From Tetracentron sinense (Eukaryota; Streptophyta; Magnoliopsida; Trochodendrales; Trochodendraceae), in NCBI GenBank assembly GCA_015143295.1, contig CM026559.1, forward strand, positions 19,916,826-19,980,825: a stretch of DNA of 64,000 nucleotides. Reading direction: 5' to 3'. Positions 1-64,000 of this stretch are shown in pieces. Below the pieces are notes generated by a model. That model was not told where the DNA came from and did not search any database. It saw nothing but the letters and a program-made list of their open reading frames with translations. A program made the position numbers and the translations under genes. Positions within the stretch are counted from its first letter, which is position 1, and each line of letters begins with the position of its first letter.

Positions 1-857
1 CTATATTTGATAATGATCTGTGAACTCACTCATAAAATCCCGGGGTTATATTTTCACTGTTTTTATAAGGGAGATGTTCAGGCATTTCCTTTTGGAGAAG
101 ATATTAGAATGCCTAAGGGGGAGTGCTAGTCCCAATCACGCGAATCATTAATCGCCCCATTAATTTCATAGTCAAATACTTTGGACGTAGGCCCCACCAA
201 TAAGTGGTTTGACTATTCTCCTTTATGGGGCGATTAAGGGTTGACGCAATTGGAGCTAGCTTTTCCCATGCTTAAATACCTCCTATAAAAGGCACTAAAA
301 CCCAAACCAGTCACATAGACTTTCTCATGGCCATCCCAAGAGAATGCCATAATATTTTTACTGACACACAATCTCACCCCAAAGAAAAAAAAACTGTATG
401 ACCATGTTTTATGATCTCTCAATGTCAAAGATTATGCTGAACTTCGTTTGAGGAGGTTAACTACAGTTCCATGTACTTCATAAGTTCAAATATATCTGGT
501 AACTTGTACGATTGTACCAAGTTATCTGGCTCATCTAGTCGCACAAAGATGGAAGATGGAGATGACTAGAGTATGGTGACCACTTGAATTCTAAGACAAC
601 AAAAATCAAACTCAAGTAGCTTCTAATTACTTCCTCCCTCGAGAAAAATATGGAGAAATGGGTTCTATGTCCATCCTTGTGGGGAAGATAAAATATAAAG
701 TTGGGGGGTTGCATGCAACATTTTTTATCAAAAAACTTCAAACCATGTAGAAATACTTGAACTTTAATTGCCTGTATGAAAATCTTAGTACTCAGTCCAC
801 TGAGAATGCAATGTTCATCATAGCTGGGGATGAAAAAAAATGGAAGATAATTCTTAC
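1..857 (-). other. Intron or 3' flank of the H+-ATPase gene, no exon found
   Basis: This stretch follows the splice donor of the last exon I can place (GT at 857-856 on the minus strand). I looked on the minus strand for the conserved continuation of the family (end of the membrane domain and the regulatory tail) and found nothing resembling it. The next exon must lie left of the window, or the gene is truncated. The only structure seen is a MITE at 118-267. Confidence 0.6.
118..267. mobile_element. MITE, Mutator-like, 150 bp
   Basis: The two ends form long imperfect inverted repeats (GGGGAGTGCTAGTCC at the left; GGGAAAAGCTAGCTCC read from the right). The arms continue inward through a shared GGGGCGATTAA block and a TTTGACTAT block. 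It is flanked by an imperfect 9-bp duplication, ATGCCTAAG at 109-117 and ATGCTTAAA at 268-276. A 9-bp duplication fits Mutator-type MITEs. It has no coding capacity. Confidence 0.7.
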
Positions 858-3800
858 TAGCTGAGCAGCTACGAAAGCGCAGAGTAGGAGAGACCCAGGG
901 CGTTCGACGAAGGACCAGCTGCGAGACCGAGTGACGAAAATGAGGGCCTGACTTATTATACTCACTTGGAGGTACAATGCTGCCATCATTTCATCAGGAC
1001 TATTCCTCAGCGATCTTACCCCAAATTTTTCCTGCATCACCAAGACCAGATAACAAATGCTTAAAATAAGAAATGAACTCATTTCAATGTAAGGTTAAAA
1101 TATCTGAAGGAGAAATAAAATAAATTTCGTACCGGGAAGAAGTCGGTATCCTTCATAATCCAGAAGAATATTACTGTCATCAATGCCAAATAACCTCCAA
1201 GCACAACGCCAGTTGCAAAAATCTCTCTCAGTTTCCAGCTGTCAGGCAGTGGAGATGGCTTCACTCGATCCTTTGATATCGTCATAATCGTTCCTAGATA
1301 TATAATAATGCATGGCATCAGACTCGCAATCAATTTACAAAGCAAGGTGGATAGGACAAGGAGAAGAGTGTTGCAGAAACTTAAGAAGTTTCCAGGATAG
1401 AATCTTACCATCATTCAGGATGGCAATGATCAAAACCATAAAGGGAGAAAAGTCGAACTTCCATATCAGAGCAATAAACATGAAGCCGAACTACAAAATT
1501 GGGAGTAAAAAGATAGAAACAGATAAATAAGAACCCACAACTAGAATTACTTAATTTCTAGTTTTAAATAATCTTATCTCTATTCTACTTACGACAATAC
1601 GGATGGTAATTGAGACTGCGTAGATCTGCAAAAGAGAAGCACCAAATAAAATTTAGACTCTGTTAAGTAAACCACAGAAGCTTGGAAAGTTCTCAGGAAA
1701 AGAAGTCAGTAACTAACAGTGTAGTTCTTCATCCTTTGGAAAATAGCTCTGCTCGTCAGCACCGCACTAATTATAACACTCAGCCCAGGTTCAGTGAGGA
1801 CAATGTCAGAAGCACCTCGAGCAGCATCCGTAGCATCAGCAACAGCAATCCCAATATCTGCCTTCTTCAAAGCAGGGGCATCATTGACACCATCTCCCGT
1901 CATTCCACATATATGCTTCCTCTCCTGCAACTTCCTCACAATTTCGTATTTATGCTCTGTACAAGAAAACAAAAAAAAACAGTTTTCACTTTTCACAATC
2001 CAGAAAGTAAAGGCATGTGTCCATTCTTCGAGGTGGCCAGTCTATCAACGGAACCCACCTGGAAACACTCCAGCAAACCCATCAGCCTTCTCGATCAACT
2101 CATCTATGGGAAGGGAGGCGATGGATGAATCCTTGTCTTGGCCGAGCAATGAAGAGGAGGGGTACATGTTTGTTCCCATTCCAAGCCTCCGGCCTGTCTC
2201 CTTCGCAATGGCAAGCTGATCACCTGGATATTTACAGAACAAAACCAAAAAGTAAGCAATAAGCAACTAATTAAGGCAGAAATGATAAGTACATGGGATA
2301 TGAAGACCAATTACCGGTAATCATCTTGACGTTCACCCCGAGGTTGAGAGCCTGGCGGATGGTTTCTGCGCTGTCATGCCTGGGAGGATCGAAGAGGGGC
2401 AATAAACCAACAAACTGCCATGGTGCTCCTGGACTTTCTTTTGTTCTCTCAGGCACTTCCTGCAAACAAATCATAAAAACAACAATATAAAGGGTGTCAC
2501 CTGCAGAAAGGAAATATGTCAGGGTCACAATTGCAAACCTGTCTTGCAACACCCAAAGAACGAAGCCCACGTTCAGCAAACTTCTCAATCACGGAGTGAG
2601 CCTTCCTCTTAACATCCTCCTTGCAGTTGCAAAGAGTTAATATCTGTTTCCAGAGACAAAAATTAAACAAGTGAATGACTAGTCATCTTTATTATAACTT
2701 CTTGCATTGTGTATCAAAAGGAAGAGGAACAATAACATTACCTGCTCAGGGGCACCTTTGCTAGCTCGATGCCAGCTGCCGTCAGCTTCAATGTAGGTGA
2801 GAGCAGTCCTCTTGTCCACAGGATTGAATGGGAGAAAATGGACCTCTCTTATACCAGCTCGTGCCTGCACATATATTATCAACTTTAGAGCTTGTTTTTA
2901 ATGAATTCTTATACCTCGATCAAGAAAGAAATAAAAGATCATAAGACTAATAAAAATAAAAAGATTATACCTCCTTTGGGTCAGCAAGCATCCCTACAAT
3001 GGCAGCATCAATAGCGTCCTGATTTTCAGTCCTGGACCCCCTTCCCGCAAGCAATATCACATGCTCTTTATCCACGCCCTTTGCAAACACCTCAATCAGG
3101 TTTTTGTCAACACTCAGCTTGTTCAGGGTTAGGGTCCCCGTCTTATCACTGCAGAGCACATCCATGCCTGCCATCTCCTCAATGGCAGTCATTCTCTTGG
3201 TGATGGCACCTTGCTCGGACAACCTATGGGACCCGATAGCCATTGTCACAGACAAAACAGTGGGCATAGCAATGGGTATGCCTCCGATCAAGAGAACTAG
3301 TAGATTGTCAATTCCATCCCTATATTTGCGGCGCTGAATTGGGTACATGACAATAATTTCTACGAGCATTCCAACCGCAATTGAGCAAATGCAGAAATTT
3401 CCAATTGAAGTGAGGACCTTTTGGAAGTGCCCAACATTGTTGGTGCTGTCTACCAAATGTGCCGCCTTCCCAAAGAAGGTGTGGACACCAGTAGCAATGA
3501 CAACTGCTTCAATCTCACCCTGTTTGCAAGTTGACCCAGAGAATACCTCATCCGATGGGTTTTTCGTGACGGGGAGGGATTCTCCTGTTAGAGCAGATTG
3601 ATCAATCTTTAAAGGATCACCTTCAAGAAGACGGGCGTCAGCCGGGATGATATCTCCCAACTTAATGCTAATGATATCTCCTGGAACAAGAATTTGAGCA
3701 TCCTGCTCACTCCATTTACCATCTCTAAGGACCTACATATGTCACCAAACTAAATAAATAAAAGATTAAAAGATTAAACTACATGGAACATTCTAAGTCT

Positions 3801-6800
3801 GTGGATCATATTTTTACCTTAGTTTTGGGAGCAAGACCAGCCATTAGAGCTGCTGCAGCATTACCAGCATTGTTCTCTTCAATGAAACTGATTGTAGAGT
3901 TGATTACCAACAAGACAATAATACCCACAAAGTCCTGCCAATCCGGGGGCTTCCCATCGCCATTTGCCAGGCCAATGGCCATCAAAGCAGCAGCTTCCAT
4001 GACCCATGACAGAGGGTTCCACATAAAACCCAGAAACTTGAGTATTTTGCTCTCCTGTTTGTTTTTAAATATTAAACCATCATATATCCCCTTCTTAAAT
4101 GTTCCAAGTGATTAGCAAGAAGATGAGAAGTGAATTACTTTTCATTTAAAATTTCTAAGTAAAATTTTTATTTATTTTTTTTCCAAGAAAAACATAAATA
4201 GACCATTCTACCAAAATTTCCTGCAGATTTGCTTGTTAACCAAACACCTATAGCACCACTTTCTTGCTAATCAAATGGGGCCAAAATGTTTTTTTTTTTT
4301 TTTTTTCAAAAAAACAGTAGAAAACCGTTGGAGATGAAAAAGGAACAGACCTTTTTCTCTTCGAGCTTGTTGGGTCCGAATATCTGAAGCCGGTTGGCTC
4401 CTTCGTCCGAGGATAGACCTTCCTGTGTACATTTCAACTGCTCGAACACTTCCTCTATCGGAATTCGTTCCTAGAAACAGGAAATCAGACCTCAAATAGT
4501 TAGCATCCCTAAAACTCCAAAGAAACAGTTTTCAATTTCCAAATCCAGCCCACCCCGTCAAAGCATCAAGAAAGGAATTCCCACAGATGGGTTGAGCCCA
4601 GAGAGAATTTTCCAAGATGAAAAAAAAAAGGCCCGAGAAATGACGAGTCACCGACTCCTGTTTTTTTTTTTTTTTTTCCAGCACTCCTCCTAGCCTTCTA
4701 GGAACAATTAAGTGGACTTCGGATTAAGGGCCATAAACCCTCCTTAAGACCGGATGGTATTTGATGGATCAAAATCATCTAGCCTCCACTTTGTGAGTGA
4801 CATGTGATGATAAAAAGGAGAGAAGATATCAAAGGGAGAGAAGTCAAAAAAAAAAAATAGTGGGAAGTGAAATGACTTCTCCCCCTTTTTATCGCCACTT
4901 GTCGGACAAAAAAGGGAGGCAAGATGATTTTGATCCGGCGAGAGCTAGATCAAATCCAATCCCCCTTAAGACGGACCGCAAATGCCCGTAGAGAGAACTA
5001 TTGCTAGTTACAAAACAGCACCACTCATTTTTCTCCATGAGCAATTAGGAGCAAAGCCCCCCTTCAATAGCCATGAACTCTGGTTAAATCCTTTTAACCC
5101 CTAAGGACAAATTTTAAATGTTTTTTTTCTAAAATCAAGGGTGGATGGGGGGAATCCTAAGAATGAATGAATCTTAACCATAGTTAAAAAGAACTTAATA
5201 AGAGACGTGACAGAAAAATAGGCCCCGAGAAACCCTCATCCAAGCGAGGAAGTAATAATTTTCCTTTCTTTTTTTTTAATAAAGGCAATAGTCACAACTC
5301 CCATCCTCGCCTGAGAAAAGGTCATTTGAACTATGATTAACAAATTTAAACTCATATAGTTAATTTTTTAATTGGATATTTAGAATTAAAAATATTTTTA
5401 ACTATGGTTAACATATTTAACTTTGGTTAAAACAATTAATCTTTAAAATTAACATTTTTTTCAAAAAGCCAAGATTATATTATTGAACCCTAAAAGTTAA
5501 TTAATCTTAACCATAGTTAATAAAAGTTTTTTTGTTTTTTTGGAGACTCGGGTTGTCCCTAACCCTTTGGATCAAGGCTAATTCCCGAGGGTGTGATGAG
5601 AGGCCGCAACCTGCCACACCAGGTAAGCCCAGAAAATCTGTGCGGGACTGACCCCAAAGGGGGAGTGCAGTTAATTAAGGTTACATGGGATACTTGTGGG
5701 CCTATAGGTGCGATTGAACTCAGGGAGAGTTCAATCGCAATTGACTGTGATCCAATCTAGGCCTTGGAGGCTCTCATTTTTAGCAAAATGACAAACACAA
5801 TACTCAAAACTCAAAGTGTTTACCGTTAGCAAAACCCTTGTCAATTTACATGATGATTTGAAATTTTGTTTTTAATACGAGTCCCTTTTGTTTATTGTAA
5901 GGGTCTGCAGTCTGCCTAACCCAGTTTACTTCCTAAAACCAATAAAAAAAAAAAGTCAACTAACAGATCTTGTCTGCCACTAAATTACATTTCAGAGAAG
6001 GTTTCAGGTTTTAAACTAAAACAAGGAAAGTATTAAGAAATCGTGTAATCGACAAAGCGGGATTGTATTTTGTCAGGCCCTCACCAGACCGAAACCGTCT
6101 GGTTTACTTAAGAGACCCTTTAACAGCCCTTCTAACTCCTGAGATTAATTTTTTTTAAATATTTTTTTCTAAAACCAAGGTTAGATGTATGAATTCTAAG
6201 TGTGAGTGGATCTTAATCACCGTTACTGAATATTATAAGCCACAGAGAATGGGCCAAAAGGTTTTGGTATGGTGAGGGCCATCAAAATTCAATCCCTGGC
6301 AAAGTGCAATTTCATTTCCACCAATAGTCCCCTCGTCGGCCAAGGAGGGGACTAGTCCTCCTTGCTCTCATATGGCTGACCTTTTAATTCTCATTAACTC
6401 ATGTTAGTTTTTTTTAACCATTTATCCTATGTTTGGTTGCCGAGAAAATAAGTAAAAACATGGAAAAGAAAAGAAACAAAACACAATTAAAACTTGTATT
6501 AGAAATCTAATTTTTTTTTTCCTTTCCATATTTTCACTTATTTTCTCGACAACCAAACATAGCATAAGTTAAAAATTTTTAAATTTTATTTTTCTAACAA
6601 TCTAACCTTAGTTTTTTTAAAAATAAATTGAACCCTAAGGTTAAGAAATTTTAACAGTTAATTTTAAAATATATATATATACATAAAAACCAAGGTTATA
6701 TCCATGAACTCTAAGGGTTAGTGAATCTTAACCATAGTTAATAAAGAATAAAAATGACATATGTTGAGGTGTGGGTGCAATTGAACTCTCCCCAAATTCA

Positions 6801-7671
6801 ATAGCAAATGGCTTTGATTCAATCTCCACATATCAAGTTCTTGAGATGCTACCGCAGCCAATTATGAAAGTTCAATCGCAATTGGCTGTGATTAAATCTC
6901 CAAGGTCTTAACTGAAAAAGCTTTAAGTAATTAACAAACAAACGAAAAATAGAGTTTACAAATGAGCCGGAGCTTTCCATTTCAACCCGGGGCAGTTTTG
7001 TAATTATTTGAAAAAAAAAGGGAGTAGTAGCTTTTTTTGGAAAAGGAAGCTCCGTAAAATGCTTTAAACCGGAGCTTCCAGCTCATTTAAACTATAAATA
7101 ATAAAAAAAAAAAGCGTGGGCTTTCTTCTCTTCCACAGTTCTACTCCCGACGGTGAAGGAAAGTTAAATCCCTCCTATTATGGTCGGAGCAATTTCCGTG
7201 AAAAGCTTTATTTTAAAGCCAAAAAAAAAACATTAAAAAATTAATTTGGAAGGACACAAGAACATGCAAATAAAATTTTTTTATAAAAAAAAAAGGAGAG
7301 AAAAACGGAGACGACTCTTTAGAAAATTAAATTCAGATCTTCCTGACGCTTCAGATCGCAAAAACTAAGATTTCAAAGAAAAGAGACAGACAGAGGGAGA
7401 TTAAACAGAGAGCCTTGAAGAAATCAAAATAAAAACTAAAAAAACAACAAACATAATCCAGATCATCTCAAGCTCTAAATCAAGTACGAACAAAGAGAAA
7501 ATATGATCCTAGAAAAAAAGGAACCAAAAAAAAAAAAAAAACTAAAGAAATCGATCGAATTCCCTCTAAAGGATCTGATTTCCCGAACCAATGCTGATAA
7601 GAAAGAAGAGAGAAGAAATGGATTACCAGATCAACAGCCTCGTTTTTAATCTCCTCCAAGCTGATACCCAT
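858..7671 (-). CDS. Plasma-membrane H+-ATPase (P3A-type proton pump), C-terminus outside the window
   Basis: The pump moves protons out of the cell at the expense of ATP and energises the plasma membrane. Exons on the minus strand, 5' to 3': 7671-7627, 4470-4351, 4054-3818, 3732-2971, 2864-2742, 2643-2539, 2459-2315, 2223-2059, 1956-1718, 1625-1593, 1490-1409, 1293-1133, 1031-858. All introns are GT-AG, the frame is continuous and no stop occurs, giving 797 residues. It starts [15 protein letters not shown] with a strong start context (AAGATGG). Key sites: Asn107 in membrane segment M2; actuator TGES at 183-186; phosphorylation site DKTGT with Asp330; KGAPEQ nucleotide-binding motif near 424-429; hinge TGDGVNDAP with Asp589 and Asp593; Arg656 in M5; and Asp685 in M6, equivalent to the proton-binding Asp684 of Arabidopsis AHA2. 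About 150 C-terminal residues, including the autoinhibitory 14-3-3-binding tail, are not visible. The catalytic core looks intact. Confidence 0.97.
4737..4985. mobile_element. MITE-like inverted-repeat element in intron 1
   Basis: Two arms of roughly 100 bp face each other. Both contain GATCAAAATCATCT, then GCCTCC, then a GACA(T/A)GTG-GATAAAAAGG block. The centre contains A-rich and CTTCTCCC tracts. The core resembles the elements at 11183-11353 and 11456-11713, so the three seem to belong to related families. End positions are approximate and no target duplication was assigned. Confidence 0.6.
5133..6746. repeat. Four copies of a ~60-bp dispersed repeat, plus a second short motif
   Basis: Near 5133-5197, 5461-5522, 6168-6230 and 6686-6746 the same block recurs: AAAACCAAGGTTA, a short variable part, GAA(C/T)TCTAAG, then ATGAATCTTAACCATAGTTAA. 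Another copy lies at 9560-9627. A second motif, GTTCAATCGCAATTG(G/A)CTGTGAT followed by AATCT, occurs near 5729-5760 and 6868-6900, with a weaker copy near 6797-6822. No coding capacity and no clear termini. I do not recognise the family. Confidence 0.5.
6427..6562. mobile_element. MITE, 136 bp, in intron 1
   Basis: The ends are inverted repeats of about 40 bp: CTATGTTTGGTTGCCGAGAAAA at the left and, read from the right, CTATGTTTGGTTGTCGAGAAAA. The arms continue as AATAAGT then AACATGGAAA on one side and AATAAGT then AATATGGAAA on the other. It could fold into a hairpin. The superfamily was not determined. Confidence 0.65.
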
Positions 7672-7748
7672 CTTCGCAGGCAAGAGAAAACCACTGAAAT
7701 GATCACCAGAACAAGAGAAGCACTTTGAACCCTAAAGAAACCCTAGAT

Positions 7749-7799
7749 TCACAATGAAAGAACTCTAGTAAGGATTGAAACCAGAGAGGAATTCGCCAT
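7749..7799 (-). CDS. Upstream ORF (16 codons) in the 5' leader of the H+-ATPase mRNA
   Basis: On the minus strand an ATG at 7799 opens a 16-codon frame ending in TGA at 7751-7749, about 77 nt before the pump's start codon at 7671. The frame does not overlap the main ORF, and no other ATG opens a longer leader frame. Upstream ORFs are known in the leaders of some plant PMA/AHA genes, so translational control is plausible. The position assumes transcription starts downstream of the TATA box at 7876-7882. Confidence 0.5.
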   Translation of the reverse strand: MANSSLVSILTRVLSL

Positions 7800-7873
7800 T
7801 GACGAACTCTCTATCTCTATCTCTTTACGACTCTCTCTATGAATCTATCTCTCTGGGCTTCCCAGTCCCAAGG

Positions 7874-7901
7874 CTCTTTATACACCACAACAGGCAACGA
7901 C

Positions 7902-7929
<28 letters not shown>
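7874..7929 (-). promoter_or_regulatory. TATA box and (CT/GA)n microsatellite, H+-ATPase promoter
   Basis: On the minus strand, TATAAAGAG occurs at 7882-7874. A (CT)n run at about 7901-7929 lies just upstream, reading GA on the coding strand. A start site ~30 bp downstream of the TATA box would give a leader of about 175 nt rich in CTCT/GAGA. GA-rich tracts near plant core promoters are common. No start site was mapped here. Confidence 0.55.
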
Positions 7930-7934
<5 letters not shown>

Positions 7935-7936
7935 AT

Positions 7937-8188
7937 CTTACCGGTAGTGAAGGTAGTTGATGCCTAGGGCTTCGAACCTTCGCCACTCCCACGCCGTCCC
8001 ATGCGAGCCTTTTGTGGGTCCCAGTTTACGAGGTTATCAACGTGGTATGAGCCGTTTTGTTTCCTTATTAATTGCCTGCTTAGTTGGCCTATTCCAGTTT
8101 CAGTTTTGGGACTGCTCCCCTTAGATTTGCACCATTCCGGATTTACTCTTATTGATATCCAACGAGTGTTGGGGCTAGTGGCCCATGC
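7937..8188. other. Upstream region of the H+-ATPase gene, nothing recognised
   Basis: Unique-looking sequence between the microsatellite and the hAT-like element. No convincing gene; open frames here lack recognisable features. Confidence 0.5.
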
Positions 8189-9141
8189 GGGGTACGGCTG
8201 TCAAAGGGCCGGGAAGGGGCTGGCCGGGGTTAGCCCTAACCCTACAATTCCCTATAAGAGTAGGGTCCTAGCCCTTCAAGGCCAGGGTTGATTGGGCCCT
8301 AGCCCTACCCTTAAGCGTCAGTCGGGCCGAGCTAAAGAGATGGAAGAAAGATCTGGATTTTTTTGTCATGGAAGTTTAACTGATTGTTACATGAAATTAG
8401 CTTCAGTCTTGAATTTGATAGACATACATATTATTCCAAAATTACTAAACTACTTATTATTCCAAAATTACTAAACTATAGTTATTACTACTGACGTATA
8501 AAACATATTCACATTCTGGAATTCTCCAAACACATTGCAAATAATGTCTAGCCAAGAGATAGAGAACTACAAAAATTAAGATATCTAATTAAATTTTTCT
8601 TTAAACTAGAAATACCAAATTAATCAATACATAAATGATAAAAGGAAATAATTAAAACTTTGATTTCCCACATGATTTGGTTGTGTAACATAAATATATT
8701 AAATCAATTTTTCAGACAAAATGCAAGTTATTATAATCAAAACCCTTGAAATTACTATGAAAAATTACAGTTCTTACCAAATAACCCAAACTTTTGTCTA
8801 AAATTTATCTATGCACGGAATAGATTGAAAGATACCCTAAACAAACTCAAAACATAATAGAAGAGAACAAAAATTGAGACTATATTAGTAATTTCAATAA
8901 TATCTTATATATAATATATAAAACTTATCATACACTATATACCGTAGTTTCATTGTAGTGTAATGAGAGTAAGGTCGGGCTAACAAGGTACAGGTAGGGG
9001 TGCCCTAACCCGACCCAACAAAGGAAGGGTTTGGGGATTTGGGGCCCTACCCTGCCTGACCCAAGGGCTAGGGAAGGGCAAGGCTTTAGAGGGCTTGGGC
9101 GGGCCGGTACCCTTTGACAATAATTGTTTTGACACCCCTAA
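8189..9141. mobile_element. Non-autonomous hAT-like element, ~0.95 kb
   Basis: The GC-rich ends are inverted relative to each other. The left has GGGGTACGGCTGTCAAAGGG. Reading in from the right gives TAGGGGTGTCAAAACAATT and then TGTCAAAGGGTACCGGCC. The middle (about 8340-8940) is AT-rich with no coding frame. CCATGC occurs at both edges (8183-8188 and 9142-9147), a possible partial target duplication. The TAGGGGTGTCAAA end is typical of plant hAT MITEs. Exact ends are uncertain. Confidence 0.5.
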
Positions 9142-9199
9142 CCATGCCTCAAGAAGTAGTGGTCCTGAGTTCAAGTCCTGCACAACCGGAGACACTTAG

Positions 9200-9484
9200 G
9201 AGGTGTTTGATAAAACATATATAATAAGTATTTTCCAATTAAGCACTAAAAATTAAGGGCTATTTATAATGATAGAATTATCCAAAAATTGAGGTCCGTA
9301 TAAGTAAAATAAGTTTTTATTTTAAGTAACTTTAAATTACTTATTGAATAAGTGGTAAAATTATTTATTGCTAAAATATTTAGAAATGGCTGAAATATTA
9401 TCAAACAATCTTGTTACTAATTAAAAGCTTAATTTTGTAAAATAAGCCAATAAGCTTTTATTTTAAGTATTATCAAAATGTCCC
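9200..9484. mobile_element. Putative MITE, ~285 bp
   Basis: The ends are weakly inverted: GGTGTTTGATAAAAC at the left, and ACATTTTGATAATAC read from the right. CTTAG occurs on both sides (9195-9199 and 9485-9489). The interior is AT-rich with internal inverted AAGCTTA-type pieces. The similarity is modest, so this is tentative. Confidence 0.4.
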
Positions 9485-9489
9485 CTTAG

Positions 9490-10383
9490 TCGGTGCTCTA
9501 AGATGCCCTGAAACCCTTATTCCCAAAGAAAAAAACTCTTTAATTACTTTTTCAATTAATTTTTTTCCTCAAAACTAATGTTATATTTTTTTAACTTTAA
9601 GGATTAATGAATCTTAATCACAGTTAAAAAAAACATGTGGCGAGAGTAAAACACTTTGGTCCCGATTAAATCCTCGCACCTGGTCGCAACAAACCTCAAA
9701 ACCATGCAATACCCTTGGTATTTCGGCCCCTCTCGTTTTCCCTTCACATTAACTAATTAAGAACAAACAACACATTTTGAATTGACCTTACGAGCTCCAA
9801 TTGCATAGACAATTGAAGCAACTCAAAAGAACCTTGAGAAAGGGTATTTATGAAAAAAAAATTAGTTTAAGCATTCGACAACTGCCTAAATTAACTACCA
9901 CTACCCCAGACTTTTTTTGAGTTGCTCTAAGTTGTCTGTTCTATATTGTATTTCTGATATTTATTTTGATGGTTCAGACAACATTATAGATAGAAAAGAA
10001 GTACCAAGTAATCTAAACACACACATGGGACCTAAGGAAGGTAATCGTTAGACTGCCATAAGGGTAAACTCATACAACTACTCCAAAAGAGCCCAACTTA
10101 AGGAAGGTTTGTGGTCGCATTTGATATTCTCTCTTTAGTGAATCTAAATAGAAAGACGTTTTACTATAAATGAAGAATTTTTAAAGTAGTCATTAGTTGA
10201 TCAAACAAATACTACTTTGTTATTGAACCACGTGGAGAGAGAAAATTGAATCTCCAGTATAGCTTGGAGAAATTCTTCATTTGTTTTATTGCCCAAAAGA
10301 GGTAAAAATTGAAAATTTTGAGAGTGTCTTTAGCATTGCTCTATAACATGATAGTGCTATGTTTTTTAACATATTTTTTTTAT
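9490..10383. other. Intergenic DNA, AT-rich, no gene seen
   Basis: It holds one further copy of the ~60-bp dispersed repeat (9560-9627). No open frame or structured repeat was otherwise supported. Confidence 0.5.
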
Positions 10384-10569
10384 GGGAAGTGATATAAAAC
10401 TCTGAGTTAGTAGGTACTATCAGAAATGAGCCGTCCACTCGATATCTAACCGCCAAACATTAAGTAGAGCCTACCATTTTATATATGCGCATCTTAACAC
10501 CATTAGATTTTTTTATCAGACGACACAACTCTCGCTAATACCTATTATCAGAGTTTTAAAACACTTTCT
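10384..10569. mobile_element. MITE, Mutator-like, 186 bp
   Basis: The terminal inverted repeats share AAGTG, then TAAAACTCTGA, then a TAGGTA block (left GGGAAGTG..., right-end reverse AGAAAGTG...). The flanks are 9 bp at 10375-10383 and 10570-10578 and match at 7 of 9 positions (AT-rich). The 9-bp duplication and terminal G run resemble the element at 118-267. Confidence 0.65.
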
Positions 10570-10605
10570 TAATTTTATTGCTCCATTGCAAACCAGCTGA
10601 ATAAG

Positions 10606-10782
10606 TTTTTTTTTTTTTTTTCGATAATCGTCGATATCATGAGCTTTAAAAGCTCAGACTAATCCCACCAGCTATACCCCACTCCATGCAACCGTTAGTG
10701 AGGGGAGCCAGAAATCGAACTCAAGACCTCCGGGTTTATGGTTCGTCCAAGTAACCAATGGGCAGCACCCTCGGGGGTTACT
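10606..10782 (-). mobile_element. tRNA-derived SINE with poly(A) tail
   Basis: Read on the minus strand, the element begins CCCCCGAGGGTGCTGCCC. It has an A-box-like TGGTTACTTGG and a B-box-like GAGTTCGATTTC about 35 nt later, and ends in a poly(A) run (T run at 10606-10621 on the plus strand). It is bounded by a perfect 12-bp direct repeat, AGCTGAATAAGT, at 10595-10606 and 10783-10794, with the T at 10606 shared with the tail. Pol III boxes, A tail and long target duplication together are diagnostic of a SINE. It is untranslated and would depend on LINE machinery. Confidence 0.85.
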
Positions 10783-11182
10783 AGCTGAATAAGTGGAGAA
10801 AATATATTTGTCACCGTCACATTGGTGATGGGCTTAGAAAAGATTACAGTCAATTCTCCAATTCCCTTTCCTTTAATTAAGAGTTTTGACTTTAAGTTTG
10901 TGGTCCCATAAAAAGAGTCGTCGCTCCGTTTTTTTTCTTGCAATAATAGAGGCTCATGATCCTAATTAGACCTTCCCATGACACTGACCTGTGAGGCTGT
11001 GCACGTTGCCGTTTAATTTCTGCAAAGCTGTTCGGCTGTTAACAGTTAAATACTAGAATAAATTGCCAAAGACTTGGGATCTTCTCTAGCGAAAATTGGC
11101 AAGGAGATCGCTAGCGCCAATTGTGCATGCCAAAGGCTGGCCACGTATCATATTTTAAGTCGGCATGGGATTATATCAGGCA

Positions 11183-11353
11183 GATGCTAGAAAAGGTCTC
11201 CGGTATCCGCATCTTCTAACATGTGACAATAAAAAGAGGAAAAATATCAAGTGGGGAGAAGTTAAAAATATGGGGAGAAAATGAAATATTTTTCTCTTTT
11301 TACCACCACATGTCAGATGATGTGTGGATGCTCAAGACCCTTTTTCTGGCATC
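11183..11353. mobile_element. Stem-loop MITE, copy 1
   Basis: The arms read GATGCTAGAAAAGGTCTC at the left and GATGCCAGAAAAAGGGTCT from the right. Both continue to ACATGTG(A/G)-AATAAAAAGAG-like blocks and CTCCCC/GGGGAG tracts. The element is nearly self-complementary over its whole length. No coding potential. Confidence 0.6.
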
Positions 11354-11455
11354 AACTAATAACAACCGATCCATTTATGTCTGTTAAAGGTTTGGCTGCA
11401 GCAAGCAAAAACTTTAATTTGCGTGCAGAAACTTTGAAAAATGACTTTAGATTCT

Positions 11456-11713
11456 ATCCAGAAAATATCAAAAAAGTGGCCTCAGGCTACCACACATTAT
11501 GTGACATGTGGCAATAAAAAAAGGAGAAGTCATTTTATTTTCTCCCATGATTTTGACTTCTCCCCGCTTAATATCTCTTCTTTTTTTTTTCACTACTTTA
11601 TCGTCACATGTCGCATAATATGTGTAGAAGTTAAAATCATGGGAAGAAATGAAATGATTTTTCCGCCACATGTTGCACACATTGTGGTAGCCCAAGACCA
11701 CATTTCTGGCATC
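11456..11713. mobile_element. Stem-loop MITE, copy 2
   Basis: Related to the element 100 bp to its left: arms with CCAGAAA, GTGG(C/T)CT and GGCTACCACA from both ends, and GACATGTGGCAATAAAAA inward. The centre has a second nested palindrome (GACATGTGGCAATAAA against TTTATCGTCACATGTC). The nesting suggests an older inverted-repeat element inside a larger one, or an expanded hairpin. Confidence 0.6.
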
Positions 11714-13840
11714 TCCTAGAGAGAATACTGAGGCCTTGAAAAACATGCAACGTGACTTTTTTTTTTTTTGAAGAAAACACTGACCATCTACTCACCAGTT
11801 ATTCTGGAGAAGATCCTATGTCATTGCAAAAATATATTCATGATGTTTTCAAATAAATGTATATAGGGAAGGATACTAATGAGTCATGTTCATTAAAGCT
11901 TTAAAAGAACAGTTCCTAAAAAATTACATGTGACAATCTTTTTTTAAATCTGACTGTCGGATGTTAAGCTGGATATATTGAGAGACATGTGTTAAAAAAT
12001 CAGTCGGATCAAATGTGTTTATACCGTCCGATTAGATCTTATTTTTCTCAACATTAATCTCTTAGGGTTTACTATGTTCTATCTAGGTTATAGAAATGAC
12101 TAATCTTCTCATCTTCAATTAGGTGGTTTATAAATATATGATCAAGTTGATTTTTTGGCACGTGTTTATTGGGTGACCCAACTTGACATACAACGGTTAA
12201 ATTTTAGAACAATCTACCACATGTCACTTTATTAGGAACCATTCACTAAAAGCGCTTTAATGAGTCTGTCTCATTAGAATGCTACTCTCTCTAAATATAT
12301 AATCTCAAACAAAATTGCAAGAGTGTCGATGGGCATTAGTGATTGGCTACAACAGATAGACTATTGATTCACTTAAATAAAAACAAAATTCAAAAAAATG
12401 GAAAATAAATAGGTTGATGTCAATTTATTTTTCATTAGACTGAACCGACAACCTGCTTACTCGGGCTACAAGAGCCGCTTCTACTCATTATCTGCTTTCA
12501 AAAAGTGCAGGCTCTTCACATTTCCACTACTCCCATTCTTCTTAATAGTATAACCGCGCAACAAAAAAATAATAATATATATATATGTTTATGTGTAGGT
12601 AATAATATATATATTATTGAGAAGAACGGGTATAGTTGTAGATACGCCACCACTGCGGTCACCTCCACCAACACCGTTTGTGATTCAAAAATATCACTCA
12701 ATCCACCTCACAACACTAAAATATTTGGAAAGTCTTCCCTCCAAGCAAAATAATCGGCACCTGCTTTTGTTATTTTTTTGTATTTTAGTTACATATCACC
12801 TACTTCTTGAGGAAATAATTTGGGTTCATCACAAAAGCCTATATGAAATTCTCCTACCTTGCGTGGGCAGATGACAAGAACTTGTATAGTTTAGGATTTT
12901 GAATAGGTACATGTAGAGCAGCTGCTATGTGTATTTACAGAAGTTGAAATGGATAAGAGAACATGGGACTAATTCTAATATATAATAAACTAAAAAGTCA
13001 GACTGAGATGTGGTGGACATGCTCAACAAAGAGCCGTAACAAAGCAGTTGAAAAATAAGTGAGCAATAACAAGTTGAAGACTGCAAAGGGCAAAAGAAAA
13101 ACCAAAAAAAAAAAATTAGTTGCCAATAGCAAGTTAAAGACTCCAAAGGGTAAATTAGATTGAGTCCGTGTTGTGTGTAACCCGGTACACGGATCTTGTG
13201 TGCCCCTAAATTGTGTGTCATGTATACTAAATGTGTATATATCGGTAAAAGCACTCATAATAAAATGAGACAAATTTGACCCTAATGGAAAATAGTAAAC
13301 ATACTGGGGTTCCCATTTTATAACCGAAGGGCAGGTCCTCATTGGTCCATGCCCCAATTTTAAATACTTACCTATTGGGGTTAGTTTTCACTCACCCGTA
13401 GGGTTAAGCAATCCAACCATCATTTTTTTTAAAAAAAAAAACCAAAATCTTAGTTTTAATTTAATTAAGCTTAACCAGGGTTAAAAGGGTATGAAAAGGG
13501 ACACGAGAACACAAGGGTAAGATATGAAACGGACCCATGGGTCCGCTGAGCATTGCTCCTTAGTAATTTATGCTGATCATTGCTCCTTAGTAATTTATAC
13601 TTTTACTAAGGTACCCTAAATTAATCACTATAGTGTTTGGGGTACACTAAATCCGTGTGCCGACTTGCACAGACAAAACCGATTCCAATAGATTGGACGA
13701 GGTGAGGATGACACTGAAAGTGCTTAGAGCTGCGATCCACTGCAACTCCATAATTGTCCGATTCATCGATCAAAAGGATATGGGTCCATTTTTTTTTGGC
13801 TGAGGTTATCATTCAACTATAGTTAATTATTAGAACAATG
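11714..13840. other. Intergenic DNA, no gene seen
   Basis: AT-rich. Contains an (AT)n microsatellite near 12570-12620. A ~25-bp block (CAAGTT-AAGACT-CAAAGGG) repeats 61 bp apart near 13069 and 13130. A 27-bp exact-size tandem duplication lies at 13545-13598 (one mismatch). Open frames here look incidental. Confidence 0.5.
13545..13598. repeat. 27-bp tandem duplication
   Basis: Two adjacent copies (13545-13571, 13572-13598) beginning GCTGA(G/T)CATTGCTCC, differing at one position. Confidence 0.85.
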
Positions 13841-13920
13841 GTTAGTGGGTTAGCTCGGGAGATTGGAGCTCTTGCGGACTCATCACCCTAGGGAATTGGA
13901 TCCCTAGACCTCCCTCAACT
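13841..13920 (+). repeat. tRNA-like segment, possible SINE remnant
   Basis: GGTTAGTGGGTTAGCTCGG resembles an A box, and GCTC...GAGC can pair as a D-arm. GGGAATTGGATCCC lies where a T-arm would be but fits the B box poorly. There is no poly(A) tail and no target duplication. It may be a decayed SINE or chance. Confidence 0.25.
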
Positions 13921-13987
13921 GAGAAGCCACACCTCACCACTGACGCAAGAGGCGGGGTGTCCAATTGGATGTGGGTCCAATTGGATT

Positions 13988-14109
13988 GCAGGAAATTTAA
14001 ACATTTGTGATAATATCAAAATAAACATGCCTTCAAATTATTATGAAGTGCAGGAAATTAAACATTGTGATAATTTCAATAAACACATGCCTTCAAATTC
14101 TTATGAAGT
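13988..14109. repeat. ~60-bp tandem duplication
   Basis: Two diverged copies (13988-14049 and 14050-14109) share GCAGGAAATT-AAACATT, GTGATAAT and CATGCCTTCAAATT-TTATGAAGT. Confidence 0.8.
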
Positions 14110-15387
14110 CTATGAAATGAAATATCTAGGTATTGAAGTTCTACTCGATTAGCCAAAATTTTAGGATTTGAAGAAAATAGAAGAACAATGGTGGGTCCAC
14201 TTTCTGGAGAGTAGGTCCACTCTCGGATAGTTTTAGTTTTTATTATTTGTATATAAGAAAACAAAATATATTTAGTGGTACCTATAAAAAAAAGTATCAT
14301 ATTATTTTGTCTTTATATATAAAAATAGGGGAGAGTAGACGACTGGAAAGTGGATTAGCATTGCTCAATTTCAAAACAACAAATAAAACACCCTGGTTAG
14401 TGCAAAAGGCTATACTTTATTTAATAATGTACATTTTCTCTTGGAAGAAGTCATTATATATCAACCGCTAGTTGACAATCCACAGGATGTCGTGATTTTG
14501 GGAATATATTCTATTATAAAGTTATATTTTTGTAGCTTTCGATCAAAACAAGGAGATTTTTTATACTAAAATCTTAATAATGGTGATATTTGATTAAACC
14601 CTTACGCTTGTCCTGCCTACTAACTACTTTATCTCTATTTATATAATCTAAATATTATTTTTGTAGATTTAATTGTTACATTTGTTGGGTCTTTTTCCAC
14701 ACTGACACTGTCAAAGACACGCGTCGGCTTTTGAATGTTGCAACACTCTTCTTCCTCCAGATAACCCACGAAAACACTCCAATGATTAAGGACTTGAGAG
14801 GGGAAAGGCTGATCCCTACTCCTATACCCCTACCTTTTCTTATAAATAGGGTTGGCCATAGGATTGGTTAGTTGTGTTCCCTAATGAAATTTGAGTCTTT
14901 CTATGCATGTTTGTCTATATGGCAGGATTGCGGACTAGGTTTCTAATTTGGATTGGAATGACAATCTTTGTTTCCAAGTTTGTAGAATATTATGGCTATA
15001 TTGTGATCCTATAAGAGATCTTTAGGATTAGGTATAATCCTTTCCTGATGCAGTGAAAAAGAGAAAAACTGCAGCAATTAATCAAACATCCATAAAGATT
15101 GAAAGAAAATTTCAGACTCAAGCTCTTATATATTGATAGTGCTTAAAAAGTGATTTTCCATGGACAACCCTCTTGGTTTAAATAGGTAACAAGAGACTTA
15201 CATTCAAGAAGCTTAGGTAATGACTGCTACTAGTTACTAGGAAAGAAATAAAAGCTTCAACAAGTAACTAGGTATTGACTTCTACAAATTTCTAGACAAT
15301 CATTAAATGCAACTACAAGTAACTAGGATGGTAGAACTTCCTAAGATCAACTTCCAAGATAGGTCATTACTCCAAAATGGTCATGTG
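14110..15387. other. Intergenic DNA left of the retrotransposon cluster
   Basis: AT-rich, no supported gene. A short ACTAG/AGTAACTAGG motif recurs at about 15220-15330. The last five bases (15383-15387, ATGTG) should be the target duplication of element II, whose right-hand partner lies outside the window. Confidence 0.5.
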
Positions 15388-16748
15388 TGTTAGACATGAT
15401 GCCCAGAAAAGTTATTTAGATTGTTAGACTCTTATTAATTTGACTAATAAAGACTTCTTCTTAATCTATTGTGTATTCATTATGGGTAATTGACCATGAT
15501 CATGAGATGATCTATACGATATAAGATATCAATAAAGGTCCTTAGGATATATTATGGGAAAGTTATGTGATTGATTATTACAGGTAGATATAACTTTATA
15601 GTTCCTTATACCTTATATAGTCACAGTTATGGGTGAAGTTGGGCACTTCACTTATATGGCTGCCACTATGCTAAGATGTTCTCAATAGTTGTGATGTAGT
15701 TCTATCTCGAACTATTATAGTGGAGACTACACATCAGCATATGAGTACTTAAATGTACACTGACTGATTGCATTCAATAAGAGACCTCTTGCATAAACAT
15801 ACTATCATATAGTTGGTCTTTCATTCACATTGAACAGTTTCGATGATCCTTAGATCTAATGAGTTCATCTATAACTGAGCAGTGATCTGACTGTTTTGAT
15901 TCCACTAAAGTATTCTCTACATTAGGGACTACAATACGGTGACAGTTGGATAGTCAGAAAGCTGTTCGAGTCATGATGAATTTCAAACAAGAAATTCATA
16001 CTTATTAATTTGAGATATTATCCAAGTTCTGGGTAAGACAGATGATTAAGTATAAATCCTGCGCAGGGGGAAATGGTTTGATCCATATCCATAAACCCAT
16101 TAATATAGACCTTTAATATGGGCCCAAGCCCATGGGTTTAAACCCTTGGGTGGGTTGCCCATTTGAGTAATCCTAGTTGAATTAGGATTTTGTTACTTGA
16201 ATAATTATTGAATAATAATTTTATTTATTATGGAATTAAAATCCAATGGTTGGAAAGCAAGTAAAATGAAGTAGTTGTAATTGGCTTACCACTAGGAGTC
16301 CAAGAACTCCCCAAATCTCACGCCCCCTTGAAGCTCATGCTCGCCCCCACCCCCCGGTCTTTGGTTGTGGTTTCCTAGTTTGACTAGGATACCTCTCTTC
16401 TATTGGTTGTTGACTAATCATTTTACTTGAGGAATCCTCAATTGATAAGGACTTCTTAATTGGTAGGTTTACTATAACTAAAGTAGTTATAGATAAACTA
16501 TGAATTATTTAATAATAAGTGTTATTTTTGAAAAATAATTCTTAAGGGATAAGATCAAGTTGGAGTAGGATTAGGATTGGATCCTAGTCTATAAATACAC
16601 CAACACCTAGACCATAAGAGAATAATAATTCTCCAGAATTTTTCTTCTCTCCCTCTCATCCTCTCTAAACTGTGAGCCCTTAGGGATATTCCCTAGGTTT
16701 TTCATGAAGCTATAAGGGTGCTCCAAGTTGGGATTTTCAAATCTAGGG

Positions 16749-18249
16749 TGAAAACAAATTTGGTGAACCTCAAATCTAGGGTATGAGTTGAGAATCTCAC
16801 AAATTGAAGGGGATGGTTAGGTTTCCCTATAAGTCTATTTACAATTTTTAATATTTAAACAATTAAATTATTAAGTTAAGGGATGATGAATTTAAATGCG
16901 AAAATAGGAAAAACAATCAAACCATAACACAAGGATTTTTACATGGAAACCCTTCCGGGAAAAACCACGGGACCTAGTCCAATCATGAGAATCCACTAAA
17001 ACAAAGTTAACAAGAACTTACAAGACTCGAACTTGACTCATTCGGACTCGACACTTCGATCCTTCAGTTCTTAGTCTTCCACGACTCGAAAAGTTATCAC
17101 GTACTCACAAGTCTCGTGATCAACCGTAGCCGCTTATACTTCTCTTTGTGTCTCGAAAGCAGTCTATGATCTTCCGATCGATCTCCATCAATGATGGCTT
17201 CAGATTCCACGGACCAAATCACACATCTACGATTCTTCTCAGATCGATCTCTTTCGCAAAGGCTTCAAAACACTCCGGCCAATTTCTTCTATCCAAAACA
17301 GGTTGATGGTTTGATGAAAATCAAATCTAGATGGACTCCATCAATGGAAAAGCCCAAGGAAGTAAGAATGATGCATTGGCTTGCAAAATCTAGGATGGAA
17401 GAGAGAATAATTAAGGGGAGGAGAGGCAATCGAAATTAGAGTTTCTATGAACTCTAGGGATAGCTAAAAACCCTCTCAATCCTCTCCTAAGAGTGCTCTT
17501 CACGGACTATAGGTGTTGCATTAAATAGAAGAGCAAACCCCACAACTTAGAAACCGCTAAAAATCAATTTAGAAACTTTTCCCATATCAAGGTCGACCCT
17601 GGAAGTCATTTGGGTCGACCTTGAGGTGCTAAAAAGGGGTTTAATATAAAAATCCATATCAGGGTTGACCCAAGTGTCTTCCAAGGTCGACCCTGGGTTT
17701 TTGCACTCTTTGCCTCTTTTTCCCATACTAATTTTTTCATACTTAGGGTCGACCCTAAGTGGTCAGGGTCGACCTTGAGGTGCAAACCCGATTTTAAAAC
17801 TTTGTTTTTAGCTCTTGCACCCTCCATTAAAGTTGCATCTCTTTTTGACGCGATCGATTTGATATATTATGGAGCAAAATCTGAGTTACGATTTGGGAGA
17901 TATGCCACCTACAAGCAACCTTAGTTTTTTGAAAATTTTCAGAATTTTAAACTTGTTTTGTACTACTTATCTCATCACCTAAGGTCCGTATGATTAGTCT
18001 AGGACACTTATTACCTAAGGCATCATATTAGGATTATTCTAAGTCAATTCCCACCTATGGTAGTATGGTATCTAGGTCACTTACCATCCTATGAGTGAAA
18101 CGAAGGAAATGATCAACTGAGTCTTCAACGCTCTTTAACTTCACTTGTCGTGAATGCTTGATGGCAATGACACAAGACACACACCTAGACACTTAGACTT
18201 ACTTGTTTTGACACCGGAATAAGCCAACAGAAAAAACATGGACTTTACA
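16749..18249 (-). mobile_element. Solo LTR A (1.5 kb) in the 5' LTR of element II
   Basis: The insertion has TG...CA ends (TGAAAACAAATTTGG ... GGACTTTACA) and a perfect 5-bp duplication, TAGGG, at 16744-16748 and 18250-18254. The host LTR resumes exactly after it. There is no internal coding region, as expected after LTR-LTR recombination. On the minus strand a TATTTAAT lies downstream of the palindrome cluster, so I infer minus orientation. The block with ACCCTTCCGGGAAAAACCACGGG is common in plant retroelement LTRs. The family was not determined. Confidence 0.8.
17591..17774. repeat. GGTCGACC palindrome cluster in solo LTR A
   Basis: Five exact GGTCGACC palindromes start at 17591, 17613, 17685, 17747 and 17767, and one variant (GGTTGACC) at 17663. 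Successive spacings are 22, 50, 22, 62 and 20 bp. Flanking bases are often CCTGG or CTTGAGG. On the minus strand the cluster lies upstream of the TATA-like TATTTAAT near 17520-17530. Confidence 0.9.
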
Positions 18250-18473
18250 TAGGGTTTTGAACCTTAGTGTTTTTGGTAGTAGAAAGTCTACGTCATTACT
18301 CCATCTTCTTCCTCTTGCTTCAACAATTCCAAAGAGAGATTCTAAAGCTTCGTGGGAATAGCGAACAACAAGGATCGAGCTTCGAGTATTTCTTCGAGAA
18401 ATTTCGATAAAGAGTTCTGACGGTTTGAGTGGATTAAGTTTCACTGTTGAATATCATTTACCGAGGTGATATG

Positions 18474-20708
18474 TGTTAGACATGATGCTCAGAAAAGTCA
18501 TTTAGATTGTTAGATTCTTATTAATTTGATTAAATAAGACTTCTTTTTAATCTATTGTGTACTCATTATGGGTAATTGACCATGATCATGAGATGATCTA
18601 TACGATATGAGATATCGATAAAGGTCCAAGGATATATTGTAGGAAAGTTATGTGATTAGATTATCACAGGCAGATATAACTTTTCGGCTCCTTATACCTT
18701 ATGTAGTCACAGCTGTCGGTGAAGCTGGACACTTCACTTATATGGCTACCAGAATGCTAAGATGCTCTCAATAGTTGAGATGTAGTTCTATCTCGAACTA
18801 TTGTAGTGGAGACTACACATCGGCATATGGGTGCTTAAATATACATTGATTGATTGCATTCAATGAGAGACCTCTTGCATAAACATACAATCAGATAGTT
18901 GGTCTCTCATTCACATTGAACGGTTTCGATGATCCTTAGATCTGATGAGTTCATCTATGACTGAGCAGTGATCTGACTGTTTTGATTCCACCAACGTATT
19001 TTTTAACTTAGGGAATACAATACAGTGACAATTGGATAGTCAGAAAGTTGTTTAAGTCATGATGAATTTCAAACAAAAAATCCATGCTCATTAATTTGAG
19101 AGATTATCCAAGTTCCGGGTAAGACAGTTGATTAAGTTCAAATCCTAAGTAGGTGATTTTGAAAACAAAATAAGTTTTGAAATATACTTTTATTAAAAGG
19201 TATTATACTTATTAAAGGATTTTCTCAAAATGTTTTTCATGAGAAATTGTTTCTCATGGCTTAATCATAAGTCTTGGAAACCTGGATGATTTGCAATCAG
19301 CTATGGGTTAGATAGTATGTTAATCTCGAAGGCCCATTAGGGATAATGTATTTGGAAGGATAAATTGAATTTAAAAGTTCATGTGGCGGGATCCGTAATG
19401 GTTAATGTTCATACACTGGGATTCAATTGCAACATAAATATCTCACATCACTTGCAATTCCGATGTAATTCCTGTTTAGGGTCAATAGGATAACATTGGG
19501 TAAGCCAGGGTAAGAATGTCCCAAAGCAATCTGTGGAAATGTTCACATAAGAAATACAAGCTCAATAATTGATTAAAATTTAATCAATTATTTAAGTGAT
19601 TAAAAATTAATCATTTAATTAAATAGATTAAAAGTTAATCTATGGTTTAAATTAATTGTTAATTTAAATCTAAGGATTATTTTAATAATTATTTAATTAA
19701 CATAATTAAAAGGGAAATGGGTTTGACCCATATCCATAAACCCATTAAAATTGACCTTTAATATGGGCCAAAGCCAATGGATTTAAACCCTAGGGTGGGG
19801 CGCCCACTTGAGGAATCCTAATTGGATTAGGATTATCTTAATTGAATAATTGTTGAAATTTAATTCCTATAATTATGGAATTAAAATCTAATTGTTAGAT
19901 TGCAATAAGGATGAGGATAAGTTGTAATTACATTACAACTTGGAGTTTTAAACTCCCAAAATCTCACGCCCCACTATAGCTCACGCCCCCCCCCCCCCCC
20001 CCCCCCTTGGTTGTTTAGGTTTCCTAGTTTGACTAGGATTCCTCCAAGTGTTGGTTGTTTGACTTATCCCTTTAATTAAGGAACCCTCTTATAAGAAGGA
20101 CTCCTTAATTAGAAGGTCTTCTATAACTAGAGTAGTTATAGATAAACTAGGAAATTATTTATTAAATAATAAGAGTTATTATTGCTAAATAATTTCTTAA
20201 GAGATAAGATCAAGTTGGAGTAGGATTAGGATAAGATCCTAGTCTATAAATACCCCAACACCCTAGACCATTAAGCACTTTTTTCCTGAATTTCTCTCTC
20301 CTCTCCTCTCTCTCTCTAAACAGTGGGACCCTAGGGATACCCCTAGGGATTTTCATGAACTTCATTGATAGTGCAAGTTGGGTTTTGTTTATTCTAGGGT
20401 TTTGAACATTAGTACTTTTTGTGATAGAAGGTCTACACCATTACTTCATCTTCTTCCTCTTGCTTCTATAATTCTAAGGGAGATTCTAAAGCTTCGTAGG
20501 GATAGCGAAGAACAAGGATCGAGCTTCTAGTATTTTTTCAGAGAAATCTCTACAAAGAGTTCTGACGTTTCGAGTGGATTAAGCTTCACCGGTGAACATC
20601 ATTTACCGAGGTGATATGACTAAAATTCAGTTAATTTTGATGCTTTCTATGGTGTTAAGATCTAGGGGATCTAGTTTCCGCATAAATTTTTATCCGGATC
20701 CCCCTACA
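18474..20708 (+). repeat. 5' LTR of element I (2.2 kb)
   Basis: Starts TGTTAGACATGATGCTC and ends CCGGATCCCCCTACA. The primer-binding site follows after AG: TGGTATCAAAACTC at 20711, close to the initiator tRNA-Met complement used by plant copia elements. It contains a 21-base C run at 19986-20006. Confidence 0.9.
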
Positions 20709-22410
20709 AGTGGTATCAAAACTCATGGTTTAGAGTATTTTTTGTTTATTTAAATAAGGAAATTAAATGGATGATTTAATTCATGAGATGAATTAAATTT
20801 AGATCTATTTAATATAGCTCGTAGTTTTGATTATTTTATTTTTTTATGAGATGAATATATAAATATTTATTTTATTATATTATTGAATGAAATTTAATAA
20901 TGATAATTCAATAAATTTAAAAACTAGCATTATATTTGATATAATTAAATTCAAAATAAAGAGTTTATTTCAAAATTCCTTTTTAAATGATTTTATCATT
21001 TAATATATATTTATTAATTGTTAATAAATGATTTTTCCCATAAATAGATTTTATTCAAAAAATTATAAAACCCTAATTTATGATGTGATCATATTTAGGA
21101 TTTTAGATTCTCTTAATTTTTTATTTTAATCTTGGATAATAGTAGAACCTATATTTGATAATAGTAAAACCAATCTATATGAAAGGATCTTGCATTCGAG
21201 AAAGGATCTTGCATTCAGGAAAGAAATAACATTTTGTAGAGATTTTAAGAAAATTCAATCTTATATTTTAAAAATAATTTCATGAAAATTTTTTTATGGA
21301 AAATATAATTGTTTTATTTTTTCCGGGGTTTAATCTATATAAGATATAGATTTTATCGAGCGATTTGATAATTGTTATCAAATTTGAAATCTTTTCAAAA
21401 TAAGAGAAATTACTTCATCACCATGTAGCATCTTTTTTCTATGAGATTATAGTTATGGGTCATATTTTAGGATAAATTGTTTATCATTCATGCATTCATA
21501 TTAGAGGTTAATATGTAGTAGGTTTTGACAATCTGTAAAGGGCAGATTCATTCAGTTTCCCTGAAAATGGCGAATGGAATACTGGGTTCCCTAATGCCAT
21601 TATTTTATCATGCATTGGTAGAGATGCTATTAAGGAAGATGCTGAGATGATAATCACGATAAGATGATAAAGGAAGAGATCGCAAAGGAGTTTGCAAGCT
21701 GCCTTTATTCTTATTTCATTCTCTTGCATCCATGCATTTTAATTTATTGACCCATAACGATTAATCTCGTATATTATTGTTTTTATTATCATGAGATGAT
21801 AGTTGTTTATTTATTATGAGATGATATCTGTTGTTTAATTATTATGTTGAAATAAATGCCCTTGATATATCATGTGTACATAAAACTGAGGACAAGTCCC
21901 TAAGTATTATGATCTTCTGCCATACACTATGTGATCCTATAGTGGGGAATGTGGGTAAGCTGATAGGCCAAAGCCGGGCCCAATCCCTCTCACCTATATG
22001 TGAACATGGTGAAAACTTTATAAGCAAATAGTGGGAGCAATAACGCCAAAGCGTGAGCTTTCGCTAGGTGTTTATTAGGTTCATGGTAGGTGGGCACATG
22101 AATAAGAAATATTATACAATAACGCCAAAGCGTGAGTATAGCATCCCTTATAGATCAAACAGTAGATCGAATGCTCAAGAATTCACAAGACGAGATCTGT
22201 GAAATTGGAGAAGATAGTTTCTATCTGCCTATTCAAGGCGATGTGATGATATGCCCAAAGGCAGGATCACATTAAGCCAGTGTCTAGGTTTTCGATGCCA
22301 ATTGATTCTTCCCAAATTGGCAATACCATTAGAAACAGACCCATAATCTAATAGGTATTAATGAATACAATAGATCCCGAATACTATCTTATTTGTCATT
22401 TGATTAGATC
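20709..22410 (+). other. Leader region of element I
   Basis: A ~1.7-kb non-coding, very AT-rich leader between the primer site and gag, with repeated short ATGAGATGA and AATAACGCCAAAGCGTGAG blocks. Equivalent leaders are found in elements II and IV. No ORF is supported. Confidence 0.7.
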
Positions 22411-23222
22411 GTGACAGGCCTACACCTATTGACTGAAATAATTCGGGATGAAAAGTTAGTAGGAACTAACTATGTAGACTGGAAAAGAAAAATTAGAATA
22501 CTATTTGCTACTGATAACCTTGACCTATGTCTTAAGACACCTAAACCCGAAATTCCTCCGATGCTTCACCTGCCCAAAAGGCTGAGTTAGAGCAATGGGA
22601 GAGGTTTAATCAGATGACCAAGTGTTACATTCTGGCTTCGATGTCTAACATCTTACAAAGCCAGCATGAACATATGGATAAGGCTTCTGACATTTTGCAA
22701 AACCACATGAGATATTTGGTGAGCAAAATAGGTCAGCTTGACAAGTAAAATTGAAATCCCTTATTAACACCAAGATGACTGAGGGAACTCCAGTTAGGGA
22801 GCACATCATTAAAATGATGGGCTTATTGAATGAACAGGAAATTCTTTGTGGAGAGATGGATGCCATCACTCAGGTTGACACTGTTCTGCAGTCACTCCCT
22901 TCGTCCTTCAATTCATTCGTGTTAAATTATAACATGAAAAATAGTGAAATGTCACTAAGTGAGATTATGAAATCACTTGCGTTTGCAGAAGATTTGATCA
23001 AAAAGTCAACAAATGGTGAAATTTTAACTGTCGATAACCCAGATACCTCCAAATGATCTAAAAAGTTTAGAAAAGGGAACAAAGGCAAAGGAAAGTTCAA
23101 AGACAATAAGGGTAAGGCAAGAGTTGCCAAAGGTTCTTAAGGAAAAGCTAGCAAGGAAAATAAGGGCAATGGAAAGTGTTTCCACTGTGGAAATAGGCCA
23201 CTGGAAAAGGAACTGTCGGACT
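22411..23222 (+). pseudogene. Copia gag of element I (broken)
   Basis: This is the nucleocapsid/coat precursor region. The expected start ATG, seen in elements II and IV, is GTG here (22411). The frame TEIIRDEKLVGTNYVDW opens it, followed by the UBN2-type gag region (for example REHIIKMMGLLNEQEILCGE at about 22798-22857). A lysine/glycine-rich stretch follows, and then a CCHC zinc knuckle at about 23176-23218 that is split by a one-base loss. Several stops are present, including one at about 22746. Confidence 0.85.
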
Positions 23223-23322
23223 TACCTCGCAACTTTTAAGAAGGGTGGTGGCAATACTCAAGGTATGAGATGCTTTGAAGTATTGATTACTGTTGAGTCT
23301 AACTTCCTGGATGGTCCTCTTA

Positions 23323-24776
23323 ACTCATGGTGCGTGGATTCGGGATCTACTGTACACGTTTGTAATTGTTTGTAGGGGTTCAAGGAAACCAAAAAGCCGA
23401 CCAAATAGGAGCAGAAGCTTAAAGTTGGCTCGGGTGCAAATGTTGCAATCAAGTCGATTGACTTGTTTACTCTTTATTTACCTAATGGAAAGACGTTAAT
23501 TTTAGAAGACTGCTTTTATGTACCTTCAGCACATCATAATTTGATTTCGGTATCTATACTCTTATTTTATGGATTCTCTATCAATTTTAATTCAATTGTT
23601 GAAATCAAGAAAGATGGAATGGTCTTGATTACTGGAAATCTCATTAATGGTTTTTATTTAATATTTCCTTTGGTAAATAATGAATGTCTGTAAAGTGACA
23701 ATGTCTCATCAACTAGAATGTTTGGAATGAAGAGACATTGCATTGAGTCTACTTATCTTTGGTTTAAGAGACTTGGTCACATTAATGTTGATAGGATTAA
23801 GAGGTTGGTAAAAGATGGTCCCCTTGACTTCCTCAAGGTAGAACCATTTCCTACTTGTGAGTCTTGTCTCGAAAGGAAAGATGATCAAGAAACCTTACCC
23901 TTAAAAGGTAGGAAGAGCCAAAGAAAAGTTAAGACTAATACATAGTGATGTATGTGGTCTATTTAACATTGTTGCATGAGGTCAATACCGGCATTTTGTC
24001 ACATTTGCCGATGACTATTCCAGATATGGATATGTCTTTTTGATGCAACACAAATCTGACACATTTGAAAAGTTCAAAGAATTCATATTAGAAGTTGAGA
24101 ATCAAACTCACAAATCCATAAAAACACTTCGATCAGATCGAGGTGGTGATTACCTCACAAACGAGTTTATGGATTACTTATGGGATAATGGGATTATCTT
24201 GCAATGGACAAGTCCTGCCTCTCCTCAACAAAATGGAGTTTTTGAAAGAAGAAACCGGACCTTATTAGATATGGTTCGCTCTATAATGAGCCAGGGTGAT
24301 GTTCCTTCATATCTTTGGGGATATACTTTACAAACTGTCATTTATATTCTGAACCAGGTTCCATCTAAGTCTATTCCGATTACACCCTATGAATTGTGGA
24401 CTGGGCGAAAACCTAGTCTACAACATCTAAGGGTATGGGGTTGTTCTGCGCATGTTCGCAAACTCGAACCCACTAAGTTGGAATCTAGGACAGAGAAATG
24501 GAACTTTGTAGGGTATCCAAAAGAAACTAAGGGTTTCTATTTCTACTCCAAGGCAGACCAAACAATAGTTGTTATGCTTCACACTTTCTTGGAGGAAGAA
24601 ATGGATCTCCTTAAGAAAGTTGAATTTTATAAGATGAAAGACAATACAGCCAGTGTCCAAACTGAACCTAATCGTTCTATTAATGATTCTCCTAATTCTA
24701 TTCCACTGAAAGGTCTGAAAGAGTTTCTAGACCACCAGATAGACTTCAGTATTTCAAGAATGAAGTTTATCTAGTT
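23323..24776 (+). pseudogene. Copia protease and integrase of element I (broken)
   Basis: The protease motif WCVDSGSTVHVCN is intact at about 23328-23366. The GAG-pre-integrase zinc region (HINVDRIKRL...CESC) is near 23780-23870. The integrase core carries the D...D...E pattern (SDVCG near 23947, LRSDRGG near 24125, NGVFE near 24235), then the conserved WTGRKPSLQHLRVWG region. A stop near 23978 and frameshifts at about 23360-23460 and 23880-23900 interrupt it. The integrase-to-RT linker ends at about 24775. Confidence 0.85.
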
Positions 24777-25377
24777 ACCCCTGATGATCAGGATACGGAT
24801 CCTAATATTTATCAAGAAGCTACATTGGATGTAGATGCATCTCAATGGAATAAAGCCATGAATACTGAAATAAGTTCCATGTATGACAACGGCGTCTGGA
24901 CTTTAGTAGATCCACCAGATGGTATAAGGCCAATTAGATGCAAATGGATTTACAAAAGGAAGAAGGGTGCCAATGGTAACGTGGAGACCTATAAAGCTAG
25001 ACTTGTTGCGAAAGGTTATACTCAAATTCAAGAAGTTGATTATGAGGATAACTTTTCACCTGTAGCTATGCTCGAATCCATCAGGATATTGCTAGCTATA
25101 GCTGCACACCATAACTGTAGAACCCCGAAACTTTTGTATATGCCTTGGTATATGTGTCAAGGCTTGTTGGCTTGTAATCTCTTAATTCATGAAATGAAAA
25201 TTGGAAACTTTTGAAGATAGTTTCAAGAATGCTATAATTAATTAAATAAGTTATTTAATGATGTCTATAAGCCTTAAAAGTGTCCTAGTCAAGTTTAGAA
25301 GATGTTAGAATAGGAGTAGAATGGGTCCAAGTAGTAGAATGGGTGAAAAATGGTCTTAGTGTAGAAGTTTGCAGAGC

Positions 25378-25563
25378 ACCGATCGCTCGGTCCATTGCAG
25401 CGATCGATCGGTCCACAACCGGTCGATCGGTATCTATCGACTGGTTAACTTTTTTGTATGGGGAAATTTTCCAGAGAGCATGTTTTTGATCGAGAGTTCG
25501 GTCAAGGTTACCGATCGCTTGGTAGGCGACCAATTGCTCGGTATTTACCACCAATCGATCGGT
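25378..25563. repeat. ACCGATCGCTCGGT-type palindrome cluster in solo LTR B
   Basis: 14-bp near-palindromes start at 25378, 25399, 25418, 25510, 25529 and 25550, with weaker ones near 25432 and 25488. Spacings inside the two groups are 21, 19 and 19, 21 bp. The core is CGATCG or a close variant, with outer ACC/GGT arms. Confidence 0.85.
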
Positions 25564-26504
25564 ATATTATGTTTTACAGAAATTTCATTAAGGGCTTTTT
25601 CATCTTTGGGGCGTTTTACCCTTGCCTTAAAGGTTCTCCCCGAGCATTTGGGGGTTCATAAACCCTAGGTAAGACATTTGAGAGATAGTGAGAGAGGAGA
25701 AAGGGGATCCTAACCTAGGGTTTTCCACTTGAGAATAAATCAAGAGTTTGGGCTACCCAAGATTGTTCCAAGGCTTGGATTCTTCAATCCATGGTTCAAA
25801 CTCGTGAGGAGCACATTCTTCAAGCTAGGGCAGCAACTCCATGCACGTGTAGAAGGATTTTCCTCGCTTCTTCAAGGTCGGTACCTTTTGCTACCCTCCT
25901 AGTTTATACCCTCTTTATTTTCCTTCTTCTTTATCTTGCCTAATGTATGAACCTAATGGAAGATAAATGTATGTGGTGTGACGATGGGTGTTGGGCGATG
26001 GATGCCATATGAATGTGATGTGATGAATGAAATGGGAAGGACATTGTATTAATAATAAACACACATGTGCACCATGAGCTTAACCCATCTAGAAATGTAA
26101 GATATAGGAAATGACAAATAACGTACACACTACATATTTGATGAAATGCCAAGGTGAAGGAAATGAGTTGTAACTTAAGAAATGCATACTTAAAAGCTTA
26201 TGGACTTGCTAGGGCTTATGATAGTGTGATTACTTGCTTTCCCTAAATCGCATAAATAATTACTTGCTCAATTAATGATGTTCTATGTATTGTTGAAATC
26301 CCCAAATGTCATATTTAATTTCAAATGAAAGTATGCACACGATCCCACGAGCACAACATGCATGACATGGTTTACCGGCATTTTCATGATTAAGGTCTAG
26401 AGGTGGGACATATCCTACGATATGTTTTACCTCGCTTTTGACACGAGGACAAGAACAAGCACCGCATAGGAGGGAGTTTACACTTCCCTCCCTCCCATGA
26501 GGGG

Positions 26505-26610
26505 TCTCCTTTCACTCTCAAGTGCATCTCATTAAAGAAGGGTCTCCCTTCCCTCTCAAGTGCATCTCATTAAAGAAGGGCCTCCCTTCCCTCTCAAGTG
26601 CATCTCACAA
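26505..26610. repeat. 38-bp tandem repeat in solo LTR B
   Basis: CTCTCAAGTGCATCTC followed by ATTAAAGAAGGG and TCTCCCTTCC recurs with a 38-bp period (AGTGCATCTC at 26521, 26559 and 26597). Confidence 0.85.
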
Positions 26611-28231
26611 GCACATCTCACAAGTACATGATCATGTTTAGGTTTCAAGCAAGCACGCATGACATGCATGACATGACATGCTTAACAAGATCAAGCAAGA
26701 TAAACATGACAGGTTTTTCAAGCACGCAACGAGTGTTTAAGTCAAGTGCACGATGATTTCAAGAGATTTATCGGTTTTTATGTGATGCAAGCATGAATAT
26801 AAATTGTTTTACTTCCTTATTATTATATGAATTGTTTCCTGCGTTATAATATGAATTGTTTTCTACTTTATATATTGCTATTGTTATGCTATGACTGTTG
26901 GTTAGTATTTGGTACCCGCTGAGTATTCCATGCTCAGCCGTACTTCTCATGTCGGCAGGTGATAGTGGAGTGGCTGCTCCTTTTGATATCTGTGTTCCTG
27001 GCCCTTGGGTAGAAGAGGAGTAAGTTGAGGAACCTGTGGAGGAACGTCAGGTCGAGGGCTACTACTAGGTGATAGATTCTGAGTGAGTGAGCTGTGGGTG
27101 TGAGCTTGAGAGATTAGATTGATGTATTTTGGTGGGCCTATCCGCACCTTCTTTTGTTCCCTTTTGTATAAAACTTGGATCATGTATATATATACTTAGA
27201 GGTTTAGTTAGACTTCCGCTGTGCTTTGTAGTTATGTTTTCGCTTTTACTGTCCTCTATTGTGTATGCTCCAGGTATTTTGCAGGTTGGTTTGTCAAGCA
27301 AGTCATGTAAGGCATGATAGGTCGTCCAAGATTCACTCTAACTCCTAGGGTGGGTTTTGGATCGCGATAATAACTATGAGATATGGCAAATGGATGTCAA
27401 AACTATTTTCCTTAACGGAATGTTAGATGAAGACATCTATATGAAGCAGCCAGAGGGCTTCATTGCTCCTAACCAGGAGAACATGGTATGAAAGCTCAAC
27501 AAGTCGATATATGGTTTGAAACAAGCTTCAAGAAGTTGGAACCAAAGATTTGATCTTTCCATTAAAGAATTTGGATTCCAAAAGAATTTAGAGGAATCTT
27601 GTATATACAAGAAGGATAGTGGGAGAGCAGTAGTATACCTAATTCTTTTAGTAGATGGCATCCTACTCATTGGGAATGATGTAGGGATGTTGTCATCAGT
27701 TAAGATATGGCTTTCTCAACATTTCTCAATGAAAAACTTGGGAGAGGCATTCTATATTCTCGGAATAAAGATTCTGAGAGATACAAAATGCCGAATGTTG
27801 GGATTGAGCCAAACATCCTACATAGACAAGATTTTATCTAGGTACAGTATGAGTGATTGTAAGACAACACTCATTCCTTTTAGACATGGTATCACTTTGT
27901 CTAAAAAGATGGCCCCTACATCAGCTGATGAGATCGAGCAGATGAAGAGGTGCCCTTATACGTCAACAGTTGGGAGCCTTATGTATGCCATGTTATGTAC
28001 TAGACCGGATATCTGTCATGCAGTGGGAGTTGTTAGTCGGTTTCAAAGCAATCCAAATATGAGATAATTGGACTGCAATGAAGATATCATGAAGTACCTG
28101 AAAAGGACTAGGGATTATATGCTTACTTCTCACATATAGGAAATATCTTCTTATTAATGAGATTATTGAGAGATAGGGGCAAGATATTATTGTTACAAAG
28201 ATTAGGTCTCAACTTAATGTTGCTGACCTAA

Positions 28232-28505
28232 CACTACAAAAAAATAGGGCTTTAGTGGCAATTTTTTAACGGCGTTTAATAAAAAACGCTTCGAAAGGCA
28301 TTAAAACACGACGTTTCTATATAAATGCCGCTGATGAGGTGGCGGGAAGACTTTTTTATGGCGTTTTATAAAAAATGCCGTTGTTGGGGAATCTATGACG
28401 GCGTTTTTAAAAGAAATGTCGTGGAAGCCTTGCCGAAATTGCCCAAACGAGGCGGTCGTAAAGGGCCTTTTATGGCGTTTTTAAGAAAACACCGTGAAAA
28501 GCCTC
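28232..28505 (+). repeat. CACTA terminal and subterminal repeats
   Basis: After the terminus, GGCGTTT...AAAACGC-type motifs recur in both orientations near 28268, 28355, 28397 and 28471. Each can form a short hairpin (GGCGTTTT / AAAAACGCC-like). Subterminal repeats of this kind bind the transposase accessory protein in En/Spm elements. That role is inferred here. Confidence 0.6.
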
Positions 28506-31500
28506 GTATTTGGGGTTTTAGGTCCCGAGCCTTTCCCTCGTCTCTTTCCCTCCATTTTTTCCCTTCCTCTCTGCTTCAGCTCCCCTGCTCCGTGCTCCAA
28601 GCTCCGGCCACCTTCTCCGGCTCCCCTGCTCCGTGCTCCAAGCTCCGGTCACCTTCTCCGGCCATGCTCCGCCTTCGGCTCCTTTAGTTTTCAGAAAAAA
28701 AAAAAAAAAACAAAGGGTTTTGGTTGTTATCTCCGCCATTCATCTCTGACCGTCCAACATCGCCGGAACTGAGGTATTTTTTTTAATCTTCTTCTAGTTT
28801 CTCCCCTGTTTTATGACTTCTCCTAGTTTCTCCCCCCTCTTTTTATCACCGTTTTTATCCCTATGTAGCACAAGATGAATGCACGCCTGACCCATAATTT
28901 TTGTTTTTTGGTAATTAAAAAGGTCTTCTTATTTGGACGGAATCGGGAATCAATTTGCGGAGGACAGCTCCCTGAGATCTGCTCGCTCGAATCGTCGAAA
29001 ACCGATTGGCTCGAATCGTCAAAAAAAAAAAAAAAATCTCTTCTTCCCCATTTCTCTGCAAATTTCATAGATGATCTGTGAAATCCAAGGCGCGAAAACG
29101 AAAACATGCGTACCAGTCGATCTGTATAGATCTGATTCTGAATTCCCAAATCCCAAATCCCAAATCCGCCATTATCGAGCTTTTCAACCCCGAGTATCTC
29201 TCTCCAGGTAAGCTTTCTTAGCTATTTGTTACATTGTTCTCGTTTCTTCACATGGTGTTGGATTCTCAAATGTGGAGCTTTTGATGATTTCTAGGGTTTG
29301 AGCAACGATGTTCTTGTAATAATAACTAGATATTGTAAAAATAAGGTTTTTTTTTTCTTCCTATTTTGGGTTTTGGATGATTTTTAGGGTTTTATCTTCC
29401 GATGGAATGATATATTTGCAGTGCTTGTCTGATGGAAGAAATTGTGTGAGGTATACTCTGTGATTGGGCACAAAAGAAAAAAAAATCATTTTTTTCTAGC
29501 TATAGTCTACACTGTTCTCGCAATTAATTATTATTCAACTATGAATGGGAAAGAACTTAATGCACTGGATATCGAATTTCTTGCACGAAGGGACGTAACA
29601 TGCTTTATATCTGCATGTTCGTCTACCCAAATAGGCATTTTTACTTCATTTCATGTGTCAATGGGAATCTGTTGGGTGGTATTTTATCTGCAAATTCAAA
29701 ATATATAGTATTCACCAAATGTTGCTTGTCACAGCGGTTTGCTAAGATGACAGAGCCCCTTTTGCGATTCATGATTTTTTTCATTTTTCCTTCTGATCTC
29801 GAATTCGTAGCACTTCTTAAGGTTTTTCAAACCTTAGATGTGCATATCGTTTAGATCTGATTTGTTTTGCTGTTTCTACGGCTAAGCTTTGAGATTTATA
29901 GCCTGATTCGGTCGATTTGCTTCGGAAAAGGGCTGAAATCTTGTTTTTCTTAGGGTTTGGGTTTGTATTACTAAATTTGTTCCGCAATTATGCTATTCTA
30001 TATTTTGATATGGATCGTTACTACTGATAGAAAAAAAAATGAATAGATCAGTACCGTGATTGTTCGATTTATATTCAAGGTTGATTTTTTCGGTTTTTAC
30101 TAATTCGATTAATTTACGTTTTCTAAGGAATGAAAATCTTATGATCCATCATTTTCCATCTTCAATCTCGATGACAACAAAAGGGGTTTTTCATTTTTTT
30201 TAATCTTCTTCTCTGCAAATCTCTATAGGTTTTGCACAGTAGGTAACCTGAACAAGCTGAAAATCTCGTTTTTTGCTTTTTGTGCTGGAAATCTGATTTT
30301 GGTATGCTTTTAGCTGAGTTTTTAAAATGTATTGTAGGTTCTTATTTTGATCTTGTTAATGGTGCCCTAACTGTTAGATGTCTCAGTTAGGGTTTATCTG
30401 TTATTTGTTTCAGTTTGGAGTAGTAAGGGCTCGGTGTTTGGATTTTTTCTCTTTTCCCACTTAAATATGGAATATGGATCCTTAAAATAAAACACCTACT
30501 TGTCTCTGTGGAGGATCTCAGTTATGGCGAGATTAACCAAAGATATGATTTTGGGCCTTTACTGAATAGACTGTAGATGATATAAATACTAGTCTTGGTG
30601 ATTACTATTGATTGTGATTTTTGTTGAATAGGGAATTATTGTTGAGAGCATGATTCTAAATTTCAGCTAAATAACTAGGTTTCTATTTTTCTCTTTTATT
30701 TGCTCATGTTAAGGTGATATTTAGAAACATACTTTGTGCTCTCGACTGCGTTGATTTCAACAATTTCTCAATACCAATTTCTCAATACATGTTCCTCAAT
30801 ATTTCCACAGAAAGGTGTGATGAGAGTTTTTAAGCAGAAATGAATCAGGGTATTCCTAAATTTCAATTTAAAAACACAAAAATGAATTGAGATTCGTATC
30901 AAGACAAAGATCAAACTGAAAAAAAGAATTCCAAATTGCAAAATTAGTAAAGGCCGGATTTAGTGATATGGGATAGACCTAAATTCAAGCAGAAAATCCC
31001 ACACAAACACACCTAAATTCAAAGTCTTTCCAAGTACACCAATGATATACTCTCCTATATTTCTGCTCAAAACAGGCTAGCTCTTCCCTCTTTTGAACCA
31101 ACCCTATATTGCTTTGTGTTGCTAGTTCAGAGCTTTTGCTCTAATAGCCTTCTTTATGTTTTTATTTTAAATAGAATTACTTCCATTATAGCAGTGTTTC
31201 CTCCAAAGCCTTCCATGCTTCAAGTACTGAAGCAATTTGAAAGATGTAGCGATACCCGCGTTTAAAGGCGTAGATATGAAAGAGGGAAGAGGGGAGACAC
31301 AACTATTGGTGCACGTTAGCTAGGACAACTAAATGATCACCTAAACCTAGCCATCTTTGCAATACCGATACACCTACAAAGACTCCTGCCTAATACATAC
31401 ATTACCCAATGAAAATAACTTGCGAAATGAGAAATGCAACATGGACTGTCTAAGTCTCCACTATTACTCGGTATTCTTTTGGAGTCAAATCCTCTATGGT

Positions 31501-32464
31501 AATAACAGGATTTGGCAAATCCGGTTATCACCGCTAGAGGTTGCCACATGTCTCCTTTGACACCCCTTAACCGTGGGTAAGGTTCACCCACCCCTAGGGT
31601 TTCCAGTTGGTTTGTGTGAATCTTTGTTTTCTTAAAAAATAAAAATTGTTCGAGTTACTAAATAGTTGTGTGAATCTTTGTCAATTAGGAATGTATAATT
31701 TACAGATTGCCTATTTAGTGCATTATCAATTACTAAATATGAATTCATGTAGGTACTAAATAGTTGCGAGTATTAGTCGTCATATAACTTCTACCTTGTG
31801 GTCTATGTTAAATGTTTAAACTGCTAATTAAAAGTGTTTATTTACTAAGTATTGACTGTGTTGGCTTAAGTTCATACTCATGCATGCATTAAACCTTAGA
31901 TCTCCCGTTCAAGAATCATTGTGTGACAAGTGCATTTCTTGTATCACCTATTTGGACGGATTAGTTGTAAACTATGACGTTTAGTTCTCTTGCGGAGCTA
32001 AATGCTGGTTAACAACTTTTTGGTCTTGTTTGTGATAAAATGTATTTGTCTGTATATGATTCTTGAATTGTCCGGTTGGACAGTTTGGGAATGCATAATC
32101 TCCAGTGTAGTCAGTTGCTCATGGTTGGTCCAAATTGAGGAAAAATTTGTCAGTCGTTTCTCTTGTTCTCTGGGTACATACTTAGACAATGTGGCATGCA
32201 TGCTTGCCCCTAGTCTAAGTCGTGTACTTGGAGAATCATAGAGAAATACTGCCGAAATTTCCTTGAAATGGAACAAAACACTTGAGCTATTGACTTCTGG
32301 GGATTATGCATTCCTGAATGGGATAGGAACACCCCACCCATTAGAAGAGGAGTTGATGATGATAGGAAGCATGCATGCATATATATGATTGTGTAGATGG
32401 TCAAGTTAGTTGACACATGTTTTATTAAAACTTACTGATGTGATAAACTTTTGTTATTTCTCAG
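28506..32464 (+). other. CACTA non-coding leader and first intron
   Basis: A pyrimidine-rich leader contains a 41-bp tandem duplication (28580-28620, 28621-28661, one mismatch) beginning CTCCCCTGCTCCGTG. A plausible exon ends ...CTCTCCAG|GTAAGC at 29207/29208. The matching acceptor is TTTCTCAG at 32457-32464, giving a 3.26-kb intron rich in T and in AGGGTTT. I see no coding region. The short frames are not supported. Confidence 0.45.
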
Positions 32465-32507
32465 AATAACAAACGAAGACGGACTTATAAATCTAATCTT
32501 ATAACTC

Positions 32508-33124
32508 ATGGATAAGAGTTGGATTGGAATGTCAAGGTACTTTTATCTATAAGTTTTTATGAAGTATCAAATTAATTATCTATTGTTAGTATCTAAGCAA
32601 TTGTGAATGCAATTGTTGTATTACATAGGATGTCAAAGGAATATATAGAAGGGGTAAAGCAGTTTATACAGTTTGCATTAGCTCGTGGAGCGACTAATAA
32701 CAATGGCAGTATAAAGTGTCCGTGTCCCAAATGCAACAATGTGGTTTACCAAGATAGACTTACAGCTTTCGACCATATGATATGTAATGGATTCGACTTG
32801 AATTATAAAATCTGGTTTTATCACGGGGAAGACATATTGCAACACACACCCGCTGTCCAAGTTTCTCAATATCCTTATGTGCAAGACAGAGCTAATGAGA
32901 TGGAAGATATGGTGCACGATGTGTTCGGGGTCCCAAACCAAGATGAGGCTACTAGTAGTCGGGATTCCAATCCTGAGTCTGATAGATTTTTCCAATTGAT
33001 AAGGGATGCGGGACAGCCTTTGTATCCAGCATGTACGAAACACACCAAGTTGTCTTTTATCGTAAGATTATATCACATTAAGTGTCTTAGTGGATGGAGC
33101 AATAAGTCATTCACTATGTCTTAG
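32508..33124 (+). pseudogene. TNP2-type CACTA transposase, N-terminal fragment
   Basis: Exons 32508-32536 and 32629-33124, joined across a 92-bp GT-AG intron, give MDKSWIGMSR-MSKEYIEGV and an open frame of 174 residues. It holds the transposase-associated domain: CPCPKC at about 48-53 followed by H and C (DHMICNGF), then WFYHGE. The start of the catalytic transposase follows (QPLYPAC...KLSFIVRLYHIKCLSGWSNKSFTM). The family's full protein is several hundred residues longer. The frame ends at a stop created by the 34-bp duplication. The fragment lacks the catalytic part. Confidence 0.85.
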
Positions 33125-33150
33125 TGGATGGAGCAATATGTCATTCACTA
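33083..33150 (+). repeat. 34-bp tandem duplication at the CACTA-copia junction
   Basis: 33083-33116 and 33117-33150 are adjacent copies starting TGTCTTAGTGGATGG and ending TCATTCACTA, with one mismatch. The second copy abuts copia sequence (AAGTTTTATTAGAT). The copia partner has GACTAAAG at this point, so ACTA is shared by both sides. Confidence 0.9.
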
Positions 33151-33239
33151 AAGTTTTATTAGATAAAGTATTTGTAACACACTTAGATAGCATGGGATTG
33201 AAATCTATGGTACAGTGACTTTTAGGGCAAGTAGGAGAT

Positions 33240-35464
33240 TGTTAGACATGATGCCCAGAAAATTCATTTAGATTGTTAGATTCTTATTAATTTGATTAAA
33301 TAAGACTTCTTTTTAATCTATTGTGTATTCATTATGGGTAATTGACCATGATCATGAGATGATCTATACAATATGAGATATCGATAAAGGTCCATAAAAT
33401 ATATTTTAGGAAAGTTATGTGATTAGATTATCACAAGCAGATATAACTTTCCGGTTCCTTATACCTTATATAGTCACAACTGTGGGTAAAGCTGGGCACT
33501 TCACTTATATGGCTGCCACAATGCTAAGATGTTCTCAATAGTTGAGATGTAGTTCTATCTCGAACTATTGTAGTGGAGACTACACATCAGCATATGGGTG
33601 CTTAAATATACACTGATTGATTACATTCAATGAGAGACCTCTTGCATAACATACTATCAGATAGTGGGTCTCTCATTCACATTGAACGATTTCGATGATC
33701 CTTAGATCTGATGAGTTCATCTATGACTGAGCAATGATCTGACTGTTTTGATTCCACCAATGTATTTTCTAACTTAGGGAATAGAATATAGTGACAGTTG
33801 GATAGTCAGAAAGCTGTTCGAGTCATGATAAATTTCAAACAAGAAATCCATGCTCATTAATTTGAGAGATTATCCAAGTTACTGGTAAGACAGTTGATTA
33901 AGTTCAAATCCTGTGCAGGTGATTTTGAAAACAAAATGAGTTTTGAAATATACTTTTATTAAAAGGTATTATACTTATTAAAAGATTTTCTCAAAATTTT
34001 TTTCATAAGAAATTGTTTCTCATGGCTTAATCATAAGTCTTGGAAACCCGGATGATTTGCAATGGGCTATGGGTTAGATAGTATGTCAATCTCGAAGGCC
34101 CATTAGGGATAATGTATTTGGAAAGATAAATCGAATTTAAAAGTACATGTGGCAGGATCCGTAATGGTTAATGTTCATACATTGGGATTCAATTGCAAAT
34201 TGAATATCTCACGTCACTTGCGATTCCAATGTAATTCTTGTTTAGGGTCAATGGGATAACATTAGGTAAGCTAAGGTAAGAATGTCCCAGAGCAATCTGT
34301 GGAGATGCTCACATAAGAAATACAAGCTCAATAATTGATTAAAAGTTAATCAATTATTTAAGTGATTAAAAGTTAATCATTTAATTAAATAGATTAAAAG
34401 TTAATCTATGGTTTAAATTAATTGTTAATTTAAATCTAGGAATTATTTTAATAATCATTTAATTAACATAATTAAAGGGGAAATGGGTTTGACCCATATT
34501 TTAGAAACCCATTAAAATGGACCTTTAATATGGGCCAAAGCCCATGGATTTAAACCCTAGGGTGGGGCGCCCACTTGAGGAATCCTAATTGAATTAGGAT
34601 TATGTTAATTGAATAATTGTTGAAATATAATTCCTATAATTATGGAATTAAAATCCAATTGTTGGATTACAATAAGGATGAAGATAAGTTGTAATTGGAT
34701 TACAACTTGGTGTTTTAAACTCCCCAAATCTCACGCCCCACTATAGCTCACTCCCCCCCCCCCTTGGTTGTTTAGGTTTCCTAGATTGACTAGGATTCCT
34801 CCAAGTGGTAGTTGTTTGACTTATCCCTTTAATTAAGGAATCCTCTTATAAGGACTCCTTAATTAGAAGGTCTTCTATAACTAGAGTAATTATAGATAAA
34901 CTAGGAAATTATTTATTAAATAATAAGAGTTATTATTGTTAAATAATTTCTTAAGAGATAAGATCAAGTTAAAGTAGGATTAGGATAAGATCCTAGTCTA
35001 TAAATACCCCAACACCCTAGACCATGAAGCATTTTTTTCTAGAATTTTTCTCTCCTCTCCTCTGTCTCTCTAAACCGTGAGACCCTAGGGATACGCCTAG
35101 GGATTTTCGTGAGCTTCATTGGTGGTGCAAGTTGGGTTTTGTTTATTCTTGAGTTTTGAACCTTAGTACTTTTGGTGATAGAAGGTCTACACCATTACTC
35201 CATTTTCTTCTTCTTGCTTCTGTAATTCTAAAGGAGATTCTAAAGCTTTGTGGGGATAGCGAAGAAAAAGGATCGAGCTTCTAGTATTTTTTCGGAGAAA
35301 TCTCTACAAAGAGTTCTAACGTTTCGAGTGGATTAAGCTTCACCGGTGAACATCATTTACCGAGGTGATATGACTAAAACTCTTAGATAATTTTGATGCT
35401 TTCTATGGTGTTAAGATCTAGGGGATCCAGTTTCCGCATAAATTTTTATCCGGATCCCCCTACT
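33240..35464 (+). repeat. 3' LTR of element I (2.2 kb)
   Basis: Follows the polypurine tract AGGGCAAGTAGGAGAT and starts TGTTAGACATGATGCCC. It ends ...GGATCCCCCTACT at 35464. It pairs with 18474-20708. It contains an 11-base C run at 34753-34763, where the 5' LTR has 21. Confidence 0.9.
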
Positions 35465-35548
35465 TTTATATAATATTAGATGTTTTCTATGGTGTTAAGA
35501 TCTAAGGGATCCTGCTTTCCGCATAATTTTTATCCGGATCCCCCTTCA

Positions 35549-37055
35549 ATTGATATCAAAGCTCATGGTTAGGAGTATTTTTTTTGTTTATTTTAAAGGA
35601 TGAATAAATAGATAATTTAATTCATGAGATGAATTTAATTTAATTTATTTATTTATGCTCATAATTTTTATTATTTTATTTGTTAATGAGATGAATAAAT
35701 AAATAATTAATTTTATTATATTATCGAATGAGATTTGATAATGATAATTAAATATTTTAAAAAACTAGTATAATATATGTGATATAATTTTTGAAATAAA
35801 TTGTTTATTTTGAAAATCTATATTAAATGATTTGATCATTCAATATACATTTATTAATTGTTCAAAGTAATTAATAATGTTTTTTCTAGTAAGTAGATGT
35901 TATTAAAAATTTTAAAACCCTATTTCATGATGTGATCATGTTTAGGTTTCACTATATGTTTTTATAATGCTAGGAAAGTCCTAATATATATATATATATA
36001 TATATATTAATTATTACTTAAAATAGTTTTAAGTATATCCTATCTGGATTTTTTATAAAATAGTTTTATTAAAGTATATTGTGGGAAAATATAATAGTTT
36101 TATTTTCTAGATTTGATCTATATGAGATATAGAATTTTATTGAGCATATTGATAATTGTTATCAATTTTTTGTCTTTTAAAATATCAGACAAATTACTTC
36201 ATCACCATGTTGCATCTTATTATATGAGATTATAATTATAGGTCAATTTTATTCTATGATAAATTGTTTATCATGCATTCATATTAGAGGATAATATGTA
36301 GTAGGACTTTCTGACAATTTTGTAAAGGGTAGATTCATTCGATTTTCCTGAAAAGGGTGAATGGAACCCTGGTTTCCCTAATGCCATTATTTTATCATGC
36401 ATTGGTGGAGATGCTGTAAAGGAGGATGTTGCGATGTTGATCTGGATATGATGATAGAGGAAGGAATCGCGAAGGAGTTAGCGAGCTGCCTTTGTTCTTA
36501 TCCCATTCTCATGCATCCTTGCATTTTAATTTCATTGACCTATACCTATTAATCTCATATGATGTTTATAATTGTTATTATTATCATGAGATGATACTTG
36601 TTGTTTATTTATCATGAGATGATATCTGTTGATTAATTATTCTGTTGAAATAATTGCCCTAATATATCATGTGTATATAAGATTGGAGACAAGTCCCTAA
36701 GTATTATGATCTTCTACAATACACTATGGGATCCTATAGTGGGGAGTGTGAGTAAGCTGATAGGCCAAAGTCGGGCCCAATCCCTCTGACCTATGTGTGA
36801 ACATGGTGAAAACTATATAAGCAAATAGTGGGAGCAATAACGCCGAAGCGTGAACTTTCGTTAGGTGTTTATTAGGTTCATGGTAGGTGGGCACATGAAT
36901 AAGAGATATTATATAATAATGCCAAAGCATGAGTATAATATCCCTTATAAATCAGACAGTAGACCGAATGCTCCAGGATTCACAAGATATGATTTGTGAA
37001 ATTGGAGAAGATAGTTTCTATTTGCTTATTCAAGGCGATGTGATGATGTGCCCAA
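35549..37055 (+). other. Leader of element II, left part
   Basis: A primer-like TGATATCAAAGC follows the LTR end. The sequence then runs parallel to the leader of element I. It is cut at 37055 by element IV and resumes at 58382 with GGCAAGATCTC. Confidence 0.75.
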
Positions 37056-39004
37056 TGAAGGGGGATCCGGATAAAAATTTATGCGGAAACTGGATCCCCT
37101 AGACCTTAACACCATAAAAAGCATAAAAAAATATCTAAGAGTTTTAGTAATATCACCTCGGTGAATGTTTTCACCGGTGAAGCTTAATCCACTCGAACCG
37201 TCAGAACTCTTTGTAGAGATTTCTCCGAAAAAATACTAGAAGCTCGATCCTTGTTCTTCGCTATCCCTATGAAGCTTTAGAATCTCCTTTGGAATTACAG
37301 AAGCAAGAGGAAGAAGATGGATCAATGGTGTAGACCTTCTATCACCAATAATACTAAGGTTCAAAACCCTAGATTTGCAAAACCCAACTAGGACCACCAA
37401 TATAGCTCACAAAAATCCCTAGGGGTCTCCCCTAGGGCTCATGGTTTGGAGAGAGAGAGGAGAGGAGAGAAAAAATTCTGGAGAATTCTACTTAATGGTC
37501 TAGGGTGTTGGGGTATTTATAGATTATGATCTTATCCTAATCCTACTCAACTTGATCTTATCTAGCAGGATTTATTAATTAACAATAACTCTTATTATTA
37601 ATTAAATAAAATCCTACTTAATCCATAATTATTTTAGTTACAGTAATCCTATTAACTAAAGAGTCTCTATTATAAGAGGATTCCTTAATTAAAAGGGATA
37701 AGTCAACATCCTACACCAAAGTAGGAAACCTAGTCAAACTAGGAATTCACAAGGGGGGGCGTGAGCTTCTATGGAACGTGGGATTTGAGGAGTTCAAACT
37801 TCTTATTGTAATCTAATTACAATAACATCTTAATCCTAATTGCAATCCAACACTTGGATTTTAATTCCATAATAAATGGAATTATATTTCAATAATTATT
37901 CAATTAAACAAATCCTAATCCAATTAGGATTCCTCAAGTGGGCACCCCACCCTAAGGTTTAAACCCATGGGCTTTGGCCCATATTAAAGGTCCATTTTAA
38001 TGGGTTTATAGATATGGGTCAAACTCATTTCTCCTTTACTTATGTTAATCAAATAATTACTAAAATAATCCATTCGATTAAATTAACAATTAATTTAAAC
38101 AATAGATTAACTATTAATTTATTTAATTAAATGATTAAATTTTAATTACTTAAAATAATTGATTAAATTTTAATCAATTATTGAGCTTGTATTTCTTATG
38201 TGAGCACCTCTACAGATTGCTCTGCGACATTCTTACCCTGACTTATCCAATGTTATCCCATTGATCCTAAATGGGAATTACATCGGAATTGCAAGTGACG
38301 TGAGATATCCATGTTGTAATTGAATCCCAGTGTATGAACATTAACCACTACGGATCCCGCCACATGAACTTTTAAATTCGATTTATCCTTCCAAATGCAT
38401 TATCCTTAATGGGCCTTCGAGATTGACATACTATCTAACCTATAACCCGGAACTTAAATAATCTCTCAAATTAATGAGCATGGATTTCTTGTTTGAAATT
38501 CATCATGACTTGAACAACTTTCTGACTATCCAACTGTCACTATATTGTATTCCCTAAGTTAGAAAATACATTGGTGGAATCAAAAAAGTCAGATCACTGC
38601 CCAGTCATAGATGAACTCATCAGATCTAAGGATCATCGAAAACCGTTCAATGTGAATGAGAGACCAACTATCTGATAGTATGTTTATGCAAGAGGTCTGT
38701 CATTGAATGCAATCAGTCAGTGTACATTTAAGCACCCATATGCTAATGTGTAGTCTCTACTACAATAGTTCGAGATAGAACTACATCTCAACTATTGAGA
38801 ATATCTTAGCTTTCTAGCAGCCATATAAGTGAAGTGTGCAGCTTCACCCACAGCTGTGACTATATAAGGTATAAGGAACCGGAAAGTTATGTCTACCTGT
38901 GATAATCTAATCACATAACTTTCCTACAATATATCCTATGGACCTCTATCAATATCTCATATCGTATAGATCATCTCATGATCATGGTCAATTACCCATA
39001 ATGA

Positions 39005-41090
39005 TGAAAGTATGTCTCTTTTTAATTTTAGAAACACAGTTCTTGGGGGGCATACATCGAATCCCAAGATCTAACTAAGATTCTAATTGATTTTATTCAA
39101 TGAAAGTAGGAATAAAATTCACCCTTGCGACTTTGAAATTATTAAGTCAAATCCACGTTAGAATAGTACTTGTAAAACTTCACAAGTGTCAAGTCTCCTG
39201 TCGATTCACACGAACCTTCTTTTTCCTTTAAAGCTCTCTCTAATGGAAGCTAATGGCCCTTCCATATTTCCAGCTATAGGATCTTGAAATAAACATCCAA
39301 TCTTTATTATCAAGAACCTTTTTTGATGATCAAGATCCTTGATCTTCTTCTTGATTATTCAAAACTTAGAACACACAAGAGAAGAAAAGGGAGAGGGGTG
39401 ACCGTACACCACTAGAGAGAGGGGTTGGGCGTGAAATTTGAGGAGAAGGGAGAGGTTTCCAAATCTGAAAATTCTGGAAAATTAAAGAATGCCCAAAGCC
39501 TTGGACGTCCATCCCTCTTTATAGGCTTTATTGGTTGCTTGCAACCAAAGTTTCCTAATCCTTATCCAATAAGGATTCCTCAATTAGTTTCCTATTTGGT
39601 TTCTCCATAATTAATTAGGAATAATCAAAATAGAAACTAATCTCATCCATTGGTGTCCAACTAATCTTATCTTTATCCTAATCCAATTAGGATTCCTTGA
39701 TTAGCAAGAAACTAATAGACTCCTTGTCCAACAAGGAATCTTTAATTAGTAACTAACTCTAACTAACTAACTAACTAACCTTATCCAATAAAGATATTAG
39801 CTATTAGATACTAATTAAATAATAATAACAATTATTATTATTAATACCTTCATGAAGTGGGCGTCCCACCCTAGGTGGGCCCCACCCCACACGCCCAAAG
39901 GGTTTCCAAAACCCTCATGGTCACTTGAATTATTTTTTTGTAATAATTCCCAATGGGTCCTACCCATTTGGTTTTTTTACATCCAATGTGATTCCACCTT
40001 TTAGAGCTTCACTATACCATATAGTGATTACTTAGAGAAATTAATTAATTTAATTATAAATTAAATTAAATACTTCAAGAAGGTCCTTGTGTGTGGGATC
40101 TAAAGGGATCGCCTATTTCTGGTTGTGGGACCAAGTACTCAACCTTTCGGTTAAAGCATTGTTACTAGGAAATACCTTTACTAAAACTCCATTAGGATCA
40201 TCAAATGTTATCTAAGTCCCTGGACTTCCACCAATCACAATTAATGTCCATTATCACAATGTGATTAACCTCTAGAAATTAGAAAATTTCTTGTAAGTAC
40301 CATCTCACAATATATTTACAAATAAATCCTTCCACATTCCGATATCACTTGTAAGCTTCTAGGATTGGAACAATTAAACTGTCTAGTCCCTAGCTTCTGA
40401 ATAGAACCCTTTCTCATGATTACTTCGTTGAACTAAACCTCCAAAGCACTTTTGAAGAAACATTAGAAAAGAACTGACACATATATATTTATATTATACT
40501 TTTCCATATTGAAAATATCAACTTCGATAAAGACCATTTTACCGAAAAGCATCAGCACTGGATTTAACAGTTCAGTTCAACAAATATCACCTTGATATCA
40601 TTATCTCCAATTAAGGTGTTGTGGATTCCTTATTGAGTATTTACACACTTCTCCAAACATTGTGTACATGACCCAACGTACCCGGAGTTAGTCTTGTGTA
40701 TTGGACATTGCCGGTTGGCACATCAAAGCCATATAGACAAATATTTGAGAAGATGTTAACCTCTCAGGTCTAAGGATAATTTGTCAAATGGATAATCCTA
40801 ATACAATCTGACAGTGTACTCCATAGGGTATCCACTAGTGACCCCGTTCAGTATTATATACTTGCTACATATACTCACATGTTAGTCAAGAGTCACCACT
40901 CTTTGTGAATGAGATTCATCACACTATCTCATAGAACTACACATGTGTAAACCATGATGAAGTACGGCGCCCAACCAGTACTCTAGAGGCTTCGAACAAT
41001 ATTAGGTTTACAAGGAACCGGAAAATCATATCTCCTCGCAACCTTTACATGATTTTCCTACAATGTTACCTATGGAACTTTATGTCATCA
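39005..41090 (-). repeat. 3' LTR of element III
   Basis: Highly similar to 45452-47538. Beyond 41090 the match to the other LTR fades within about 12 bp, so the first ~115 bp of the LTR (minus orientation) are missing or replaced. A purine-rich tract just outside is not evident. Confidence 0.85.
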
Positions 41091-44000
41091 TCATATGAGA
41101 CATAAAGTTAGCTATGAAACTTTATTTCAATGCGGAATTCCTTGAACTTTTCAAAGAAGGTGAAATAAAGTTAGCTACCTCTTAATGGAAGATTCATACG
41201 GTTACGATCATCCAACTTTTGTCCCATTCCCTAGTAGAAGTTTTATCTACTCAAATTTCTCCTTCTCCTTAACAAACATGCAACTATTGTACTTATACAA
41301 GATCATACTAAACATTAGGAGCTAGAGGTTCCAACAATTAAGTTGGACTTGATAAGTATACAAGCTGGACAATCCTTCTAAAGGTTTATCCTGTATCCAA
41401 TGACCAATTCCTTCACCATGAAGCACAATCCTTATATTTTTCTTTCTTTTCAGAAGAGCCTTTGTCCATACTACTAAAATAACTTTCCAATGGAAAATCT
41501 TGGATTTCTTTCCTTTGCATAAATGCTCGGGATTTAGAAAATCAAATTCTTTTGAACATCTTTGCAAGTAGCATTGAACTCTTCAAAGGTTCTTAGCCAT
41601 ATGCAACATGTGCGATTTCAGATAATCTGATTTCCTACTTGTTCAACATAACCATATTAAAGGACTCCAGGAGTTAGTTGAGAATCATATCCTCTGATCC
41701 CATAAATTTATCTCAATTTATCTCAGCACAAAGAATTGGGATTTATGAATCCAATGATCTCTATCATATTCTTTGTGACTGGGTTTCCCTAATCAACTTG
41801 GTGTTCACTTGTCCTTTTATATAGTAAGCTGCCTAGCAGCCCTATTGTTTTCTGTAAATATCTCAAATGACATTTACCATTAGTAGTGAGAACTTGGGCA
41901 ATTCTTTAGATAGTATGCACAAACTTGGGATTCCTTTTCCATTCCAAACACTTTGAATTGGTCAAGAGATTCTTATTAAAGTCTTGATAAGGTGGTTATA
42001 GAATGACATGACAATTAAAACATACATCATAATATTTCACACATAATAATATCATTAGATCAGGGCTTTCAATCTTTGATGATATTGCTCATCATTCAGT
42101 CAAATTTCATAGACCCCTCAATCTATAAAATTAGGAAAGATGCTACTTCATATTTCTGATGAGCATTGGGTGCCTTATAATACACATGCAATCTTCCATT
42201 TTAGGATAGTACCACACATGCACTACAAGGTGGATAGTAACTATCCATCACTGAGCATCTCATGCATAACTCCTTATATAAATCAGTAATTCCCAATATT
42301 CTTACGACCTCCAAGGACAACATGACTGTCACTGTTTCAGCCGCCATGTTCCTTGGTTAAGTGAAACCCATCATTCTGGTTTGTCATATGATCAAGTAGG
42401 GCTGTGCCCCCATTTTAGTTGACACTCCCTATCAGGCCATACACAAACCTATCTACTATAGAAATAAGCCTCTAGGAGTTTAATTCAGACTGAATTATGT
42501 CAATACCTTTTGGCAAGACAAGACTCAGGCTAATTAATTCCTAGTCTTATTGATAATGGAAGGTCATAGGGCAATATTATCTCGTATGATAAAATAGCCC
42601 ATTTAATTCACTTAATATTTTTCTTGAGGGAAAACAGAATATTATGAACAAATTATACATCTAATGCATATATCAAAAACATTCACAATATTTATCATTG
42701 TATCACATGTATAGAACAATATACAAAATCATCATATGATAATAAATCAAATTTTGTTTAATTAGATCAAACTAATTCCAATGAACTCCCACTAGTCCTA
42801 GAAATCTTAATGGATCTAATCCAATGTTACAAATGTCATTTTTAACATCAGTGGGCTTTAGATGGTTCATTCATCCATATGATGGACCATTGGTCATACC
42901 AAACATCATGAGCTCAAAATAACAATTATAAAGTATCCATGTGCATTACTAAAGCCCATAAGTCAAAATGGACTATATTACTCTTTAATTCTCTACGAAT
43001 TATTTTTAACACATTAGGGTTCACCAACCCTAAGTCTAAAAGAAATTATAAGAGTCTTTAAACAACTCTCTAAGACCTCTACTAGGGTATATAAGTGTCA
43101 CTCAAGCACTTCCCATAATCGTGAATATTGTTAGCTGACATATATGCCAATTAAGGCATAATTATCTCATAATCATGCAAGTAACATATTCCACGTAAAA
43201 ATTTCAACATGGACTATATGCATCACGTCCAAAAGGGTTATAATAATGTGTTTTATTTAAATACAACTTTTTATGTATCAACAAAACACATATTATGGGG
43301 TTTTATCCAATTATCCAAAATTTGCACAAAAACGATAATCACATTATCAGAAGGGTTATAGACTTTTCTAAGCAACTAAAAGCTATAACAAATCATCACA
43401 TGAAATACATAATATAGCCGCACAATGGGTCCACATGATCATGCTATCTTAGAAATCCTACAACTACTCTTGTAGAACGCCTTCCAAGATGTATTCTCCA
43501 TGCGATCACCATCATCTTCTATCATCAATTAGATTTCTCCATAGAAAACTCAGCAACTCCTAATACTAAGATTACATCATATTCAAAATAAGAAACCTTG
43601 AGAAACCACCTAAAATAGGGTGCTCAAGGGGAGTACAACCCATAAGAAGAAAGAGAAGAGAATAGAGAGAGAAGAAGAAGGTATGATCATGTAACCCATC
43701 TACCATTCAACAAGAATATATATTAACAATTCATCAACTATGAATAATAATATGATATGACAAATTACTTAGAAAGTCCATAACCTCAACAAGGGTTTTG
43801 CTAACCTTAGGGAAACTCTTTTCCATATGGTTAAGGCCTCTATTAACATTTAATAGAAAAACCCTAGAGCAAAGAAAGCAAGCATATCAAGAATGAATTT
43901 TTAGGACTTTTAGATCATCATTAAAAGAAAACAATTTTCCTTTAATGCTTGGAAAATCATTAAGAGAAACAATTTCTCTAAAATTTAATCTAACCCTAAA

Positions 44001-45451
44001 ATTCATCCTCATATTCCTCAATTGATAAACAAATAGAAAACACCATATTAAATTCGGCTAGGCTTAGGATCTAATTCCTTCCATATTATTTTGATCTAAT
44101 AACTATTAAAAGACCAAAATAAAAATTAGCAAATTGCTAATTTTTAATATCACTTTATATTGATTCCAAAAATAAATTCAGAAATCAATAATAGGTGAAT
44201 TCAAAATTTTCCATAAGGGCCAACTGCTTTAGGGATTATTTGATTTAACAATTAAATAAAATAATACCCTAAAAAATAATATTAAATGTCCATAAAATAA
44301 TTGATCTCTATCTATTAAAATTCACTTGAGATAAAACCCTGTATCTCAACCAATGGCATTTATGTAATTACTTGATTAACTATTAATCAAATAAAAACTT
44401 ATAAATACTATATAGTCAGTCATTCTGAGCACATGTAATTGATCCAAATCAACTACAATAATTATGGTATTATTACCATAAACTTTTTAGGGAACCATAA
44501 AGGATATCATAATTAACATTTAATTAAATGATAGCCCGTGGACTCGAAGCAGATAATTAAACAATTTAATTAAATCTCAGCCTATGCTCTCGAATCAAAT
44601 AATTAAACTATTTAATTAATTGATAGCCCATTAAACGATTTCATAGCATCCCATGCTTTCAAATCAAATAATGGAATTTAGGAAAAATTTCAAAGCCTCT
44701 TGGAAAATTAATTTAAAAAACTCATTTTCCCGCTTTAGATTTTTGACTCAAGTTTTAACCCTCAAAACGATTGATTCTGGAAAAAATTTCTTCACGAAAG
44801 TTGTAGATATTTTCGACGGCTTCGAAACTATGTACTGATGGACCTAAATCGGACTTACGGTCACAAAGTTATAGCCGAAATACCGAAACTGTGTCGATTC
44901 TTCTAATCAAATACAAATCCGAAAATCCATGAATCAATTTTAATCGAAATAAGCTTTAATCTCCAAGAACACTTAAGCAAGGGTGCCAAACACCATGAGA
45001 TTTATTAATTAACATTTAATAAATAAAATCACATCTATATATGCTAGCCAAAATTTCAATGGGTATCTAAGTGGTCTAAATCAAAGGAAAAACTTGCCCG
45101 GGGCTCACAAGAATAAATTAAATAATTTAATTTAATATTCTAAAAGGATCTCTAAATCCTTAAAGGCTATAATCAAGATTTAGATATCTCTAAATACCTA
45201 TCCTTTATGAAAACATGTTTTGAAAAAATCCAAAACCAAAATTAGTATCACACTAATTTATAAGGGTTTGATCTCTCCCTTAATAACTAGAGGGCTCCCT
45301 TAGCCCTAATAAATGATTATCCAATAATCAAGAATCTAAAAGATTGATTCATTAGGGTAACCAAAATTCATAGGGGAGGCATTCTTGATATAATTAAAAT
45401 TTGATTATACCCTAAAATCAAAGAAAAGCATAGCCAATGCTCTGATACCAC
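41091..45451 (-). other. Internal region of element III, no gene seen
   Basis: AT-rich, 4.36 kb, with stops dense in all frames on both strands. The longest frame (41322-41567, minus) is 81 residues with no motif I recognise. The primer-binding site is at 45439-45450. The segment 44667-45012 also occurs at 55532-55878 in the leader of element IV. Confidence 0.75.
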
Positions 45452-47655
45452 TGAAAGTATGCCTCTTTTTAATTTTAGAAACACAATTCTTAGGGAGCAT
45501 ACATCGAATCCCAAGATCTGACTAAGATTCTATTTGATTTTATTCAATGAAGGTAGGAATAACATTCACCTTTGCGACTTTGAAATTGTTAAGTCAAATC
45601 CACGTTAGAATATTACTTGCAAAACTTTACAAGTGTCAAGTCTCCTGTCGATTCACACGAACCTTCTTTTTCCTTTAAAGTTTTCTCTAATGGAAGCTAT
45701 TGGCCCTTCCAAATTTTCAGCTCTAGGATCTTGAAATAAAGATCCAATCTTTATTATCAAGAACCTTTCTTGATGATCAAGATCCTTGATCTTCTTCTTC
45801 TTGATTATTCAAAACTTAGAACACACAAGAGAAGAAAGGGGAGAGGGGTGACCGCACACCACTAGAGAGAGGGGCTGGGCGTGAGATTTAAGGAGAGGGG
45901 AGAGGTTTCCAAATCTGGAAATTCTGAAAAATTAAGGAATGCCCAAAGCCTTGGACGTTCATCCCTCTTTATAGGCTTTATTGGTTGCTTGCAACCAAAG
46001 TTTCCTAATCCTTATCCAATAAGGATTCCTCAATTAGTTTCCTATTTGGTTTCTCCATAATTAATTAGGAATAATCAAAATAGAAACTAATCTCATCCAT
46101 TAGTGTCCAACTAATCTCATCCTTATCCTAATCCAATTAGGATTCCTTGATTAGCAAGAAACTAATAGACTCCTTGTCCAATAAGGAATCTTTAATTAGT
46201 AATTAACTCTAACTAACTAACTAACCTTATCCAATAAAGATATTAGCTATTAGATACTAATTAAATAATAATAACAATTATTATTATTAATACCTCCATG
46301 AAGTGGGCGTCCCACCCTAGGTGGGCCCCACCCCACACGCCCAAAAGGTTTCCAAAACCCTCTTGGTCACTTAAATTATTTTTTTATAATAATTCCCAAT
46401 GGGTCCTACCCATTTGGTTTTTTTACATCCAATGTGATTCCACCTTTTAGAGCTTCACTATACCATATGGTGATTACTTAGAGAAATTAATTAATTTAAT
46501 TATAAATTAAATTAAATACTTTAAGAAGGTCCTTATGTGTGGGATCTAAAGGGATCTCCTATTTCCGGTTGTGGGACCAAGTACTGAACCTTTTGGTTAA
46601 AGCATTGTTACTAGGAAACACCTTTTCTAAAACTCCATTAGGATCATAGAATGTTATCTAAGTCTCTGGAGTTCCACCAATCACAATTAATATCCATTAA
46701 CACAATGTGATTAACCTCCAGAAATTAGAGAATTGCTTGTAAGTACCATCTCACAATATATTTACAAATAAATCTTTCCACATTCTGATATCACTTGTAA
46801 GCTTCCAGGATTGGAACAATTCCACTATCTAGTCCCTAGCTTATGAATAGAACCCTTTCTCATGATTACTTTTTCATTGAACTGAGCCTCCAAAACACTT
46901 TTGAAGAAACATTAGAAAAGAACTGACACATATATATTTATATATACTTTTCCATATTGAAAATATCAACTTCGATAAAGACCATTTTACCGAAAAACAC
47001 CAGTACTGGATATAACAGTTCAGTTCAACAAGTATCATCTTGATATCATTATCTCCAATTAAGGAGTTGTGGATTCCTTATTGAGTGTTTATACACTTCT
47101 CCAAACATTGTGTAAATGACCCAATGTACCCGGAGTTAGTCCTGTGTATTGGACATTGCCGATTGGCACATCAAAGCCATATAGACAAATATTTGAGAAG
47201 ATGTTAACCTCTCAGGTCTAAGGATAATTTGTTAAATGGATAACCCTAATACAATCTGACAGTGTACTCCATAGGGTATCCACTAGTGACCCTGTTTAGT
47301 ATTATATACTTGCTACATATACTCACATGTTAGTCAAGAGTCACCACTCTCTGTGAATGAGATTCATCATACTATCTCATAGAGCTACACATGTGTGAGC
47401 CATGATGAAGTACGGTGCCCAATCAATACTCTAGAGGCTTCGAACAATATTAGGTTTACAAAGAACCGGAAAATCATGTCTCCTCGCAACCTTTGCATGA
47501 TTTTCCTACAATGTTACCTATGGAACTTTATGTCATCAACAAATAAGACAGTAATTAATATAAATACCCTTTATAGTTGGTTGTGTGAATGTGATGCTTG
47601 TCTAGTCAACATAGAAAAGTCTCTTATTGGCTTTTGAGGGCATATATGTCTAACA
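45452..47655 (-). repeat. 5' LTR of element III (2.2 kb)
   Basis: Complete TG...CA LTR on the minus strand (TGTTAGACATATATGCC ... GCATACTTTCA). The TGTTAGACAT start is shared with the copia family of elements I, II and IV; the rest of the LTR is different. It contains a CTAA tandem microsatellite near 46210-46225. Confidence 0.85.
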
Positions 47656-47849
47656 AATGAATACACAATAGATTAAGAAGAAACATTTATTAATCAAATT
47701 AATAAGGTTCTAACAATCTAAATGACTTTTCTGGGCATCATGTCCAACAATCTCGGACTTGCCCTAAAAGTCACTGTGCCATAGATTTCAATCCCATACC
47801 ATCTAAGTGTGTTACAAAAACTTTTTCTGATAAAGTCTTGGTCATCGGG

Positions 47850-49330
47850 TCTGCAACATTAAGTTCAGACCTAATCTTTGTAACCACTACATCTTGCCTG
47901 TCAATGATCTCACAAATGAGATGATACTTCCGCTCCACATGTTTCATACTTTTGTGGTTCCTAGGTTCTTTGCTATGGGCTACTGCACCGTTACTATCAC
48001 AGAAGAGAGTGATAGGTTTGAGTGTTGAAGGAACATTTCCTAGCTCTTACTAAAACCTTCCGAACCAGACTGTTTTTTTTTTTGCTGCTTCTGAAGCTGC
48101 AATATATTCTGCTTCTGTGGTGGAGTCAGCAATACTCTTCTGCTTTATGCTCGCCAACTGACAGCAACACCACCCAGTGTAAACACATACCCAGATATGG
48201 AAGCTCTATTGTCCGGATCAGATTGGAAATCGGAATCAATATAACCCAGTCTAACTAAATCATCTGATTGAAAGGTAAGCACATAATCCGTAGTCCTTTT
48301 CAGGTACTTCATAATGTGCTTCACTGCAGTCCAATGATTAACACCTGGATTGCTTTGGAACCGACTAACAACTCCCATTGCATGACAGATATCCAGTCTA
48401 GTACATAACATGGCATACATGAGGCTCCCAACTGCCGAAGCATAAGGGCACCTTTTCATCTGCTAGATCTCATCAACTGATGTAGGGGCCATCTTTTTAG
48501 ACAAAGTGACACCATGTCTAATAGGAATGAGTGTTGTCTTACAATTACTCATACTGTACCTAGACAATATCTTGTCTATGGAGGAAGTTTGGCTCAATCC
48601 CAACATTCGGCATTTTCTATCTCTTAGAATCTTTATTCCGAGAATATATGATACCTCTCCCAATTCTTTCATTGAGAAATGCTGAGAAAGCCATATCTTG
48701 ATTGATGACAACATCCCTACGTCATTCCCAATGAGTAGGATGTCATCTACATAAAAAATTAGGTTTACTACCGCTCTCCCATTGTCCTTCTTGTATATAT
48801 AAGATTCTTCCAAATTCTTTTTGAATCCAAATTTTTTGATCGAAAGATCAAATCTTTGGTTCCAGCTTCTTGAAGCTTGTTTCAAACCATATATCGACTT
48901 GTTGAGCTTGCATACCATGTTCTCCTGGTTAGGAGCAATGAAACTCTCTGGTTGCTTCATATAGATGTCTTCATCTAACATTCTATTAAGGAAATTAGTT
49001 TTGACATCCATTTGCCATATCTCATAGTCATGGCGTGCATCTATAACTAGCAATATCCTGATGGATTTAAGCATAACTACAGGTGAAAAGGTATCCTCAT
49101 AATCAACTCCTTGAATTTGAGTATAACCTTTTGCAACAAGTCTAGCATTATAGGTCTCCACGTTTCCATCGGCACCCTTCGTCCTTTTGTAAATCCATTT
49201 GCATCTAATTGGCCTTATACCATCTGGTGGATCTACTAAAGTCCAGACACCGTTGTCATACATGGAATCTATTTCAGCATTCATGGCTTTGTTCCATTGA
49301 GATGCATCTACATCCAATGTAGCTTCCTGA
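47850..49330 (-). pseudogene. Copia reverse transcriptase and RNase H of element IV
   Basis: On the minus strand one long frame (49317-48463) carries WTLVDPPDGIRPIRCKWIYK, KARLVAKGYTQ-type sequence (here NARLVAKGYTQ), MKQPESF, GLKQASRSWNQRFDL and an intact YVDD box at 48753-48742. A stop at about 48462-48460 interrupts the next part, which goes on to the RNase H region (SVGSLMYAM-type sequence, DSDFQSDPDNRAS). It then decays, with a frameshift around 48140, near the end of pol. It is the least damaged RT of the three copia copies. Confidence 0.85.
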
Positions 49331-49988
49331 TAAGTATTAGGATCTTTATCCTCATCATCAGGGGTAACTAGATAAACTTCATTATTGTAATACTGAAGTC
49401 TATCCGGTGGTCTAGAAACTCTTTCAGACCCTCTCTGTAGAACCCCGGATCTTGATGGCCATTACGACGAATGATATCATATACTAAAGCATGTAAGAAT
49501 GTATTTATGGTGTATGGGTGTTTGGAATGAAATAGGCAAGAGTATAGAATACTCTTGAGTATTGACAAGGGTTATGCCTTGGCATACCCTCGACTCTAAA
49601 TAGCCCTAGCGTTCACACCGCTCGACGGAATCAAGCGATTCTTGGATTTTTGGAAAGGTAATTGAACCCTCTTCGGGGTTCATGTTGATCACTTGTCTTG
49701 GTTTTGAGTTGGTGTTAGGTCAAAAGACCGATTTCTGAAGTCGGGTCGGTTTAAAATCTGGATTGACGAAACCCAATTTCGGATCAGTCAGGTTTAGGGG
49801 CAAAATGGTCCAAGAAAAAGGAAGAATTGGAAGTTGTGAAAAACATGAAAGTTGTTCTCCTTCAAAAGAAAAATCCTACGCAAGTTGAATCATCAAAATC
49901 GGACAAGCAAGTCAAAAGTTATGGCCGAGATACGAAAACGCAAAAATACTGAAGCTTTCTGCAAAAGTTGCGATCGCTTGTAGGGACC

Positions 49989-50155
49989 CTACGAACGATC
50001 GTAGCGGAGCTACGAACGATCGTAGAGTTGCTACGATCGATCGTAAAGCCCCAGAAATGCTGGAAACTCTCGGGTGAAACTACGATTGATCGTAGGAAGC
50101 TACGATCGATCGTAGAAGGCTACGATCAATCGTAAATCGCTACGAACGATCGTAG
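49989..50155. repeat. CTACGAACGATCGTAG palindrome array in solo LTR C
   Basis: Seven 15-16-bp copies with CTACGA/TCGTAG arms start at 49989, 50010, 50031, 50080, 50100, 50120 and 50140. Spacings are 21, 21, 49, 20, 20 and 20 bp. A degenerate GCGATCGC lies just before at 49970. The array ends 55 bp before the TATA box. Confidence 0.93.
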
Positions 50156-50210
50156 ATACGCGATTTTACTTTCTTGGATGCGATTTTTTAGGGGTTTTCA
50201 CCCCTTACAC

Positions 50211-50218
50211 TATAAATA
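50211..50218 (+). promoter_or_regulatory. TATA box of solo LTR C
   Basis: TATAAATA lies in the LTR after the palindrome array and a T-rich stretch, and before GAAGACTTTAGG. It marks the probable U3/R start of transcription for this LTR. Confidence 0.6.
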
Positions 50219-51229
50219 GAAGACTTTAGGAGGGTTTTTGGGTTACCCTAAACCAAGGAGAGTTCCTAGAAAGAGAAGGAAAGGATCTTGAGCATTCCAA
50301 AGAGAGTTTTGCTTGAAACCAAGAAGAGCTTCAATCAAGGGTTGGATCTTCCCCCAATCAAGCTTGGATCATTCAAATCAAGTGAGGATTTTTCAAGGGG
50401 TTTCTTCAACCTAGAAATTGATCCAAAGAGGTTAGTAAACTACTATCTAGCCTTGTTATCATACAAAGATGATTCAAATAGGTGATTTTAATTCCATTAT
50501 GATACAAATAGGAAGTGTGGAAATTTGGGTGAACTAGATCATGAATAAACAATCAAATAAGGTTTTAAAAATTGGGGGTTTTTCAATAACAAGGATGAAT
50601 ATGGCTAAACTTGTAAGAAAATTGTAATACCTTTAAATGAACCATGATTTTAAGTATACTATGATGCAATGACAAACAAGGGATTTTGGGTGAACTTGAT
50701 TATGTTCAAATAAGCAAATAAGGATTTAAGATTTTGGGGGTTTTCCAATAAAAGGGTGAATATGACTATAAGTGCAAGTAAGTGTTAATATCCTCCAAGG
50801 AATCATGATTTTAAGTGTGATATGATGAATTAGGCTTAGAAGCCATGATTGTTATGATGTGACGCAATGAATGAAATGTTCTACATTCTAGAATTGTTTA
50901 AGTATGTTATGATGCTAATATACCTTATATGAACCATATGAGTTACTTAAGGTCTTCAAGTATACTATAATGATCATTATGCCTTGCATGAACATGTTTA
51001 ATTAGTTAAAGCTTTCCACATAGATGTTATAATGCTCACAAGCACTCTACGCATGATAAGTATTGCACGACCGTGGTTTTTCTCATAAGCATGAATTTTC
51101 AAGAAAACATAAGAGGATTTTCAAAGGTATTTATAAGTAAGAAGCATACATGCATAAACATAGACTAAGCCAAACTTTGGGTTGGCATTCTAAGATCGGT
51201 TATCCCACGCTCACAAGGATCAAGTCTAG

Positions 51230-51490
51230 ATCTTGCATGAACTCCACGGATCATAAGTCTCGCAAGGCTTTTCAAGAACTCATAAGAAACTCACAAGTCT
51301 AAGATCTTGCATATGTCTCCAAGGAGAACAAGCTCACAAGGATCATAAGCTCACAAGAAGCTCACAAGTACTCATAAGCTCACAAGAAGCTCATAAGCTC
51401 ACAAGTACTCACAAGCTCACAAGAACTCTAAGCTCACAAGAACTCATAAGAAAACACGAGGCTCACAAGCATTCATAAGAACTCATAAGC
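51230..51490 (+). repeat. CACAAG/CATAAG short tandem array in solo LTR C
   Basis: AAGCTCACAAG and AACTCATAAG units recur many times with irregular 6-22 bp spacing. Confidence 0.85.
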
Positions 51491-52094
51491 ATACATGAGA
51501 GGGTTTGTTTTCCATGAAAAGAACAAGTTTTATGAAAGGTTTTTCCCGACGGGTTTTAAGCATAGATTTTGGTGATTTGTATTATTTTATGCACTGTATA
51601 AAATATTGTGATTATGATAGCATTGTTAGCTAGTAGATTTTGCTCGCTGAGTATTCCATGCTCAGCCGTACATGTTATGTCGGCATGTACACGGACTCCA
51701 TTTGACATCTGTGATCAGGGGCCCTGGATAGAGGAGGATTATGACGAGGAGGAACCATATGTAGAGCCTCAGGAGGAGGCAAATGACTTAGACCACTGGC
51801 CCTTTTAGAGTGATTACATAGAGAGAGAGAGAGAGTATTATCATTTTGTATTTTGATAGGTGGGCATGTCCACCTTTACTTTTGTGATGTATGTACAAAC
51901 TTGGAATACACAGCATGTATAGAAAAGAAATTTTTGGATTACGCTTCCGCACATTGGTTTAAGCTTCCGCCTTATTCATGATTATGTTTGTCATGACTTG
52001 GATGTTATTACAGGATGGTTTGGTATCGGATATGGCACATCACGAGCCAAAGTATCCCTAACTCCCAGGGGGTATTTTGGGTCGCGACATTCTC

Positions 52095-53475
52095 AGTGGA
52101 ACAAAATTAGGAGAAATTAAAGTGGAAAGATTAGGTTCAGTTTGGATACTGGTTGTATCGTCTTTCATCTCATGAAATTCAACTTTCTTAAGGAGATCCA
52201 TTTCTTCCTCCAAGAAAGTGGCATGAAGCTTAACAACTATTGTTTGGTCTACCTTGGAGTAGAAATAGAAACCCATAGTTTCTTTTAGATATCCTACAAA
52301 ATTCAATTTCTTTGTCCTAGATTCTAATTTAGTGGGTTCGAGTTTGTGAACATGCGCAGGACAACCCCATACCCTTAGATGTTGTAAACTAAGTTTTCGC
52401 CCAGTCCACAATTCATAGGGTGTAAACGGAATAGACTTAGATGGAACCCGGTTTAGAATATAAATGCCAGTTTGTATAGCATATCCCAAAGATATGAAGG
52501 AACATCGGCATGGCTCATCATAGAGCGAACCATATCTAATAAGGTCCGGTTTCTTTTTTCATAAACTCCATTTTGTTGAGGAGAGGCAGGACTTTTCCAT
52601 TGTGAGATAATCTCATTATTCCTTAAGTAATCCATAAACTCATTGGTGAGGTATTCACCACCTCGATCTGATCGAAGTGTCTTTATGGTTTTGTCAGTTT
52701 GATTCTCAACTTCTAATCTGAATTCTTTAAACTTTTCAAAGGTGTCAGATTTGTGTTACATCAAATAGACATATCCATATTTGGAATAATCATCCGTAAA
52801 TGTGACAAAATAACGGTATTGACCTCGTGCAACAATGTTAAATGGACCACATACATCACTATGTATTACTCTTAACATTTCTTCGGCTCTTCCTACCTTT
52901 TTAGGGTAAGGCTTCTTGGTCATCTTCCCTTCGAGACAAGACTCGCATGTAGGGAGTAGTTCTATCTTGAGGAAGTCAAGGGGACCATCTATTACTAACC
53001 TCTTGATCCTATCAAGATTAATGTGACCAAGTCTCTTGTGCCAAAGATAAGTAGACTCAGTGCAATGTCTCTTTATTCCAAACATTCTAAATGATGAGAC
53101 ATTGTCACTTTGCAGACATTCATTATTTACCAATGAAAATATCAAATAAAGACCATTAATTAGATTACCAGTTATTAAGACCATTCCATCTTTCTTAATT
53201 TCAACAATTGAATTAAAATTGATAGAAAATCCATAAAATAAGAGTCAAGATACTGAAATCAAATTTCGATGTGCTGAAGCCACATAAAGGCAGTCTTCTA
53301 AAATTAATGTCGTGCCATTAGGTAAATAAAGAGTAAACAAGCCGATTAACTTCACTGCAACATTTGCATTGGAGCCAACTTTAAGCTTCTGCTCCTGTTT
53401 GGTCGGCTTTCCTTGAACCCCTGCAAAGAATTGCAAACGTGTACTGTGGATTCAGAATCCACGCACCATGAGTTA
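52095..53475 (-). pseudogene. Copia protease and integrase of element IV
   Basis: On the minus strand the protease motif is altered to WCVDSEST near 53465-53440 (DSG changed to DSE). The pre-integrase zinc region follows (HKRLGHINLDRI...CESC). The integrase core comes next: SDVCGPFN, then LRSDRGG and NGVYEKRNRTLLD for the D-D-E triad. WTGRKLSLQHLRVWG closes the region. A stop and a frameshift separate three frames (53184-52756, 52635-52453, 52489-52092). It ends at the solo LTR C insertion. Confidence 0.85.
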
Positions 53476-53544
53476 AGAGGACCGTCCAGAAAGTTAGACT
53501 CAACAGTAATATGTACTTCAAAGTATCTCATACCTTAAGTACTT

Positions 53545-54386
53545 CCGCTACCCTTCTTAAGAGTTACGAGGTAAGTCCTGCAATTCCTCTTCCAGTGGCC
53601 TATTTTACCATAGTGGAAACACTTTCCCTTGCCTTTTCTCCTTGTCAGCTGTCCCTAAAGAACCTTTGGCAACTCTTGCCTTACCCTTATTGTCTTTAAA
53701 CTTTCCTTTGCCTTTCTTCCCTTTTCTAAACTTTTTAGATTTCTTGAAGGTATCAGGTTTATCGATGATTAAAGTTTCACCTTTAGTTGACTTTTTGATC
53801 AAGTCTTCTGCAGCCACAAGTGATTTCATAAGCTCACTTAGTGACATTTCACTCTTGTTCATGTTATAATTTAACACGAACGAATTGAAGGACGGGGGGA
53901 GTGACTACAGAACAGTGTTAACTTGAGTGATGGCATCCATCTCTCCACCAAGAATTTCTAGTTCATTCAATAATCCCATCATCTTTATGATGTGTTTCCT
54001 GACTAGAGTTCCCTCAGCCATCTTGGTGTTAACAAGGGATTTCAACTTTACTTGTTGAGCTAACCTATTTTGCTCATCAAACATCTCATGAAGGTTTTGC
54101 AAAATGTCAGAAGTCTTATCCATGTTTTCATGCTGGCTTTGCAAAATGTTCGACATTGAAGCCAGTATGTAACACTTGGTCATTTGATTGGACCTCTCAC
54201 ATTGCTCTAACTCAGCCTTTTGGGCGGTAAAACATCTGGAGGAATTTCAGGCTTAGGTGTCTTAAGACATAGGTCAAGGTTATCCACGGCAAACACAATT
54301 CTAATCTTTCTTTTCCAGTCCACATAGTTAGTTCCTACTAACTTTTCATCACGAAGAATTTCAGTTAATGGGTGTAGGCCTGTCAT
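53545..54386 (-). pseudogene. Copia gag of element IV
   Basis: Starts with ATG at 54386 (M-T-G-L-H-P-L-T-E-I). It contains the gag block with HIIKMMGLLNELEILGGE (about 53990-53940), a lysine-rich tail and the remains of the CCHC knuckle near 53600-53570. A frameshift near 54235 and stops near 53905 and 53605 break it. Confidence 0.85.
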
Positions 54387-56154
54387 GATCTAATCAAATG
54401 ACAAATAAGACAGTATTAGGGATCTATTGTATTCATTAATACCAATTTGATTATGAGTCTGTTTCTAATGGTATTGCCAATTTGGGAAGATTTAATTGGC
54501 ATCGAAAACCTAGACACTGACTTAATGTGATCCCGCCTTTGGGCACATCATCACATTGCCTTGAATAGACAGATAGAAACTATCTTCTCCAATTTCACAG
54601 ATCTCATCTTGTGAATTCTGGAGTATTCGATCTACTATTTGATCTATAAGGGATATTATACTCACGCTTTGGCGTTATTGTATAATATCTCTTATTCATG
54701 TGTCCACCTACCATGAACCTAATAAACCCCTAATGAAAGCTCATGCTTTGGCGTTATTGCTCCCACTATTTGCTTATTCAGTGTTCACCATGTTCACTCA
54801 TAGGTGAGAGGGATTGGGCCCGGCTTTGGCCTACCAGCTTACTCACACTCCCCACTATAGGATCACATAGTGTATGGTAGAAGATCATAATACTTAGGGA
54901 CTTGTCCCAGTCTTATATACACATGATATATCAAGATCAATGATTTCAACAAAATAATTAAACATATAAATAGATATCATCTCATGATAAATAAACAGCA
55001 GTTATCATCTTATGATAATAAAACATTAGTATACAAGATTAATCGTTATGGGTCAATAAATTAAAATGCATGGATGCAAGGGAATGTGATAAGAACAAAG
55101 GTAGCTCGCAAACTCCTTCACGATCCCTTCCTTTATCATCTTATCTAGATCACATCGCAACATCCTCCTTCACAGCATGTCCACCAATACATTAAATATA
55201 ATTTAAATGGCATTAGGGAAACCAGTATTCTATTCACCATTTTCAGGGAAACCGAATGAATCTGCCCTTTACAGATTGCTAAAGCCTACTACATATTAAC
55301 GTCTAGTATGAATGCATGAATGATGAACAATTTATCATATATTATGACCCATAACTATAATCTCATATAAAAAAGATGTTACATGGTGATGGAGTACTTT
55401 TTCTTATTTTAAAAGGATTTAAAATTTGATAACAATTATCAAATCGGCCGATAAAAATCTTTATCTTATATAGATGAAACCCCGGAAAAAATAAAACAAT
55501 TATATTTTCCATAAAATAATTTTCATAATCTAATAATGCAATTTAGGAAAAATTTGAAAGCCTCTTGGAAAATTAATTTAGAAAACTGCTTTTCCCGCTT
55601 TAGATTTTCGACTCAAGTTTTGACCCTAAAAAAGATTGATTCTGGAAAAACTTTCTTGACGAAAGTTGTAGATCTTTTCGACGGCTTCGAAATGATTTAC
55701 TGACGGACCTAAATCAGACTTACGGTCATAAAGTTATGGCCAAAAGATCGAAACTGTATCGATTCTTCTAATCAAATACAAATCCGAAAATCCATGAATC
55801 AATTTAAATCGAAATAAGCTTTAATCTTCAAGAACGCGTAAGCAAGGGTGTTAAACACCATGAAATTTATTAATTAATGATCAAATCATTTAAAAGGAAT
55901 TTCAAAATAAACTCTTTGTTTTGAATTTAATTATATCACATATAATACTAGTTTTAAAATGTATTTAATTATCAAATCTCATTCAATAATATAATAAATA
56001 TTTATTTATTCATCTCATGAACAAATAAAATAATAAAAACTACAAGCAATATTAAATAGATCTAAATTAATTCATCTCATGAATTAAATCATTCATTTAA
56101 TTACCTTATCAAAATAAACATAAAATACTCCTAACCATGGGGTCTGATACAAAT
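54387..56154 (-). other. Leader of element IV, with a swapped 347-bp segment
   Basis: Non-coding leader parallel to that of element I. Within it, 55532-55878 is unrelated to the element I leader. Instead it matches 44667-45012 of element III (shared GAAAGTTGTAGAT, TTTCGACGGCTTCGAAA and AAGTTATGGCC-like blocks). About 270 bp of the usual leader is missing at that place. The primer site near 56153-56141 reads TTTGTATCAGACC, decayed. Confidence 0.7.
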
Positions 56155-58376
56155 TGAAGGGAGATCCGGATAAAAATTTATGCGGAAACTGGATCCCCTA
56201 GATCTTAACACCATAAAAAGCATCAAAATTATCTAAGAGTTTTAGTCATATCACCTCGGTGAATGTTTTTCACTGGTGAAGCTTAATCCACTCGAACCGT
56301 CAGAACTCTTTGTAAAGATTTCTCTGAAAAAATACTAGAAGTTCGATCCTTGTTCTTCGTTATCCCCACGAAGCTTTAGAATCTCCTTTGGAATTATAGA
56401 AACAAGAGGAAGAAGATGGATCAATGGTGTAGACCTTCTATCACCAATAATACTAAGGTTCAAAACCCTAGATTTGCAAAACCCAACTAGGACCACCAAT
56501 ATAGCTCACGAAAATCCCTAGGGGTCTCCCCTAGGGCTCATGGTTTGGAGAGAGAGAGGAGAGGAGAGAAAAAATTCTGGAGAATTCTACTTAATGGTCT
56601 AGGGTGTTGGGGTATTTATAGACTAGGATCTTATCCTAATCCTACTCCAACTTGATCTTATCTAGTAGGATTTATTAATTAACAATAACTCTTATTATTA
56701 ATTAAATAAACTGCTACTTAATCTATAACTACTTTAGTTATAGTAATCCTATTAATTAAAGAGTCCCTATTATAAGAGGATTCCTTAATTAAAAGGGATA
56801 AGTCAACATCCTACACCAAAGTAAGAAACCTAGTCAAACTAGGAATCCACAAGGGGGGGGGGGGGGGGGGGCGTGAGCTTCTATGAGGAGTGGGATTTAA
56901 AAACTCCTTATTGTAATCTAATTACAATAACATCTTAATCCTAATTGCAATCCAACACTTGGATTTTAACTCCATAATAAAATGAATTATATTTCAATAA
57001 TTATTCAATTAAACAAATCCTAATCCAATTAGGATTCCTCAAGTGGGCGCCCCACCCTAGGGTTTAAGCCCATGGGCTTTGGCCCATATTAAAGGTCCAT
57101 TTTAATGGGTTTATGGATATGGGTCAAACCCATTTCCCCTTGAATTATGTTAATCAAATAATTGCTACAATAATCCCTTAGTTTAAATTAACAATTAATT
57201 TAAACAATAGATTAACTATTAATCTATTTAATTAAATGATTAACTTTTAATCACTTAAAATAATTGATTAAATTTTAATCAATTATTGAGCTTGTATTTC
57301 TTATGTGAGCACCTCCACAGATTGCTCTGGGACATTTTTACCCTGGCTTATCCAATGTTATCCCATCCCTAAATTGGAATTACATCGAAATTGCAAGTGA
57401 CGTGAGATATCCATGTTGCAATTGAATTCCAATGTATAAACATTAACTATTACGGATCCCGCCACATGAACTTTTAAATTTAATTTATCCTTCCAAATAC
57501 ATTATCCCTAATGGGCCTTCGAGATTGACATACTATCTAACCCATAGCCCATTGCAAATCATCCGGGTTTCCAAGACTTATGATTAAGCCATGAGAAACA
57601 ATTTCTCATGAAAAACATTTTGAAAAAAATCCTTTTATAAGTATAAAACCTTTTAATAAAAGTATATTTCAAAACTTATTTTGTTTTCAAAATCACCTGC
57701 ACAGGATTTGAACTTAATCAACTGTCTTACCCGGAACTTGGATAATCTCTCAAATTAATGAGCATTGATTTCTTGTTTGAAATTCATCATGACTCGAACA
57801 ACTTTCTGACTATCCAACTATCACTGTATTATATTCCCTAAGTTAGAAAATACGTTGGTGGATTCAAAACAGTCAGATCACTGCCCAGTCATAGATGAAC
57901 TCATCAGATCTAAGGATCATCGAAACCGTTCAATGTGAATGAGAGACCAACTATCTGATAGTATGTTTATGCAAGAGGTCTCTCATTGAATGCAATCAGT
58001 TAGTGTACATTTAAGCACCCATATGCTGATGTGTAGTCTTCACTACAATAGTTCAAGATAGAACTACATCTCAACTATTGAGAACATCTTAGCATTCTGG
58101 CAGCCATATAAGTGAAGTGTCCAGCTTCACCCACAGCTGTGACTATATAAGGTATAAGGAACCGGAAAGTTATATCTACCTGTGATAATCTAATCACATA
58201 ACTTTCCTACAATATATCCTATGGACTTTTATCGATATCTCATATTGTATAGATCATCTCATGATCATGGTCAATTAGCCATAATGAATACACAATAGAT
58301 TAAGAAGAAGCATTTATTGATCAAATTAATAAGGTTCTAACAATCTAAATGACTTTTCTAGGCATTATGTCCAACA
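56155..58376 (-). repeat. 5' LTR of element IV (2.2 kb)
   Basis: Complete TG...CA LTR on the minus strand (TGTTGGACATAATGCC ... GGATCTCCCTTCA). Contains a 19-base G run at 56853-56871, where the other LTR of this element has 7 (37753-37759). Confidence 0.9.
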
Positions 58377-58533
58377 CCCAAAGGCAAGATCTCATTAAAC
58401 TAATGTCTAGGTTTTCGATGCCAATTGAAACTTCCTAAATTTGCAATACTATTATAAACAAACCCATAATCTAATAGTAATTAATGAATACAATAGATCC
58501 CTAATACTATCCTATTTGTCATTTGATTAGATC

Positions 58534-59345
58534 ATGACAAGCCAACACCCATTGACTGAAATTCTTCGTGATGAAAAGTTAGTAGGAACTAACTATGTAG
58601 ACTGAAAAAGAAAAATTAGAATAGTATTTACTACTGATAACCTTGACTTGTGTCTTGAAACACCTAAACCCGAAATTCCTCCAGATACTTCACCGGCCCA
58701 AAAGGCTGAGTTAGAGCAATGGGAGAGGTCAAATCAGATGACCAAGTGTTACATTCTGGCTTCGATGTCTCACATCTTGCAAAGCCAGCATGAACACAAG
58801 GATAAGGCATCTGACATTTTGCAAAACCTACATGAGATGTTTGGTGAGCAAAATAGGTCGGCTTGACAGGTAAAATTGAAATCCCTTGTTAACACCAAGA
58901 TGGCAGAGGTAACTCCAATTAGGGAGCACATCATTAAGATGATGGGCCTATCGAATGAATTGGAAATTCTTGGTGGAGAGATGGATGCCATCACTCAGGT
59001 TGACACTATTTTACAGTCACTCCCTTCGTCCTTCGATTCGTTTGTGTTAAATTATAACATGAACAAGAGTGAAGTGTCACTAAGTGAGCTTATGAACTCA
59101 CTTGTGTCTGCAAAAGATTTGATCAGAAAGTCAACAAATGGTGAAATTTTAGCTGTTGATAAACCTGATACCTCCAGTCGATCTAAAAAGTTTAGAAAGA
59201 AGCATAAGGGTAAAGGTAAGTTTAAAGATAACAGGGGAAAGACAAAATTTGCCAAAGGTAATTCAGGAGATACTGACAAGGAAAACAAAGGCAAGGGAAA
59301 GTGTTTCAACTGTGGTAAAATAGGCCACTGAAAGAGGAATTGTAA
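58534..59345 (+). pseudogene. Copia gag of element II
   Basis: Starts with ATG at 58534 (MTSQHPLTEILRDEKLVG). It contains the gag core (REHIIKMMGLSNELEILGGE near 58922-58981) and a CCHC knuckle CFNCGKIGH at about 59302-59328. Trp codons have become stops, for example near 58600 and just after the knuckle His at 59329-59331. A further stop lies near 58864. Some changes are TGG to TGA, as expected from cytosine methylation decay. Confidence 0.88.
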
Positions 59346-59451
59346 GATCTACCTCACAACTCTTAAGAAGGGTGGCGGAAGTACTCAAGGTATAAGATGC
59401 TTTGAAGTACTTATTATTGTTGAGTCTAACTTTCTAGATGGTCCTCCTAAC

Positions 59452-60905
59452 TCTTGGTGCGTGGATTCTGGATCCACTGTCCACATTTGCAATTGTTTGC
59501 AGAGGTTCAATGAAACCAGAAAGCCGACCAAACAGTAGCAGAAGCTTAAAGTTGGCTCGGGTGCAAATGTTGCAGTCAAGTCGATTGGCTTGTTTACTAT
59601 TTATTTATCTAATGGAAAGACATTAATTTTAGAAGTCTGCTTTTATATGCCTTCTGCACATCATAATTTGATTTCAGTATCTAGACTCTTACATTATAGA
59701 TTCTCTATCGTTTTTAATTCAATTGTTGAAATTAAGAAAGATGGAATTGTCTTGATTACTGGTAATCTCATTAATGGTTTTTATTTAATATTCCATTTGG
59801 AAAATAATGAATGTCTGCAAAGTGGCAATGCCTCATCATCTAGAATGTCTGGAATGAAGAGACATTACACTGAGTCTACTTATCTTTGGCATAAGAGACT
59901 TGGTCACATTAATCTTGATAGGATCAAGAGGTTGGTAAAAGATGGTCCCCTTGACTTTCTCAAGATAGAACCAATCCCTACTTGTGAGTCTTGTCTCGAA
60001 GGGTAGATGACCAAGAAGCCTTACCCTAAAAAGGTAGGAATAGCGGAAGAAAAGTTAAGACTAATACATAGTGATGTATGTGGTCCATTTAACATTATTG
60101 CACGAGGGCAATGCCGGTATTTTGTCACATTTACCGAAGACTATTCTAGATATGGATATATCTATTTGATGTAACACAAATCTGACACCTTTGAAAAGTT
60201 CAAAGAATTCAGATTAGAAGTTGAGAATCAAACTAACAAATACATAAAGACACTTCGATCAGATTGAGGTGGTGAATACCTCACCAACGAGTTTATCGAT
60301 TACTTAAGGGATAATGAGATTATCTCGCAATGGACAAGTCCTGCCTCTCCTCAACAAAATGGAGTTTCTAAAAGAAGAAACCGGACCTTATTAGATATGG
60401 TTCGCTCTATGATGAGCCATGCCAATGTACCTTCATATCTTTGGGATATGCTTTACAAACTACCATTTACATTCTGAAGCGGGTTCCATATAAGTCCATT
60501 CCGGTTTACACCCTATGAATTGTGGACTGGACGAAAATCTAGTTTACAACATCTAAGGGTATGGGGTTGTCCTACACATGTTTGCAAACTCGAACCCACT
60601 AAGTTGGAATCTAGGACAGAGAAATTGAATTTTGTAAGGTATCCAAAAGAAACTAAATGTTTCTATTTCTACTTCAAGGTAGACCAAACAATAGTTGTTA
60701 GGCTTCATGCCACTATCTTGGAGGAAGCAATTGATCTCCTTAAGAAGGTTGAATTTCATGAGATGAAAGACAACACAGCCAGTGTCCAAACTGAACCTAA
60801 TCCTTCTATTATTGATTCTTCTAATTCTATTCCACTGAGAAGGTCTGAAAGAGTTTCAAGACCACCAGATAGACTTCAATATTACAATAATGAGGTGTAT
60901 CTAGT
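59452..60905 (+). pseudogene. Copia protease and integrase of element II
   Basis: The protease motif WCVDSGSTVHICN lies near 59458-59496. The pre-integrase region HKRLGHINLDRI...CESCLEG ends at a stop at 60004-60006. The integrase core follows with stops near 60172 (TAA) and 60265 (TGA), a frameshift near 60445, and then WTGRKSSLQHLRVWG from about 60520. The C-terminal part runs to about 60905 in a 169-residue frame that reaches into the RT. Confidence 0.85.
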
Positions 60906-60954
60906 TACCCCTGGTGATGAGGATACGGATCCTAATACTTATCAGGAAGCTACA

Positions 60955-62497
60955 TTAGATGTAGATGCATCTCAATGGAATAAAGTCATGAATGCTGAAA
61001 TAGATTCCATGTATGACAATGGCATCTAGACTTTAGTAGATCCACCAGATGGTATAAGGCCAATTGGATGCAAATGGATTTGCAAAAGGAAGAAAGGTGC
61101 CGATGGTGACGTGGAGACCTATAAAGCTAGACTTGTTACAAAAGGTTACACTCAAATTCAAGAAGTTGATTATAAGGATACCCTTCACCTGTAGGTATGC
61201 TAAAATCCATCAAGATATTGCTAGCTATAGCAGCACACCATGACTATGAGATATGACAAATGGATGTCAAAACTACTTTCCTTGACGGAATGTTAGATAA
61301 AGACATCTATATGAAGCAACCAGAGGGCTTCATTACTCCTAACCAGGAGAACATGGTATGCAAGCTCAACAAGTCAATATATGGTTTAAAACAAGCTTCT
61401 AGAAGCTGGGACCAAAGATTTGATCTTTCGATCAAAGAATTTGGATCCAAAAGAATTTTGAAGAAGCTTGTATTTACAAGAAGGACAGTGGGAGAGTCGT
61501 AGTAAACTTAATTCTATATATTGATGACATTCTACACATTGGGAATGATATAGGGATGTTATCATCAGTCAAGATATGACTTTCTTAGCATTTCTCAATA
61601 AAAGACTTGAGGGAGGCATCCTATATTCTTGGAATAAAGATTCTGAGAGATAGAAAATACCGAATGTTGGGATTGAGCCAAACTTTCTACGTAAACAAGA
61701 TTTTGTCTAAGTATAGTATGAGTGATTGTAAGACAACACTCATTCCTTTTAGACATGGTGTCACTTTGTCTAAAAAGATGGCCCCTACATCAGCTGATGA
61801 GATCGAGCAGATGAAGAAATGCCCTAATGCTTCGGTAGTTGGGAGCCTCATGTATGCCATGTTATATACTGGAATAGATATCTGTCATGCAGTGGGAGTT
61901 GTTAGTCGGTTCCCAAGCAGTCCAGGTATCAATCACTGGACTGCTGTGAAGCACATCATGAAGTACCTGAAAAGGACTAGGGATTATGTGCTTACATTTC
62001 AATCAGAAGATTTAGTTGGATTGGGTTATACTGATTCTGATTTCCAATATGATCCGGACAATAGAGCTTCCACATTAGGGCATGTATTTACACTAGGTGG
62101 TGCTGCTGTCAGTTGGCGTAGCATAAAGCAGAAGAGTATTACTGACTCCACCACAGAAGCATAATTTATTGCAGCTTCGGAAGTAGCAAAAGAAGTAGTC
62201 TGGTTCAAAAGGTTTTTGTAAGAGCTAGGAAATGTTCCTTCAGCACTTAAACCTATCACTCTCTTATGTGATAGTAATGGTGCAGTAGCCCATAACAAAG
62301 AACCTAAGAGCCACAAAAAGATGAAACATGTAGAGCGGAAGTATCATCTCATTCGTGAGATCATTGATAGGCAAGATATAGTTGTTACAAAGATTAGGTA
62401 TCAACTTAATGTTGCTGACCCGATGACTAAAGCTTTATCAGATAAAGTATTTGTAACACACTTAGATAGTATGAGATTGAAATCTATGACACAGTGA
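60955..62497 (+). pseudogene. Copia reverse transcriptase and RNase H of element II
   Basis: Contains DVDASQWNKVMNAEIDSMYD, CKWICKRKKG, QMDVKT (61260), MKQPEGF, and YIDD at 61517-61528. Later parts are the LGIKILRDRK region, SLMYAM, DSDFQYDPDNRAS and the RNase H motif STTEA with a stop at 62162-62164. Pol ends HLDSMRLKSMTQ with a natural stop at 62495-62497. Stops near 61027 and 61256 and frameshifts near 61180, 61455 and 61580 break it. The C-terminus is better preserved than in element I. Confidence 0.87.
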
Positions 62498-62502
62498 CTT
62501 TT

Positions 62503-62518
62503 AGGGCGAGTGGGAGAT
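62503..62518 (+). promoter_or_regulatory. Polypurine tract of element II
   Basis: AGGGCGAGTGGGAGAT lies directly before the 3' LTR start TGTTAGAC. This is the plus-strand primer position in LTR retrotransposons. Confidence 0.8.
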
Positions 62519-64000
62519 TGTTAGACATGATGCCCAGAAAAGTCATTTAGATTGTTAGACTCTTAGTAATTTGATTAATAAAGACTTCTTAATCTATTGT
62601 GTATTTATTATGGGTAATTGACCATGATCATGAGATGATCTATACGATATGAGATATCGATAATGGCCCTTAAGATATATTGTAGGAAAGTTATGTGATT
62701 GGATTATCACAGACAGATATAACTTTCCAGTTCCTTATACCTTATATAGTCACAGCTATTTGTGAAGCTGTGCACTTCACTTATATGGCTGCCACTATGC
62801 TAAGATGTTCTCAATAGTTGAGATGTAGTTCTATCTCAAACTATTATAGTGGAGACTACACATCAGCATATGGGTGCTTAAATGTACACTGACTGATTGC
62901 ATTCAATGAGAGACCTCTTACATAAACATACTATCAGATAGTTGGTCTCTCATTCACATTGAACAATTTTGATGATCCATAGATCTGATGAGTTCATCTA
63001 TGATTAAGCAGTGATCTGACTATTTTGATTCCACTAAAGTATTCTCTACATTAGGGACTACGATACAGTGACAGTTGAATAGTCAGAAAGCTGTTCGAGT
63101 TATGATGAATTTCAATCAAGAAATCCAATTCTCATTAATTTGAGAGATTATCCAAGTTCCGGGTAAGATAGTTGATTAAGTATAAATCCCGCACAAGTGA
63201 CTTTGAAATCAAAATAAGTGTTGAAATATACTTTTATTAAAAGATATTATACTTTTCAAATGATTTTCTTAAAATGTTTTTCATGAGAAATTGTTTCTCA
63301 TGGCTTAATCAAAAGTCTTGGAAACCCAGATGATGTGCAATGGGCTATGAGTTAGATAGTATGTCAATCTCGAAGGCCCATTAGGGATAATGTATTTGGA
63401 AGGATAAATCGAATTTAAAAGTTCATATGGCGGGATCCGTACTGATTAAATGTTCATACACTGGGATTCAATTGCAACATGGATATCTCACATCACTTGC
63501 AATTCCGATGTAATTCCTGTTTATGGGCAATGGGATAACATTAGGTAAGCCACGGTAAGAATGTCCTAGAGCAATCTGTAGAGATGCTCACATAAGAAAT
63601 AGAAGCTCAATAATTGATTAAATGTTAATCAATTATTTAAGTGATTAAAAGTTAATCATTAATTAAATAGATTAAAAGTTAATCTATGATTTAAATTAAT
63701 TGTTAATTTAAATCTAGGGATTATATTAGTAATTATTTAATTAACCTAATCAAAGGGGAAATGGGTTTGACCCATATCCATAAACCCATTAATATGGACC
63801 TTTAATATGGGCCCAAGCCCATGGGTTTAAACCTTAGGGTGGGGTGCCCATTGGAGTAATCTAAGTTGGATTAGGATTTGGTTACTTGAATAATTATTGA
63901 ATAATAATTCTATTTATTATGAAATTAAAATCCAATGGTTGGAAAGCAAGTAGGATGAAGTAGTTGTAATTGGATTACAACTAGGAGTCCAAGAACTCCC
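62519..64000 (+). repeat. 3' LTR of element II, cut by the window end
   Basis: Starts TGTTAGACATGATGCCC and continues in step with the other family LTRs to the last base. About 0.7 kb should lie beyond the window, followed by ATGTG if the 15383-15387 duplication is correct. Confidence 0.9.

Follow-up and report, generated by a model that had tools for sequence, protein, structure and literature searches.

Palindrome arrays with near-20-bp spacing and class-specific motifs in copia and Ty3/gypsy LTRs of Tetracentron sinense

Solo LTRs and palindrome arrays in the window

The window, a stretch of 64,000 nucleotides from Tetracentron sinense, carries three solo LTRs (A, B and C), each containing an array of short palindromes; a tRNA scan and an Rfam scan (gathering scores) of the window were both empty. 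The features considered here are:

16749..18249, minus strand: solo LTR A, 1501 bp, TG...CA; copia, Sirevirus-like; paralogous empty sites
17521..17527, minus strand: TATA-like TATTTAA, 61 bp past the last array A site
17589..17776, minus strand: palindrome array A, six AGGGTCGACCCT-like sites; plus-strand gaps 22/50/22/62/20
17695..17744, minus strand: 62-bp gap of A, a diverged form of the B-cassette element (8/28 mismatches)
25116..27369, plus strand: solo LTR B, 2254 bp, TGTAGAACCCCG...GCGATA; Tekay/Del-like Ty3/gypsy; empty-site paralog at 61240
25378..25563, plus strand: palindrome array B, ACCGATCGATCGGT-like sites; gaps 21/19/71/21/19/21 without weak site 25432 and with weak site 25489
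25453..25480, plus strand: middle element TTTGTATGGGGAAATTTTCCAGAGAG between the two B sub-clusters; relative in A-family cassettes
26918..26943, plus strand: anchor block in B, GCTGAG...CTCAGC inverted repeat, common to B and C
49436..52089, plus strand: solo LTR C, 2654 bp, TGTAGAACCCCG...GTCGCGACA; LTR group as for B; paralogous empty sites
49876..49903, plus strand: conserved U3 box, CAACGCAAGTTGAATCGTCAAAATCGGA with 2 mismatches, upstream of array C
49968..50155, plus strand: palindrome array C, CTACGATCGATCGTAG-like sites; gaps 21/21/21/49/20/20/20
50211..50216, plus strand: TATA box CTATAAATAG, 55 bp past the last array C site
51646..51671, plus strand: anchor block in C, same block as 26918..26943

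Empty-site comparison and target duplications show that A, B and C are genuine insertions, as their initial annotation as solo LTRs had it. The duplications are TAGGG/TAGGG for A (16744-16748 / 18250-18254), ATAAC/ATAAC for B (25111-25115 / 27370-27374) and CTCTC/TTCTC for C (49431-49435 / 52090-52094). Inner borders of LTR A with a GAAAA duplication were dropped, as paralogs and genome copies place the borders at 16749-18249; among the candidates scored, this LTR has 33 further genome matches at 79-88% identity, near-complete over 1501 bp. B and C are members of a single large LTR group of Ty3/gypsy type (Tekay/Del-like) and share the anchor block (28,094 copies in the genome). A is a Sirevirus-like copia LTR, in line with its initial assignment to a different family.

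The palindrome clusters reported for these LTRs are confirmed: each holds 12-16-bp dyads, mostly 19-22 bp apart. Sites start at 17589, 17611, 17661, 17683, 17745 and 17765 in array A; at 25378, 25399, 25418, 25510, 25529 and 25550 in array B, with weak sites (4 mismatches) at 25432 and 25489; and at 49968 (weak, 4 mismatches), 49989, 50010, 50031, 50080, 50100, 50120 and 50140 in array C. Larger gaps separate the 19-22-bp runs, of 50 and 62 bp in A, 71 bp in B and 49 bp in C. Throughout the 64 kb, only the six array A sites match AGGGTCGACCCT at up to two mismatches. A motif-free count of dyads (14-mers in which six or more of the seven pairs match, against 200 shuffles) gave 10 in array B versus 2.1 expected (shuffle maximum 9) and 10 in array C versus 2.5 expected (maximum 7). 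Array A, with 4 versus 1.4 expected (maximum 5), lies within the shuffle range and therefore stands out only via its own motif. Chance origin of the arrays was rejected by the shuffles. The palindromes had been described as different among the three LTRs; the flanks do differ between B and C, but the core CGATCGATCG is common to both, and the consensus words of all three arrays have TCGA at their centre.

Motif classes and spacing across the genome

Thousands of genome copies show that the pattern is family-wide rather than limited to three copies: the C-type 16-mer alone has 3743 exact matches in the 1.16-Gb genome, against 0 for its reversed control. U3s of the gypsy group share a layout in which a conserved box (CAACGCAAGTTGAATCGTCAAAATCGGA; 29022 genome copies at up to two mismatches, reversed control 0) is followed by an array whose motif varies by subfamily. 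We distinguish seven motif classes in these U3s, two of them known from two copies each; 10/94 box-bearing U3s fall outside these classes, and some of the ten show no clear array. Copies sharing the box differ in motif class, and the classes have several CpGs. Around the core CGATCGATCG, the flanks are AC, TA, TG or GA, symmetric in each of the four same-core classes. Counted on sites already selected by motif, the outer dinucleotides are symmetric in 263/344 sites of B, 39/43 of C, 14/17 of F and 8/8 of G. These counts come from one genome, with gypsy loci from one contig, and copies of the same class cannot be treated as independent.

The spacing preference is far above shuffled controls, and the spacer sequence is variable. 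Across 94 U3s, 131/294 neighbouring motif-free dyad distances are 19-22 bp, compared with 0.1 in shuffles; class B supplies 114 of these. Among the genome pairs listed, 50/50 E-motif pairs (10-40 bp allowed) and 59/77 F-motif pairs (14-44 bp allowed) are 20-22 bp apart; the 59 F pairs have at least 38 different spacers, and their 6-bp spacers are on average 0.29 identical. Class E keeps a 21/50/21 arrangement with varied spacers, and 8/9 neighbouring listed pairs lie 71-72 bp apart. The A family has 20/62/22/50/22 spacing in 10/21 copies, and a gap of 49-51 bp recurs in classes A, C, E, F and G. Class D, at 23/34 bp, is unlike the ~20 bp of most classes. The notion of a motif that evolves while the architecture is kept holds for most classes, with motif change between subfamilies, but not for D. 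The proposed rapid sequence evolution needs qualification, as part of the motif difference reflects whole-array replacement between LTR backbones rather than smooth divergence. One-face-of-helix placement applies inside the runs; it is confined to them because the 49-51-bp gap and the 71-bp gap of B correspond to non-integer turns (4.7-4.9 and 6.8, respectively, at 10.5 bp per turn), and strict phasing was dropped.

Regular spacing could also be merely the trace of passive tandem duplication of a 20-bp or 40-bp unit, which we consider improbable. Alternating variants in B (21/19 gaps) and F (20/21) do resemble two-site units of 40-41 bp, and in class D (partly also in E and H) site-to-site similarity extends well beyond the palindrome, like a plain tandem repeat. 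Against this, sites in A, B, C and F are alike while their spacers are near chance identity: within a copy, site-to-site identity is mostly 0.55-1.0 in the motif, a value inflated by the prior choice of sites on their match to the motif, and mostly 0.2-0.5 elsewhere. Neither the recurrence of the 49-51-bp gap in five classes nor the 21/50/21 arrangement that E holds despite varied spacers fits simple duplication. As a sole cause, it is largely excluded for A, B, C, E and F by spacer divergence and gap pattern.

Promoter context

The cluster lies just upstream of a TATA-like site in C (50211) and, on the minus strand, in A (17527-17521), as first noted. TATA-like sites follow 60-71 bp past the array in 19/21 A-family copies and TATA 52-82 bp past it in 7/7 C-type U3s. 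Median array-to-TATA distances are 61 bp (A), 52 bp (C) and 45 bp (E), and about 45-63 bp over classes A, B, C, E, F and G where a TATA is recognisable. A strict TATA follows 51/105 arrays overall, 19/52 in B and 0/15 in D; window LTR B has no TATA near its array, the first strict TATA word being 748 bp on. The suggestion that the arrays are U3 enhancers agrees with their place in U3 ahead of the TATA region, best seen in A, C and E.

An element of about 35 bp between the sub-clusters is common to A and B cassettes. Its B form, TTTGTATGGGGAAATTTTCCAGAGAG, has 15396 genome copies at up to three mismatches (reversed control 0). Similarity of the 50-bp gaps is clearly above shuffles for E-F (0.48 vs 0.33) and weakly so for C-G (0.43 vs 0.34). 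Plain homology of these gaps across all classes was rejected, as four class pairs were no better than shuffles.

Site conservation, CpG decay and RNA structure

A second explanation, which we regard as fairly unlikely, is that the palindromes act as RNA, with U3 transcript hairpins feeding small RNAs and the arrays being silencing targets, or else forming a structured 3' RNA that the element needs. Arrays A, B and C of the window indeed fold better than shuffles (z of -6.1 and -3.8 for A, -4.4 and -1.7 for B, -6.7 and -6.8 for C), and two control stretches do not (-0.04 and -0.28). A small RNA excess reported at palindromic clusters of maize Sireviruses (Bousios 2016, as cited in the accessible text of PMC10760457) points the same way. 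Changes at site CpGs are mostly C-to-T/G-to-A in A (31/36), B (70/88), C (31/35) and G (9/9), but only 5/15 are of this kind in F. One of the four central bases is variable in B, C and F (identity 0.43, 0.42 and 0.34, respectively) and would fall in the hairpin loop. The lower conservation of central bases in these classes removes one argument against an RNA role; it also counts against a dimer-site explanation, since a strict dyad site would not predict it. On the other side, hairpins do not require near-fixed 20-21-bp spacing with varied spacers, the centre of array A is conserved throughout, CpG decay excepted, and selection against silencing should strip such structure away.

About as improbable as passive tandem duplication is a third explanation, in which a VANC-like anti-silencing protein, encoded by the element or coevolving with it, targets the arrays and the motif switching tracks changes of that protein. 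The sites are CpG-rich and decay mostly at CpG, which would suit such a protein. VANDALs are DNA transposons, which speaks against it. VANC targets, according to the accessible text of PMC5735166 (Hosaka et al. 2017) and PMC10398659, are tandem repeats that carry a motif, lie in noncoding DNA and differ considerably among related TEs, and their clustering and set-wise turnover between related TEs resemble what we see here. They differ in belonging to a DNA transposon with a known element-encoded binder, and the accessible text of PMC5735166 does not describe their motifs as palindromes.

Arrays as candidate promoter cassettes

We see directly the sites, their number, their near-fixed spacing with varied spacers, their slot between box and promoter, and the motif change between backbones. 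Judged from these sequence features, there is about an even chance that the arrays serve LTR promoters as upstream regulatory cassettes whose dyads are bound by symmetric protein dimers. The initial interpretation, taken as a whole, is partly supported. Each array would be a homotypic row of full dyad sites, and on double-stranded DNA every dyad would be occupied by one symmetric dimer; the protein would be sequence-specific and most likely one of the host's transcription factors. Dimers would be packed one every 20-21 bp, with the array ending about 45-63 bp before a recognisable TATA box, and binding would activate transcription. The motifs point to no single factor. Also weighing against this reading are the gaps that fall out of helical phase, the deviant spacing and repeat-like similarity of class D, the strict TATA after fewer than half of the arrays, the box-bearing U3s outside any class, and the strong folding of the arrays as RNA.

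Arrays may have changed by two routes: symmetric alteration of the flanks around the retained core CGATCGATCG, and exchange of the cassette in its entirety, for which template switching between co-packaged RNAs would be the probable mechanism. With a new motif, the element could change its partner factor or escape sequence-matched silencing. More tentatively, and somewhat against the odds in our judgement, unrelated plant LTR promoters may use an interchangeable cassette, a 20-21-bp dyad lattice whose two sub-clusters flank a middle element, in which the word is replaced as a set, parts pass between Ty1/copia and Ty3/gypsy (A and B), and binding partner or silencing identity changes in one step. 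If confirmed, the element shared by copia and gypsy would represent regulatory exchange between superfamilies. The arrays offer a natural promoter series with a common layout and differing site words, suited to asking whether retrotransposon promoters evolve by partner change, by dodging small RNAs, or both.

Relation to known LTR systems

Tnt1-type LTR activator boxes are repeated, partly symmetric boxes in U3, and in this they are similar to the arrays; they differ in being few in copy and confined to a single family. We know of no motif switching at fixed spacing in them. Symmetry of Tnt1 box I is mentioned in the accessible text of PMC2829016.

In Sirevirus LTRs, the same source (Bousios et al. 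2010) describes repeated motifs of palindromic form, termed RM boxes, that precede the TATA; the initial statement that no name was known for the pattern is therefore not quite right. These are multi-copy CpG-rich dyads in the upper LTR half, upstream of TATA and differing between elements, and the Vitis motif CGGTCGACCG includes GGTCGACC of array A. In the A family, the array lies likewise upstream of TATA near mid-LTR. The 13 elements of that paper have at least 8 copies of the dyad motif per element, and the 21 A-family copies scanned (LTRs only) have 4-8 sites per LTR. The CGG-CCG core signature, present in all RMs there except Tnd-1, is absent from the A motif, which has GGG..CCC around TCGA instead. 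As far as the accessible text of PMC2829016 goes, RM boxes are reported to be confined to Sireviruses, the classic copia elements used for comparison having none, and no spacing rule is given; here, similar arrays also occur in a Ty3/gypsy group, where most follow a 20-21-bp lattice, a 50-bp gap recurs, and one genome contains seven motif classes.

Del/Tekay LTRs have a hypervariable 5' CpG island (Cruz et al. 2014, PMC4029996), which its authors considered a possible moving target for silencing. It resembles our arrays as a CpG-rich U3 part variable in length and sequence, probably in the same lineage and at the same place. It is missing from the eudicot elements of that study, which reports no palindromes, spacing or motif classes for the island, all of which are present here. 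Both palindrome arrays as such, in Sirevirus LTRs (PMC2829016, accessible text), and variable CpG islands, in Del LTRs (PMC4029996), are thus already on record; we found no earlier description in the literature of the gypsy arrays, the motif switching or the element shared by A and B. The present layout of box, 20-21-bp dyads with a 50-bp gap, and TATA may merge both into one architecture.

As regards the lineage of A, one relative (C9) encodes Retrotran_gag_3 (E = 1.3e-05) and zf-CCHC (E = 5.2e-05 and 1.3e-03, the second below the Pfam cut-off); its gag appears by eye to have a coiled coil. At one gypsy locus (L009), SH3_Tf2-1 (E = 9e-27) and rve (2.4e-05, below the Pfam cut-off) lie in 366 codons before a B-type LTR, with a chromodomain-like end by eye and no Pfam match to it. 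As for the conserved LTR termini of Tekay/Del, a TGTAGNACCCC start was found in 23/62 cases and a GGGTCGYGACA end in 28/62, although the GGG is shifted by one base from where the accessible text of PMC4029996 places it.

Solo LTRs and their palindrome arrays

The three palindrome clusters described in the initial annotation were present at the positions it gave, and their hosts were confirmed as solo LTRs by insertion-free paralogs from a self-comparison of the window and by 5-bp target duplications (one base differs between the two 5-bp copies flanking LTR C). The empty sites used for this comparison came from the duplicated and inverted stretches, with ~77-96% identity, that make up much of the window (15379-21102, 33155-39004 and 52093-64000). 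Each cluster is an array, or cassette, of short dyad sites in U3.

16749-18249 (-): solo LTR A, copia, Sirevirus-like
25116-27369 (+): solo LTR B, Ty3/gypsy (Tekay/Del-like)
49436-52089 (+): solo LTR C, same gypsy group as B
49876-49903, and loci from L009-L068: U3 box upstream of the array, conserved block CAACGCAAGTTGAATCGTC-AAATC
26918-26943 and 51646-51671: anchor common to B and C, conserved inverted repeat GCTGAG-TATTCCATG-CTCAGC in the 3' part of the LTR
26502-26607: further tandem array, made of a 38-bp unit, past the promoter region of LTR B
51328-51490: further tandem array of LTR C (AAGCTCACAAGAACTCAT), downstream of the promoter region

Motif classes across the genome

In the 1.16-Gb genome, probably that of a plant by its element types, the C-type 16-mer had 1903+1840 exact matches (reversed control, 0), the 26-bp anchor had 28,094 copies at ≤3 mismatches and the box 29,022 at ≤2 mismatches (controls, 0). 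The anchor repeat perhaps forms an RNA stem in R/U5. Our anchored set comprised 62 stretches, namely the first 60 of 100 anchor places listed plus the window's B and C, and the box lay upstream in 54 of them. It was absent from the window's B and from 7 of the 60 loci; five of these seven still carried B-type sites, and no array was seen in L011 and L068. All but one of the 54 stretches with the box (53) had GAGTCAAAAGWTATGG after it at a fixed 33-bp offset; in the exception, L054, the best match to this second block was at another place. Another 20 box loci, and then 20 more as 413-bp pieces, were added; all gypsy loci other than the window's own came from contig C1.

Arrays by motif class (site word). 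The last 20 box loci were picked to favour unusual box variants, and the counts among the 94 box-bearing U3s are not representative frequencies. TATA: strict pattern within 250 bp past the last dyad, 105 arrays.
Class; word; box-bearing U3s; motif-based gaps of 19-22 bp; other gaps; arrays with TATA (distance past last dyad)
A; copia; 21 arrays (window copy and 20 relatives); 57/103; 49-51 bp, 18 times; 19/21 (60-71 bp)
B; ACCGATCGATCGGT; 52; 233/292; 71 bp, 41 times, in place of 49-51 bp; 19/52 (56-93 bp)
C; CTACGATCGATCGTAG; 7; 31/36; 49-51 bp, 4 times; 7/7 (52-82 bp)
D; CAACGTGTACGTTG; 15; 4/46; mainly 23 and 34 bp; 0/15
E; CCGCTCGAGCGAG; 3; 5/8; 49-51 bp, 3 times; 3/3 (45-47 bp)
F; TGCGATCGATCGCA; 3; 10/14; 49-51 bp, 3 times; 1/3
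G; GACGATCGATCGTC; 2; 4/6; 49-51 bp, twice; 1/2
H; CACTCGTCGACGAGTG; 2; 4/4; none; 1/2 (115 bp)
Unassigned; none; 10

The words of B, C, F and G have the core CGATCGATCG in common, and a central TCGA occurs in the consensus words of all classes except D. The ten U3s fitting no class (L015, L057, L058, L069, L078, L081, L083, L084, L085, L122) include some with D-like repeats, one interrupted array and some without a clear array. In the D-type or D-like cassettes of L012, L055, L083 and L084, CAACGTGTACGTTG-like sites run into long repeats such as CACCACGAGTGGCACTATTCA, with a unit of ~26 bp in L012 and L055.

Signs of constraint on site spacing

With no motif assumed, the 94 box-bearing U3s held 381 dyads vs 40.5 in shuffles, and 131 of 294 neighbour distances were 19-22 bp vs 0.1, in agreement with the ~20-bp spacing first proposed; class B supplied 114 of the 131. 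The accompanying claim of helical phasing held only in part, the gaps of 50 and 71 bp being out of phase.

Genome-wide pair searches, with strand duplicates merged, gave a similar picture. Among the matches listed (of 5144), 61 of 86 C pairs lay at 20-21 bp where 14-44 bp was allowed, with 17 at 40-42 bp, 6 at 16 and 2 at 37-38 (one further listed pair at 40 bp was left out of the 86). All 50 E pairs fell at 20-22 bp (10-40 allowed; among the matches listed of 668, a total counting both strands of each pair), as did 59 of 77 F pairs, the others being 17 at 40-42 and 1 at 44 bp (14-44 allowed; among the matches listed of 4408). The spacers of the 59 F pairs comprised at least 38 different sequences (36 up to strand), and 6-bp spacers had a mean identity of 0.29. 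This near-constant distance combined with varied spacer sequence is the strongest sign that site spacing is under constraint.

Promoter position and nature of the sites

About half of the arrays (51 of 105) had a TATA past their last dyad, and the window's B had no strict TATA near its array. When the sites of one copy were compared with each other in classes A, B, C and F, identity mostly lay at 0.55-1.0 within the motif and at 0.2-0.5 in the bases around it. Similarity extended beyond the motif in class D and, in part, in E and H. We give roughly even chances that the arrays are protein-bound promoter cassettes, with a symmetric dimer on each dyad site. That the palindromes act as RNA hairpins rather than DNA dyads seems unlikely, although the window's arrays fold strongly as RNA, most so in C and A. 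Because classes B, C and F each have a variable base among the central four (identity 0.43, 0.42 and 0.34) and A keeps its centre apart from CpG decay, the site centre does not discriminate between the two. CpG positions in A, B, C and G, though not those in F, decay like methylated DNA, which counts against the cassette reading, as do the 50- and 71-bp gaps that fall out of helical phase. Among titles and abstract openings of the top-ranked literature matches, in which subscription journals are thinly covered, no description of palindrome arrays in gypsy LTRs (Tekay, Del, chromovirus) was found.

An element shared by A and B cassettes

The A family yielded 56 matching pieces, among them 33 near-complete LTRs besides that of the window (40 of 5634 candidates scored). 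One relative encodes a copia-type gag with two zinc knuckles, and its LTR is directly followed by TGGTATCAGAGC, which we take to match initiator-Met tRNA. The exact 20/62/22/50/22 spacing, in transcription direction, recurred in 10 of 21 copies; the other 11 differed by a base, lacked a site, carried additional 22-bp units or showed one more weak match.

About 35 bp is common to A and B cassettes, in the same orientation and in the gap between sub-clusters. The best pairs reached 91% identity and 44.0 bits vs 34.0 for the best of 20 shuffled A sets, and all 148 A-cassette matches reported fell in class B. A 28-mer of the element was matched at ≤9 mismatches by 18 of 21 A copies (window copy, 8; best of 420 shuffles, 10) and by no C, D, E, F, G, H or unassigned copy. 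The whole window LTR A had no clear match among 64 gypsy stretches (best E 0.042), and the element region itself reached only E 0.83. The shared element may reflect common descent of the cassettes, exchange or strong convergence.

Motif switching between LTR backbones

A tree was built from 70 stretches downstream of the arrays, the arrays themselves being excluded; 2 of 15 D and 6 of 7 C were usable, and the ten unassigned U3s were dropped. Seven motif states required 8 changes on this short, quick tree, against a minimum of 6 and a mean of 17.7 after shuffling; recombination could have distorted the tree. Its well-supported branches imply no fewer than three changes for B and two for F, and one strongly supported backbone carries B eight times, G twice and F once. 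Long branches led to C_L054, H_L116, C_L117 and H_L111. Both D rows were placed among B rows, and the flanks of B and D arrays are closely similar by eye (e.g., L071 and L055).

Separately, the F array of L070 contains one perfect C-type core site (TACGATCGATCGTA) amid TG..CA sites, a symmetric double change.
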